DNA of 64,000 bases from Lathyrus oleraceus (taxonomy: Eukaryota > Streptophyta > Magnoliopsida > Fabales > Fabaceae), in contig NC_066583.1 in assembly GCF_024323335.1 (NCBI RefSeq), positions 368,091,877-368,155,876 on the forward strand, written 5' to 3'. The position numbers were made by a program, and so were the translations under genes. The notes beneath the pieces are model-generated. The model worked only from the letters and a program-made list of their open reading frames with translations. It ran no database searches and had not been told where the DNA came from. The stretch's first letter is position 1. Every line of letters starts with the position of its first letter. Of the stretch, positions 1 to 64,000 are shown piece after piece.

Positions 1-402
1 CAAATCATCCTCAAAAAATTTTGAACTTCAAAGTGGCATATCTTCCAAACCATTTGGCCAAATTGGGTGGGGTTTTTTGCTACAAGTCACATTTGATGCC
101 CTCTTTCCAAATATGTCATCACAATTTACCAAAAACTCACCAATCAAAATGGCACTTTTTGAAGTGACTTGAATTATTTCAAGTGAGGTGAAAAAGTGAT
201 TTTGCAATTTAAGCCTTTCCAATATATTTTGCCAATTGAAATTGCTAAGAAATCATATTTGGAGTGTGTACAAGGCCCACTTTCGCAGCTCTAACCACAG
301 ACCTTGCCATTTGAGTGAAAATTGACAAATTAGCAAAAACATCCAATTAGCAAATTCTGTTTACCACTCACTAACCAAACATTAACCAAACCTTAATCAC
401 AG

Positions 403-409
403 TATATAT
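403..409 (+). promoter_or_regulatory. TATA-like box of the Ogre LTR
   Basis: TATATAT is followed by a C/T-rich leader with the AAACCCTAG-type context. The homologous place in the complete LTR is TATAAG at 22403, 1024 bp after that LTR's start. If this is the promoter, about 4 kb of each LTR is transcribed leader. The position is inferred from sequence only. Confidence 0.45.
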
Positions 410-2673
410 GTCATTTTTCTGCTGAAACAAACCCTAGCAGCCACTCTCACCAACAGAAAACCTCTTTCTCTCAAAAATTCATTTTTTCTTCATTTTGAAC
501 TTTCTGTCAAAAAACTTCAAGAATTCGAGCTAGGGTTTAGTGCCTTCATCACTCATCACCATCTTGAGGTCATTGCAAGTGATATTCTTCAGCTGTAATG
601 CCATTTGCACAACTGTTTCTCCAAGAATACATCCATGGCAGATTTGGTTTGAGGACATTTCAAGGATAGCTGAGCCAAAATCTTTCTTCCATTCATCATT
701 TAAAGCATTGCTGTGCATCTGTTTCGAGCCAAAACAACCAAACAACGCTTGAATCTTCACTGTGCTCCAATCTTGGTAAATTTTCGAATCCCTCATTTTC
801 TCAAACCATGCTATGCATTAGCTAGGTCTTTGTATGCTGAGTTCAATGGTGGTCATGGTTTTGAAAATGGTTGTGTATTTTGGAAGATATGTTGATTTGA
901 AACTTGGTGCTCATTTATGTTTCCACTTGTTTCTTCCGTGATAAGTTGAGTTAATGAAAATGGAGTTTGGATTATGAATGTGTGTTGTTTGCTGGTTACA
1001 ATGATGTGTTCGATTTCATTTTCTGGAACAAAAAAAATTCACGATCTGGATGATGAAGATGAAGGTACTGTAGCTTCATGAAACCCTAATGTTTTCCCAG
1101 ATTTCACGTTTGCATGCTGTGGTACTGTTTCATTCGCATTGACCAATCAGAATATTTCCACACCTTGCCTTATGCGCAGCGTTTCACTAATGTCTCCAAA
1201 CATTTACAAAAATGCCATTCTGCGTTTATTTCATTTATTTAATTCATGTTATTTCAATTATTTCTTCAATAATTATTCCATTTTGATGCTCATCTTCCAA
1301 AATTCATAGCTCATTCATCTTTGATCCAAAATTAATGAGATTTTTTGCTAATTGTTCATCATGATCTCTAGTTAATTGTCATATTTTTTCCAGAATTTTT
1401 GGATGAATGGATTTTTAATGATGCTAGGGTTTGTGACATGTGACCATTTTTTGTACCTTTTGCCAAATCAATTGTGAAATGATGATGCTTTGTCCAATGG
1501 CTTTGAAATTTTTTGTGCTTAAACTAGACACATTCATGGTGATTTTGGTATAGAGTTTGTGAATTTATCATGCATGGTTTGTGAGTTATGATTTTCTGAA
1601 TTAGGGTGTGACAATGTGTGTCACACCATTGATGTCCCACTTCTTGATTTTTAATACCATGCTTCTTGAACTCAAATTGACTTGAATTTTTGCATGAATG
1701 TACTTATGGATGTATTGTTTACATGTGAATTTTCTTGGAATTATTGATGGCATTTCCTAATTGTTTGGGATTTTTCTCCCCTGTTTGGTCATATGTTGAC
1801 TTTTTGTGACACATGTTCTCATATTGTTTGTGAAATTCTGATACTTAATTGGATGAACTTGAAATTTGACATGTGATTAGTAGACATCTTAAGATTTGTC
1901 ATGGTTTTGATCCCATTCATTTCTCATATGTTGTCACTGATTTATGATTTATTCAAGTAGGTGCATGTTTGGTTGACTTCTTTGAGCATGTTTGAACTTG
2001 CCTTGCCTTTCTGATTTTCATTGACCAACTTCCCTTGATCCAAATGAGCTGAAATTTTATATGCTTATCATGCTATGGATTATGTTTGATCATGAATTAT
2101 TTGATGATTTATTGAAATGTTTATGATTGGTTTTGAGTTAAGTCTTGCTGTTGACTTCTATGAGCTTCTATATGCCATGCCTTGACCTAATCTGTTTATG
2201 AAATCATGATGATGAATGATATGAACATGGGACCAATTGAGTTTGCTTCTTGATTGTTTAAACTTGATTTTGGTTGAATTTCATTTGCTGTTTTGACTTT
2301 CTCATCCCTTTTTGACCCTAGGCTTGTCCTAGTGGTCTTGTTGCTCATGTTTGAGTTCATGTTTTCAGGTTAAGCAACAAATACTTCAAAAAGATCATTA
2401 CAAATCGATTGAGCTTGATTGTTTATCATGACTAACTTGCTTGTTTTGTAGGTTGCTTGGCTCACATGCCTTGAGCCCTATGCCTTGCACACTTAACTGA
2501 TTGTTTTGACTGTTAATCCTTATCTCATTTTGCTTTGACTTTGAGTTGTGTACTGATTCTGTTTGACTATTTCAGGTACCTTTAGTTGCTTAGTTCTTTA
2601 AGAACTTGCTTTGCTTTGCTTTATAGCAATTTGCATTGAGGTATAATCCCTTTTCTTCATGTAGTCTGGAAGA

Positions 2674-3060
2674 CCTGGCCTGTTACTTGGCCAGGCACAT
2701 GTCTGAAGTCCTCCTTAAGAGGCAATGTTTGTGACTGTTTACATTTGTCCTCGTATAGGGTCAAAGACCTCCTAAGTGAAGAGGAAATTGGCAGAACCCA
2801 AGGGATATGCAACCTATCCCCTGCTATTCTATGTGTCATCTGCTTTGCTCACACCACTGTGTTGATGCATTGCAGATACCAACCCAAGATCTTGTACAAT
2901 TGTACAATTGAGTCAGTTTCAAATGTGTAGAAGGGTTCCCACTTTCTGAACCCACACATTCTTGTCTTAAGCTCTCCCAGGCCAGGGATAAGAGCTGTGA
3001 AGTCTTATCTTCACTCACCCTTCATCTGCTTCACCTTAGCCCCTCAATGGCAAGGTTAAG
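2674..3060 (+). other. Multi-hairpin block in Ogre LTR (putative structured RNA domain)
   Basis: Seven successive inverted repeats lie in 390 bp. They are CCTGGCC/GGCCAGG (2674-2695), CCTC/GAGG (2710-2722), CCTC/GAGG (2768-2784), GGGATA/TATCCC (2802-2820), a 16-bp palindrome (2892-2907), GGGTTC/GAACCC inside TGTG/CACA (2924-2957), AGCTCT/AGAGCT (2970-2996) and CTTAGCC/GGTTAAG with a G-U pair (3035-3060). The block recurs at 25014-25398 and 51309-51692. Stem 1 there is CCCGGCC/GGCCGGG and the palindrome is TGTGCAATTGCACA, so both members of each pair changed together. No open frame is conserved. A role in packaging, dimerisation or translation of element RNA is only a guess. Confidence 0.6.
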
Positions 3061-3188
3061 AGCTAACACTACCCAGTTCCAGTGGTTTGTTTGTTGAGGT
3101 TGATATGACCCCTCGACTAAAACCTAACTTTGATTGAGCCCATTGCTTGCATATAGTGTGTGCTACCTGTGCTTGTGTGTTTGTTTGA

Positions 3189-3305
3189 CTTGCTTCCTGT
3201 GCAAGTTAGGTTTAGTTTAGCTTGCTTCCTGTGCAAGTTAGGTTAGGTGTGGCTTGCTTCCTGTGCAAGTCATGTTTAGGATAGGCTTGCTTCCTGTGCA
3301 AGTTA
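3189..3305 (+). repeat. 32-bp hairpin repeats, four units
   Basis: CTTGC...GCAAG hairpins start at 3189, 3221, 3253 and 3285, an exact 32-bp spacing. The stem is CTTGC/GCAAG with a seven-base loop TTCCTGT. The related LTR at 21379 has only one clear unit near 25519 and a second partial one near 25900, so copy number differs between Ogre families. Confidence 0.8.
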
Positions 3306-3429
3306 GCTAGAAACCTTAACTTAGGGACGACTTTGCATGACAACATCTAGGCTCGAGTCGTAGTCTCCCTAGTGTTGTGTCTCCCTCTGTTGTCTGGTTA
3401 GGCTAGTCCTTTTTCCCTAGTTAGGGGAA

Positions 3430-4166
3430 CTACGTCGCCCTGATTCTCATACCAGATGAGGTACGTAGGCAGGAGATCGTGCGAGATCTCTCCGGGCACA
3501 CTTTTCTTTCTTTTTGTGTGTGTGCTTGACAGTTATAGGCTCGAGTTCCCGACTCCCTATTAACTTGTTTGGTTGTTGTGTGCTTGGAAGCTGATGTAAG
3601 TCCATCGAGTGGCATTCGGGTTCCAGTGTGTGTGTGTTTTGGTTCGGATGCCGATGTAAGTCCAGTGATTGGCGTTCGGGCTCCACGTTTGCCTTTTTGT
3701 GTGTGTTTTGGTTCGGATGCTGATGTAAGTCCAGTGATTGGCATTCAGGCTCCATGTTTGCCTGCTTTTGTGTTTTGTTTTGTTTCGGCGTGCGTGAGCC
3801 GAACTACGGCAACTCTGATTCTCATGTTCAGATGAGATACGTAGGCACAAGATGCGATGTCTTGCCGAGTTTGACTAACAACTAACAACTAATCCTTGCT
3901 TGTTTTCGCCCTCGTTGCGATCCTTTCTCTCGCCCTCGTTGCGATCGAGACCTTCCCTTTCTCTTGCCCTAGTTGCAATCGAGAGTTTTGTTCCCGTAGT
4001 TAGTTTGAACTACGTTTTGCTCTGATTCTCATCCCCGATGAGATACGTAGGCATAAGACGCGACGTCTTAGCGAGCACACATCTCTTTCACCCATAGGTA
4101 GCCGAGCTACGAAGACTCTGATTCTCATTCCAGATGAGATACGTATGCAATGGATGCGATATCTAT
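3430..4166 (+). repeat. Three-stem covarying motif, four units (left Ogre LTR)
   Basis: Four units start at 3430, 3804, 4010 and 4107. Each has P1 CTACG, then P2, a hairpin just inside P1's partner CGTAG, then P3, a 5-6-bp hairpin usually with a GCGAT-like loop, then CGAG. P2 is TCTCAT/ATGAGG (3445-3461), TCTCAT/ATGAGA (3820-3837), TCTCAT/ATGAGA (4027-4043) and TCTCAT/ATGAGA (4123-4139). P3 is GAGATC/GATCTC (3473-3490), CAAGAT/GTCTTG (3848-3864), TAAGAC/GTCTTA (4054-4070) and ATGGAT/ATCTAT (4150-4166). P3 sequences differ but stay paired, with G-U pairs allowed. The fourth P1 keeps four of five pairs. Confidence 0.75.
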
Positions 4167-4251
4167 GCGAGTCATTTTTCTCTTGACCCTTTTAGTAAAT
4201 AGTACATTAGATAAACACACACCCTTTAGACAAGAACAACAAGAGTGGATC

Positions 4252-4318
4252 CCGTAGAGTACTACGGATGCGTAGGGGTGCTAATACCTTCCCTTCGCAT
4301 AATCGACTCCCGAACCCA
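4252..4318 (+). other. Conserved hairpin and block before the LTR end
   Basis: CCGTAG-AGTA-CTACGG (4252-4267) is a perfect 6-bp hairpin, followed by GGGGTGCTAATACCTTCCC and a CCCGAACCC-type box. The same hairpin is at 19209-19224, 26587-26602 and 52881-52896. The block after it also survives in the minus-strand LTR near 12239-12290 and, degenerated, at 17675-17715 and 59515-59575. Conservation across unrelated-looking LTR bodies suggests a shared 3' LTR function. Confidence 0.6.
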
Positions 4319-4482
4319 AGATTTGGTTGCGAGACCTTGTCTTTTCCTTTCCTTCTCTTCAGGTTTACTTCGAGCGTTTCCTTTCCCTCCTTTGGGATAA
4401 ATAACGCACGGTGGCGACTCTTCTGTCATTTTCTTTCGCCGGTTGTTTTTTTCGCACCTCCATATTTTTTCGGGTTGCGACA

Positions 4483-5700
4483 CTTAGGATTGACATTAAT
4501 TTTGTAAAACAAATAATGTAATCACCTCTTTTGTTTTAATATGTTGGGTTGAAGAAGTTCAACATCTGGACCAACATGTCATGTAGGATGTCATAACATC
4601 GTGACTGTGACATCGCGCCTGTGTATAAAACTGAATTAGTTAATTCTGTTATGTGTTAACTGATTCAATATTTTGGGATTAGTTAGAATCCTATGTGGCG
4701 TTATTTGTGGAGGTCTTGAAGACTCAATCAGAATATTTGATGAATACAGTTTCTAATATATGGAGACATTTTAGGAACTAAAAGATTGAAGACCTTGATT
4801 GTAGCAGAAGTTTTCTGCTGGCTTTGTAACAGCAAAGGAGAAGTTTGTTGCGATCTCTGAAGGCCCAAATCCAGTTGGGTGTTTAGGTTATAAATAGCAT
4901 ATTGTAACCTAGGTTTTAAGTGCCTCAAACAATGTAAAAATTAGGGGTGTGTGTGAGGTAAACCTCCCAACATGTGGGAAGGTTACCATGTGGTTCTCAG
5001 TGCTCAAAGCATGAGATTATTTGTAACTCAAAGCCTGTAGGTAAGAGTTGTTATGATCTTGAACGAAGCTGTGAAGCAAGTTCAAGTTGTTTAGCATTAC
5101 ATTGTAATTATAGTGATAGGAATGGAAACTGGTGGTTTCTATCTAGGAGTTCCTAGGTATAGATTGCATTGGGTAGGGATTAAGTGAAGAGTTGTAAACG
5201 GGGGAGTTTAACTCTGAATTAATACTGCTGATAGTTGATCTTCTTCCTGGCTTGGTATGCCCCCAGAGTAGGTAATGTTGTACCGAAATGGGTTAACAAT
5301 TACTTGTGTTTTTACCTTCTGCATGTTATAATCCTGTCTATTATAACTCAGTATGCATTTCAGTCTGTTTATCAAGAGAATAACAGACCTGGTACATAGC
5401 CTACTGTCTGAATGTCAAACAGAATGATATGACATTCATCATTGACAGCATATACTGAATAATAGACTGGTTGGTCTTGTACAGTACAACATTTAGTACA
5501 GTCTGTTTACAGGAGAATAACAGACCTAGCATATGGTCTATGATCTGGACGTCAAACTGAATGTTGTGACATTATATGCTAAATTGTAAGATGGTTAGTT
5601 TTTCTGTTTCAGCATTTTTCTCAGGCTATTCTTCAGGAATCCAACAGCTGAGCTAAAATCCAGGAAACTAACAACTGAGCTACAATTAATGAACCTAACA
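4483..5700 (+). mobile_element. Ty1/copia-like LTR, left copy (first 9 bp lost)
   Basis: This matches 53968-55185 at about 99.5%. The intact right copy begins TGTTAGTACC directly after a polypurine tract and ends CTAACA, giving a 1227-bp LTR with TGTTAG/CTAACA ends. The left copy lacks the first nine bases because the Ogre LTR ending at 4482 lies there. The middle carries a perfect TATAAATA (4889-4896), about 415 bp from the LTR start. The stretch around 5215-5310 resembles what I remember of SIRE/Maximus-type legume LTRs. The lineage call is from memory and remains tentative. Confidence 0.55.
4889..4896 (+). promoter_or_regulatory. TATA box of the copia-like LTR
   Basis: TATAAATA, repeated in the right copy at 54374-54381. 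The position, about one third into a 1.2-kb LTR, fits a U3/R boundary. Confidence 0.5.
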
Positions 5701-5717
5701 AATAGCCTATTTGTTAG
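5695..5717. repeat. 23-bp perfect palindrome at LTR end
   Basis: CTAACAAATAG and CTATTTGTTAG flank a single C. The left arm contains the presumed LTR end CTAACA and the right arm a second TGTTAG start at 5712. The same palindrome is at 55180-55202. It could mark two LTR ends lying next to each other or simply a hairpin at the LTR boundary. Confidence 0.7.
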
Positions 5718-6516
5718 CACCCTAATATGTGGAAATTAGGTTAACTTGCTTAACCTTAATTTTAGGAAATACAAGTACAAGGCCCAAGTGTTGCAATGTA
5801 AAAGTTTAGTATTTATTTCAGTCTGTTTTTCAGGAGGATAATATACCTGGCATATGGCCCATTGTCTAAATGTCTAATTGGATGTTATGACAGTTATCTC
5901 TGTCAGCTGATACTGAAGTACAACCTGGTTGATCTTTTACAGTACAGCTAACTGTAATGCTGTAACAGGTGATGTTCAAATCAATGTTGAGACATCATGC
6001 TGAGAACTATGCAGGCTCAACAGAAGTAAGTGCTATGTTTGATCTCTGCTGTGTCTTTGTACCAGATGGACAGAACTAGATGTTCTTCCATTCTATGGTG
6101 ATATAGTAGCAGATGTCGTGACATCGGTGAATGTGTGCAGATTAGTACTGGGTTTTAATTTGTATAATTGTCTTGCTGTATTAGTAACAATGTTGGATCA
6201 GATGTCATGACTTGGAGTAGAACATCTGAACTCTGACTACGCCAGAATTTCACTAAGGTTTATTATAGACAAAGAAACATTACCAAGGTTTATCACCTTA
6301 TAGGAAGAAAGAAGGAAATTCATTGAAGGAGGGTGTATAACCATATGATCTAGATATCAAAGAGAATGTGACCCAAAGAGAAGGTGTGATGAGTAAATCA
6401 AAGAGGAAAGAGTGACTGATGTGCTTGAAGCAGACCCTGTTAATTACTTGATCCTACTTACACTAAAGTCTATGAACGAAGGCAAATGCTTTGAATATCT
6501 AAGGCCTACGCCCCAT
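5701..6516 (+). mobile_element. Copia-like DNA between LTR end and next insertion
   Basis: This stretch repeats motifs of the preceding LTR (CAGTCTGTTTNTCAGGAG, variants of GATGTCATGACAT) and is duplicated at 55186-56001. I see no recognisable Gag, RT or integrase motif and no methionine-tRNA primer site right after 5700, so it may be a second, diverged LTR or untranslated internal DNA. At 6517 it is interrupted by a TGTCATACCC LTR start. The same flanking frame seems to resume at 19436. Confidence 0.4.
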
Positions 6517-7541
6517 TGTCATACCCTAAGTTTTTTACCTGCATTAGCATAACATAAATCAATCCATTTTGTTGTGTATTCCATTAGTTAAAAGTATCCA
6601 TCAAGATTTAGATGAAAAGTCAGGAGTTCTGGCATTTTATCTGATCTTGATGACATTCATTTAGTCATTTGTTGATTAAATAGTCAAAATATTCGATTTC
6701 TCAATCTCATTGCATCATTCATTATGTTTCATCTCGTGTCAGAGTTTCAGAGGGTGACAGTCAAGACTATTATCATCATCTGAATCTTTGTAGGATTTCA
6801 TTTGTGATTGAGAATCAGAAGCAAGTGGTCCAAGGGCGATTCAGTTACATCTGACTGTCTACTCACGGTTATTCAGACAGTATTTCGGCTCATTTGCAAG
6901 ACGTTTGCATTTTATACTTGTCACAACATGCATTTTATTTCGTGTAGTGCTTGAAATATTAGCCAAATAAATTTTTCGAGTCTATAGACGGACCGGTTGA
7001 ATCGTTTATCAACTTCTCATCCGTTTATTATTGTTTTTAGCTAAAATAATCGATGGATTTATTTAGAACTAACTATGTTATTAATTCGATGTTAGGTTGT
7101 GTTATTTTCTAATTTAATTAGTAAAAGCTCATTTTCTTAATTTGTAGTTAAATTTGTGTAAAAAATAATAATAAATGAAAAAAAATAAGCAAAAGGGTGG
7201 GAAATCTCCCCCCATTTTCGTTGCCAGCTACCAAAAAGAAATTGAATTTTTTTAATGGCTGCATTATATATATCCACGTTTCCTTTTGACAAAGGAGAGT
7301 TTTGACCTAATTTCATTTTTCCTCACATTCTGAGAATTCAATCTATTTTCCTCTCCAACATGTTTTTCCCATTCTCACAACTTACTCTTCTTCCGTCGAC
7401 AAACCTTCTTCACTTCCTCGTATCACCATTGCTAACCATACCACCTTTAAAAAATTGAAACACACTCGGCCTTGCTTTCGTGGGACTTCCAGGAACCACA
7501 GTTAGCTACCCTCCAAACCACCATAGGTTGTGCGTGGACTA

Positions 7542-7546
7542 ACAAC
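7542..7546. repeat. Target site duplication ACAAC, left
   Basis: ACAAC directly precedes the LTR start TGTAAGACCC at 7547 and reappears at 17880-17884 directly after the LTR end GCTACA. Confidence 0.8.
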
Positions 7547-8693
7547 TGTAAGACCCTAATTTTGACCCTAAGATCCCTCATGGCATCATATCATTGCACT
7601 TTGCACTTGCCTCAAGGATCATAGCATCTTGGCTCCTAACCTTTGGGTGGGAACTTGTAAGAGTTGGTTTGAGACCACCAAGCATGCTTGAATTGTATAT
7701 TGTTGATTTTCTCATTTTGTTTACTAACCAAAAGCACAAAAATATGTCACTAACATCTTTTGTTTTGTAGCTTGAGCAATCATAAGATCCAAGGCTCCTA
7801 GGAGACCCTATGCTCATTGATATGGCCAGGTGAAAGTGAAAGCAAGCATGATAATGGTTCACAAAGCTCTCAATCATCATATATGCCTCCCAATTATCTC
7901 AACTTGTCAATTTGATCAAAGCAAACCAAAGGGCTTGAGGATTGTTTCCCAAGGAAACCCTAGTTCATCTGTGCATCAACTGTGCCTTGCTCATAAAGCA
8001 ACCTCAACCCATGATCAAATACAATCAAGGGAAGTTCTTTCACTCATCATTTCATGCATATTTGAGCCTATTTGAGTGTCCTCAATCATCAATTCATCAA
8101 GATTTGAGGTATGGACTTGAGAAGTTGATCAGTCAATTCATCTGACTATTTTGAAATACACTGAGACCTAACTTTTAATGTGTTTGTCAAATGGAGATGA
8201 TCCCAAGAGTAAAATGTTCTTAAGAACCATATGAACTTTCATGTTCATCAAAAATTCATTTGAAGCTTTTAAGGTCATCATCCATTTCAAAACATTATAG
8301 GTCATTTTGACTAAAACCCTAATTTTGGGTCAACTTTCCAAGGACCTAACTCACTCATTTTTTATGATTTTGAGGTGGGATCAAATGCATTAGAAATATT
8401 AAGATGTCTATTTCATTTGTTATGTTGAATAAGTTTTCATAATCCTAAAATAAATACATTTTATAATACAAAACATTATAGGTCACTTTGGGCCAAAGGC
8501 ATTGAAATGTGAAAAAGTCCAACTTCAAATGCCCATAACTTTCTCATCAAAAATCCAAATGATGAAAACTTTGAGTCCAAATTGATTGTATTAAACGATA
8601 TACAACTTTTATGTTGAAGGTTTTGTCATTTGGAGCTTGCATCATTGAAATAGAGGGGCTTGGAGTTGGTCCATTTTGGAAATTTTCACATGC

Positions 8694-8904
8694 ACATGTT
8701 TTGCACCTTGAACTTTATGACCAATTTTCACTAATTTATCAATTCCAAATGAAGTTTTGTTCAACATAACAATTGATTCTCATGTCAAGACCTTTCCAAC
8801 CATTACCCACAAGGCCATGTTTTATTTTTGGAAGAGGCATTTTCGAAGAGGGGAAAATTTTGGTGCAAATATGGAAACTTGATTCAAACTTCATGCACAC
8901 TCCA
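8694..8904. repeat. 211-bp flank duplication, left copy
   Basis: This stretch repeats at 14130-14341 with at most one T-run difference that I noticed. The two copies flank the minus-strand Ogre-type element. The uninterrupted version is at about 58178-58390. Confidence 0.85.
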
Positions 8905-9110
8905 GGTTTTCCGGGATGCCCTTACTTTTGCCTAGATATGCCTTTTCAGGTTTTCAGTCCACCAGGATACCCTTTTTTGCCCAAGCCGCCTTTTCAGGTT
9001 TTCGACTTGCCGGGTGTACGTTTTTATATGTTTATCCCTAATTTTTGCCCGAACCCTTTTGGTTCGCCGGGATGCCCTTACTTTTGCCTAGATACGTCGA
9101 CCTAGCGGGT
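8905..9110 (-). repeat. 3' UTR hairpin units after integrase (minus element)
   Basis: On the minus strand this stretch has repeated units ending in an AGGC/GGGCAAAA-type tail. One stem pairs GCGAACC-type arms around AAAAG (9050-9066). Another pairs CAAGTCG with CGGCTTG (9009-8982), where the U-G pair exists only on the minus (sense) strand. The units correspond to those at 29308-29457 in the other Ogre derivative. Confidence 0.55.
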
Positions 9111-9115
9111 CTCTT

Positions 9116-9811
9116 TTATGCGTAGTATTTTTTAACTATGTCCGCGTTCACAGGATGCGGGAAATCTTCGCCATCCATCGTAGCAAGTATCATGGTTCCA
9201 CCAGAGAATACCTTCTTAACTACAAAAGGCCCTTCGTATGTGGGAGTCCATTTACCTCTGGGATCACCTTGCGGTAGAATGATACGCTTGATCACCAAGT
9301 CGCCGATTTGGTACACTCGTCTCTTGACCTTTTTGTTGAATGCCTGGGTCATACGCTTCTGATATATCTGCCCATGACAAACAGCCGCAAGTCTCTTTTC
9401 ATCAATCAGATTTATCTGATCGAGTCGAGTTTGAATCCATTCCTCCTCATCTAAGCCTGCATCTTTCATGATTCTTAGAGAGGGAATCTGAATTTCCACT
9501 GGTAAAACGGCTTCCATTCCGTAGACTAAAGAGAACGGAGTTGCCCCTGTCGAAGTGCGTATTGAGGTGCGATAACCATGGAGAGCAAACAGTAACATCT
9601 CATGCCAGTCTTTGTACGTTACTGTCATCTTTTGTATGATCTTCTTGATATTCTTATTAGCAGCCTCCACGGCGCCGTTCATCTTTGGCCGGTACGGAGA
9701 AGAGTTATGGTGTTTTATTTTGAACTGCGTGCAGAGTTCAGTAATCATCTTGTTGTTCAAATTAGTACCATTGTCAGTGATAACTCTTTCAGGAGACAGC
9801 AGGTTTCTCAA
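9116..9811 (-). pseudogene. Ogre-type integrase, C-terminal half
   Basis: 231 codons carry the second half of a Ty3/gypsy integrase core. Motif ITDNGTN gives an Asp at residue 13 and NGAVEAANK a Glu at residue 49, which is the D-35-E spacing. After them come the conserved YGMEAVLP and GKWTPTYEGPFVVKK segments typical of the Tat/Ogre C-terminus, and the frame ends in KKYYA. The zinc-finger domain and first catalytic Asp are absent because a deletion fuses this segment to RNase H around 9800. The listed methionine start is an artefact of that fusion. No integrase activity is expected. Confidence 0.85.
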
Positions 9812-10461
9812 ATAGATATTTGATAGAATCCATCTTAGAAGTCAATAAAGTGGTATGATTCAACATATACTGTCTTAGTCGGCGAGCAGCCCAAGCCAAA
9901 GCACAGCAAGCTTTCTCGAGCTGTGAGTATCTTGTTTCACAGTCGGTACCTTTTGCTAAGGCAGTATATGGCATGCTCTTTTCGACCAGACTCGTCATGT
10001 TGCCCCAACACACACCTCATTGAATTTTCTAACACGGTCAAATACATGATGAGAGGTCTTTCTTCAACTGGTGGTATCAGAATTGGAGGTTCTTGGAGAT
10101 ACTTCTTGATTTTGTCAAAAGCTTCTTGGCATTCATCATTCCATACCATCTCTTGATTTTTCTCAGTAATTTGAAGATGGGTTTGCAGGTAGCAGTCAAG
10201 TGTGGAATGAATCGGGCAATGTAATTCGAGTGCCCCAAGAAACCTCTGACTTCTTTCTTGTTTATTTCAGTACCCAGATTTACAATTTCAATTAATTCCT
10301 CATGCGGCTGTATAGTCTTTTCTTCTTGCAGTAGTCGGGCAAGTTCTCCAGGGACTTCACAATCTTCCTCGCTTCCATCCTCGGCTTGGTAGATCGGATT
10401 TTCAAAGTCATAATGAACAGTAGCAGAATTATTATCAACAGGATCCAGAGTGGCTATGGAT
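9800..10461 (-). pseudogene. Ogre-type RT/RNase H remnant (exon 2)
   Basis: Reading leftward from the intron end, the exon starts with the acidic linker typical of Ogre pol, containing ELARLLQEEK. It then jumps by deletion straight to the end of RT (EVRGFLGHSNYIARFIP) and into RNase H (CQEAFDKIKKYL, TLLTSKMDSIKYLF). The catalytic RT palm is gone. A one-base loss near 10158 and another near 9957 shift the frame, so the reading breaks into separate short frames. RNase H is joined to integrase near 9800. This was once part of a gag-pol polyprotein. Confidence 0.8.
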
Positions 10462-10674
10462 CTGCAATTTGTTACGTGAGTGTGTGCAAGAAAATATAGC
10501 TTGTTTGAAAAATGACAGGAAAGATAAAGAGCGCAATATTTGAATGCAAAAAGTCCATTGATTTATTGAATATGAATATGCTTATGAAAATGACAAAACC
10601 CTTGAAAAATTAGCTATTGTGCCCCGGGTATAGACACAATGCTTTTGAAATACTAAAATAGCAATAACAATTAC
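10462..10674 (-). other. Intron of the Ogre-type element
   Basis: A GT at 10674-10673 overlaps the stop codon that closes gag, and an AG lies at 10463-10462 after TTGC. Removing these 213 bases takes out the stop and continues in frame into the pol linker. An intron at this place is a known feature of Ogre elements. The second derivative here has the same arrangement at 28445-28713. Confidence 0.75.
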
Positions 10675-11240
10675 TCCTGACTAAAGGAAATCGGGATAGT
10701 GTCTTCAGCCTTCCAATTATTGAGTTCGTCACCAATTGTTGGGTAGACCCAGCTATCCAGGTCGCAATCGCTGTCGACATCCTCTATAGCATTAAGAGTT
10801 TTGTCATGATTAGGCAGAGGAGCAGTGATGACCTTAGGAGTCTCAGGCGGATCCAATTCAAATTCTCCGGCGTCGATCATATCCTGAATTTTATTCTTCA
10901 ACGACCAACAATCGTTCGTATTATGCCCGGGGCTATCGGAGTGATACGCACACCTGGCGTCGGGATTATAACTAGGAGAAGTAGTGTTGGGTTTTGCAGG
11001 AGGATCTCTGAGGGTAATTAAATTTGCTTTTAGCATACCCTGCAGTGCTTGTGCTAAAGTCATATTGATCTTCGTAAACTGCCTTCTTCCCGGGTTAATG
11101 TGCCTCATAGATTTCTTGTCTTTTTTCTTCTCGAGCAAGAGAGCCTTCAGTTCTTCTTGCCCCTTGGATAAGTTCAAGATCATCTCCTGGAGTTGAGCAT
11201 TCTGAGTATGGAGATCCTTGACAGTTTGTTCGAGGTCCAT
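10671..11240 (-). pseudogene. Ogre-type Gag, internally deleted
   Basis: 189 codons are open on the minus strand. The first 45 residues form a heptad-rich coiled-coil-like N-terminus beginning MDLEQTVKDL. They are followed directly by a C-terminal Gag part with a knuckle-like CAYHSDSPGHNTNDC (Cys-X3-His-X5-His-X5-Cys) and then an acidic tail ending just before the intron. The usual several hundred residues of capsid are missing, which shows an in-frame deletion. The start is the ATG at 11240 after a leader containing a long A-rich tract on this strand. It may still be translated but cannot form a normal capsid. Confidence 0.75.
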
Positions 11241-12083
11241 TTTTCTGCTTGCATGAAAACCGTGAGAACATTGATCCCTTTAGAACACCTGTTATGCAAT
11301 GTTATGCTATGCAATGTATGAAATGTTTTCAAGGACTTTTGGAATTTAACTTTGCATAAACTACCAAAAAGAAAACTTTTTTTTCTTTTTTTTTCTTTTT
11401 TTTTTTTTTTTTTTACAAAATAGAGCAAAGTTAAATCCCTAAGTCCTCGAAATGGTTAGTTCAATGCCATGATGTTATGATGATGTTATGATGTTAAGTA
11501 AATAACAAGCACAAGCAAGTCACACAACCATCATTCCTAAGTTTTAAGGCTTGCATGAGTTCCATAGGTAAGTACCCTCCCCACTGAAGTTTGGTTGGTT
11601 CAACCTGTCCTAGAATAGTAACCGGGTTCTAGAAGGATCTCAGATCATCGACCTTTCTTTAAGTCCACTTCAGTGCAACGCCAAGTGGTTGACCAAAGCT
11701 TCCCTAAAGTCCAATCTCAAAGAGTGTAGTATCGAGTCTCAACCAACCCCAGTCGGAACCGAAGTCAGTTATCTCACTACTTTCTAATGGCTAGGATGAG
11801 TCAATTAGGGTTCTAAAGGTCTGGTTAATGCTTTGATGACACCACGCGAATGCCAAATTTTTCCTCAAGTAAACATGAGGAACATCAGGACATCCAAAGT
11901 GTCACATTAACCGTAGCCATCATTTTAACCATTCCAGTATACGCCGGATAGTCGCGATGATCTATTGCTACTTACCTAAGGTACACTAGATCCGGGTGTA
12001 GGATCTTTCACTCAAAAATTCCCTTAAAAGAAGGAACAATTTGAAAACATAAATGATTTTTTAAGGTGACCTCTCTTTGTATT

Positions 12084-12101
12084 TCCCCAGCAGAGTCGCC
12101 A
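12084..12101 (-). other. Primer binding site (arginine-tRNA type), minus element
   Basis: TGGCGACTCTGCTGGGGA on the minus strand lies four bases from the LTR end at 12106. It is identical to the primer site of the plus-strand Ogre at 26791-26808. Ogre elements are known to prime from an arginine tRNA. Confidence 0.8.
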
Positions 12102-12105
12102 GTTC

Positions 12106-14129
12106 TGTCATACGGTGAACTGACTTTTATGTGTTTTTAATCGCAATGTCGCGGTTAGCAAGAGTCGCCACCGACTTTTCTTTTATCCAATAAGGAGAGG
12201 TGGAAAAGAACAGGAAAGACCTTAATTTAGATTCTTAGGTTCGGGAGGTACATTATACAAAGGGAAGGTGTTAGCACCCTTTGTATCCATGGTTATCCAT
12301 GGGCTCTTAATTGCTCAATCATTTATGTTTTTCTAGTTTGAAAAAGTGGTTGAGAAATGTGTAGGAAATGTTTTGAAAAGGAGAATTTAACTTTGTAATG
12401 ATTCTCGAATGAATGTATACAAAGTGGTTATCTCGTTTAGTTTTGAAAATAGTTTAGAAAAATATAACTCGGCAATGATTCTAGTGCGAATGTATGCCAA
12501 GTGGTGATTTTCTGATGGAGGTTTTGAAAGGTGTAAGGTGTGAAAAGTAGTTTTAAATTGTGAATAAGCAATTAAGAGTTATACCTATCCGAGGTCTTTC
12601 CGGGCATTTCCTATCCTTATGAGGGTAAAACTGTCCTTACTATTGAGAAGTAAGTATTTTTATCCTTTGGATGTGAAAGGGTCATCGTAGGGTCATCGAT
12701 TGGTCATTGAAGGCAACAGTTATGAGGATACCTTAGCGTTCGAAGGGACGATCATCATTTAACCGTAGGCTACACCGAAGGGTCATCGAGGGACAAAGGC
12801 AACATTCGAGGGACTATGATGATTTAACTGAAGGGTCTTTGCTAAGTGGATCCCCATATTCGCGGGACATGACCATAATACCGTAATCGTAGGGTAACAA
12901 AGAGAGGTCCGAGATCACTTATTCAAAGGCAAAGTTTTACAATTAATTAGGTAACCGTAATCAAGTAGGTAATTAGGTCCATATTAAAATCAGTACATTA
13001 AGATCAATTAAGCCATTAGGGTGGATCTTCACCATGAAATTAATACATTAAAATCAATTGAGTAATTCAGGATGAATCTCCATAAGGGTATCCCACACGT
13101 AAGGTGGAATACCTAGCCGGCCGTTTCTTCGGGAATATGTAAACCTTTGCACAATTCAACACACGGGTTAGAGCATCAAAGTAAAGTACAATTGAAAATT
13201 GCACTACAACACAACAGTCATAATCTCAGGCCAAATGATGCAGAATTATAATAAGTCTTGGTTAGATAGACATAAGGCAGAACAAAGCAGCCACTGTCCC
13301 GTTCGCCTCTGCTTCGCCTAGCGAAGGCTCAGCGAATGCTCGCTACAGGCTCGCTTAGCGATGTGCTGGCGAGCGGCCACGGGTTTGGAGTTTGACAGCA
13401 GCATGACCTCTGAAAACCTGAACTTTTATGGCATTTGATTACAGGAATAGTATGGTCAAACATTCATGATATTCCAGCATATTTAAATTCGTATGTGAAA
13501 TCAAATTACATATTCGAAACTTCAATCATGATGCTTTATGTATATAGCGATTACCGATTAAAAGCATAAAACAATAGTGATGCGCAAACCTGCTTGCAAC
13601 TAAGCTGCTATGTTGAAGAGACTGATCGCTTTTGGTATCGGCTGGAGTTGGGCGGCGGTAGCTTCGGAGCGGAAGAGCGGCCTTCAGGGTTTCTTTATTC
13701 GGAACTCTCTACGGTAGCCTCCAGGGTTTCTGTGCCAGGGTTTCCGTCTGTCCTTCCTCTCTGTCCTCCCTTTTTCGTTACTGAAGCTTGGCTATTTATA
13801 ATGCTCTTGTTGTGACCTAATGGGCTCAGAATGAAGCCCAGAAATTCTGATATTCGCAAGCTTCGCTAGGCGAAGGAGTTGCTCGCCTAGCGAGCAAGCT
13901 ATTTTGGGCTTTTACTGGATCTGGCGCTTCGCTGGGGCGAGTGTCATGACGAGGGGTTCGCTAGGCGAAGGAATTGCTCGCCTAGCGAGCAGGCCAATTT
14001 GGGCCTTTTCTGGATTGGGCCACTCGTGAGCTGGGCCTTTGTTCTTTTAAGATCAGTGCCTTGCAGAATAAGTCGGAGTGCCTTGAAAAATGCTTTGTAA
14101 TATCGACGGGCAAATTTTGGGGTATGACA
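12106..14129 (-). mobile_element. 5' LTR of the minus Ogre-type element
   Basis: The 2024-bp LTR has ends TGTCATAC and GTATGACA and is followed on its sense side by the primer site. TATAAATA lies at 13800-13793, about 330 bp from the LTR start. It has clustered GC-rich hairpins (13312-13995), a series of GGGTCATCGA-type repeats (12680-12900), the conserved GGTGTTAGCACCC-type block near 12270, and a TGGCGACTCT copy (12170-12161) 55 bp from its end. Confidence 0.85.
13312..13995 (-). repeat. GC-rich short hairpins in LTR
   Basis: Perfect hairpins with three-base loops occur at 13312-13326 (CTTCGC/GCGAAG), 13351-13361 (TCGC/GCGA), 13862-13874 and 13957-13969 (TTCGC/GCGAA), and 13881-13895 and 13976-13990 (GCTCGC/GCGAGC). 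The last four form two tandem units of about 95 bp. Confidence 0.75.
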
Positions 14130-14341
14130 CACATGTTTTGCACCTTGAACTTTATGACCAATTTTCACTAATTTATCAATTCCAAATGAAGTTTTGTTCA
14201 ACATAACAATTGATTCTCATGTCAAGACCTTTCCAACCATTACCCACAAGGCCATGTTTTATTTTTGGAAGAGGCATTTTCGAAGAGGGGAAAATTTTGG
14301 TGCAAATATGGAAACTTGATTCAAACTTCATGCACACTCCA
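14130..14341. repeat. 211-bp flank duplication, right copy
   Basis: Second copy of 8694-8904, starting immediately after the LTR end at 14129. See the left copy for its meaning. Confidence 0.85.
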
Positions 14342-14495
14342 ATTACCTCACATCTGCACGTCCAATTCAGATCAAAATGACTTAAGCTTTCCAAACCAAT
14401 AGGATTTTGGCCTTGCATGAGCCTGTACAGGCCCATGCATGGAGGCCCTTATCATTCATGCACACATAATTCTCATGCTTGCCTTTGCCATTTGC

Positions 14496-14503
14496 TATAA
14501 ATA
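14496..14503 (+). promoter_or_regulatory. TATA box of the Ogre solo LTR
   Basis: Perfect TATAAATA followed by a pyrimidine-rich leader, about 1.5 kb into the LTR once the insertion is removed. Confidence 0.5.
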
Positions 14504-17475
14504 AGCATGCTCAGCTCCATTATTCTTCAACCTGAAGGCGCCTGATATGCTGCAAAATTGAATCTATAACCTCACATAAAGGAATTTCTCTCTTTCACTT
14601 TCAATTTTCAGATCCAAATTTCAACCTCATTGGTTGTTCTTTGGACTCTAATTCCTTGGCCTTGCTTCATCTTCACCTCAAGAGTATACTGCAATCAATA
14701 GTTGAGAGGAATCGTGCTTCACAGATCCACATTTCCAAGGTTGATGCACAAACTTTTCTTCTTCGAAACTCACTGATTATTGCTTGTTTCTTGTGTTTAT
14801 TGGCTTGGCTGAAGTCCTCTCATCAGAGGCATTTGAATTGTGCTTTTAATTTTGCAAAATCATCAAGTTCAGTTTGGACTCCATTATTTTCCTCTTCTGA
14901 TTTCTCTTCCTATGGGGATCTAGAAGGAAAACCAATGGTACAGGGGTGATGTACATCACCCCAGCTTTCCAATGATATGAGGATCGCTTCATTTGGTTAA
15001 GATTTTTTATCTACAACTTTGGCCAGAAAATACAAGCTCGCCGAAAAAGACAGCGGTGTACACCATCGTCTGTTTGACAGATCAAATGCGAGTCGTGTGA
15101 TGTGTTATACAGATCTAATCTCCACCTTCCATCCTTATGACTTTATTTAATAGTTTGTAATGCTCAGTTGACTATGGTCTTTGGTGCGCGCGCATGCCAC
15201 AACCCTTGGATGTGCCAACTCAATTAATGAGACTGGATCCAACGCGCCACATATTTTCCCATTTTTCATTTTCTGATTTAATTCCCTTTTATTTTCTTTT
15301 ATTTCATTTATTTCAAAAAATCATAACTCTCTCATTTTAATTCCAAAAAATATGGGACTAATTGCATTATTTCCCTTTTAATTTCTAGTTTCTAAAAATG
15401 ATTTTTAATATTTTTTATTTTATCATTTGATATTTTTTGTGAATTTTCTCTTTTCTGGTTATTTTTAATTCATTTTAAATAGTTTCTAATATTCAAAAAA
15501 ATACAAAAATATTTTTCTAACCTCTTTGAATGATGATGGATCTATGAAAAATATTCTCATCAATTTATTAATTGATTTGAGATTTATTTGAGATTTTAGT
15601 TCAATTAGGTTATTTTTTTATTCATTTTTAATTGTTTAAAATAGTTTCTGGTTTCTAAAAATGCTGAATTTTTTTGTCAAACTTTGTTTGACCTTTTTGA
15701 ACTTAGGATGATCCATTTGGACTTTTCAAAGTTGATTTGAAATGGATTTGAAGTTTGACCTTTAATTGTTTATTTTAATTCAAGTATTATTTTAATTTTC
15801 AAAAATACCAAAAATATTTTATTTGTTTCTCGACTTCTAAGTTTCATTTTGCTTCTGTTTACTATTGTTTGACCTTGATTCCATCCATCTTTGGTCAATG
15901 AACTTTGCTTAATGAATTTGAAGTTCAATTCATGTATATTCTTATTCATTTTTTTCTTCATCTTTTTCTTTTTTATCAATGAGTTAGAGATTGGTGGTTA
16001 GCCTTGATATATGAGAGGTTTAACCTTCCTTGATTCAAATCTAATTCATCTTGATCATAGATCAAGTGAATGGCTTTGCATTAAGGATAGGTTGCTTCTT
16101 GATCAAGCAAAAAACCTAAATCAATACAAGATCATTCTTCTTTTCTTTTGGTATGGCAAGTTGTAGGAGCTTGGCTTACTAGTCAAGGTCTCTAACTTGT
16201 GTTTGTTGCCTATATTTTTATTGACCGGCCTCAGATAGGTGTGACTACTACATTAGTCCACTTACGATTGCTTACCATAACGCTAAATTGCCTTATGGAA
16301 CACTAACTCTAACTATTGACCATTAACTTTTAATTCTTGCACTTTACATTAATGCAAATTTAATATTCTTGTACACATTATTCATTTGTTTTTTCCCATT
16401 GCTCACTTGAGCTCATGTTTATGTTAATGCAATTTGCCTTTTGCTCACTTGAGCACATAATTGTGTATATACTATTGTGCTTGTGTTTTGTTTTGATTGT
16501 TATGAACCAAATGCAAATGGACAAAAGGACTTAGACTTTAGGACATTCCCTATGCAAAATGGAGTCAAAGAGCAACTAGGCCTCATGCCTTTAGAGTGCT
16601 ATAAATGTCAAAGAGCAACTAGGCCTCATGCCTTTAGAATGCTTAATGTTAAAGACTTTGAAAGGACCTAATCTCTAAATTCACTCTTGTCCATTCTTTG
16701 TTTGCATTATGGAACCTTTTGATGTGTGTGTTCTTGTGCTAGGGATTCCAACTTGAGCCTAATTGAAGAACCATTGTCATGAGCATCCAAAGTGAGAGAT
16801 ACAAAAGCCATTGGCAAATTCCTAGGAGCTTTGTTTGATTATGTGCTTGATTGCTTGAGTATTTGCTTATTTGCTTGCCCATTCCAAAGGATGGGAGCTA
16901 CTTGGATCATCACTATGATCTTAAGAAGGGAACTCCATTATGGTTTTATTTCTCTTCCTTCATCTTTTTATGATTAGGACCTTAGCCATTCTTCTTCTTT
17001 CCTCCACTCTAACCCAAGCCAAAACTTTTGTGCAAACATTAACATTTGTTTCCAAACATTAGAAACCTAAGCATTATGCTTTTGATTTTCGAACTTTCTT
17101 TTCATAACACTTATTTTGAATTGAATCCTAAGTCAACTTTGACCATATTTTTGTAAATACTTTTCATTGGTAAATACAACTCACTCAATTGTTTTTTGTG
17201 GTTTCAATGGCCACTTCTTGCCAAAGCTTTTCATAAACATTATCTATTAGGTTTGAGTTATCCTTGAGGTTGATATAATACTCACCTATATCCTTAGTGA
17301 TGGACAATAAGTCTTCCATGCTTATTATAGGGTTAACCCCTCACTAACATGTTGAAGCTATCCTCACATGGTGGATTTGTGGTTTTAGGTTGAGTTTTCT
17401 CCCTTGGATAACAAAAGACCTTAAGGTTTTTGGACTAATCAATTCACCAACTTGTTTTGAGATTTTTACCCCGAA

Positions 17476-17532
17476 CTACGAGGTTTTGATCCTAATCTTT
17501 TTTAAGATGGTACGTAGGCAGTGGGTTCATCC
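17476..17532 (+). repeat. Three-stem motif, single diverged unit (solo LTR)
   Basis: P1 is CTACG (17476-17480) with CGTAG (17513-17517). P2 has changed to ATCTT/AAGAT (17495-17508). P3 is TGGGT/ATCCA-like. The pairing of P1 and P2 is kept although the P2 sequence is entirely different from the other LTRs. Confidence 0.6.
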
Positions 17533-17879
17533 ATTCAAACACAAAATTGTAAATAATTTGTACATTCTTCTCTCATCTCCCCAATCATGTTTGCACAAAT
17601 AATTTTTCACAAATACCAACCTACCTTACAACAAATTGTGAAAAGGGCAACCTAGGAGTACCTAGGATGTTTTGGGTGCTTAAAACCTTCCCATTGCATA
17701 ACCAACCCCCTTACCCCGATCTCTGACATTTTTATTAGTTTTTGATTCGATAAAACTTCTCGGTTTTTGTTTGCTTTCTAACCTTTCCTCAGATAAATAG
17801 AAGTGTAGTGGCGACTCGAATTGTATGATTTACTTTTGATTTAGTCAATAAATCTAAAGGTAATGAATACCCCGCTACA

Positions 17880-17884
17880 ACAAC
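17880..17884. repeat. Target site duplication ACAAC, right
   Basis: Partner of 7542-7546. Confidence 0.8.
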
Positions 17885-18980
17885 ATCACCACTTTAATTG
17901 CTCCAGGCGCGATTTTTTCGGCGAGATCAGTAACCACCAACGACAACCGTGAATCCATTGAACCAGTCACGATTTCTCTCTCAAACTTGAGCCAAACACG
18001 AGAACTTTCATAGTCATCAAAAACTCCGATCTCCTATATGCAAGTTGTTCAATGCCGTCAAACTCGTCGCTTTCTGATTCATTTTTGATTCGTAACTGTT
18101 CATGTCCTACATTACGGTAATGATTCGAAACGATTATTCTGTTATATGCTGCTCAGAAATTTGTTTTGAGTCGATTAGGTTATATTGTTATTTATGGTAT
18201 GGAGTATGTTGTTTCGGTGTCGATTTGATCATGTGATTGCTATAGTTATTTTTGATTATGTTACTGTTGTGTTTATTTTTTTGAGTCTGCTTTTGTTGTG
18301 ATACAAATGTTGAATAATTTTCTATATGCATTATTGAGATTGCTATGATGTTAAGTTTTTTTTAAGATTCAATATTCTTTTCATTTATGGAATATAGGAG
18401 GCTGCATTTTTGATATTATGATGAGTCATGAACATTCTGCAGATTGAATTTGTTAATGTTTAACAGTGTTGGTTCGTGGCTTAACCATTTTTATACAACA
18501 TGTTATTGGTTCATGATAGTTGTATACATTGATTTGTTTTGGTTTAAACATGTTGAGTTGATTCTTGGAACTCATTTTCTTTTAATTTGTTTCCCTTCAA
18601 ACTATGATATTTTGTTTTAATTAATTATCTTAGTATTGTTTGTTCTAACTGATATTGTTAATTGTTTTTTGAATTTTGTGGTGTATATAGATGTCCATCC
18701 GACTATGTCGCAATATTGATGACTTTTGGTGACATTTGGAACCAAGAATATTATTGTAAATTCAAACTTGTTTAATGTTTTGATTTTGTATCGCTATTGT
18801 ATTATGCTCTAATATTTGTTTCGGTTTTTATTTGGTTATATTGCGTGCGCATTGACTGAATTGTGAATGACAATTTTGTATTCGTTAACTGCAACTTTAT
18901 GAATTTGTTGAATACCAATTTGTTCATTAATTAGTGTTGTTGTTGCTGCAATTTCGTGTTTCAACTCGGCTTGCTCTGAT

Positions 18981-19122
18981 TCTCATTCCAGATGAGATAC
19001 GTAGGCATAAGACGCCATGTCTTAGCGAGCACACATCCCCCAAACCCCTAGGTCAGCCGAGCTACGAAGACTCTGATTCTCATATTCAGATCAGATACGT
19101 ATGTAGTGGATGCGACATCCGC
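18981..19122 (+). repeat. Three-stem motif, two units (2.6-kb LTR)
   Basis: The first unit has P2 TCTCAT/ATGAGA (18981-18997), CGTAG (19000-19004) and P3 TAAGAC/GTCTTA (19008-19024), but its CTACG arm has decayed. The second has CTACG (19062-19066), a P2 with one mismatch (19078-19095) and P3 GTGGAT/ATCCGC (19106-19122), all six positions paired with one G-U. Confidence 0.65.
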
Positions 19123-19435
19123 ACGAGTCATTTTCATTTAACCCCTTTTTTTAGTAAACAGCACAAGATAAACTCACACCCTTTAGACAAGAACTACAAA
19201 AGTGGATCCCGTAGAGTACTACGGATGCGTAGGGGTGCTAATACCTTCCCTTCGCATAACCGACTCCCGAACCCAAGATTTGGTTACGAGACCTTGTCTT
19301 TTCCTTTCCTCTTTTCAGGTTTACTTCGAGCGTTTCCTTTCCCTCGTTTGGGATAAATAACGCACGGTGGCGACTCTTCTGTCATTTTCTTTCGCCGGTT
19401 GTTTTTTCGCACACTGTATTTTTCAGGTTGCAACA

Positions 19436-21373
19436 GAAAGATTCTCAAAACTATTGAGGTGCTTGCAAACAGAAGATGTTGACACAAGAAGAGTATTTTC
19501 AAAGTATTCTTATGGTGGAAGTATCTGAAAGGATAATTGGGAAAGGATTTAAGATCAATGTCTACTTGTGCCAAGTACAAGTATTTAATTGATTATCCTT
19601 GGAGCTCCAGATAACTGATGTTCTTAAAGATGTTGGCACATCTCTTCTTCAAGACCCTGTGCAGAATCACAGGAAGGATAGTACATTCGTTTATGACCTA
19701 TCTCTTTGGTGGCAGCAAAAGCATATGATCTCTGAAAAGGTTTCCTGGCAAGAAACATGTTCAGCCTTGGTGTGTACAAGAAGAAGAAGACATCATAGTC
19801 TTGATGGTGGTTACTTGGATCAGTTTATTTCTGATCTAGGCAAGGAAGTGCATTGGCTAATGCACACTGTGGAGTTAAGAACAAGTGGCAACATTCTTGA
19901 CATCATGGAAACAACCTTGATTTAGGAAGTGGAATCCTTGGTATAGCTGAAGGGTTAGTTTCTAACTGGTCCTTCTGAAGACTCATGCATCAGAATGTCT
20001 GATGTCTTTGGAGTAGAAGCAGGGATTCATCAAGGTGTGAGCTTGGATGACTTAACTGCCAACCTGCAGGATGGAGGTTGTTTACTCAAACTTGGGTCCA
20101 CAAATCAAGTATATGAGAACGTTGAACTCCTGTTCTGTGAAGGGAGGAGGTTCTTTCAAGTGGCAGAAGAAGGAGCTGAATTCAACCGCTAGATGTTAAA
20201 ACACAATGTTGTGACATTTGGTTCAACATCAGAATCTTAGTTGGTAAAGTGGCACATCAACTTAAGATAGAAGGGTCTACAGAGTTGTAGATTGGGTACT
20301 TCAAAAAGATCGTTCTCATTGCAGTTCTTTGGAGTTGCTGGATGGAGAGGATGTTACATGTTCATGTCTTAGAGAATCTAAGTTTTGTGTAACATGTAGC
20401 TTGAAGTTCAAGTCTCACTTGGTACGTCAGAATATCTTTGGGAGAAGTCTGATAAACGTGGAGAGGTCACAAAGTGGCATTTTGACCTTTTCATATGAGG
20501 ATTCATGAAGGAGGTAATCAACCAGTGGCATTTGGCCTATCTCAGAAGTGAGTTCGAAGAATCAAGATGATCAACTTATGGCAGCTGATTATTTTTGAGG
20601 AAAGTCTAAGACAAATTACTTTTGAGCAGAAAAGTAGTAAGTTGAAGACAAAAGGAGGTGTTTTCTATTCATCTGTTGGAGCTTGTGGTAGGAGTTCTGA
20701 GCTATCTATGGAAGATTATCTCTTGTAATGAGATGAGAATGTATATGTCTCAATTTGTGTCTGGGTTCTTTTGGATCAAGCTGGTGACTCAGTGATATCT
20801 GAAGATTATCAGATGGGGTTCTTTGTTATGTTGTGAAGGATGTCCTAACTTATGTTAGAACATTTTGTGAAGTGACTTTCTGTTCTGGTTAGAAGAGAGA
20901 TTGACACAGAGTGTGGATGTGTTCAGCCAAGAAGGTTGAACAGAGGGAGTGCTCTTGAAGACATGAAGATGCGTCTTATGTTTTCCATTCATCAAGTGGT
21001 CTGGGTTCTCTTTGAATCAGGAAGTATGTGAAGGTCCAACTTTGGGGTGTTGTATATGTTCATGTGTGATCTCCAAGTTTCAAGAGGAGAGTTGGTTGTT
21101 CATGACAGGGGGAGTTCTGTCTTTGCGCTGCAAGTAATCATCAAGCTTGTGGTCTATGTGTTCTCGGATAACAAGGTATGGCACCTGGTTAGTTATTGGG
21201 ATGATGAGGTGTGTGTCAAGGCTGAGTGAGCAGAAGAATGTCTGATCGGATGTCATGACATTGCCTTGGACAATACTGTTATTTCCTTCTGAAACTTACA
21301 GTCATATGGATGTGGTGTGTCTCATTGTAATATATTAGAATAAGCCTGAGTGTTACAGTGGTGTGATACATGG
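19436..21373 (+). mobile_element. Copia-like element body, left of the Ogre insertion
   Basis: This stretch continues as 53088-53958 once the Ogre (21374-53087) is removed, and that continuation ends in a polypurine tract and the copia-like LTR. It has short open frames (up to 108 codons at 19599-19925), but I recognise no RT, integrase, RNase H or Gag motif. Phrases such as GATGTCATGACATT recur here and in the copia-like LTR, linking the two. It is probably the long 3' non-coding or decayed env-like part of a SIRE/Maximus-type element. Confidence 0.4.
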
Positions 21374-21378
21374 GGAGT
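21374..21378. repeat. Target site duplication GGAGT, left
   Basis: GGAGT directly before the LTR start TGTAGCACC; repeated at 53083-53087 directly after the other LTR. Confidence 0.85.
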
Positions 21379-22402
21379 TGTAGCACCTCAAATTTGCACC
21401 TATCATTGTATATACCATCTCATATTAGGTCATAGCATATCATGGTCCATTTGCATAGCATTGCATTGTCCCCAGTTGCCTCAAGAGCAAGCAAGCCAAG
21501 AATTAGGTCAAACTGATCAGGAGATCAGTCAACCAATCAAGCAAGGGTGTTTCTCAAAGAGCCAAGGCCCTAGGGTCTGTCCAACAAGTTCACATGACTT
21601 GGAGGTCCATTTGAAGTGTTCAAGTCAAGGGTTGGATGTTCAGAAGCCATCAGTTCATGCACAGACAGTCAAAAACCCTAGAAAGTCAAAGTTGGTCAGC
21701 TGTGGTTGATTTTATGGTTTTGATGGTTGGATTTGGTTTGAGAGAGCTTATTCATGTCCCAATAGGCCTCATATATCATGGCAATCAACATCATTGAAGA
21801 ATTTGAAGCCAATCAGAAATTTTCCAAAAATAGAAAGTGGACCTGTAATTTTAACTGCCAAAAATGGAAACTTCTTGATCCTCAGCTTGCATCATGATAC
21901 AAGCTTCAAATGAATTTTTGCCCAACATGAAAGTTGAAGATCTTGTTCTTCCATTTTCAAAAAGTCCAAGAACTCCCAAATCCCATGAATGGTTTGCAAG
22001 ATATGATCATTTCATTTTCACATTTTCATGAACTTCAAATGGCCATGTCTCATGATTCCTTTGGCCAAATTTGATGGGGTTTTTCCTACAAACTCCATTT
22101 AATCCCCTCTTTCCAAAATATAAACATCATGTACCAAAACCTTGCCAATCAAAATGGCATTTTTTGACTTGTTTCATTTAAAATCCAAGTTTGACCAATA
22201 TTTGACTTTTGTGATTTAAGTGTTTCTACTCATTTTGGCCATTTGGGACTTATTGGAATTGGTATTTGCAGCATGACTAAGGCCCAAATCGAGCAGCATT
22301 CCACCATATACCTCCCATGTGCACTAAATTGGCAACTTAGCAAATTAGCTCAATTAAACAAATCAAGCTTACCACTCCTTAAACCAAAGTTAAACAGACC
22401 AA

Positions 22403-22408
22403 TATAAG
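22403..22408 (+). promoter_or_regulatory. Likely TATA box of the Ogre LTR
   Basis: TATAAG, 1024 bp after the LTR start, in the same context as the TATA-like box at 403. Copy in the 3' LTR near 48698. Inferred. Confidence 0.45.
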
Positions 22409-25013
22409 GCATTTTTCTGTCACAAACCAACCCTAGTAGCAGCCTCTAGGATACAGAAATTCCTTCTTCTCTCCTTCTTGCATTTTTGCACATTGCATTC
22501 TTTTGGCCAAATTCTCCAAACACTCGAGCAAGCCATCGTTCACTCACCATCCAAACATCATTTCAAGCTCATTCCCATCGCCATTTCACAACTGGAAGAG
22601 GGTTTACACGACTGTTCTTCAATACCAACCATCCATGGCAGAACTTGATTCCACCTCTTACAAGGGATGCTGAGCTAATCTTTCTTCATCTTTCAACCTT
22701 TGGGAGCATAACACGCATCTGTTCAAGCTCATACAGACCAAACAACTGCTGAATCTTCCTCTGCTCTTCATATTGGTAAATTTTCGAATCTTTCATTTTT
22801 CAAATCCAGGCTATGCTTTGTGTAGTTCTTGATATGCTGAGTCTAAAGCAAGTTGAATCACTTAAAATGATTGAGGAATGCATGAGAAATCTGAGAATGA
22901 AGTTTTGTGTTCATATGTATTTTTGTTCGAATCTCTTTCCATGTTGTGTTATACTGAAAAATAATGATGGATATGTCTTCACCATGCTTGAATGAATCTA
23001 TTGGTATGCTATTTGTTTATTTCTGAGAACTTTCATTCATGAACAAAGATGGATGTTGAACTTTCTTTTGCTCGATTCAGAGTATGTGTGTTGATTTAAT
23101 GAAAATGGATATTGGATTCGTATTGGCCTTGCTTTGATGAACATTTCTGGGTAGCCACTTTTAATTTCTGGGATTTTTTTTATGAAACTCGATTGGGAAG
23201 GGATGATGTTCATGATGCTGTGTGATAAACCCTAAGTTATTCCCAGTTTGTTCTCATTTTGCTGTATCGTGTTTGGTTGTTGTTCATATTGTGACTGCAT
23301 GAACTATATCATTGCCATGATGTTGCATAATTCTGTTGAAGATCGTTTTTCCATGATGATGAACATGAAGGTGTGGCTGCTGTTAAAACCCTAAGCTTCC
23401 TTAAACCCTAACAACATTTTTCCAGAAAACATGAATGCTATTGGCTGTTGTTGTTTGACTCTGCTACCGAGTTACTGTTCCATTGGCTATTAACCAATCA
23501 AAACATTTCCTTGCATTTGTCTGTACGCTGCGTTTAGTTAAATGAAGGTGGTATTTACGAGCGTGCCATCGGTCAACCTTGGTTGACTCTCCATGCCATG
23601 TTCTTTGTTCATGTTTGCTACAATTTGTTCATCATCTTTCCAAATTCATTTCTCACTCAATTTAACTCCAAAATTCATGAAATGTTTTCCATCATTTTCA
23701 CATGAATGTCTATTATTTAATCATGATTTTTGCTGAATTTTTGGTTGGCTGGATTTTTATTGGCTCTAGGTTTCCTAACATGTATGCTCATTTGATACCT
23801 TTTGCCAAAACCCTTGTGAAATAATGATGATGCATCCAATGACCCTGAAATTTTTTGTGGTTGTTCTACACTCATTCATGTTCATTTTGATGTAAATTTT
23901 GTGCATTTATCATATGTGGTGTGTGGGATGTGATTTTCTGAAGTAGGGTGTGACAATTTGTGTCATACCAATGTTATGCAACTTCTTGATTTTTGTTGAC
24001 ATGCTTCCTGGCTTCCAAATAATGTGAAATTTTGCATGAGCCGTCTCTTATATGTCTAGTTGATGTGTGAATTTTCTTGGATTTAATCATGCCATTTCCT
24101 AATTGTTTGTGAATTTTCTTCTCTGCCTAGTCAATTGTTGACTTTGTGTGACACACCTTGCCATTTCATTTGGGAAATTCTCATGCCTTATTGTATGATC
24201 ATGAAATTTTGCATGTGCATATTAGACATCTTGAGCTTTGCATTGGTGTTAATCTCATTCATTTCCCATCTGTTTTCATTTAGTTATGATTTTTTGAAGT
24301 TGACTCATGTATGTTTGACTTCTTTGTGCACACTTGAAATTATGTTGACTTCCTGATTTTAATTGACTATCTTCCCCTGATCCAATTGAGCTGAAATTTC
24401 ATATGCATGCTATGTTATGGATTGTGATTGAGTATGAATTATTTCATAATTTTTGGAATTGATTATGTTTGGGTTTGAGCTTGGTCTTGCTGTTGACCTT
24501 TTGTGTGCTCCCTCTTGCCATGTTTTGACTTCTTTGGTCTATGAAATGACAATGATGCATGTTATGAACTTGTGACCAATTGTGCTTGCTTCTTAAATGC
24601 TTGAACTTGACTTTGGTTGACCATTTGTTTGCTGTTTTGACTTTCCCTTTTGTTTTTGACCCTAGGCTTGTCCTAGTGGTCTTTTGGGCTTATGTTGAGT
24701 TCATTTGTTTCAGGTTAAGCATAGTGCTTCAAAGAAACCATGCCAGTTTGTTTGAGCTTGACTATATATCATGTGCTAACCTTTGTTTTGTAGGTGGTAT
24801 GACTCATATGGGTTGGGTTTGGTGCTTTTGCACTTCTGTTTATTGATCTAACTGTTTGATTCATTTCCTTTTGATTTGAACTGTTGAACTGTTTACTGAT
24901 TAGCTTGACTTTTTCAGGTACCCTTAGTTGCTTAAGTTCTCTGAACTTGCTTTGCTTTGCTTTTTAGCAACTTGCTTGAGGTATAATCTCTTTTACTTCA
25001 TGTAGTCTGGAGA

Positions 25014-25398
25014 CCCGGCCTGTTATTTGGCCGGGCAAACTGTCTGAAGTCCTCCTTAAGAGGCAATGCTTGTGTATGTTTAATTTGTCCTTGTACAGAG
25101 TCAAAGACCTCCTAAGTGAAGAGGCAATTGGCAGAACCAAGGGATAAGCAACCTATCCCCTGCTATTCAGTGTGTCTTCTGTCTTGCTCACACCACTGTG
25201 TTGATGCATTTCAGATAAAAACCCAAGATCTTGTGCAATTGCACAGTTGAGTCAGTATCTAATGTGTAGAAGGGTTCCCACTTTCTGAACCCACACATTC
25301 TTGTCAAATGCTCTCCCAGGCCAGGGATAGAAGCAATGAGGCACCCCCCTCATCTCCTTTCATCTGCTTCACCTTAGCCTCTCAATGGCAAGGTTAAG
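25014..25398 (+). other. Multi-hairpin block, 5' LTR copy
   Basis: Counterpart of 2674-3060 with CCCGGCC/GGCCGGG (25014-25035), GGGATA/TATCCC (25141-25159), the palindrome TGTGCAATTGCACA (25232-25245) and CTTAGCC/GGTTAAG (25373-25398). Two stems show compensating changes relative to the left LTR. Copy in the 3' LTR at 51309-51692. Confidence 0.6.
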
Positions 25399-25570
25399 AG
25401 CAACTCTTTGACCCTATTCCAGTTGGCCTCAGTGCCTAATCCTTGTGTGAGCCTCTTGTGTGCATATAGTGCGTGCTATCTGTGGTTGTGATTGCTTTGC
25501 TTCTTAGGCTAGCTTTGACTTGCTTCCTGTGCAAGTTAGGTTTAGTTTAGACTAATCCTTGTTTGCTTTC

Positions 25571-25712
25571 GCCCTCGTTGCGATCCTTTCTCTCGCCCTC
25601 GTTGCGATCGAGCCTTTTCCTTTCTCTCGCCCTCGTTGCGATCGAGCCTTTTCCTTTCTCTCGCCCTCGTTGCGATCGAGACTTTCCCTTTCTCTTGCCC
25701 TAGTTGCAATCG
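25571..25712 (+). repeat. 34-bp minisatellite in Ogre LTR
   Basis: GCCCTCGTTGCGATCGAG-type units start at 25571, 25595, 25629, 25663 and 25697, with 34-bp spacing after a shorter first unit. Two further units lie near 25840-25890. The left LTR has three units at 3910-3985. Confidence 0.8.
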
Positions 25713-25737
25713 AGACCTTTATCCCTCCGTAGCCGAA

Positions 25738-26485
25738 CTACGGCAACTCTGATTCTCATGTTCAGATGAGATACGTAGGCACGAGATGCGATGTCTTGTT
25801 GAGTTTGACTAACAACTAACACTAATTCTTTTCTCTCGCCCTCGTTGCGATTGAGACCTCCCTTTTCTCTTGCCCTAGTTGCAATCGAGACCCTTGCTTC
25901 CTGTGCAAGCCGTGTCTAGGATAGGTTGGCCCTTGTGCCATTTAGCTAGAAACCTTAACTTAGGGTTGACTTTGCATGACAACATCTAGGCTCGAGTCGT
26001 AGTCTCCCTAGAGTTGTGTCTCCCTCTGTTATCTGGTTAGGCTAGATCCTTTATCCCTGCGTAGGGGAACTACATCGCCCTGATCTTCATACCAGATGAA
26101 GTATGTAGGCAGGAGATTGAGCTGATCTCTCCGGGCGCCCTTTTTCTTTTTCAACCCTTTGTGTCTTAACCACCCTTGTGTGTGTTCTGGTTGGAGTCCG
26201 ACATAAGTCCAGCGATTGGCAGTTGGTTTCCTGCGTGTGTTTGTTGGTTCGGATGCTAATGTAAGTCCAGCGATTGGCATTCAGGCTCCACGTTTGCCTG
26301 TGTTTGTGTTTGTTTGTGTGCGTGTCAGCCGAGCTACGAATGCTCTGATTCTTCTCTCGTCCGAGAAGATACGTATGCATAGGATGCGATATCCTAGCGA
26401 GCATGTGTCGTTTCCCCAGTCTGAACTACTTCGACTCTGATGTCTATGCCTGATAGACTAAGTAGGCCCAGGATACGATGTCCTG
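25738..26485 (+). repeat. Three-stem covarying motif, four units (Ogre 5' LTR)
   Basis: Units start at 25738, 26070, 26334 and 26426. P1 pairs are CTACG/CGTAG, CTACA/TGTAG, CTACG/CGTA(T) and CTACT/AGTAG. P2 pairs are TCTCAT/ATGAGA (25754-25771), CTTCAT/ATGAAG (26085-26101), CTTCTC/GAGAAG (26351-26368) and GTCTAT/ATAGAC (26442-26458). P3 pairs are CGAGAT/GTCTTG (25782-25798), GAGAT/ATCTC (26113-26129), TAGGAT/ATCCTA (26380-26396) and CAGGAT/GTCCTG (26469-26485). Each stem is paired although almost every arm has a different sequence. An identical-layout copy is at 52032-52779. Confidence 0.8.
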
Positions 26486-26790
26486 CCGAGTCAGTTTCAG
26501 TCAGTTTCTTTTGTCTCTTTCAGCCAGTGTGTGTGAGTTTGAGCAGCGTTTTAGCAACCAATTTTCCTTCCTTTTGTGCGTGGATCCCGTAGAGTACTAC
26601 GGATGCGTAGGGGTGCTAATACCTTCCCTTCGCATAACCGACTCCCGAACCCATTCTCTTTGGTCGCGAGACCATGTTCTTTCCTAGGTTTACTTCGAGC
26701 GTTTCCTTTCCCTCTTTTGGGATAAATAACGCACGGTGGCGGCTCTGTTGTTCTTTCTTTTCCCGCCGGTTTTTCGCGTGATGCGACAGC

Positions 26791-26808
26791 TGGCGACTCT
26801 GCTGGGGA
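26791..26808 (+). other. Ogre primer binding site (arginine-tRNA type)
   Basis: TGGCGACTCTGCTGGGGA, two bases after the LTR end. Identical to the minus element's site. Its first ten bases also occur inside the LTRs, 42-62 bp from their ends. Confidence 0.85.
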
Positions 26809-28147
26809 CATAGAGAAGTTGACCTGTGCTGGTCCATCTTCCCTGAGCGAGTCTCTCCTAGCGCTCTCTAGGATTAGGGTTTTGGTTGCTTTGTGCTGTG
26901 TGTATTTATTGCTTTCATTATTTGTTCATTTCATTTATTGATTGCATTGATTGTGTGCATTAATGTTTGCGTCCATATTCATTATTCATTCTGCCTGGCT
27001 GGTTGTCTGTTTTTCTTTGTGGGGTGGGAGTCAGTTGAGGTAAGAGTTCTATACCCGAACTCGAGTGCACTCTAGGATAGGAGAATGGCATAGTCTTGTT
27101 GACTGGTGTGGAGTATTCCTTAGCCAGTTGACTTGCGAGTCCATTCACTTGGTGGAGGTCATGTTGAACTAATAATGTCACACAAGTTATTTGTGGTTAG
27201 GCATTATTCTTTCAATCATGTGCCGCAGAAGCCAAGGACCTTAGTTTACCAAACCCATCTTGGCCTATTTTTAGGACCGTAGTGCGGAGGTCGTTCAGAT
27301 GTCAGTTCTGATACGATTGTTACGCGATACTACACTCATAAGAGTTCCTCTTGAGAATATTCTTGGAATACGAGTATTCGTTCCTCCGATAATATTCGAA
27401 AGATGGAACGATGATTATGGGAACCTCTGATAGAACATGTCTGGCAGGTTTAAACCCTAGTACACTCCCTTTGGGTGGTTCTTAACCGAGACCCCATGCT
27501 CGTGACTCTCAACAAACCCATGATTCGTGGTTGAGTCGTTCAAAACATTGTTAATATCAATGGATCCCGGATCAGGTGTAAAACCTAAAATCCACCAAAG
27601 CGGCTGGTTGATATTAAGGATGTCCGAACCGGTTCATGTACCGTTAATATCAATGGAACTTGGGTGTCGATAAGGTGAAAACCTAAATCCACCAAAATGG
27701 ATGATTGATATTAGGGATGCATTGAGCTTTCCCACGGCCTTTGTTTGGTGTGCTTTGCTTGATCCTTGAGTGTGATTGTTGCATTCATGCATTCATGCAT
27801 TCATCTGCATCCATATCATCAGAAAAAAGAAAATTTTCAAGGAACTCAAAGGAGTTTATTTGCAAAAATTTTCAAAACATGAAAAAACCGGGAAAAATTT
27901 TTCACCTGATATATATGATGAGATATTTTCATGTATGATCAAAATGCTTAGATATTTCAAAGTTTGCAAATAAAACCCTCGGGTTCCTTTGATATAAAAA
28001 CAAGCATATGCATAAACACTTCATGCATCATTTGCATTAGCAGGTGTTTTATTCCGGTCTCCCGTCCTGTGGTCTGACCCTGCGATCTTCATTTATTTTG
28101 AAGACGCATCTCGCCGGTACTATACCAGAGCCATCTCTGCCAGATTG
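26809..28147 (+). other. Ogre leader, non-coding
   Basis: This 1.3-kb stretch lies between the primer site and the first Gag-like ATG. It has no long open frame. It holds two imperfect 93-bp units (27551 and 27644 starts of TTAATATCAATGGA) and an ATTCATGC trimer near 27783-27800. In full-length Ogre elements an extra ORF often lies here; I see no clear trace of it. Confidence 0.55.
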
Positions 28148-29283
28148 ATGGATCATCCTGAGCAAGAGAATTGTGAACTCAGAGAGATATTTGCCAGACT
28201 TAGTGCTGTTGATGGATTTATTCCTGGTTAACCGATCCCGGGCTGGCATTGGCTACTGTTCTGGGGCATGCAAGGAGCAAGGTTTGTTTGCAAGTGGAGG
28301 ATTCATCCTTGACGATCAACCTGAAGAAGAGGATGCTGCTATCTTGGAAGAGGACGCAGAGGACTTGAACAATTTCATCATTCCTGGTGGTGTCTGTCAC
28401 AATTGGGTCACTGTGGGCGTTCCTACAGTTGTTCATAAGTCAGAGTAACAATCACTTTGTTTAAAAACCCTTCTCCCATGCCAAAAGGAGAAGTGATGAC
28501 ATTGTTGGCAACATTTTGTGCAATGATATTTTCATTCAAATAAATTCATGTTAAACATTTGTTTTTCCATTTGTTTTCCCTTTTCGCTTTTTACATGAAA
28601 TTGGTGATCACAAAAAACCTTTAAAAAACAAGAATAAAAGCAATCTTTTCATCTGCATAACGATTGTCTTGTTTGATTTTCAAAGAGCTTTTCATATCAA
28701 AATCTTTATGCAGGTTGTTTCTCAAACCCATTGAACATAGTGATCGGACGTCATCTCCCAATTCTGAATTCCCTGTATTTGAAGCAGACGAAGATGATGT
28801 TGAAGGGATTCCTGACGAGATTTCCCGACTTCTTGAGCAAGAAAAGAAGATCACTCAGCTGCATCTCGAGAATCAGCAGAACAGCCAACTGGGGCATCAA
28901 AAAAAAAACAAAGAAAGGGTGCAAAATCAGAAGAAATCAAAAGCAAAATCAAAAGAAAACAAAAGAAAAAATAGCACCCTCAAAGTCCCAAGTTGACTGA
29001 TGCTGAATTCAATCAAAAAAAAAAGAGATTAACTGCCATGTGTCATGGTCAGTCATATCAGCAGAGAGTGAAAAAAGCATTCAACGAGAAGGTCAAGCCT
29101 CGTGTGTTCCGAGGGACCTTGTGCTCAAGAAAGTCTTGCCTTTCGTGCCCAAGTCCAGGGGCAAGTGGACTCCAAGCTATGAATGTCCAGCCTCTTCAGG
29201 CGGTGCTCTGACACTTACAACAATGGATGGAAAAGTTCACTCGTCCTGTGAATTCTGATGCAGTCAAGAAATACTTCGCCTAA
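28148..29283 (+). pseudogene. Ogre Gag-Pol remnant with internal deletions
   Basis: The ATG at 28148 starts a 27-residue Gag-like N-terminus (MDHPEQENCELRE) that soon meets a stop. A shifted frame then gives a glycine-rich and acidic piece ending VPTVVHKSE at 28448, the typical pre-intron end. After the intron the acidic pol linker (GIPDEISRLLEQEKK) runs to about 28890. There an A-rich joint replaces RT, RNase H and the integrase core. From about 28990 the integrase C-terminal tail (RLTAMCHGQSYQQR, RGKWTPSYE, LTTMDGK) continues to a KKYFA-type end near 29283, with one frameshift. About 90% of the normal polyprotein is gone. Confidence 0.8.
28445..28713 (+). other. Ogre intron
   Basis: GT at 28445 overlaps the stop codon TAA (28446-28448), and the AG is at 28712-28713 after TTTATGC. 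Removing these 269 bases restores the reading frame into the pol linker. The last part is T-rich as expected for a plant 3' splice site. That the intron survives in a copy with no RT suggests it was still being spliced when the element last moved, or that splicing is not costly; both are inference. Confidence 0.75.
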
Positions 29284-29307
29284 AAACAAAAAAAGCAGAA
29301 TAGCTCG

Positions 29308-29457
29308 CTAAGTCGAACACCCCAAAGGGCGACTTAGGCAAAAAGGAGCGTCTCGGTGGATTGAAAACCCGAAAGGGCGATCCAGGCAAAAGTTAGAGAC
29401 ATTGAAAAAAGAATTTGCATCCCGCTAGATTGAGCACCTCACACTGGGGCAATCTAG
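29308..29457 (+). repeat. 3' UTR hairpin array after integrase, three units
   Basis: Outer stems are CTAAGTCG/CGACTTAG (29308-29337), TGGATTG/CGATCCA with a G-U pair (29357-29384) and CTAGATTG/CAATCTAG (29425-29457). The first two have an inner CCC/GGG hairpin, in one case closed by GAAA. Each unit ends AGGCAAAA. The stems differ in sequence but remain paired, and the minus element has the same type of array directly after its integrase stop. Confidence 0.7.
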
Positions 29458-30064
29458 GCAAAATTAGGGATTTGGCAAGTAACTGCATCTTGACAAGACT
29501 GTGCTCTATATCTGTCATCCGTCAGGGATTCTCGATTCGTCATCGACTGAAGCTTTGAATACATCGAAAATTCAGAATGGTAGAGGAAAGGTCATTATGT
29601 TCAATGTAGCCCTCTCCAATATATATCACCGATTTCAAACTTGTACAGATCTATGGAGTCTCGCCCTTTGCAGACTACCATTCCATTACATCTATTTGAG
29701 CTTTTACCCAATTATTTGCACTCTTATTTGTTTTAACTCAACAAATGTTTTGCATGTTTAATTGATAAAGTATCATTGTTTTCAAAATAAACAAATTTTT
29801 CAAAAAAAATTGTTCTTAAACAAAGTGAACATTCACAATGATGGAAGGATACTTAGGAGACCCACAGTGCTCTCCCGGGGGTGGTATGATTACCAACAGG
29901 TAAGACAATTGTTCGTATCTCGAGCATGACTGTATCTTTGTCCTGCAGAACCTCGTATGGTCTCTCCTCAGTGAAGTTGCCCGATGCAGTGTCGTTTGAA
30001 GTTATTCATCTTCATGTTCCCGGCAGTACAGATTCTTCCTCCAAATCCCTGTTAGCTCTATTAT
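29458..30064 (+). other. Ogre 3' untranslated region, unique part
   Basis: I see no coding sequence. Short open frames here (86 and 112 codons) match nothing I know and sit in what is the 3' untranslated region of Ogre-type elements. Confidence 0.4.
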
Positions 30065-30160
30065 GGGGCATCCCCAGTAGAGTGCTGTTTGAGCCCTATC
30101 GTGGGGCATCCCCAGCAAGTTTGCTGTTTCGGACACTATCGTGGGGCAGTTCCCCTAGCA
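30065..30160 (+). repeat. 38-40-bp repeats with GGGG/CCCC hairpins
   Basis: GGGGCATCCCC at 30065-30075 and 30103-30113 and GGGG-CAGTT-CCCC at 30143-30155, each followed by CAG(C/T)A...TGCTG-type sequence and CTATCGT. Confidence 0.65.
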
Positions 30161-31020
30161 GAGTGTTTACGGAAGACTTCAATTTTCGCCTCTCCAGCAG
30201 AGCAGTCTTCATCTCCCCCCAGCATGGGTGCTTTTCTTGGAAGATTCAGTATTTGGAGGATTGACATCCCCGTAATCCGGCATTCCCTCAGATAGATCCC
30301 CCAGTGGAGTTGTTGGCATGATGAGCCTTATCAATGCCTATGTATCCTCGTCAGAGATCTGGTTGCTTCTTGGTATCCCTGATTTCCAGCACAAGTTGTT
30401 GCGGCGCATCCGCCTGTATGTTGAACTCTTTTCTCCGGTTGTGACTGACGATCCCTCCGGAAGCCTCTTGTGGCTTTTCCTCCCCTGCAGGATGAGGACT
30501 CTGGTTTTCCCTCCGGACGGTTGATTCCCGGACCTGTGTGTTGAGCATGTCTGTTTGTCAGCATTCATCATACATTCATCATGCATAATGCATACATGCA
30601 TAATCATAGCATTTGGATACTCATGTTGCAGCTGTTGCCGTGTATCTGTTGACGGTTGCCTCCTGCTATTTGTTGATACAAATCTCTCCAGTAGATTTTC
30701 CTTAAGCAGATATGGGTGTGTCTGATCTCTCCATGTAGAGCCAACCCCTTAAGCAGAAAGTGCCTATCCTTTCCTGCCATTTCCCCACTGAGATACATCC
30801 TCGTGGATGACGGTTGCTTCCGTTCCCTCCCTAACGGGATGGGTTTTCCATATTGAGTTCTTTCCTCATTAGGATGAGTCTTGTTTCAGTCTGCCTTTTT
30901 GGATCGATCCTGAATTGGCTTCTTGTTGGCTGTCTCCTGTGCTTCCCTGGGGCATAAATGAATAGTCGCTCACTAACCGGCACTCATTCATCTTATCCTC
31001 AGCGGAATTTGTTGGCTTCT

Positions 31021-31228
31021 ACCTACGAACCGGTAGCTGTAAGTCCTATCTTTGTGGTTTTCTACCCACTAGCTGGTAGTTGTAAAATCCCACGTTCTCC
31101 CCTTATTGGAGTTAACCCTTTGTGCTCATCCCGATGATGACTGGTTACTTTTTCGTGGTTTTCTACCCACTAGCTGGTAGTTGTAAAATCCCACTTTCAT
31201 CCCCTTGTTGGAATTAAACATTTGTGCT
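31021..31228 (+). repeat. About 101-bp tandem repeats interrupted by chromovirus
   Basis: GTGGTTTTCTACCC starts at 31054 and 31155, and the next unit resumes at 45799 after the insertion, so the spacing is 101-102 bp once the chromovirus is removed. Each unit holds a CTACC/GGTAG hairpin, with CTGCC/GGTAG by a G-U pair in the last. The chromovirus target GTGCT lies in the GTGCTCATCCCGATGATGAC part of a unit. Confidence 0.75.
31224..31228. repeat. Target site duplication GTGCT, left
   Basis: Matches 45766-45770. The intact target is visible in the neighbouring repeat unit at about 31121. Confidence 0.9.
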
Positions 31229-33056
31229 TGTAACACCCTTCTACCCAAACGACATATTTAAATAGATTATCAGAGTACAACACGTAGAAGAGTTTACATT
31301 TCTTACAACATAACAATTATCGCATCACAACATAAAACATATTATTATTTTATTAAAACTTCGCAGCGGACAACAACATTAATATTATCATTCATCATAT
31401 AACAATTCATAATAATGGTTCAACATTATCTCAACAAAACATCTCAACATGTTAGTCATCATAAACAACGTAAATAATAATCAATTATCTATCGAATCCC
31501 ATAACCCCGGTGTCACATGACCAGAGCATTTGACTCGACTCTGTAGAATAACTCTACACTTATTCTTCAAACCTCAACAATAGCTACTCCTCTTTATCTG
31601 CACATTGCTCATCATAGATGAACATAAACACATGCAGAAGGGGTGAGAATTACATTATTAAATAATAATATAAAGACAGAAATATAAACATAAATATATT
31701 TCCCATATGCCAACACAACTCATCATAATCATCATAATCAACATATTCATGAACATCAACAAAACAACATATCAAATGCAATGCACACACCCATGCATGA
31801 CTCAACACGACTCGGTATACCCATTTTGTGACCAACTACAGGATCACCACTCCCAGATTCATCACCATAGAATCCGAGTTCCCCGCAAGGAACCAAGCCT
31901 CTCAACAAGCCCGGAGTCAACAACATCATTGGAACTCAGTCCGTTCATCACTAGGCATCGGCCTTTCATGAATGCATGCACACCAAGCATGCATCATAAT
32001 CAACATAGCAACAACAGCATCATATAGTCATGTTATCATCATCATTAACACATCCTATCACCAAAAGCATATCACATCATGCCACATAATCAAACACAGT
32101 ATTATCACACTCTACTAATATCTATACCACTCAAAGCAACGGGAAATGATCCCTCATATACCAGGCATCAGCTAAGTTACCCCGCTCAGCCTAAACAACC
32201 AAAACTGCACAACAACAGCCCCGGAAAGACCACAGTCTGCCCATACGCGTATTGCCTATGCTCATACGCGTATTACCCACGCCTGACCAAATCCATACGC
32301 GTATTGCCCATGTCCATACGCGTATGCTACGCGTATCACTTTTCCATACGCGTACCAACAGAGACCAAAACACGTTCAAAACATCATCTTCCTCATCCAT
32401 ACGCGTATTGCCTAGCGCCATACGCGTACCAGCCATCTCATACGCGTATTGCCTAGTGCCATACGCGTATGACCAGAAACCAGATTTCCAGATCTGCAAT
32501 GGCTCCCTCTGCTACGAGATCTATCCAAATTCATCCCTCCACAGTCCAAATTTCACACAAAATCACTCAAATCATCTAATACAATAGTCCCCTATTTAAT
32601 TTCACGAGTCCTAACATCATTGCATATAATTTCTACGAATTCCTTCGATTAAAATCATAATTTCGTTCATCCAATATTTCACCATTTTCAGCATATTATT
32701 GTTTAATAAGGTTCAGACCCCTTACCTCTTTGGATTGAAGGAAGTTCTGAGCAATCTTTGGCCTTTTTCCTCTTTCTTCTCTTCCTCTTCAGCGTTTCCC
32801 CCTTTCTCTGACTCTGAGGCAAAATACGTGAAAACACTCTGAGTTCTCCCTTTGGCCTCTTATCAAATTTCCACTTTTACCCTTCCACTCTTCATATTCC
32901 ATTTATTTTATTATTTAATTATTATTAAAATAAATAACACCTATAATAATAATAATAATAATAATACTTCCCGATATTATTTAATAATTCCTTTTACCTT
33001 CCAATAATCATATTAAATAATATTTAAATTACTCTAACAATATTTGGGGCGTTACA
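31229..33056 (-). mobile_element. Chromovirus LTR 1 (outer 3' LTR)
   Basis: 1828 bp, TGTAACACCC to GGGGCGTTACA on the plus strand. It carries ten TACGCGTA cores between 32243 and 32470 and an AT-rich end with an ATA repeat. It differs from LTR2 and LTR3 by an A at about 31718. Confidence 0.92.
32243..32470 (-). promoter_or_regulatory. Cluster of ten TACGCGTA palindromes in LTR
   Basis: ATACGCGTAT or a near variant starts at 32243, 32264, 32295, 32316, 32327, 32346, 32399, 32420, 32440 and 32461. Copies in LTR2 and LTR3 start at 38599 and 44952. ACGCGT fits the CGCG box bound by plant CAMTA factors and also the MluI cell-cycle box. The cluster lies about 590-815 bases from the LTR start on the sense strand, where an enhancer could sit. 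Function is inferred. Confidence 0.6.
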
Positions 33057-33076
33057 ACTCTCCCCCACTTTAGAAG
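33057..33076 (-). other. Chromovirus polypurine tract, copy 1
   Basis: Sense AAAGTGGGGGAGAGT directly abuts LTR1. Copy 2 is at 39410-39429. Confidence 0.85.
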
Positions 33077-33098
33077 TTTTCGTCCTCGAAAACATACC

Positions 33099-36000
33099 TC
33101 AAGCAAATAGAGCCGGATACGACTCCTTCATCTGATCTTCACGCTCCCAAGTCAAGCTCTCACCAGCTGGACCTCCCCAAACAACTTTCACTAGAGCAAT
33201 CTTCTTACCTCTCAGGGTCTTCTCTTCTCGGTCATCTATCCGAATTGGCAACACCTCAACGGTCAAATTATCCCTCACCTGGATATCATCCAACTGAACA
33301 ACATGCGAAGGATCCGCAATATATTTTCTCAACTGAGATACATGAAACACATCATGCAGATTAGAAAGCGACGGCGGTAAAGCTATCCGATACGCCACTT
33401 CCCCAACCCTCTTCAAAATCTGATACGGACCCACAAACCTCGGAGTAAGCTTTTTAGACTTTAAAGCTCTACCCACACCTGTCGTCGGAGTAACTCTCAA
33501 GAACACATGATCTCCCTCTTGGAACTCAAGTGCCTTTCTCCTGTTATCATGATAACTCTTCTGACGACTCTGAGAAATCTTCATTTTCTCCTGAATCATC
33601 TTAACCCTTTCAGTCGTCTGCTGCACAATCTCAGGTCCGAGTACAACACTCTCACCTGATTCATACCAACACAATGGAGTTCTACACCTCCGACCATACA
33701 ATGCTTCATATGGAGCCATACCGATACTAGCATGAAAACTATTATTATAAGTAAACTCCACCAACGGCAAATAACTATCCCAAGAACCACTCTGCTCCAA
33801 CACACAAGCTCTCAACAAATCCTCCAAGGATTGGATAGTTCTTTCAGTCTGACCATCAGTCTGAGGATGATAAGCTGAACTCAACCTCAACTTAGTCCCC
33901 AACGCTTTCTGCAAACTTTCCCAAAATCTAGAAGTAAATCTGGGATCTCTATCAGACACAATACTGGATATAATACCATGCAGCCTCACTATCTCCTCAA
34001 TATACAACTCTGCCAACTTCTCTAAAGAGTGATTAATCTTCATCAGCAAGAAATGCGCCGACTTAGTCAATCGATCCACAATCACCCAAATAGAATCATT
34101 ACCTTTCGTCGTCCTCGGCAATCCCATCACAAAATCCATGGAAATGCTATCCCACTTCCATTCAGGAATCTTCAAAGGTTGCATCATACCTGCCGGTTTC
34201 TGATGTTCAATCTTTGACTTCTGACAAGTCAAACAGGCATACACAAACTTAGCAACATCTCTTTTCATACCAGCCCACCAAAACAACTTCTTCAAATCTT
34301 GATACATTTTAGTTGCACCTGGATGGATGCTCAATCCACTCCTATGGCCCTCTTCAAGAATACTCTTTTTCAATTCAGACACCTCAGGAACACAAACTCT
34401 ACCTTTAAATCGCAGGATGTCATTCTCGTCAATCTCAAAATTACCACCATTACCCTGGTTAACCATAGTAATATGATCAACTAGAGCGACATCAACTTGC
34501 TGACCATTCCGAATATCTTCCAGAATTCCACTAGTCAACTTCAGCATACCCAACTTTACACTATCAGCGGAAACTTCACAACCCAAACTCATATCACGGA
34601 ACTGTTCAATTAACTCAAGCTCCCGAACCATCATCATAGACATATGTAGAGACTTTCTACTCAGCGCATCTGCAACTACATTAGCCTTACCGGGATGATA
34701 ACTCAATTCAAAGTCAAAATCCTTCAGTAATTCTAACCACCTTCTCTGCCTCATATTTAACTCTTTCTGATCAAACAGATACTTCAGACTCTTGTGATCA
34801 CTGAACACTTCGAATCTGGAACCATACAGATAATGCCTCCACATTTTCAACACAAATACAACAGCTGCAAGTTCTAGATCATGCGTAGGATAATTCCTCT
34901 CATGAACTTTCAACTGTCTAGAAGCATAAGCTACAACTTTACCATTCTGCATCAAAACACCACCAAGACCCATCAAAGAAGCATCACAATAGACAACGAA
35001 GGACTCACCAGGATTAGGCAAGATCAACACTGGAGCACTGGTCAACCGCCTCTTCAACTCAACAAAACTCGCTTCACAAGATGCATCCCACACATACACT
35101 TGACCCTTCTTAGTCAACTGCGTCAACGGCAATGCCAACTTAGAGAAGCCCTCAATAAATCTGCGATAATAACCAGCTAACCCCAGAAAGCTGCGTATCT
35201 CAGTAGCAGACTTCGGAGTCTCCCACTGTAATACAGCATCAACTTTAGCAGGATCAACAGAAATCCCACCACTCGAAATCACATGGCCAAGGAAACTCAC
35301 TTCCTTCAACCAGAACTCACATTTAGATAACTTTGCATATAATTTCTTTTCTCTTAACACCTGCAAAACAATTCTCAGATGTCCTGCATGCTCTTCTTCC
35401 GTCTTAGAATATATCAATATATCATCTATGAACACCACAACAAAATTATCAAGGTACGGATGAAATATACGGTTCATATATTCCATAAACACACCTGGAG
35501 CATTAGACACACCGAACGGCATCACAGTGTATTCATAATGACCATACCTCGTACGGAAAGCAGTCTTCGCAATATCATCTGACTTCACTCGGATCTGATG
35601 ATAACCCGACCGCAAATCAATCTTACTGAAAATATGAGCTCCAACCAACTGGTCCATCAAATCATCAATCCTCGGCAATGGATACCGATTCTTGATAGTC
35701 ACCTTATTCAACTGCCGGTAATCGACACACAACCTCATCGTACCTTCCTTCTTCTTCACTAACAATACTGGTGCACCCCAAGGAGAAACACTTGGACGCA
35801 CAAACTTCTTCTCAAGCAATTCTTCAAGTTGCTTCTTCAATTCAACTAATTCAGTTGCTGACATTCTATAAGGAGACATCGACACTGGACTCGTACCTGG
35901 TACTAAGTCAATGGCAAATTCGACTTCACGTTCTGGAGGTAATTCACTTACATCCTCCGGAAACACATCCTGAAATTCACAGACAACAGGCAAATCTACA

Positions 36001-37511
36001 CTCACCACTTTCTTATTCGCTTGCAGAGACGCAAATAAAGCGAATATCTGAGCTTCATCTTTCACAAATTCCCCCACCTGCCTAGCAGATAGAAATCTTG
36101 CCTCATCATTCTCACCAACTTCAGAAAACCGCACCGTCTTACTATAGCAGTTGATAAACACGCCATAGAATTCTAGCCAATTCATTCCCAGAATAATATC
36201 AATTTGGTGCAAGGGTAAGCACACCAAATCAACTACGAACTCTCTCTCAAAGATCGTCAAACGACAACCTCGACAGACGACAGAAGTCTTCACAGAACCA
36301 TTAGCAGGAGTATCTATCACCATACTTCCGCCTAGGGACGACATAATCACACCAATCCTGGTCGCACACTCATACGAAATAAACGAATGAGTAGCACCAG
36401 TGTCAACAATAGCAAGCAATTCAACATTATTAATCAAGCAAGTACCTTTAATCAGATTATCTTCTTTAGGAGCTTCAGCCCCACTCAGAGCAAACACCCT
36501 ACCAGTAGTATGAGCTGCAGTAGCCGCCTTCTTCGGTTTCGAGCACTGCAAACTGATATGGCCTTTCTCGCCACAATTAAAACATGTCGGACCAGCATCC
36601 TTACATTCCGTAACTCTATGACCAGCCTGACCGCATCGGAAACATCTCAGCACTTTCTTGGTACAGTTATCAGCACGGTGGCCTGGCTCGCCACACTTGA
36701 AACATTTACCAGCTACGGGAGATCCTCCCCCACTTGGCTTCTTCGCATCTACCACTTTCTGCTTACCTTTACCATTCGGAGATGCATAAGGACTACCACG
36801 ATCCTTATTCTTCTTCTCACTAAGACTCTTGTAGTGAGCAGTCCTAGCCTTGCTATCTTCATCAAATATCCTGCACTTGTTAATCAGTGTAGGAAACCTA
36901 CGAATCTCCTGGTAACCAATGCCTTGTTTGATCTCGGGACGCAACCCGTTCTCAAACTTGACACACTTGGATTCCTCAGCATCAGCATTATTATAATGAG
37001 GACAATACTGTACCAGCTCCTCAAACTTCGAAGCGTAATCAGCAACAGACATGTTACCCTGCTTCAGTCCCAGAAATTCCATCTCCTTCTTACATCGCAT
37101 ATCAGCAGGAAAATATTTCTCCAGAAAGGTCGTCTTGAACCTTTCCCAAGTCATCTCAGCACCTGGTACTTCAATCCTCTGTCGAGTGTTATCCCACCAG
37201 TTTTCAGCCTCTTCAGATAACATATGCGTACCAAACTGCACCTTCTGTGCTTCAGTACACGTCATCACCCGGAAAATCTTCTCAATTTCCTTCAGCCAAA
37301 TCTGAGCACCATCTGGATCATAGCGCCCCTTGAATGTAGGAGGGTTATTCTTCAGAAACCTTCCCAAATTCCTAAACTCGTCGACCGGCGGATTCTGCTG
37401 CGCCTGCATAGCCTGCGCCATAGCAGCCAAAGCCTCAGCAATCGCACGGTCATTTTCTCCAGCCATACTCTGCACGACACAACTACAACCGTTAAATATC
37501 GACAGTGTCAT
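33099..37511 (-). CDS. Gag-Pol polyprotein, chromovirus copy 1 (intact)
   Basis: 1470 codons; the likelier start is residue 16 (MAGEND, ATG at 37466) because the first 15 codons are unlike Gag. Gag retrotransposon domain runs about residues 55-215. Three CCHC zinc knuckles begin at Cys270, Cys290 and Cys310. Protease has DTGA at 370-373. RT spans about 530-790 with catalytic FIDD (Asp696, Asp697). RNase H spans about 830-950 with Asp843, Glu880, Asp905 and Asp948. Integrase has His1056, His1063, Cys1093, Cys1096 and then Asp1126, Asp1187 and Glu1223 (D-35-E). The C-terminus (about 1420-1470, VKVVWGG...TWERED) matches the chromodomain-like tail of Tekay/Del chromoviruses, which is thought to guide integration to heterochromatin. 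No stop or frameshift. Confidence 0.96.
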
Positions 37512-37568
37512 TTACACTAATCGACCAACAGGGAAAACATCACATTATGACTCGACTGGACTGACCAT

Positions 37569-37580
37569 GCTCTGATACCA
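37569..37580 (-). other. Primer binding site, initiator Met tRNA, copy 1
   Basis: Sense TGGTATCAGAGC, four bases from LTR2. It is the common plant primer site complementary to initiator methionine tRNA. Copy 2 is at 43922-43933. Confidence 0.9.
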
Positions 37581-37584
37581 CTAA

Positions 37585-39409
37585 TGTAACACCCTTCTAC
37601 CCAAACGACATATTTAAATAGATTATCAGAGTACAACACGTAGAAGAGTTTACATTTCTTACAACATAACAATTATCGCATCACAACATAAAACATATTA
37701 TTATTTTATTAAAACTTCGCAGCGGACAACAACATTAATATTATCATTCATCATATAACAATTCATAATAATGGTTCAACATTATCTCAACAAAACATCT
37801 CAACATGTTAGTCATCATAAACAACGTAAATAATAATCAATTATCTATCGAATCCCATAACCCCGGTGTCACATGACCAGAGCATTTGACTCGACTCTGT
37901 AGAATAACTCTACACTTATTCTTCAAACCTCAACAATAGCTACTCCTCTTTATCTGCACATTGCTCATCATAGATGAACATAAACACATGCAGAAGGGGT
38001 GAGAATTACATTATTAAATAATAATATAAAGACAGAAATATAAACATAAATATATTTCCCATATGCCAACACAGCTCATCATAATCATCATAATCAACAT
38101 ATTCATGAACATCAACAAAACAACATATCAAATGCAATGCACACACCCATGCATGACTCAACACGACTCGGTATACCCATTTTGTGACCAACTACAGGAT
38201 CACCACTCCCAGATTCATCACCATAGAATCCGAGTTCCCCGCAAGGAACCAAGCCTCTCAACAAGCCCGGAGTCAACAACATCATTGGAACTCAGTCCGT
38301 TCATCACTAGGCATCGGCCTTTCATGAATGCATGCACACCAAGCATGCATCATAATCAACATAGCAACAACAGCATCATATAGTCATGTTATCATCATCA
38401 TTAACACATCCTATCACCAAAAGCATATCACATCATGCCACATAATCAAACACAGTATTATCACACTCTACTAATATCTATACCACTCAAAGCAACGGGA
38501 AATGATCCCTCATATACCAGGCATCAGCTAAGTTACCCCGCTCAGCCTAAACAACCAAAACTGCACAACAACAGCCCCGGAAAGACCACAGTCTGCCCAT
38601 ACGCGTATTGCCTATGCTCATACGCGTATTACCCACGCCTGACCAAATCCATACGCGTATTGCCCATGTCCATACGCGTATGCTACGCGTATCACTTTTC
38701 CATACGCGTACCAACAGAGACCAAAACACGTTCAAAACATCATCTTCCTCATCCATACGCGTATTGCCTAGCGCCATACGCGTACCAGCCATCTCATACG
38801 CGTATTGCCTAGTGCCATACGCGTATGACCAGAAACCAGATTTCCAGATCTGCAATGGCTCCCTCTGCTACGAGATCTATCCAAATTCATCCCTCCACAG
38901 TCCAAATTTCACACAAAATCACTCAAATCATCTAATACAATAGTCCCCTATTTAATTTCACGAGTCCTAACATCATTGCATATAATTTCTACGAATTCCT
39001 TCGATTAAAATCATAATTTCGTTCATCCAATATTTCACCATTTTCAGCATATTATTGTTTAATAAGGTTCAGACCCCTTACCTCTTTGGATTGAAGGAAG
39101 TTCTGAGCAATCTTTGGCCTTTTTCCTCTTTCTTCTCTTCCTCTTCAGCGTTTCCCCCTTTCTCTGACTCTGAGGCAAAATACGTGAAAACACTCTGAGT
39201 TCTCCCTTTGGCCTCTTATCAAATTTCCACTTTTACCCTTCCACTCTTCATATTCCATTTATTTTATTATTTAATTATTATTAAAATAAATAACACCTAT
39301 AATAATAATAATAATAATACTTCCCGATATTATTTAATAATTCCTTTTACCTTCCAATAATCATATTAAATAATATTTAAATTACTCTAACAATATTTGG
39401 GGCGTTACA
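37585..39409 (-). mobile_element. Chromovirus LTR 2 (shared middle LTR)
   Basis: 1825 bp. It serves as 5' LTR of copy 1 (primer site on its left) and 3' LTR of copy 2 (polypurine tract on its right). It has one three-base repeat unit fewer than LTR1 and LTR3 near 39300, and no target duplication lies at either side. Confidence 0.92.
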
Positions 39410-39451
39410 ACTCTCCCCCACTTTAGAAGTTTTCGTCCTCGAAAACATACC

Positions 39452-42400
39452 TCAAGCAAATAGAGCCGGATACGACTCCTTCATCTGATCTTCACGCTCC
39501 CAAGTCAAGCTCTCACCAGCTGGACCTCCCCAAACAACTTTCACTAGAGCAATCTTCTTACCTCTCAGGGTCTTCTCTTCTCGGTCATCTATCCGAATTG
39601 GCAACACCTCAACGGTCAAATTATCCCTCACCTGGATATCATCCAACTGAACAACATGCGAAGGATCCGCAATATATTTTCTCAACTGAGATACATGAAA
39701 CACATCATGCAGATTAGAAAGCGACGGCGGTAAAGCTATCCGATACGCCACTTCCCCAACCCTCTTCAAAATCTGATACGGACCCACAAACCTCGGAGTA
39801 AGCTTTTTAGACTTTAAAGCTCTACCCACACCTGTCGTCGGAGTAACTCTCAAGAACACATGATCTCCCTCTTGGAACTCAAGTGCCTTTCTCCTGTTAT
39901 CATGATAACTCTTCTGACGACTCTGAGAAATCTTCATTTTCTCCTGAATCATCTTAACCCTTTCAGTCGTCTGCTGCACAATCTCAGGTCCGAGTACAAC
40001 ACTCTCACCTGATTCATACCAACACAATGGAGTTCTACACCTCCGACCATACAATGCTTCATATGGAGCCATACCGATACTAGCATGAAAACTATTATTA
40101 TAAGTAAACTCCACCAACGGCAAATAACTATCCCAAGAACCACTCTGCTCCAACACACAAGCTCTCAACAAATCCTCCAAGGATTGGATAGTTCTTTCAG
40201 TCTGACCATCAGTCTGAGGATGATAAGCTGAACTCAACCTCAACTTAGTCCCCAACGCTTTCTGCAAACTTTCCCAAAATCTAGAAGTAAATCTGGGATC
40301 TCTATCAGACACAATACTGGATATAATACCATGCAGCCTCACTATCTCCTCAATATACAACTCTGCCAACTTCTCTAAAGAGTGATTAATCTTCATCAGC
40401 AAGAAATGCGCCGACTTAGTCAATCGATCCACAATCACCCAAATAGAATCATTACCTTTCGTCGTCCTCGGCAATCCCATCACAAAATCCATGGAAATGC
40501 TATCCCACTTCCATTCAGGAATCTTCAAAGGCTGCATCATACCTGCCGGTTTCTGATGTTCAATCTTTGACTTCTGACAAGTCAAACAGGCATACACAAA
40601 CTTAGCAACATCTCTTTTCATACCAGCCCACCAAAACAACTTCTTCAAATCTTGATACATTTTAGTTGCACCTGGATGGATGCTCAATCCACTCCTATGG
40701 CCCTCTTCAAGAATACTCTTTTTCAATTCAGACACCTCAGGAACACAAACTCTACCTTTAAATCGCAGGATGTCATTCTCGTCAATCTCAAAATTACCAC
40801 CATTACCCTGGTTAACCATAGTAATATGATCAACTAGAGCGACATCAACTTGCTGACCATTCCGAATATCTTCCAGAATTCCACTAGTCAACTTCAGCAT
40901 ACCCAACTTTACACTATCAGCGGAAACTTCACAACCCAAACTCATATCACGGAACTGTTCAATTAACTCAAGCTCCCGAACCATCATCATAGACATATGT
41001 AGAGACTTTCTACTCAGCGCATCTGCAACTACATTAGCCTTACCGGGATGATAACTCAATTCAAAGTCAAAATCCTTCAGTAATTCTAACCACCTTCTCT
41101 GCCTCATATTTAACTCTTTCTGATCAAACAGATACTTCAGACTCTTGTGATCACTGAACACTTCGAATCTGGAACCATACAGATAATGCCTCCACATTTT
41201 CAACACAAATACAACAGCTGCAAGTTCTAGATCATGCGTAGGATAATTCCTCTCATGAACTTTCAACTGTCTAGAAGCATAAGCTACAACTTTACCATTC
41301 TGCATCAAAACACCACCAAGACCCATCAAAGAAGCATCACAATAGACAACGAAGGACTCACCAGGATTAGGCAAGATCAACACTGGAGCACTGGTCAACC
41401 GCCTCTTCAACTCAACAAAACTCGCTTCACAAGATGCATCCCACACATACACTTGACCCTTCTTAGTCAACTGCGTCAACGGCAATGCCAACTTAGAGAA
41501 GCCCTCAATAAATCTGCGATAATAACCAGCTAACCCCAGAAAGCTGCGTATCTCAGTAGCAGACTTCGGAGTCTCCCACTGTAATACAGCATCAACTTTA
41601 GCAGGATCAACAGAAATCCCACCACTCGAAATCACATGGCCAAGGAAACTCACTTCCTTCAACCAGAACTCACATTTAGATAACTTTGCATATAATTTCT
41701 TTTCTCTTAACACCTGCAAAACAATTCTCAGATGTCCTGCATGCTCTTCTTCCGTCTTAGAATATATCAATATATCATCTATGAACACCACAACAAAATT
41801 ATCAAGGTACGGATGAAATATACGGTTCATATATTCCATAAACACACCTGGAGCATTAGACACACCGAACGGCATCACAGTGTATTCATAATGACCATAC
41901 CTCGTACGGAAAGCAGTCTTCGCAATATCATCTGACTTCACTCGGATCTGATGATAACCCGACCGCAAATCAATCTTACTGAAAATATGAGCTCCAACCA
42001 ACTGGTCCATCAAATCATCAATCCTCGGCAATGGATACCGATTCTTGATAGTCACCTTATTCAACTGCCGGTAATCGACACACAACCTCATCGTACCTTC
42101 CTTCTTCTTCACTAACAATACTGGTGCACCCCAAGGAGAAACACTTGGACGCACAAACTTCTTCTCAAGCAATTCTTCAAGTTGCTTCTTCAATTCAACT
42201 AATTCAGTTGCCGACATTCTATAAGGAGACATCGACACTGGACTCGTACCTGGTACTAAGTCAATGGCAAATTCGACTTCACGTTCTGGAGGTAATTCAC
42301 TTACATCCTCCGGAAACACATCCTGAAATTCACAGACAACAGGCAAATCTACACTCACCACTTTCTTATTCGCTTGCAGAGACGCAAATAAAGCGAATAT

Positions 42401-43864
42401 CTGAGCTTCATCTTTCACAAATTCCCCCACCTGCCTAGCAGATAGAAATCTTGCCTCATCATTCTCACCAACTTCAGAAAACCGCACCGTCTTACTATAG
42501 CAGTTGATAAACACGCCATAGAATTCTAGCCAATTCATTCCCAGAATAATATCAATTTGGTGCAAGGGTAAGCACACCAAATCAACTACGAACTCTCTCT
42601 CAAAGATCGTCAAACGACAACCTCGACAGACGACAGAAGTCTTCACAGAACCATTAGCAGGAGTATCTATCACCATACTTCCGCCTAGGGACGACATAAT
42701 CACACCAATCCTGGTCGCACACTCATACGAAATAAACGAATGAGTAGCACCAGTGTCAACAATAGCAAGCAATTCAACATTATTAATCAAGCAAGTACCT
42801 TTAATCAGATTATCTTCTTTAGGAGCTTCAGCCCCACTCAGAGCAAACACCCTACCAGTAGTATGAGCTGCAGTAGCCGCCTTCTTCGGTTTCGAGCACT
42901 GCAAACTGATATGGCCTTTCTCGCCACAATTAAAACATGTCGGACCAGCATCCTTACATTCCGTAACTCTATGACCAGCCTGACCGCATCGGAAACATCT
43001 CAGCACTTTCTTGGTACAGTTATCAGCACGGTGGCCTGGCTCGCCACACTTGAAACATTTACCAGCTACGGGAGATCCTCCCCCACTTGGCTTCTTCGCA
43101 TCTACCACTTTCTGCTTACCTTTACCATTCGGAGATGCATAAGGACTACCACGATCCTTATTCTTCTTCTCACTAAGACTCTTGTAGTGAGCAGTCCTAG
43201 CCTTGCTATCTTCATCAAATATCCTGCACTTGTTAATCAGTGTAGGAAACCTACGAATCTCCTGGTAACCAATGCCTTGTTTGATCTCGGGACGCAACCC
43301 GTTCTCAAACTTGACACACTTGGATTCCTCAGCATCAGCATTATTATAATGAGGACAATACTGTACCAGCTCCTCAAACTTCGAAGCGTAATCAGCAACA
43401 GACATGTTACCCTGCTTCAGTCCCAGAAATTCCATCTCCTTCTTACATCGCATATCAGCAGGAAAATATTTCTCCAGAAAGGCCGTCTTGAACCTTTCCC
43501 AAGTCATCTCAGCACCTGGTACTTCAATCCTCTGTCGAGTGTTATCCCACCAGTTTTCAGCCTCTTCAGATAACATATGCGTACCAAACTGCACCTTCTG
43601 TGCTTCAGTACACGTCATCACCCGGAAAATCTTCTCAATTTCCTTCAGCCAAATCTGAGCACCATCTGGATCATAGCGCCCCTTGAATGTAGGAGGGTTA
43701 TTCTTCAGAAACCTTCCCAAATTCCTAAACTCGTCGACCGGCGGATTCTGCTGCGCCTGCATAGCCTGCGCCATAGCAGCCAAAGCCTCAGCAATCGCAC
43801 GGTCATTTTCTCCAGCCATACTCTGCACGACACAACTACAACCGTTAAATATCGACAGTGTCAT
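39452..43864 (-). CDS. Gag-Pol polyprotein, chromovirus copy 2 (intact)
   Basis: Same 1470-codon frame and domains as copy 1, likely start at 43819. Compared with copy 1 the only residue change I found is Ala128 for Thr128 in Gag (codon around 43483). Two further nucleotide differences at 40532 and 42212 are silent. All catalytic residues listed for copy 1 are present. This copy carries the C or G state at the three differing sites and is therefore probably closer to the source. Confidence 0.96.
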
Positions 43865-43937
43865 TTACACTAATCGACCAACAGGGAAAACATCACATTA
43901 TGACTCGACTGGACTGACCATGCTCTGATACCACTAA

Positions 43938-45765
43938 TGTAACACCCTTCTACCCAAACGACATATTTAAATAGATTATCAGAGTACAACACGTAGAAGA
44001 GTTTACATTTCTTACAACATAACAATTATCGCATCACAACATAAAACATATTATTATTTTATTAAAACTTCGCAGCGGACAACAACATTAATATTATCAT
44101 TCATCATATAACAATTCATAATAATGGTTCAACATTATCTCAACAAAACATCTCAACATGTTAGTCATCATAAACAACGTAAATAATAATCAATTATCTA
44201 TCGAATCCCATAACCCCGGTGTCACATGACCAGAGCATTTGACTCGACTCTGTAGAATAACTCTACACTTATTCTTCAAACCTCAACAATAGCTACTCCT
44301 CTTTATCTGCACATTGCTCATCATAGATGAACATAAACACATGCAGAAGGGGTGAGAATTACATTATTAAATAATAATATAAAGACAGAAATATAAACAT
44401 AAATATATTTCCCATATGCCAACACAGCTCATCATAATCATCATAATCAACATATTCATGAACATCAACAAAACAACATATCAAATGCAATGCACACACC
44501 CATGCATGACTCAACACGACTCGGTATACCCATTTTGTGACCAACTACAGGATCACCACTCCCAGATTCATCACCATAGAATCCGAGTTCCCCGCAAGGA
44601 ACCAAGCCTCTCAACAAGCCCGGAGTCAACAACATCATTGGAACTCAGTCCGTTCATCACTAGGCATCGGCCTTTCATGAATGCATGCACACCAAGCATG
44701 CATCATAATCAACATAGCAACAACAGCATCATATAGTCATGTTATCATCATCATTAACACATCCTATCACCAAAAGCATATCACATCATGCCACATAATC
44801 AAACACAGTATTATCACACTCTACTAATATCTATACCACTCAAAGCAACGGGAAATGATCCCTCATATACCAGGCATCAGCTAAGTTACCCCGCTCAGCC
44901 TAAACAACCAAAACTGCACAACAACAGCCCCGGAAAGACCACAGTCTGCCCATACGCGTATTGCCTATGCTCATACGCGTATTACCCACGCCTGACCAAA
45001 TCCATACGCGTATTGCCCATGTCCATACGCGTATGCTACGCGTATCACTTTTCCATACGCGTACCAACAGAGACCAAAACACGTTCAAAACATCATCTTC
45101 CTCATCCATACGCGTATTGCCTAGCGCCATACGCGTACCAGCCATCTCATACGCGTATTGCCTAGTGCCATACGCGTATGACCAGAAACCAGATTTCCAG
45201 ATCTGCAATGGCTCCCTCTGCTACGAGATCTATCCAAATTCATCCCTCCACAGTCCAAATTTCACACAAAATCACTCAAATCATCTAATACAATAGTCCC
45301 CTATTTAATTTCACGAGTCCTAACATCATTGCATATAATTTCTACGAATTCCTTCGATTAAAATCATAATTTCGTTCATCCAATATTTCACCATTTTCAG
45401 CATATTATTGTTTAATAAGGTTCAGACCCCTTACCTCTTTGGATTGAAGGAAGTTCTGAGCAATCTTTGGCCTTTTTCCTCTTTCTTCTCTTCCTCTTCA
45501 GCGTTTCCCCCTTTCTCTGACTCTGAGGCAAAATACGTGAAAACACTCAGAGTTCTCCCTTTGGCCTCTTATCAAATTTCCACTTTTACCCTTCCACTCT
45601 TCATATTCCATTTATTTTATTATTTAATTATTATTAAAATAAATAACACCTATAATAATAATAATAATAATAATACTTCCCGATATTATTTAATAATTCC
45701 TTTTACCTTCCAATAATCATATTAAATAATATTTAAATTACTCTAACAATATTTGGGGCGTTACA
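43938..45765 (-). mobile_element. Chromovirus LTR 3 (outer 5' LTR)
   Basis: 1828 bp. It has a private T-to-A change near 45549 (ACTCAGAGTT for ACTCTGAGTT). As 5' LTR of copy 2 it would drive transcription leftward through the whole tandem. Confidence 0.92.
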
Positions 45766-45770
45766 GTGCT
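45766..45770. repeat. Target site duplication GTGCT, right
   Basis: Partner of 31224-31228. Confidence 0.9.
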
Positions 45771-46135
45771 CATCCCGATGATGACTGGTTACTTTTCCGT
45801 GGTTTTCTGCCTACAAACCGGTAGATGTAATCCCCTCTTTGCAGTTATCAGTATCCAGTTTGCGGTATTGATATTCTTTTCCCCTTTGGATACTTGCCTT
45901 GATCAAGCAGTATTGTCCCCATTGGGTCTTCACTTTCTTTTTGGATACTTGCTCCGAGTTAGCAACTTTATCCTCTTTTGATTGGTCATCTTTTGCATAC
46001 CTAGCCTGGTACCCAGATGCCTTTCTTTTCGGTCGATTATTCATTTAACAACCTACAACCCGGTTATGGATAATCTTCCATGCGAGTGTATTATCTACGT
46101 TTTGATGGCTATAGATAATATGACTCATGTTTTTT
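45771..46135 (+). other. Ogre 3' UTR between insertion and 55-bp array
   Basis: This begins with the rest of the interrupted 101-bp unit and continues with degenerate copies containing CCGGTAGATG and CGGTCGATTATTC. I see no gene here. Confidence 0.5.
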
Positions 46136-47400
46136 CCGGTATTCAGACCGAAGAAGTTTCCGACGATCAGGTCGATGCACTTATGTTTTTCCGGTATTCA
46201 GACCGAAGAAGTTTCCGACGATCAGGTCGATGTACTTATGTTTTTCCGGTATTCAGACCGAAGAAGTTTCCGACGATCAGGTCGATGTACTTATGTTTTT
46301 CCGGTATTCAGACCGAAGAAGTTTCCGACGATCAGGTCGATGTACTTATGTTTTTCCGGTATTCAGACCGAAGAAGTTTCCGACGATCAGGTCGATGTAC
46401 TTATGTTTTTCCGGTATCCAGACCGAAGAAGTTTCCGACGATCAGGTCGATGTACTTATGTTTTTCCGGTATTCAGACCGAAGAAGTTTCCGACGATCAG
46501 GTCGATGTACTTATGTTTTTCCGATATTCAGACCGAAGAAGTTTCCGACGATCAGGTCGATGTACTTATGTTTTTCCGGTATCCAGACCGAAGAAGTTTC
46601 CGACGATCAGGTCGATGTACTTATGTTTTTCCGGTATTCAGACCGAAGAAGTTTCCGACGATCAGGTCGATGTACTTATGTTTTTCCGGTATTCAGACCG
46701 AAGAAGTTTCCGACGATCAGGTCGATGTACTTATGTTTTTCCAGTATTCAGACCGAAGAAGTTTCCGACGATCAGGTCGATGTACTTATGTTTTTCCGGT
46801 ATCCAGACCGAAGAAGTTTCCGACGATCAGGTCGATGTACTTATGTTTTTCCGGTATTCAGACCGAAGAAGTTTCCGACGATCAGGTCGATGTACTTATG
46901 TTTTTCCGGTATTCAGACCGAAGAAGTTTCCGACGATCAGGTCGATGTACTTATGTTTTTCCGGTATTCAAACCGAAGAAGTTTCCGACGATCAGGTCGA
47001 TGTACTTATGTTTTTCCGGTATTCAGACCGAAGAAGTTTCCGACGATCAGGTCGATGCACTTATGTTTTTTCCGGTATTCAGACCGAAGAAGTTTCCGAC
47101 GATCAGGTCGATGCACTTATGTTTTTTCCGGTATTCAGACCGAAGAAGTTTCCGATGATCAGGTCGATGCACTTATGTTTTTTTCGGTATTCAGACCGAA
47201 GAAGTTTCCGACGATCAGGTCGATGCACTTATGTTTTGCCGGTATTCAGACCGAAGAAGTTTCCGACGATCAGGTCGATGTACTTATGTTTCTTCCGGTA
47301 TTCAGACCGAAGAAGTTTCCGACGATCAGGTCGATGTACTTATGTTGTTTTCCGGCATTCAGACCGAAGAAGTTTCCGACGATCAGGTCGATGTACTTAC
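46136..47400 (+). repeat. 55-bp tandem array, 23 units, in Ogre 3' UTR
   Basis: TTCAGACCGAAGAAGTTTCC recurs with starts spaced exactly 55 bp in units 1-17 (46141 to 47021) and then 55-57 bp up to the 23rd unit (47357). The first 17 units differ by only a few substitutions; later ones carry extra T residues. The unit has no stop in any of the three plus frames, so long open frames (up to 543 codons) run through it; 55 is not a multiple of three, so each is an out-of-phase rotation of the same peptide. Ogre 3' untranslated regions are known to breed satellite repeats. Confidence 0.95.
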
Positions 47401-47660
47401 GACACTCAGGCATTGGTTATCCCTGTGTTACCATTTATTTTGGTATCCAGGTCGACGTTTCTGTTTCGGTATTCAGGCCGATTTCTTTTTTCCGTCCCAG
47501 ACGGATTGTTCTTTCCAGACGGATTTTTCTTTGCCGACCCAGACATTGTTTATATTATATCCAGTTGGTGCAAATTTCTACGGTTCTTAGTATTCAATCC
47601 CTGTTTACCCTGAAAGTCTGACAGCCGCTGCTATCATCCGTTCGGGTTCCCAGCTGATTG
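47401..47660 (+). other. Degenerate array end and unique 3' UTR
   Basis: Decayed pieces such as GGTATCCAGGTCGACG, GGTATTCAGGCCGA and CCAGACGGA follow the array, then unique sequence up to the purine-rich tract. Confidence 0.55.
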
Positions 47661-47672
47661 AATAGGGGCAGC
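47661..47672 (+). other. Likely Ogre polypurine tract
   Basis: AATAGGGGCAGC directly precedes the 3' LTR start at 47673. It is short and not purely purine, but this is the expected place. Confidence 0.55.
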
Positions 47673-50600
47673 TGTAGCACCTCAAATTTGCACCTATCAT
47701 TGTACATACCATCTCATATTAGGTCATAGCATATCATGGTCCATTTGCATAGCATTGCATTGTCCCCAGTTGCCTCAAGAGCAAGCAAGCCAAGAATTAG
47801 GTCAAACTGATCAGGAGATCAGTCAACCAATCAAGCAAGGGTGTTTCTCAAAGAGCCAAGGCCCTAGGGTCTGTCCAACAAGTTCACATGACTTGGAGGT
47901 CCATTTGAAGTGTTCAAGTCAAGGGTTGGATGTTCAGAAGCCATCAGTTCATGCATAGACAGTCAAAAACCCTAGAAAGTCAAAGTTGGTCAACTGTGGT
48001 TGATTTTATGGTTTTGATGGTTGGATTTGGTTTGAGAGAGCTTATTCATGTCCCAATAGGCCTCATATATCATGGCAATCAACATCATTGAAGAATTTGA
48101 AGCCAATCAGAAATTTTCCAAAAATAGAAAGTGGACCTGTAATTTTAACTGCCAAAAATGGAAACTTCTTGATCCTCAGCTTGCATCATGATACAAGCTT
48201 CAAATGAATTTTTGCCCAACATGAAAGTTGAAGATCTTGTTCTCCCATTTTCAAAAAGTCCAAGAACTCCCAAATCCCATGAATGGTTTGCAAGATATGA
48301 TCATTTCATTTTCACATTTTCATGAACTTCAAATGGCCATGTCTCATGATTCCTTTGGCCAAATTTGATGGGGTTTTTCCTACAAACTCCATTTAATCCC
48401 CTCTTTCCAAAAATATAAACATCATGTACCAAAACCTTGCCAATCAAAATGGCATTTTTTGACTTGTTTCATTTAAAATCCAAGTTTGACCAATATTTGA
48501 CTTTTGTGATTTAAGTGTTTCTACTCATTTTGGCCATTTGGGACTTATTGGAATTGGTATTTGCAGCATGACTAAGGCCCAAATCGAGCAGCATTCCACC
48601 ATATACCTCCCATGTGCACTAAATTGGCAACTTAGCAAATTAGCTCAATTAAACAAATCAAGCTTACCACTCCTTAAACCAAAGTTAAACAGACCAATAT
48701 AAGGCATTTTTCTGTCACAAACCAACCCTAGTAGCAGCCTCTAGGATACAGAAATTCCTTCTTCTCTCCTTCTTGCATTTTTGCACATTGCATTCTTTTG
48801 GCCAAATTCTCCAAACACTCGAGCAAGCCATCGTTCACTCACCATCCAAACATCATTTCAAGCTCATTCCCATCGCCATTTCACAACTGGAAGAGGGTTT
48901 ACACGACTGTTCTTCAATACCAACCATCCATGGCAGAACTTGATTCCACCTCTTACAAGGGATGCTGAGCTAATCTTTCTTCATCTTTCAACCTTTGGGA
49001 GCATAACACGCATCTGTTCAAGCTCATACAGACCAAACAACTGCTGAATCTTCCTCTGCTCTTCATATTGGTAAATTTTCGAATCTTTCATTTTTCAAAT
49101 CCAGGCTATGCTTTGTGTAGTTCTTGATATGCTGAGTCTAAAGCAAGTTGAATCACTTAAAATGATTGAGGAATGCATGAGAAATCTGAGAATGAAGTTT
49201 TGTGTTCATATGTATTTTTGTTCGAATCTCTTTCCATGTTGTGTTATACTGAAAAATAATGATGGATATGTCTTCACCATGCTTGAATGAATCTATTGGT
49301 ATGCTATTTGTTTATTTCTGAGAACTTTCATTCATGAACAAAGATGGATGTTGAACTTTCTTTTGCTCGATTCAGAGTATGTGTGTTGATTTAATGAAAA
49401 TGGATATTGGATTCGTATTGGCCTTGCTTTGATGAACATTTCTGGGTAGCCACTTTTAATTTCTGGGATTTTTTTTATGAAACTCGATTGGGAAGGGATG
49501 ATGTTCATGATGCTGTGTGATAAACCCTAAGCTATTCCCAGTTTGTTCTCATTTTGCTGTATCGTGTTTGGTTGTTGTTCATATTGTGACTGCATGAACT
49601 ATATCATTGCCATGATGTTGCATAATTCTGTTGAAGATCGTTTTTCCATGATGATGAACATGAAGGTGTGGCTGCTGTTAAAACCCTAAGCTTCCTTAAA
49701 CCCTAACAGCATTTTTCCAGAAAACATGAATGCTATTGGCTGTTGTTGTTTGACTCTGCTACCGAGTTACTGTTCCATTGGCTATTAACCAATCAAAACA
49801 TTTCCTTGCATTTGTCTGTACGCTGCGTTTAGTTAAATGAAGGTGGTATTTACGAGCGTGCCATCGGTCAACCTTGGTTGACTCTCCATGCCATGTTCTT
49901 TGTTCATGTTTGCTACAATTTGTTCATCATCTTTCCAAATTCATTTCTCACTCAATTTAACTCCAAAATTCATGAAATTTTTTCCATCATTTTCACATGA
50001 ATGTCTATTATTTAATCATGATTTTTGCTGAATTTTTGGTTGGCTGGATTTTTATTGGCTCTAGGTTTCCTAACATGTATGCTCATTTGATACCTTTTGC
50101 CAAAACCCTTGTGAAATAATGATGATGCATCCAATGACCTTGAAATTTTTTGTGGTTGTTCTACACTCATTCATGTTCATTTTGATGTAAAGTTTGTGCA
50201 TTTATCATATGTGGTGTGTGGGATGTGATTTTCTGAAGTAGGGTGTGACAATTTGTGTCACACCAATGTTATGCAACTTCTTGATTTTTGTTGACATGCT
50301 TCCTGGCTTCCAAATAATGTGAAATTTTGCATGAGCCATCTCTTATATGTCTAGTTGATGTGTGAATTTTCTTGGATTTAATCATGCCATTTCCTAATTG
50401 TTTGTGAATTTTCTTCTCTGCCTAGTCAATTGTTGACTTTGTGTGACACACCTTGCCATTTCATTTGGGAAATTCTCATGCCTTATTGTATGATCATGAA
50501 ATTTTGCATGTGCATACTAGACATCTTGAGCTTTTCATTGGTGTTAATCTCATTCATTTCCCATCTGTTTTCATTTAGTTATGATTTTTTGAAGTTGACT

Positions 50601-53082
50601 CATGTATGTTTGACTTCTTTGTGCACACTTGAAATTGTGTTGACTTCCTGATTTTAATTGACTATCTTCCCCTGATCCAATTGAGCTGAAATTTCATATG
50701 AATGCTATGTTATGGATTGTGATTGAGTATGAATTATTTCATAATTTTTGGAATTGATTATGTTTGGGTTTGAGCTTGGTCTTGCTGTTGACCTTTTGTG
50801 TGCTCCCTCTTGCCATGTTTTGACTTCTTTGGTCTATGAAATGACAATGATGCATGTTATGAACTTGTGACCAATTGTGCTTGCTTCTTAAATGCTTGAA
50901 CTTGACTTTGGTTGACCATTTGTTTGCTGTTTTGACTTTCCCTTTTGTTTTTGACCCTAGGCTTGTCCTAGTGGTCTTTTGGGCTTATGTTGAGTTCATT
51001 TGTTTCAGGTTAAGCATAGTGCTTCAAAGAAACCATGCCAGTTTGTTTGAGCTTGACTATATATCATGTGCTAACCTTTGTTTTGTAGGTGGTATGACTC
51101 ATATGGGTTGGGTTTGGTGCTTTTGCACTTCTGTTTATTGATCTAACTGTTTGATTCATTTCCTTTTGATTTGAACTGTTGAACTGTTTACTGATTAGCT
51201 TGACTTTTTCAGGTACCCTTAGTTGCTTAAGTTCTCTGAACTTGCTTTGCTTTGCTTTTTAGCAACTTGCTTGAGGTATAATCTCTTTTACTTCATGTAG
51301 TCTGGAGACCCGGCCTGTTATTTGGCCGGGCAAACTGTCTGAAGTCCTCCTTAAGAGGCAATGCTTGTGTATGTTTAATTTGTCCTTGTACAGAGTCAAA
51401 GACCTCCTAAGTGAAGAGGCAATTGGCAGAACCAAGGGATAAGCAACCTATCCCCTGCTATTCAGTGTGTCTTCTGTCTTGCTCACACCACTGTGTTGAT
51501 GCATTTCAGATAAAAACCCAAGATCTTGTGCAATTGCACAGTTGAGTCAGTATCTAATGTGTAGAAGGGTTCCCACTTTCTGAACCCACACATTCTTGTC
51601 AAATGCTCTCCCAGGCCAGGGATAGAAGCAATGAGGCACCCCCTCATCTCCTTTCATCTGCTTCACCTTAGCCTCTCAATGGCAAGGTTAAGAGCAACTC
51701 TTTGACCCTATTCCAGTTGGCCTCAGTGCCTAATCCTTGTGTGAGCCTCTTGTGTGCATATAGTGCGTGCTATCTGTGGTTGTGATTGCTTTGCTTCTTA
51801 GGCTAGCTTTGACTTGCTTCCTGTGCAAGTTAGGTTTAGTTTAGACTAATCCTTGTTTGCTTTCGCCCTCGTTGCGATCCTTTCTCTCGCCCTCGTTGCG
51901 ATCGAGCCTTTTCCTTTCTCTCGCCCTCGTTGCGATCGAGCCTTTTCCTTTCTCTCGCCCTCGTTGCGATCGAGACTTTCCCTTTCTCTTGCCCTAGTTG
52001 CAATCGAGACCTTTATCCCTCCGTAGCCGAACTACGGCAACTCTGATTCTCATGTTCAGATGAGATACGTAGGCACGAGATGCGATGTCTTGTCGAGTTT
52101 GACTAACAACTAACACTAATTCTTTTCTCTCGCCCTCGTTGCGATTGAGACCTCCCTTTTCTCTTGCCCTAGTTGCAATCGAGACCCTTGCTTCCTGTGC
52201 AAGCCGTGTCTAGGATAGGTTGGCCCTTGTGCCATTTAGCTAGAAACCTTAACTTAGGGTTGACTTTGCATGACAACATCTAGGCTCGAGTCGTAGTCTC
52301 CCTAGAGTTGTGTCTCCCTCTGTTATCTGGTTAGGCTAGATCCTTTATCCCTGCGTAGGGGAACTACATCGCCCTGATCTTCATACCAGATGAAGTATGT
52401 AGGCAGGAGATTGAGCTGATCTCTCCGGGCGCCCTTTTTCTTTTTCAACCCTTTGTGTCTTAACCACCCTTGTGTGTGTTCTGGTTGGAGTCCGACATAA
52501 GTCCAGCGATTGGCAGTTGGTTTCCTGCGTGTGTTTGTTGGTTCGGATGCTGATGTAAGTCCAGCGATTGGCATTCAGGCTCCACGTTTGCCTGTGTTTG
52601 TGTTTGTTTGTGTGCGTGTCAGCCGAGCTACGAATGCTCTGATTCTTCTCTCGTCCGAGAAGATACGTATGCATAGGATGCGATATCCTAGCGAGCATGT
52701 GTCGTTTCCCCAGTCTGAACTACTTCGACTTTGATGTCTATGCCTGATAGACTAAGTAGGCCCAGGATACGATGTCCTGCCGAGTCAGTTTCAGTCAGTT
52801 TCTTTTGTCTCTTTCAGCCAGTGTGTGTGAGTTTGAGCAGCGTTTTAGCAACCAATTTTCCTTCCTTTTGTGCGTGGATCCCGTAGAGTACTACGGATGC
52901 GTAGGGGTGCTAATACCTTCCCTTCGCATAACCGACTCCCGAACCCATTCTCTTTGGTCGCGAGACCATGTTCTTTCCTAGGTTTACTTCGAGCGTTTCC
53001 TTTCCCTCTTTTGGGATAAATAACGCACGGTGGCGGCTCTGTTGTTCTTTCTTTTCCCGCCGGTTTTTCGCGTGATGCGACA
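47673..53082 (+). mobile_element. Ogre 3' LTR (5410 bp)
   Basis: About 99.6% identical to the 5' LTR by manual count; landmarks are shifted by 26294 or 26295: multi-hairpin block 51309-51692, three-stem units 52032-52779, hairpin 52881-52896. Differences are scattered and mostly transitions. Confidence 0.9.
52032..52779 (+). repeat. Three-stem motif, four units (Ogre 3' LTR)
   Basis: Copies of the four units at 25738-26485. The few differences I saw in this stretch lie in spacers, not stems. Confidence 0.75.
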
Positions 53083-53087
53083 GGAGT
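53083..53087. repeat. Target site duplication GGAGT, right
   Basis: Partner of 21374-21378. Confidence 0.85.
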
Positions 53088-53946
53088 AACCATCTACTGG
53101 TGTTTGTGATTTGGGTTGTAGTGGTGTCAGATGTCAAGCTACCACTGGAGGTACGAAAGTGGTTTTAGGAAATGATGATAGGGAGAATACATGAAGAATG
53201 CAGGAAAAAGCCGTGTTGAATGTTAAGACATCGCTTGCAACGTATCTGACAGCATATATGGAATAGTCTACATGCATTGGAACTGCTGTTTCTGAAAAGA
53301 AACAGTCAAGAGCTATAAAAGGTATTCAAAGATAGTCTGAGATATTGTTGGTGATTCTCTGACTGATTCTCAGCAAATATTTATGGATCTTGACCAAGCA
53401 TTTACTCCTACCGTTAATTCCTAAGCACGGTCTGGCCTATTTAAAGGATGTATCAGCACTCCTCTTCTCACAAGAGCGACATTCCATTCCCTCTAAACCA
53501 TGGGGTTTGTTAAGATTTGGGCATACTGCGCCTGGATCTGGTTTTGTGAAGGTTTCAGTTATAAATGTTTAGCTAAAAAGGGGGAGAGAAACATTGTCCT
53601 GAGAATGTACCAGAAGCAAGCAAAATGTGGTAGCGAGCAGAAGTTGGCTTCAGACACAAAAGTCACTAACTGGGTATATCACTTGTGTCTTGTGATCTGA
53701 GTTAAGAGGACAGTTGTGTCTTGTGATCTGAGTTACATTATCTATGTACTCAGCATTACATATTCTTCAGGAAGCTCTAGGGTTGAGGGGAAGGGTTGTG
53801 ATGCAGCTGATTCTTGTACATCTTCTTCTTCATGTACACCAAAGTTGGTGTTCATGATGGTGCTGACAATGACAAAGAGGAAGTGCAGACCCATATTGGG
53901 ATGTGGTGTCTAGTGTAATGTTTATTTGTTTTAGCTAAAATTTGCC
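53088..53946 (+). mobile_element. Copia-like element, 3' non-coding end
   Basis: This continues 19436-21373 after removal of the Ogre. It has no recognisable protein domain. The end carries TGTTTAGCTAAAA-type sequence at 53566 and 53930 and leads into the polypurine tract, as in large copia elements whose 3' region is long. Confidence 0.45.
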
Positions 53947-53958
53947 AAAGGGGGAGAT
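53947..53958 (+). other. Copia-like polypurine tract
   Basis: AAAGGGGGAGAT directly before the LTR start TGTTAGTACC at 53959. Confidence 0.75.
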
Positions 53959-55185
53959 TGTTAGTACCTTAGGATTGACATTAATTTTGTAAAACAAATA
54001 ATGTAATCACCTCTTTTGTTTTAATATGTTGGGTTGAAGAAGTTCAACATCTGGACCAACATGTCATGTAGGATGTCATAACATCGTGACTGTGACATCG
54101 CGCCTGTGTATAAAACTGAATTAGTTAATTCTGTTATGTGTTAACTGATTCAATATTCTGGGATTAGTTAGAATCCTATGTGGCGTTATTTGTGGAGGTC
54201 TTGAAGACTCAATCAGAATATTTGATGAATACAGTTTCTAATATATGGAGACATTTTAGGAACTAAAAGATTGAAGACCTTGATTGTAACAGAAGTTTTC
54301 TGCTGGCTTTGTAACAGCAAAGGAGAAGTTTGTTGCGATCTCTGAAGGCCCAAATCCAGTTGGGTGTTTAGGTTATAAATAGCATATTGTAACCTAGGTT
54401 TTAAGTGCCTCAAACAATGTAAAAATTAGGGGTGTGTGTGAGGTAAACCTCCCAACATGTGGGAAGGTTACCATGTGGTTCTCAGTGCTCAAAGCATGAG
54501 ATTATTTGTAACTCAAAGCCTGTAGGTAAGAGTTGTTATGATCTTGAACGAAGCTGTGAAGCAAGTTCAAGTTGTTTAGCATTACATTGTAATTATAGTG
54601 ATAGGAATGGAAACTGGTGGTTTCTATCTAGGAGTTCCTAGGTATAGATTGCATTGGGTAGGGATTAAGTGAATAGTTGTAAACGGGGGAGTTTAACTCT
54701 GAATTAATACTGCTGATAGTTGATCTTCTTCCTGGCTTGGTATGCCCCCAGAGTAGGTAATGTTGTACCGAAATGGGTTAACAATTACTTGTGTTTTTAC
54801 CTTCTGCACGTTATAATCCTGTCTATTATAACTCAGTATGCATTTCAGTCTGTTTATCAAGAGAATAACAGACCTGGTACATAGCCTACTGTCTGAATGT
54901 CAAACAGAATGATATGACATTCATCATTGACAGCATATACTGAATAATAAACTAGTTGGTCTTGTACAGTACAGCATTTAGTACAGTCTGTTTACAGGAG
55001 AATAACAGACCTAGCATATGGTCTATGATCTGGACGTCAAACTGAATGTTGTGACAGCATATGCTAAATTGTAAGATGGTTAGTTTTTCTGTTTCAGCAT
55101 TTTTCTCAGGCTATTCTTCAGGAATCCAACAGCTGAGCTAAAATCCAGGAAACTAACAACTGAGCTACAATTAATGAACCTAACA
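53959..55185 (+). mobile_element. Copia-like LTR, right copy (1227 bp)
   Basis: Complete TGTTAG...CTAACA LTR with TATAAATA at 54374-54381. This copy supplies the nine bases lost in the left copy and so proves that the left Ogre LTR is an insertion. Confidence 0.6.
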
Positions 55186-56001
55186 AATAGCCTATTTGTT
55201 AGCACCCTAATATGTGGAAATTAGGTTAACTTGCTTAACCTTAATTTTAGGAAATACAAGTACAAGGCCCAAGTGTTGCAATGTAAAAGTTTAGTATTTA
55301 TTTCAGTCTGTTTTTCAGGAGGATAATATACCTGGCATATGGCCCATTGTCTAAATGTCTAATTGGATGTTATGACAGTTATCTCTGTCAGCTGATACTG
55401 AAGTACAACCTGGTTGATCTTTTACAGTACAGCTAACTGTAATGCTGTAACAGGTGATGTTCAAATCAATGTTGAGACATCATGCTGAGAACTATGCAGG
55501 CTCAACAGAAGTAAGTGCTATGTTTGATCTCTGCTGTGTCTTTGTACCAGATGGACAGAACTAGATGTTCTTCCATTCTATGGTGATATAGTAGCAGATG
55601 TCGTGACATCGGTGAATGTGTGCAGATTAGTACTGGGTTTTAATTTGTATAACTGTCTTGCTGTATTAGTAACAATGTTGGATCAGATGTCATGACTTGG
55701 AGTAGAACATCTGAACTCTGACTACGCCAGAATTTCACTAAGGTTTATTATAGGCAAAGAAACATTACCAAGGTTTATCACCTTATAGGAAGAAAGAAGG
55801 AAATTCATTGAAGGAGGGTGTATAACCATATGATCTAGATATCAAAGAGAATGTGACCCAAAGAGAAGGTGTGATGAGTAAATCAAAGAGGAAAGAGTGA
55901 CTGATGTGCTTGAAGCAGACCCTGTCAATTACTTGATCCTACTTACACTAAAGTCTATGAACGAAGGCAAATGCTTTGAATATCTAAGGCCTACGCCCCA
56001 T
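55186..56001 (+). mobile_element. Copia-like DNA, right copy of 5701-6516
   Basis: Collinear with the left copy at an offset of 49485. I counted a few substitutions and no recognisable domain. Confidence 0.45.
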
Positions 56002-57031
56002 TGTCATACCCTAAGTTTTTTACCTGCATTAGCATAACATAAATCAATCCATTTTGTTGTGTATTCCATTAGTTAAAAGTATCCATCAAGATTTAGATGA
56101 AAAGTCAGGAGTTCTGGCATTTTATCTGATCTTGATGACATTCATTTAGTCATTTGTTGATTAAATAGTCAAAATATTTGATTTCTCAATCTCATTGCAT
56201 CATTCATTATGTTTCATCTCGTGTCAGAGTTTCAGAGGGTGACAGTCAAGACTATTATCATCATCTGAATCTTTGTAGAATTTCATTTGTGATTGAGAAT
56301 CAGAATCAAGTGGTCCAAGGGCGATTCAGTTACATCTGACTGTCTACTCACGGTTATTCAGACAGCATTTCGGCTCATTTGCAAGACATTTTCATTTTAT
56401 ACTTGTCACAACATGCATTTTATTTCGTGTGGTTCTTGAAATATTAGCCAAATAAATTTTTCGAGTCTATAGACGGACCGGTCGAATCGTTTATCAACTT
56501 CTCATCCGTTTATTATTGTTTTTAGCTAAAATAATCGATGGATTTATTTAGAACTAACTATGTTATTAATTCGATGTTAGGTTGTGTTATTTTCTAATTT
56601 AATTAGTAAAAGCTCATTTTCTTAATTTGTAGTTAAATTTGTGTAAAAAATAATAATGAATGAAAAAAAATAAGCAAAAGGGTGGGAAATCTCCCCCCAT
56701 TTTCGTTGCCAGCTACCAAAAAGAAATTGAATTTTTTTAATGGCTGCATTATATATATCCACGTTTCCTTTTGACAAAGGAGAGTTTTGACCTAATTTCA
56801 TTTTTCCTCACATTCTGAGAATTCAATCTATTTTCCTCTCCAACATGTTTTTCCCATTCTCACAACTTACTCTTCTTCCGTCGACAAACCTTCTTCACTT
56901 CCTCGTATCACCATTGCTAACCATACCACCTTTAAAAAATTGAAACACACTCGGCCTTGCTTTCGTGGGACTTCCAGGAACCACAGTTAGCTACCCTCCA
57001 AACCACCATAGGTTGTGCGTGGACTAACAAC
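56002..57031 (+). mobile_element. 2.6-kb LTR, 5' part, right copy
   Basis: TGTCATACCC start identical to 6517. Interrupted at 57032 by the Ogre LTR at exactly the same position as in the left copy, so the nested insertion predates the duplication. Confidence 0.6.
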
Positions 57032-58450
57032 TGTAAGACCCTAATTTTGACCCTAAGATCCCTCATGGCATCATATCATTGCACTTTGCACTTGCCTCAA
57101 GGATCATAGCATCTTGGCTCCTAACCTTTGGGTGGGAACTTGTAAGAGTTGGTTTGAGACCACCAAGCATGCTTGAATTGTATATTGTTGATTTTCTCAT
57201 TTTGTTTACTAACCAAAAGCACAAAAATATGTCACTAACATCTTTTGTTTTGTAGCTTGAGCAATCATAAGATCCAAGGCTCCTAGGAGACCCTATGCTC
57301 ATTGATATGGCCAGGTGAAAGTGAAAGCAAGCATGATAATGGTTCACAAAGCTCTCAATCATCATATATGCCTCCCAATTATCTCAACTTGTCAATTTGA
57401 TCAAAGCAAACCAAAGGGCTTGAGGATTGTTTCCCAAGGAAACCCTAGTTCATCTGTGCATCAACTGTGCCTTGCTCATAAAGCAACCTCAACCCATGAT
57501 CAAATACAATCAAGGGAAGTTCTTTCACTCATCATTTCATGCATATTTGAGCCTATTTGAGTGTCCTCAATCATCAATTCATCAAGATTTGAGGTATGGA
57601 CTTGAGAAGTTGATCAGTCAATTCATCTGACTATTTTGAAATACACTGAGACCTAACTTTTAATGTGTTTGTCAAATGGAGATGATCCCAAGAGTAAAAT
57701 GTTCTTAAGAACCATATGAACTTTCATGTTCATCAAAAATTCATTTGAAGCTTTTAAGGTCATCATCCATTTCAAAACATTATAGGTCATTTTGACTAAA
57801 ACCCTAATTTTGGGTCAACTTTCCAAGGACCTAACTCACTCATTTTTTATGATTTTGAGGTGGGATCAAATGCATTAGAAATATTAAGATGTCTATTTCA
57901 TTTGTTATGTTGAATAAGTTTTCATAATCCTAAAATAAATACATTTTATAATACAAAACATTATAGGTCACTTTGGGCCAAAGGCATTGAAATGTGAAAA
58001 AGTCCAACTTCAAATGCCCATAACTTTCTCATCAAAAATCCAAATGATGAAAACTTTGAGTCCAAATTGATTGTATTAAACGATATACAACTTTTATGTT
58101 GAAGGTTTTGTCATTTGGAGCTTGCATCATTGAAACAGAGGGGCTTGGAGTTGGTCCATTTTGGAAATTTTCACATGCACATGTTTTGCACCTTGAACTT
58201 TATGACCAATTTTCACTAATTTATCAATTCCAAATGAAGTTTTGTTCAACATAACAATTGATTCTCATGTCAAGACCTTTCCAACCATTACCCACAAGGC
58301 CATGTTTTATTTTTGGAAGAGGCATTTTCGAAGAGGGGAAAATTTTGGTGCAAATATGGAAACTTGATTCAAACTTCATGCACACTCCAATTACCTCACA
58401 TCTGCACGTCCATTTCAGATCAAAATGACTTAAGCTTTCCAAACCAATAG
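57032..58450 (+). mobile_element. Ogre LTR fragment, right copy of 7547 LTR
   Basis: Matches 7547-8904 and then 14342-14402 without the nested minus element, giving the empty site at about 58390. It breaks off after CCAAACCAATAG, where the left copy continues. Confidence 0.75.
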
Positions 58451-59729
58451 AGCCCACTATTTGGATATTCGTTTTTCATCTTAAACCACGATAACAAACT
58501 AAATCAAGATAGGTTCTCCTATAAAAGGAAAAAGACTGATTGGGTTTAGACCTTCCTTAGTCTCCGATTATTCGAACACTGCTGTAGAGCTCCCCGTTTG
58601 ACTAATTGCCTAAATTCTAAAACACATTCAAAATAAATAAAATCTATCATTTCTAACCCCCACCAAATCCAAATTATTTTCATAAGTCAACTTCATACGC
58701 TTGATCCAACGTCAAGTCGTCCCCCTATTTTCAAAAGCTTTTCACAATAAAAATGGAAGAAACTGATTAAGTTTAGACTTTCTCTGTTCCGGAAGTTAGG
58801 ATACTGTTGTAGAGCTCAATGTTCAAACATTCGTCTTCCATATTAAAATACAATAATTACCAGAATTAGGTCATTTCTCTTATAGAAGAAAAAGATTGAT
58901 TGGGTATCGACCTTCTCTTTCCCGATTATTTGGACACTGCTGTAGAGCTCTATGTCTGATTAATCGTCTTCCGTTAATGAACTTTGACCTAATTCGCCAT
59001 ACATTTTCATAACAAAATTTTGGATGAAAAAAGAGTGATTAGGCTTAGGCCTCTTCCTTTTTTAGCATCTGAGTACTGCAGTAGAGCTCCCTGCTTGGAT
59101 GCTTGTCTCCGTTTAAAATCAACTCAAACTCATCAAACTTGTTTTTCGCCCTTGTGCGACTCTGAAAACATTTTCAGAAAAGAGTATGCAACATCTATTT
59201 TGATGCAAAACAAACAAAGACTTCAGCCTCCAAGAGTGAGCAGCAAGTAAAGGTTTAATCGCTCAAATTTGATCCAAGCATCACTCTCTTTAAAAGCAAT
59301 CCATCCAGTAGTTCTCTTTGGGTAGAACTACGTATGCCTTGAGTTCTTCATAGCACCTGAAGATACGTAGGGATTGCGAAATCTTGTCAGGCACATTAAT
59401 ATTAAAAACCCTAAGTCTTTCCTTTCTTTCTTTCTCTTTCCTCACTCGATAAGTATAAATTCGCAAACGATATCACGCTAACACTCTTACACGAAACTAA
59501 ATAGATGGGTCTCATCGAGTACAATGGATGTGAGAGGTGCTAATACCTTCCCCTTGCATAATTGACTCCCGAACCCGATTTGGTTGCGACGACCATTTCT
59601 TTTTGTTTTTCGTGGGTTTTATCGATATTTTCCCTTTCCCTCTTTGGGAATAAATAAAGTTTGGTTGTGACTCTGTTTTGTTTATATTTCGAGCGTTCCT
59701 TACTCTCGGGTATTTTTCGCGCTGCGACA
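58451..59729 (+). mobile_element. Truncated Ogre-like LTR fragment
   Basis: There is no TG start at 58451, but a proper LTR end (GCTGCGACA) at 59729. It contains four diverged repeats ending in CTG(C/T)(T/A)GTAGAGCTC near 58582, 58810, 58945 and 59085, one three-stem unit (59330-59386) and a decayed TGCTAATACC block at 59536. It is inserted in, or fused to, the copia gag at 59730. Confidence 0.6.
59330..59386 (+). repeat. Three-stem motif, diverged unit (truncated LTR)
   Basis: P1 is CTACG (59330-59334) with CGTAG (59368-59372). P2 is TCTTCA/TGAAGA (59347-59365). P3 is GGATT/AATCT (59373-59386). The arms differ from the other LTRs but pair. Confidence 0.65.
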
Positions 59730-59854
59730 ACAAGATCCCAAAGATCTTGATAGCAAAAGACAACTTTTTTCTGTTTGCACCAATTCTCGTAATTCCGATT
59801 CTTCAGGATTGAGAGACTCGTCAAAAAATACTCGTTCGGATGATTCATCACCAT
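59730..59854 (-). pseudogene. Ty1/copia Gag, first 42 codons
   Basis: From the ATG at 59854 the frame reads into RNYENWCKQKK and FCYQDLWDLV, the characteristic start of plant Ty1/copia Gag. It is cut at 59730 by the end of the Ogre-like LTR; codons further left belong to that LTR. The rest of the element is not in the window. Confidence 0.8.
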
Positions 59855-59887
59855 AGTATTTTGCTTCCCACGAATTGTTCAGTTAGT

Positions 59888-59900
59888 GCTCTAGATACCA
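59888..59900 (-). other. Copia primer binding site
   Basis: Sense TGGTATCTAGAGC, two bases from the LTR end at 59903. A common variant of the initiator-methionine primer site in plant Ty1/copia elements. Confidence 0.75.
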
Positions 59901-59902
59901 GA

Positions 59903-60388
59903 TGTTGGAAATTCACCAATTTCCCTTCAAGAAATTCACCAAAACCTATGGAGAATTCTGCTACAATCTTGATGAACAAGATTCAATCACATTAATCAAA
60001 ATCCCACTTGTTCTTCACTTTTTACTCGAGTGAATCAATCACAGTAGGTTACAAGATTGCGCTACACAATTCCATTGGAAGAAGAAAGAAAAATTGAATT
60101 TTGGGAAGAAGAGAAAATTATGGTTTATGAGAAAAGGAAGAAGAAAAAGTTTCTGCAGAGTTTCTCTATGTTCTCAAACTGAGATTTATTCAACTGTGCA
60201 GCTGCACTACTATTGTGGGTAACAATCAATAAGGGTTACTCCCTATTTATAGAGTTGGGTTTGCTTGCTCCTTAAGCAAAGCCAAAAATACCTAATTCTG
60301 CTAACACTACAAAATTGAATCTAAGAAAAAAAATCATGTCGAGGATAACTCCTCGACACTTCGCCAACTAAGTGTTTCGATATCAACA
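59903..60388 (-). mobile_element. Ty1/copia 5' LTR, minus strand
   Basis: 486 bp with TGTTG/CAACA ends and TATAAATA at 60251-60244 on the sense strand. Its length fits Ty1/copia. No partner LTR is in the window. Confidence 0.75.
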
Positions 60389-60579
60389 TACTTTCACACC
60401 ATAAATTATATTCTCAACATCTATATCACTAATCAATGAATGTTACCATATCATGTTACTGAATCACATTCTTGCACAACATCACACATAATGTACTATT
60501 TGAATACACATTTCATTTTTTGTCATATATTTTTCATTTTTTGTTCCATATTTTTGTACAATTTCCTGTGATTATTGTA

Positions 60580-60582
<3 letters not shown>
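60389..60582. other. AT-rich intergenic DNA
   Basis: No gene or repeat recognised. Confidence 0.4.

Positions 60583-60666
<84 letters not shown>
60583..60666. repeat. (AT)42 microsatellite
   Basis: 84 bases of uninterrupted AT. Confidence 0.95.
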
Positions 60667-62512
<1,846 letters not shown>

Positions 62513-63480
62513 CCTAACCACCTAAAGATCTCATACCAAACTGACATTGTCACGTCACAAGTCATAAACAAATGAGCAACTGGCTCTGGCTCTGCACTCC
62601 AATCACAAAACACACATATGAACTTCTCAAGAACTACCAAAACCTTCCACCTAAACAAATTAACTCTAATGGAAATCTTTTCTCAAAAGAGTTGCTAAGA
62701 AAACACAACTACTTTTGAGGAGATCCAACTAACAAAATAAAAGGAAGAACATGATTTTCCATGACAGATGGATAAGACCTAAATATGTCACTCAGGAGGA
62801 GACAAGATTAAGCTGAAATATCAGGGAAAATACCATTGTTGGAATGACATACCTATTTATCATGAATAAGATATAGACTTACACCTTGAATGGCTAGGAA
62901 GAGATTATGGATTATCACCTCTTGATAAATAATGAGGGATTTTTTCCACTTCAGATCCCAAGTCAAATTATCCTCCACATAAAATTTAACCTAACTCACA
63001 GTCTGGTCTTGTTGGCCAGAGATACTAAAACACCTAGAAAACCTTAAACTTAAAGAGGCGGTGTCGACGCCCAGATCCTTCCAGAAGGATGTTTGAAGTC
63101 CCAAATCCACTTTCCTTTTTAGACTTTCCACAAACTAGCTAGGGACTCCCACATCTCTCAAACACAAAAGGGATATCTCCTTTCCACCCGGATGAAGCAG
63201 AGCGAAAGCCAAAGGTTTACCCCTGAGAATGGAGTGAACTTGCACTCCATGTCTGGTAAATAAGATATCACACTAAAGGTCAATAAATTTAGAAATAAGT
63301 TTCCACCTCCACTTAAAAAAAAGGTCTAAATTGACCAAGCGACGATTCTGAATCCACAACCCTCCCATGGTATTAAGTTTACAAACATCATATCACTTAA
63401 CCCAAACGATCTTAAACTCCCCCTTAATACCACTCCAAAGAAAATTTCTTTAGATCCTAACAATCTTCTATCAAACCTTA
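62513..63480 (-). pseudogene. LINE reverse transcriptase tail with zf-RVT region
   Basis: Minus-strand translation gives, in broken frames, NFLWSGIKGEFKIVWVK, then CKLNTMGGLWIQNRRLVNL and KWRWKL (63450-63310). Near the end it gives HLFMTCDVTMSVWYEIFRWL (62575-62513). These are the plant LINE pattern FLWGG...GGLGV.N...KWRW followed by the zinc-binding RVT segment. Several stops and frameshifts lie between. The catalytic RT palm is not in the window. It is an old, dead copy. Confidence 0.75.
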
Positions 63481-64000
63481 ACAAATATCTTCATAAAAGA
63501 CAAGAAGAATATAGGAACAATGTGAGTTCATTTTTATGAGAAATTAAAGTTAAAAATGAGTTGAGTCAAGCTCTTTAATTTGATCTCGATATTAATTAGT
63601 TTAATTTTAATTTTAATTTGAAATTGAGTTTGATAAAAAAAAAGTTAAATTCAAATTCAGTTTAAAGTTTGTGAACAATTCAGTTTTTTTTAATTTATAG
63701 ATTAATTAAAGTAAATATTTTTATAGATGTTTTTATATAAAAAATATTCGAATTTTTTCAGACAGAGAATAAATTATAAAATATATTTTAATAAACTAAA
63801 TGTTAAAGATACATTTTTATAGAAAAAAATGATTTTCAAGGTATATTTTTAAAATAAAATATATATAAATTAAATATATTTTTAATCTCTTTATAAATAA
63901 ATAAATAAATAGTAGAGAAGATGAAGAGAAACATATATAAATTATTAACTTTAAAAAATATATATATAGTTTGGTAATAAAATAATAATTGAATGTAATA
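63481..64000. other. AT-rich window end, no gene seen
   Basis: Very AT-rich with ATAAATAAAT-type runs. It may continue the LINE upstream, but no motif is readable. Confidence 0.35.

What the first reader, a model, noticed from the sequence alone, without database searches (positions are those of the whole stretch)
3430..26485. Repeated three-stem RNA-like motif with compensating changes in Ogre-type LTRs
At least twelve independent units in five LTR families share one layout: P1 CTACN...NGTAG enclosing hairpin P2, then hairpin P3 with a GCGAT-like loop, then CGAG. P1 is seen as CTACG/CGTAG, CTACA/TGTAG (26070) and CTACT/AGTAG (26426). P2 is seen as TCTCAT/ATGAGA, CTTCAT/ATGAAG, CTTCTC/GAGAAG, GTCTAT/ATAGAC, ATCTT/AAGAT and TCTTCA/TGAAGA. 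P3 is seen as TAAGAC/GTCTTA, CAGGAT/GTCCTG, TAGGAT/ATCCTA and GTGGAT/ATCCGC, among others. Double changes that keep pairing, plus G-U pairs, point to selection on RNA structure. With TATA boxes about 1 kb into the LTRs, the units would lie in the transcribed leader. I know of no described element of this kind.
Basis: partly seen in the sequence, partly recalled or inferred. Interest (0 to 1): 0.87.

Follow-up and report, generated by a model that had tools for sequence, protein, structure and literature searches.

The report
Pseudoknotted RNA units in plant retrotransposons
The long terminal repeats of an abundant group of plant retrotransposons carry repeated copies of a roughly 75-base RNA structure whose pairing is kept while its letters change; it is a pseudoknot rather than three simple stems, its function is unknown, and the databases and papers searched here do not describe it.

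Summary
A covariance model without the pseudoknot, built from 10 window units, finds 16 units in the window (12 plus 4 LTR-mate copies), all on the + strand. In 93 distinct units from this genome 96.1% of PK cells pair, slid controls 24-49%; all five PK pairs show two-sided changes, 11 of them separate on a tree built without PK. PK, P3 and P4 exceed 100 tree-based nulls; the nearly invariant P1 does not, and in a strict all-pairs test only two pairs reach E < 0.05. One pattern has 69,886 genome matches, control 7. Rfam has no match. The helix order is that of the HDV ribozyme, but other HDV hallmarks are missing. Best reading: a repeated cis-acting module of the genomic RNA, most likely a protein-binding handle for export or packaging. 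The function is inferred, not shown.

The parts
3427..3507 (+). Unit A1 in LTR A (PK GCCC/GGGC)
   Evidence: 79.5 bits
3801..3880 (+). Unit A2 (PK AACTC/GAGTT)
   Evidence: 90.9 bits
4007..4086 (+). Unit A3 (PK TGCTC/GAGCA)
   Evidence: 88.8 bits
4104..4182 (+). Unit A4 (PK GACTC/GAGTC; P1 in the bulged GCTACG/CGTATGC form)
   Evidence: 90.0 bits
17473..17550 (+). Unit E1, divergent, in another LTR family; not in the model's training set (PK GTTT/AAAC, P3 ATCTT/AAGAT)
   Evidence: 29.3 bits, E 5.8e-7
18962..19040 (+). Unit B1 (PK TGCTC/GAGCA; P1 5' strand broken)
   Evidence: 80.0 bits
19059..19138 (+). Unit B2 (PK GACTC/GAGTC; one P3 pair broken)
   Evidence: 83.2 bits
25735..25814 (+). Unit C1 in the 5' LTR of element C (PK AACTC/GAGTT)
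   Evidence: 87.0 bits
26067..26146 (+). Unit C2 (P1 CTACA/TGTAG, PK CGCCC/GGGCG)
   Evidence: 70.3 bits
26331..26412 (+). Unit C3 (PK TGCTC/GAGCA, P3 of 7 pairs)
   Evidence: 82.4 bits
26423..26501 (+). Unit C4 (P1 CTACT/AGTAG, P3 GTCTAT/ATAGAC, PK GACTC/GAGTC)
   Evidence: 82.9 bits
52029..52108 (+). 3'-LTR mate of C1
   Evidence: 89.0 bits
52361..52440 (+). 3'-LTR mate of C2
   Evidence: 70.3 bits
52625..52706 (+). 3'-LTR mate of C3
   Evidence: 82.4 bits
52717..52795 (+). 3'-LTR mate of C4 (a C-to-T difference in PK leaves a G-U pair)
   Evidence: 79.7 bits
59325..59402 (+). Unit F1, divergent, in a further LTR family; not in the model's training set (PK TGCCT/AGGCA)
   Evidence: 27.9 bits, E 1.7e-6
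21379..26788 (+). 5' LTR of element C, preceded by the 5-bp target duplication GGAGT
47673..53082 (+). 3' LTR of element C (99.6% identical to the 5' LTR), followed by GGAGT
26791..26809 (+). Primer-binding-site-like sequence just inside the 5' LTR of element C (tRNA not identified here)
   Evidence: read from the sequence
26587..26602 (+). Downstream hairpin CCGTAG-AGTA-CTACGG in the conserved LTR 3' block; a second covarying element

Best explanation
Each unit is a pseudoknotted RNA module of about 65-80 nt. P1 (CUACN/NGUAG) and PK (4-5 bp) form an H-type pseudoknot whose first loop is 1-4 nt. Hairpin P3, preceded by an almost fixed UGA(U), fills the second loop; hairpin P4 (loop GCGAU or GCGAC in 55 of 93) and an almost fixed C fill the third. 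One to four or more copies lie upstream of a conserved block near the 3' end of the LTR, on the same strand as that block. Shown here: the helices and the selection for pairing (weakly for P1). Inferred: because the LTR is part of the genomic RNA, the array is a cis-acting signal of that RNA. The most likely job is a repeated binding platform for a host or Gag protein that marks full-length, intron-retaining RNA for nuclear export and/or packaging, working like the MusD transport element or retroviral leader structures.
For: Whole structure: 96.8% of 2,041 cells paired and 16 of 22 pairs with two-sided change in 93 distinct units. PK, which was not in the search model: 96.1% of 465 cells, all 5 pairs with two-sided change, slides 24-49%. 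Thirty further units (29 new): 133 of 150 PK cells pair, slides 53-75. Of 2,278 possible 5-bp stems only 9 are at least 85% paired, and these are the four helices with shifted or overlapping forms. Two-sided changes on trees: PK 11, P3 21, P4 18, P1 5. First pseudoknot loop 1-4 nt in 93 of 93; UA between P3 and P1' in 93 of 93; C before PK' in 89 of 93. 99 of 108 units have the LTR 3' block downstream on the same strand, within 800 nt. G-U 94 cells against A-C 21 overall (see against). Export idea: a review notes introns in Ogre of Medicago, a pseudoknotted transport element in MusD and no direct export study for plant LTR elements (PMC12786077, passages only).
Against: Nothing here tests function. 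P1 is nearly invariant; its covariation score (0.115) is below the null mean (0.148), and units with CATAG in its 3' strand are uncompensated in 6 of 6. In an all-pairs test against a tree-based null only 2 pairs reach E < 0.05, none in PK or P1. For PK alone two of the five shuffle measures are not exceptional (pairs with two-sided change, reached in 53 of 500 shuffles; pair types, in 456 of 500). The G-U excess comes mostly from P4 (70 of 94); in PK A-C outnumbers G-U, 12 to 6. Nested folding of single units is mostly close to shuffled sequence (z from 0.45 to -2.20) and forms the PK helix with P1 open in 6 of 12 units. Start site, R length and polyadenylation site are unknown. All units come from one plant genome.
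Confidence: 0.55

Rival explanations
1. Structured block acting on the RNA's fate: exoribonuclease resistance, or control of polyadenylation or processing, rather than a protein handle.
For: Compact pseudoknots in tandem resemble duplicated exoribonuclease-resistant RNAs (recalled). An ATAAATA stretch lies near the LTR end in all five LTR ends aligned.
Against: The helix order is not that of the xrRNA classes I recall. One paper search on xrRNA with retrotransposons and plants listed nothing on such an element (8 papers listed). No processing sites are mapped.
Confidence: 0.2
2. Self-cleaving ribozyme with the HDV nested pseudoknot order, cutting 5' of P1.
For: Helix order P1-PK-P3-P1'-P4-PK' equals that of HDV-like ribozymes (recalled); a nearly fixed C lies between P4 and PK' (89 of 93), where HDV has its catalytic C (recalled).
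Against: P3 has about 6-7 pairs instead of about 3 and its loop varies, so the HDV P1.1 contact has no counterpart; P1 starts with C and has 5-6 pairs. No Rfam match. Several active copies per LTR would cut up the genomic RNA (inference).
Confidence: 0.07
3. Two-state switch: P1 and PK are alternatives, not formed together.
For: Nested folding puts PK around P3 and P4 with P1 open in 6 of 12 units and forms P1 in 2 of 12.
Against: The program cannot form pseudoknots. Loop lengths (1-4 nt, then two hairpins) allow both helices at once, and the short first loop is kept although its letters vary.
Confidence: 0.13
4. Translation element (ribosome entry or shunt) in a very long leader.
For: If the TATA-like site at 22403 were used, the leader would be over 4 kb with 118 ATG.
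Against: Start site unproven; no open frame is tied to the units.
Confidence: 0.12
5. DNA-level palindromes, such as protein sites or cruciforms, as discussed for the Sirevirus LTR boxes.
For: Repeated inverted repeats in plant LTRs are known (PMC2829016: abstract, outline and passages). In PK itself A-C cells outnumber G-U cells, 12 to 6.
Against: PK crosses P1, so no duplex cruciform can hold both; over all helices G-U exceeds A-C 94 to 21, mostly in P4; units keep one orientation relative to the LTR block in 99 of 108.
Confidence: 0.06

Closest known systems
HDV-like self-cleaving ribozymes (architecture recalled)
   Same: Order of helices, with one hairpin in each of two pseudoknot loops, and a nearly fixed C before the last strand; HDV-like ribozymes occur in some mobile elements (PMC4035085, start of abstract in search listing).
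   Different: Longer P3, varying P3 loop, no P1.1 partner, no G at the 5' end of P1, no Rfam match, several copies per LTR.
MusD transport element (MTE) and other retroelement export or packaging structures
   Same: A pseudoknotted cis-acting RNA structure in an LTR retroelement (PMC12786077, passages).
   Different: No sequence or structural comparison was made; MTE is a mouse element, here there is an array of small modules in plant LTRs.
Repeated motif boxes in Sirevirus LTRs (PMC2829016, abstract and passages)
   Same: Many conserved short dyads in LTRs of plant retrotransposons.
   Different: Those are simple palindromes, all but one with a CGG-CCG core, upstream of the TATA box of Ty1/copia elements; these are asymmetric, covarying pseudoknots near the LTR 3' end of Ogre-like elements.

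Membership tests
HDV-like ribozyme | Helix order P1-P2-P3-P1'-P4-P2' (recalled) | tested here: met
HDV-like ribozyme | Short P3 whose loop pairs with the P1-P4 joint (P1.1) (recalled) | tested here: not met
   P3 of about 6-7 pairs; loops vary (TCCAG, ACCAG, GTTCAG, TTTTA, TAGCACC)
HDV-like ribozyme | Catalytic C in the joint between P4 and P2' (recalled) | tested here: inconclusive
   C in 89 of 93 at that joint, but directly before PK'
HDV-like ribozyme | Match to an Rfam model | tested here: not met
   no match at E <= 1 in the window; only an snR40 match at E 4.6, 14.4 bits, in 25720-26520
HDV-like ribozyme | Self-cleavage 5' of P1 | not testable with these tools
   needs an in vitro assay
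Ogre (Ty3/gypsy, Tat clade) | Very long LTRs and a 5-bp target duplication | tested here: met
   5.41 kb LTRs, GGAGT on both sides of element C
Ogre (Ty3/gypsy, Tat clade) | PBS next to the 5' LTR of the Ogre type | tested here: inconclusive
   PBS-like site at 26791; tRNA not identified
Ogre (Ty3/gypsy, Tat clade) | RT/RNase H/integrase of the Ogre branch | tested here: inconclusive
   only stop-to-stop frames of 136 aa or less in 26790-31228, read by eye and not domain-searched; the frame at 45982-47613 has no retroelement domain
Sirevirus LTR repeated motif | Symmetric palindrome, usually with CGG-CCG core (PMC2829016) | tested here: not met
   units are asymmetric four-helix structures

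The most novel reading that the evidence does not exclude
A new, very numerous class of structured RNA: tandem HDV-topology pseudoknots that form a modular leader or 3'-end domain of plant giant retrotransposons, with a catalytic or exonuclease-blocking activity of its own.
Probability: 0.15. Interest if true: 0.93.

Novelty: new variant of a known kind. Interest (0 to 1): 0.72.

Why it matters
Ogre elements were estimated to make up 20-33% of the pea genome (PMC2206039, passages), yet RNA export of plant LTR elements has not been studied directly (PMC12786077, passages). A covarying, repeated RNA module in such LTRs gives a concrete, testable handle on that question. It would also be a new RNA family with very many copies in one genome (about 97,000 matches to two non-overlapping patterns; matches, not checked units).

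Tried and rejected
Relatives in other collections: a loose pattern in viral contigs and genome contigs gave what look like chance hits (both lists capped). Of the fetched loci, 11 matches had CTAC upstream as well and were looked at only by eye. Stricter patterns gave none in viral contigs. A search of papers for core letters listed six papers unrelated by title.

A structure-only descriptor scan put ten real units at the top (score 20 or more, + strand only; best on the minus strand 19.5), but in all it gave 22 pseudoknot hits on + and 19 on -, against 5-10 in five one-strand shuffles. It is therefore not used as evidence on its own.

A coding explanation (the commonest unit can be read as a short open frame) was considered by eye and dropped, because unit C4 changes the putative residues while keeping the pairs.

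Pattern TTGAG N18 TACGTAGG, meant for F1-type units, has 84 hits against 236 in its control, so it gives no signal. Pattern CTGAT N17 TACATAGGCA has 1,582 hits; the six fetched are uncompensated in P1, which counts against P1 at that pair. Other hairpin repeats in the LTRs were looked at only briefly.

Full report
What was checked. Searched over the whole window with filters off, the model returns 16 units, all on the + strand. Besides the ten training units and their four LTR mates, it finds two that were not in its training set (17473 and 59325; 29.3 and 27.9 bits, E 5.8e-7 and 1.7e-6); the next match has E 0.074. Element C has LTRs 21379-26788 and 47673-53082, 99.6% identical, with the target duplication GGAGT.

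A fourth helix. In the window the pairs are GCCC/GGGC, AACTC/GAGTT, TGCTC/GAGCA, GACTC/GAGTC, CGCCC/GGGCG, GTTT/AAAC and TGCCT/AGGCA. This helix (PK) crosses P1, so the fold is a pseudoknot: P1 - PK - UGA(U) - P3 - UA - P1' - GCA - P4 - NC - PK'. On ten window units PK has 98% of 50 cells paired against 20-46% with slid partners, and the whole structure has 96.8% of 220 cells paired with 13 of 22 pairs changed on both sides. P1 also has a variant register: 22 of 25 units that begin GAG have U instead of G at the end of P1', which allows GCUACG to pair with CGUA-U-GC around a bulged U. The fold program forms P1 in that way in unit B2.

Genome-wide data. The window's own genome has 3.795 Gb, with contigs C1-C7 reaching hundreds of Mb. 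The pattern TGAT N17 TACGTAGGCA has 69,886 matches against 7 for the pattern read backwards; CTGAT N17 TADGTAGGCA has 27,194 against 2; TTGAT N17 TACGTAGGCA has 4,485 against 3. I searched the model in the window plus 38 of the 70 loci then held (close duplicates left out): 108 units, 93 distinct. In these, 96.8% of 2,041 cells pair, 16 of 22 pairs have two-sided changes, and slid controls give 26-49%. PK alone: 96.1% of 465 cells, all five pairs with two-sided changes, slid controls 24-49%. Against shuffled 3' letters, percentage paired, cells with two-sided change and the covariation score were reached in 0 of 500 shuffles for PK, but the number of pairs with two-sided change was reached in 53 and the number of pair types in 456. 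Thirty further units taken by small requests (29 new) give 133 of 150 PK cells against 53-75 when slid; one of these rows is misaligned and was kept in the count.

Relatedness. Because the units are related, I used three tree-based checks. (1) Parsimony on trees built without the helix in question, ties broken towards standard pairs in the test and in the slid controls alike: two-sided changes from one standard pair to another number 5 (P1), 11 (PK), 21 (P3) and 18 (P4), against 0-5 when partners are slid by 1 or 2 columns. (2) A home-made version of the R-scape null (substitutions re-placed among columns along the tree): the six strongest of all column pairs are in the structure, as are 12 of the top 14, but only two (60-81 in P4 and 28-45 in P3) reach E < 0.05 against all pairs; the best PK pair has E 0.2 and the best P1 pair E 6.3. 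(3) Of 2,278 possible 5-bp stems only nine are at least 85% paired, and these are the four helices with shifted or overlapping forms. The covariation scores of P4 (0.71), P3 (0.65) and PK (0.62) exceed the best of 100 null simulations (0.56, mean 0.15; best stem that is at least 85% paired); P1 (0.12) does not.

P1. Four of its five pairs hardly vary. The fifth (columns 8-52) changes on both sides five times by parsimony. In the units, which were picked by their 3' strand, 9 of 11 with UGUAG carry the compensating A and 2 of 11 a G-U pair, while one AGUAG unit is unpaired there. Units with CAUAG are uncompensated in 6 of 6 and rare (1,582 matches), as expected if CpG sites decay after insertion. 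P1 is thus well conserved but weakly proven by covariation.

RNA rather than DNA. The main argument is that PK crosses P1: a pseudoknot cannot be a duplex cruciform. In 93 distinct units there are 94 G-U and 21 A-C cells, as expected for sense-strand RNA, but 70 of the 94 are in P4; P1 has 6 and 2, P3 12 and 3, and in PK A-C outnumbers G-U, 12 to 6. These are cells, not events. All window units are on the + strand, which is the sense strand of element C; 99 of 108 units have the conserved LTR block (at most 3 mismatches) downstream on the same strand, 84-797 nt away, and 9 do not although there is room, E1 among them. The first pseudoknot loop is 1-4 nt in all 93, UA between P3 and P1' is invariant, the C before PK' is kept in 89, and UGAU follows PK in 88. 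Such fixed unpaired letters suggest tertiary contacts or a binding partner (inference).

Not in the databases searched. Rfam: no match at E 1 or better in the window; for 25720-26520 only an snR40 match at E 4.6, far below its gathering score. Paper searches on Ogre and RNA structure, HDV-like ribozymes with LTR elements, core letters, plant retrotransposon pseudoknots, Ogre start sites, xrRNA and Ogre hairpins listed nothing on such a motif; I saw listings, some of them capped, plus passages of PMC6317226, PMC11963269, PMC12786077, PMC2206039 and PMC2829016 (with the outline and abstract of the last). Papers outside the open library were not searched.

What it may do. The LTR is part of the genomic RNA (general knowledge), so the module is most likely a cis-acting RNA structure of that RNA. 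Copy number (one unit seen in families E and F, two in B, four in A and C) and position (the last unit starts about 365-405 nt before the LTR end in A, B, C and F, read) point to a repeated platform. The review PMC12786077 notes that Ogre of Medicago is one of the few plant LTR elements with an intron, that MusD exports its full-length RNA through a pseudoknotted element, and that plant LTR-element RNA export has not been studied directly (passages). I therefore rank an export or packaging handle first, at about 0.35 for that specific role, about 0.75 for a cis-acting role in the genomic RNA, and about 0.93 for the structure. The HDV ribozyme has the same order of helices, but P3, its loop and the start of P1 do not fit, and I do not file the unit there.

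Limits. One genome, a null model of my own making, alignments fitted to a model that contains P1, P3 and P4 (PK was left out), no experiment, start site unknown, and an Ogre assignment resting on LTR size, target duplication and PBS-like site because no pol was recognised in element C (most frames not domain-searched).

Noticed in passing
26587-26602, and the same place in the other LTRs (4252, 17651, 19209, 52881, 59512): Downstream hairpin with loop AGTA in the conserved LTR block: 65 of 73 regex matches in 77 sequences have fully pairing arms, with five different Watson-Crick arm pairs (CCATCG, CCGTCG, CCGTAG, CCTAGG, CCTTAG); the regex itself fixed three letters of the 3' arm. A second covarying RNA element.
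   Followed up: partly
3906-3980, 25553-25890, 51847-52184: 34-bp tandem repeats form a hairpin seen as TCGC/GCGA (20 times) and TTGC/GCAA (9 times) among 133 regex matches that are otherwise mostly chance; a compensating change.
   Followed up: partly
3189-3306 and 25519-25535: 32-bp repeats with the hairpin CTTGC-TTCCTGT-GCAAG, seen in 38 of 67 regex matches.
   Followed up: partly
about 4410, 17810, 19367, 26735, 59664: A sequence like the PBS (GTGGCGACTC or close to it) lies inside the LTR in all five families aligned, roughly 50-75 nt before the LTR end where that end is known; perhaps a relic of an earlier LTR end.
   Followed up: no
31229-45765: Nested Ty3/gypsy element on the minus strand arranged LTR-body-LTR-body-LTR, with two 1470-aa frames (33099-37511, 39452-43864; the first has gag, protease, RT and integrase domains) and 99.9% identical copies.
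   Followed up: no
46123-47399: 55-bp tandem array, about 23 copies, just upstream of the 3' LTR of element C.
   Followed up: no
4483-8904 and 53968-58389: A 4.4 kb direct repeat, 99.5% identical, that brackets element C and starts exactly where LTR A ends at 4482; its nature was not worked out.
   Followed up: no
17473-17550 and genome places: E-type units have a P3 with an internal loop or bulge (CC..GG outside, CAT/ATG or ATCTT/AAGAT inside, read by eye), so P3 seems to tolerate interruptions.
   Followed up: partly
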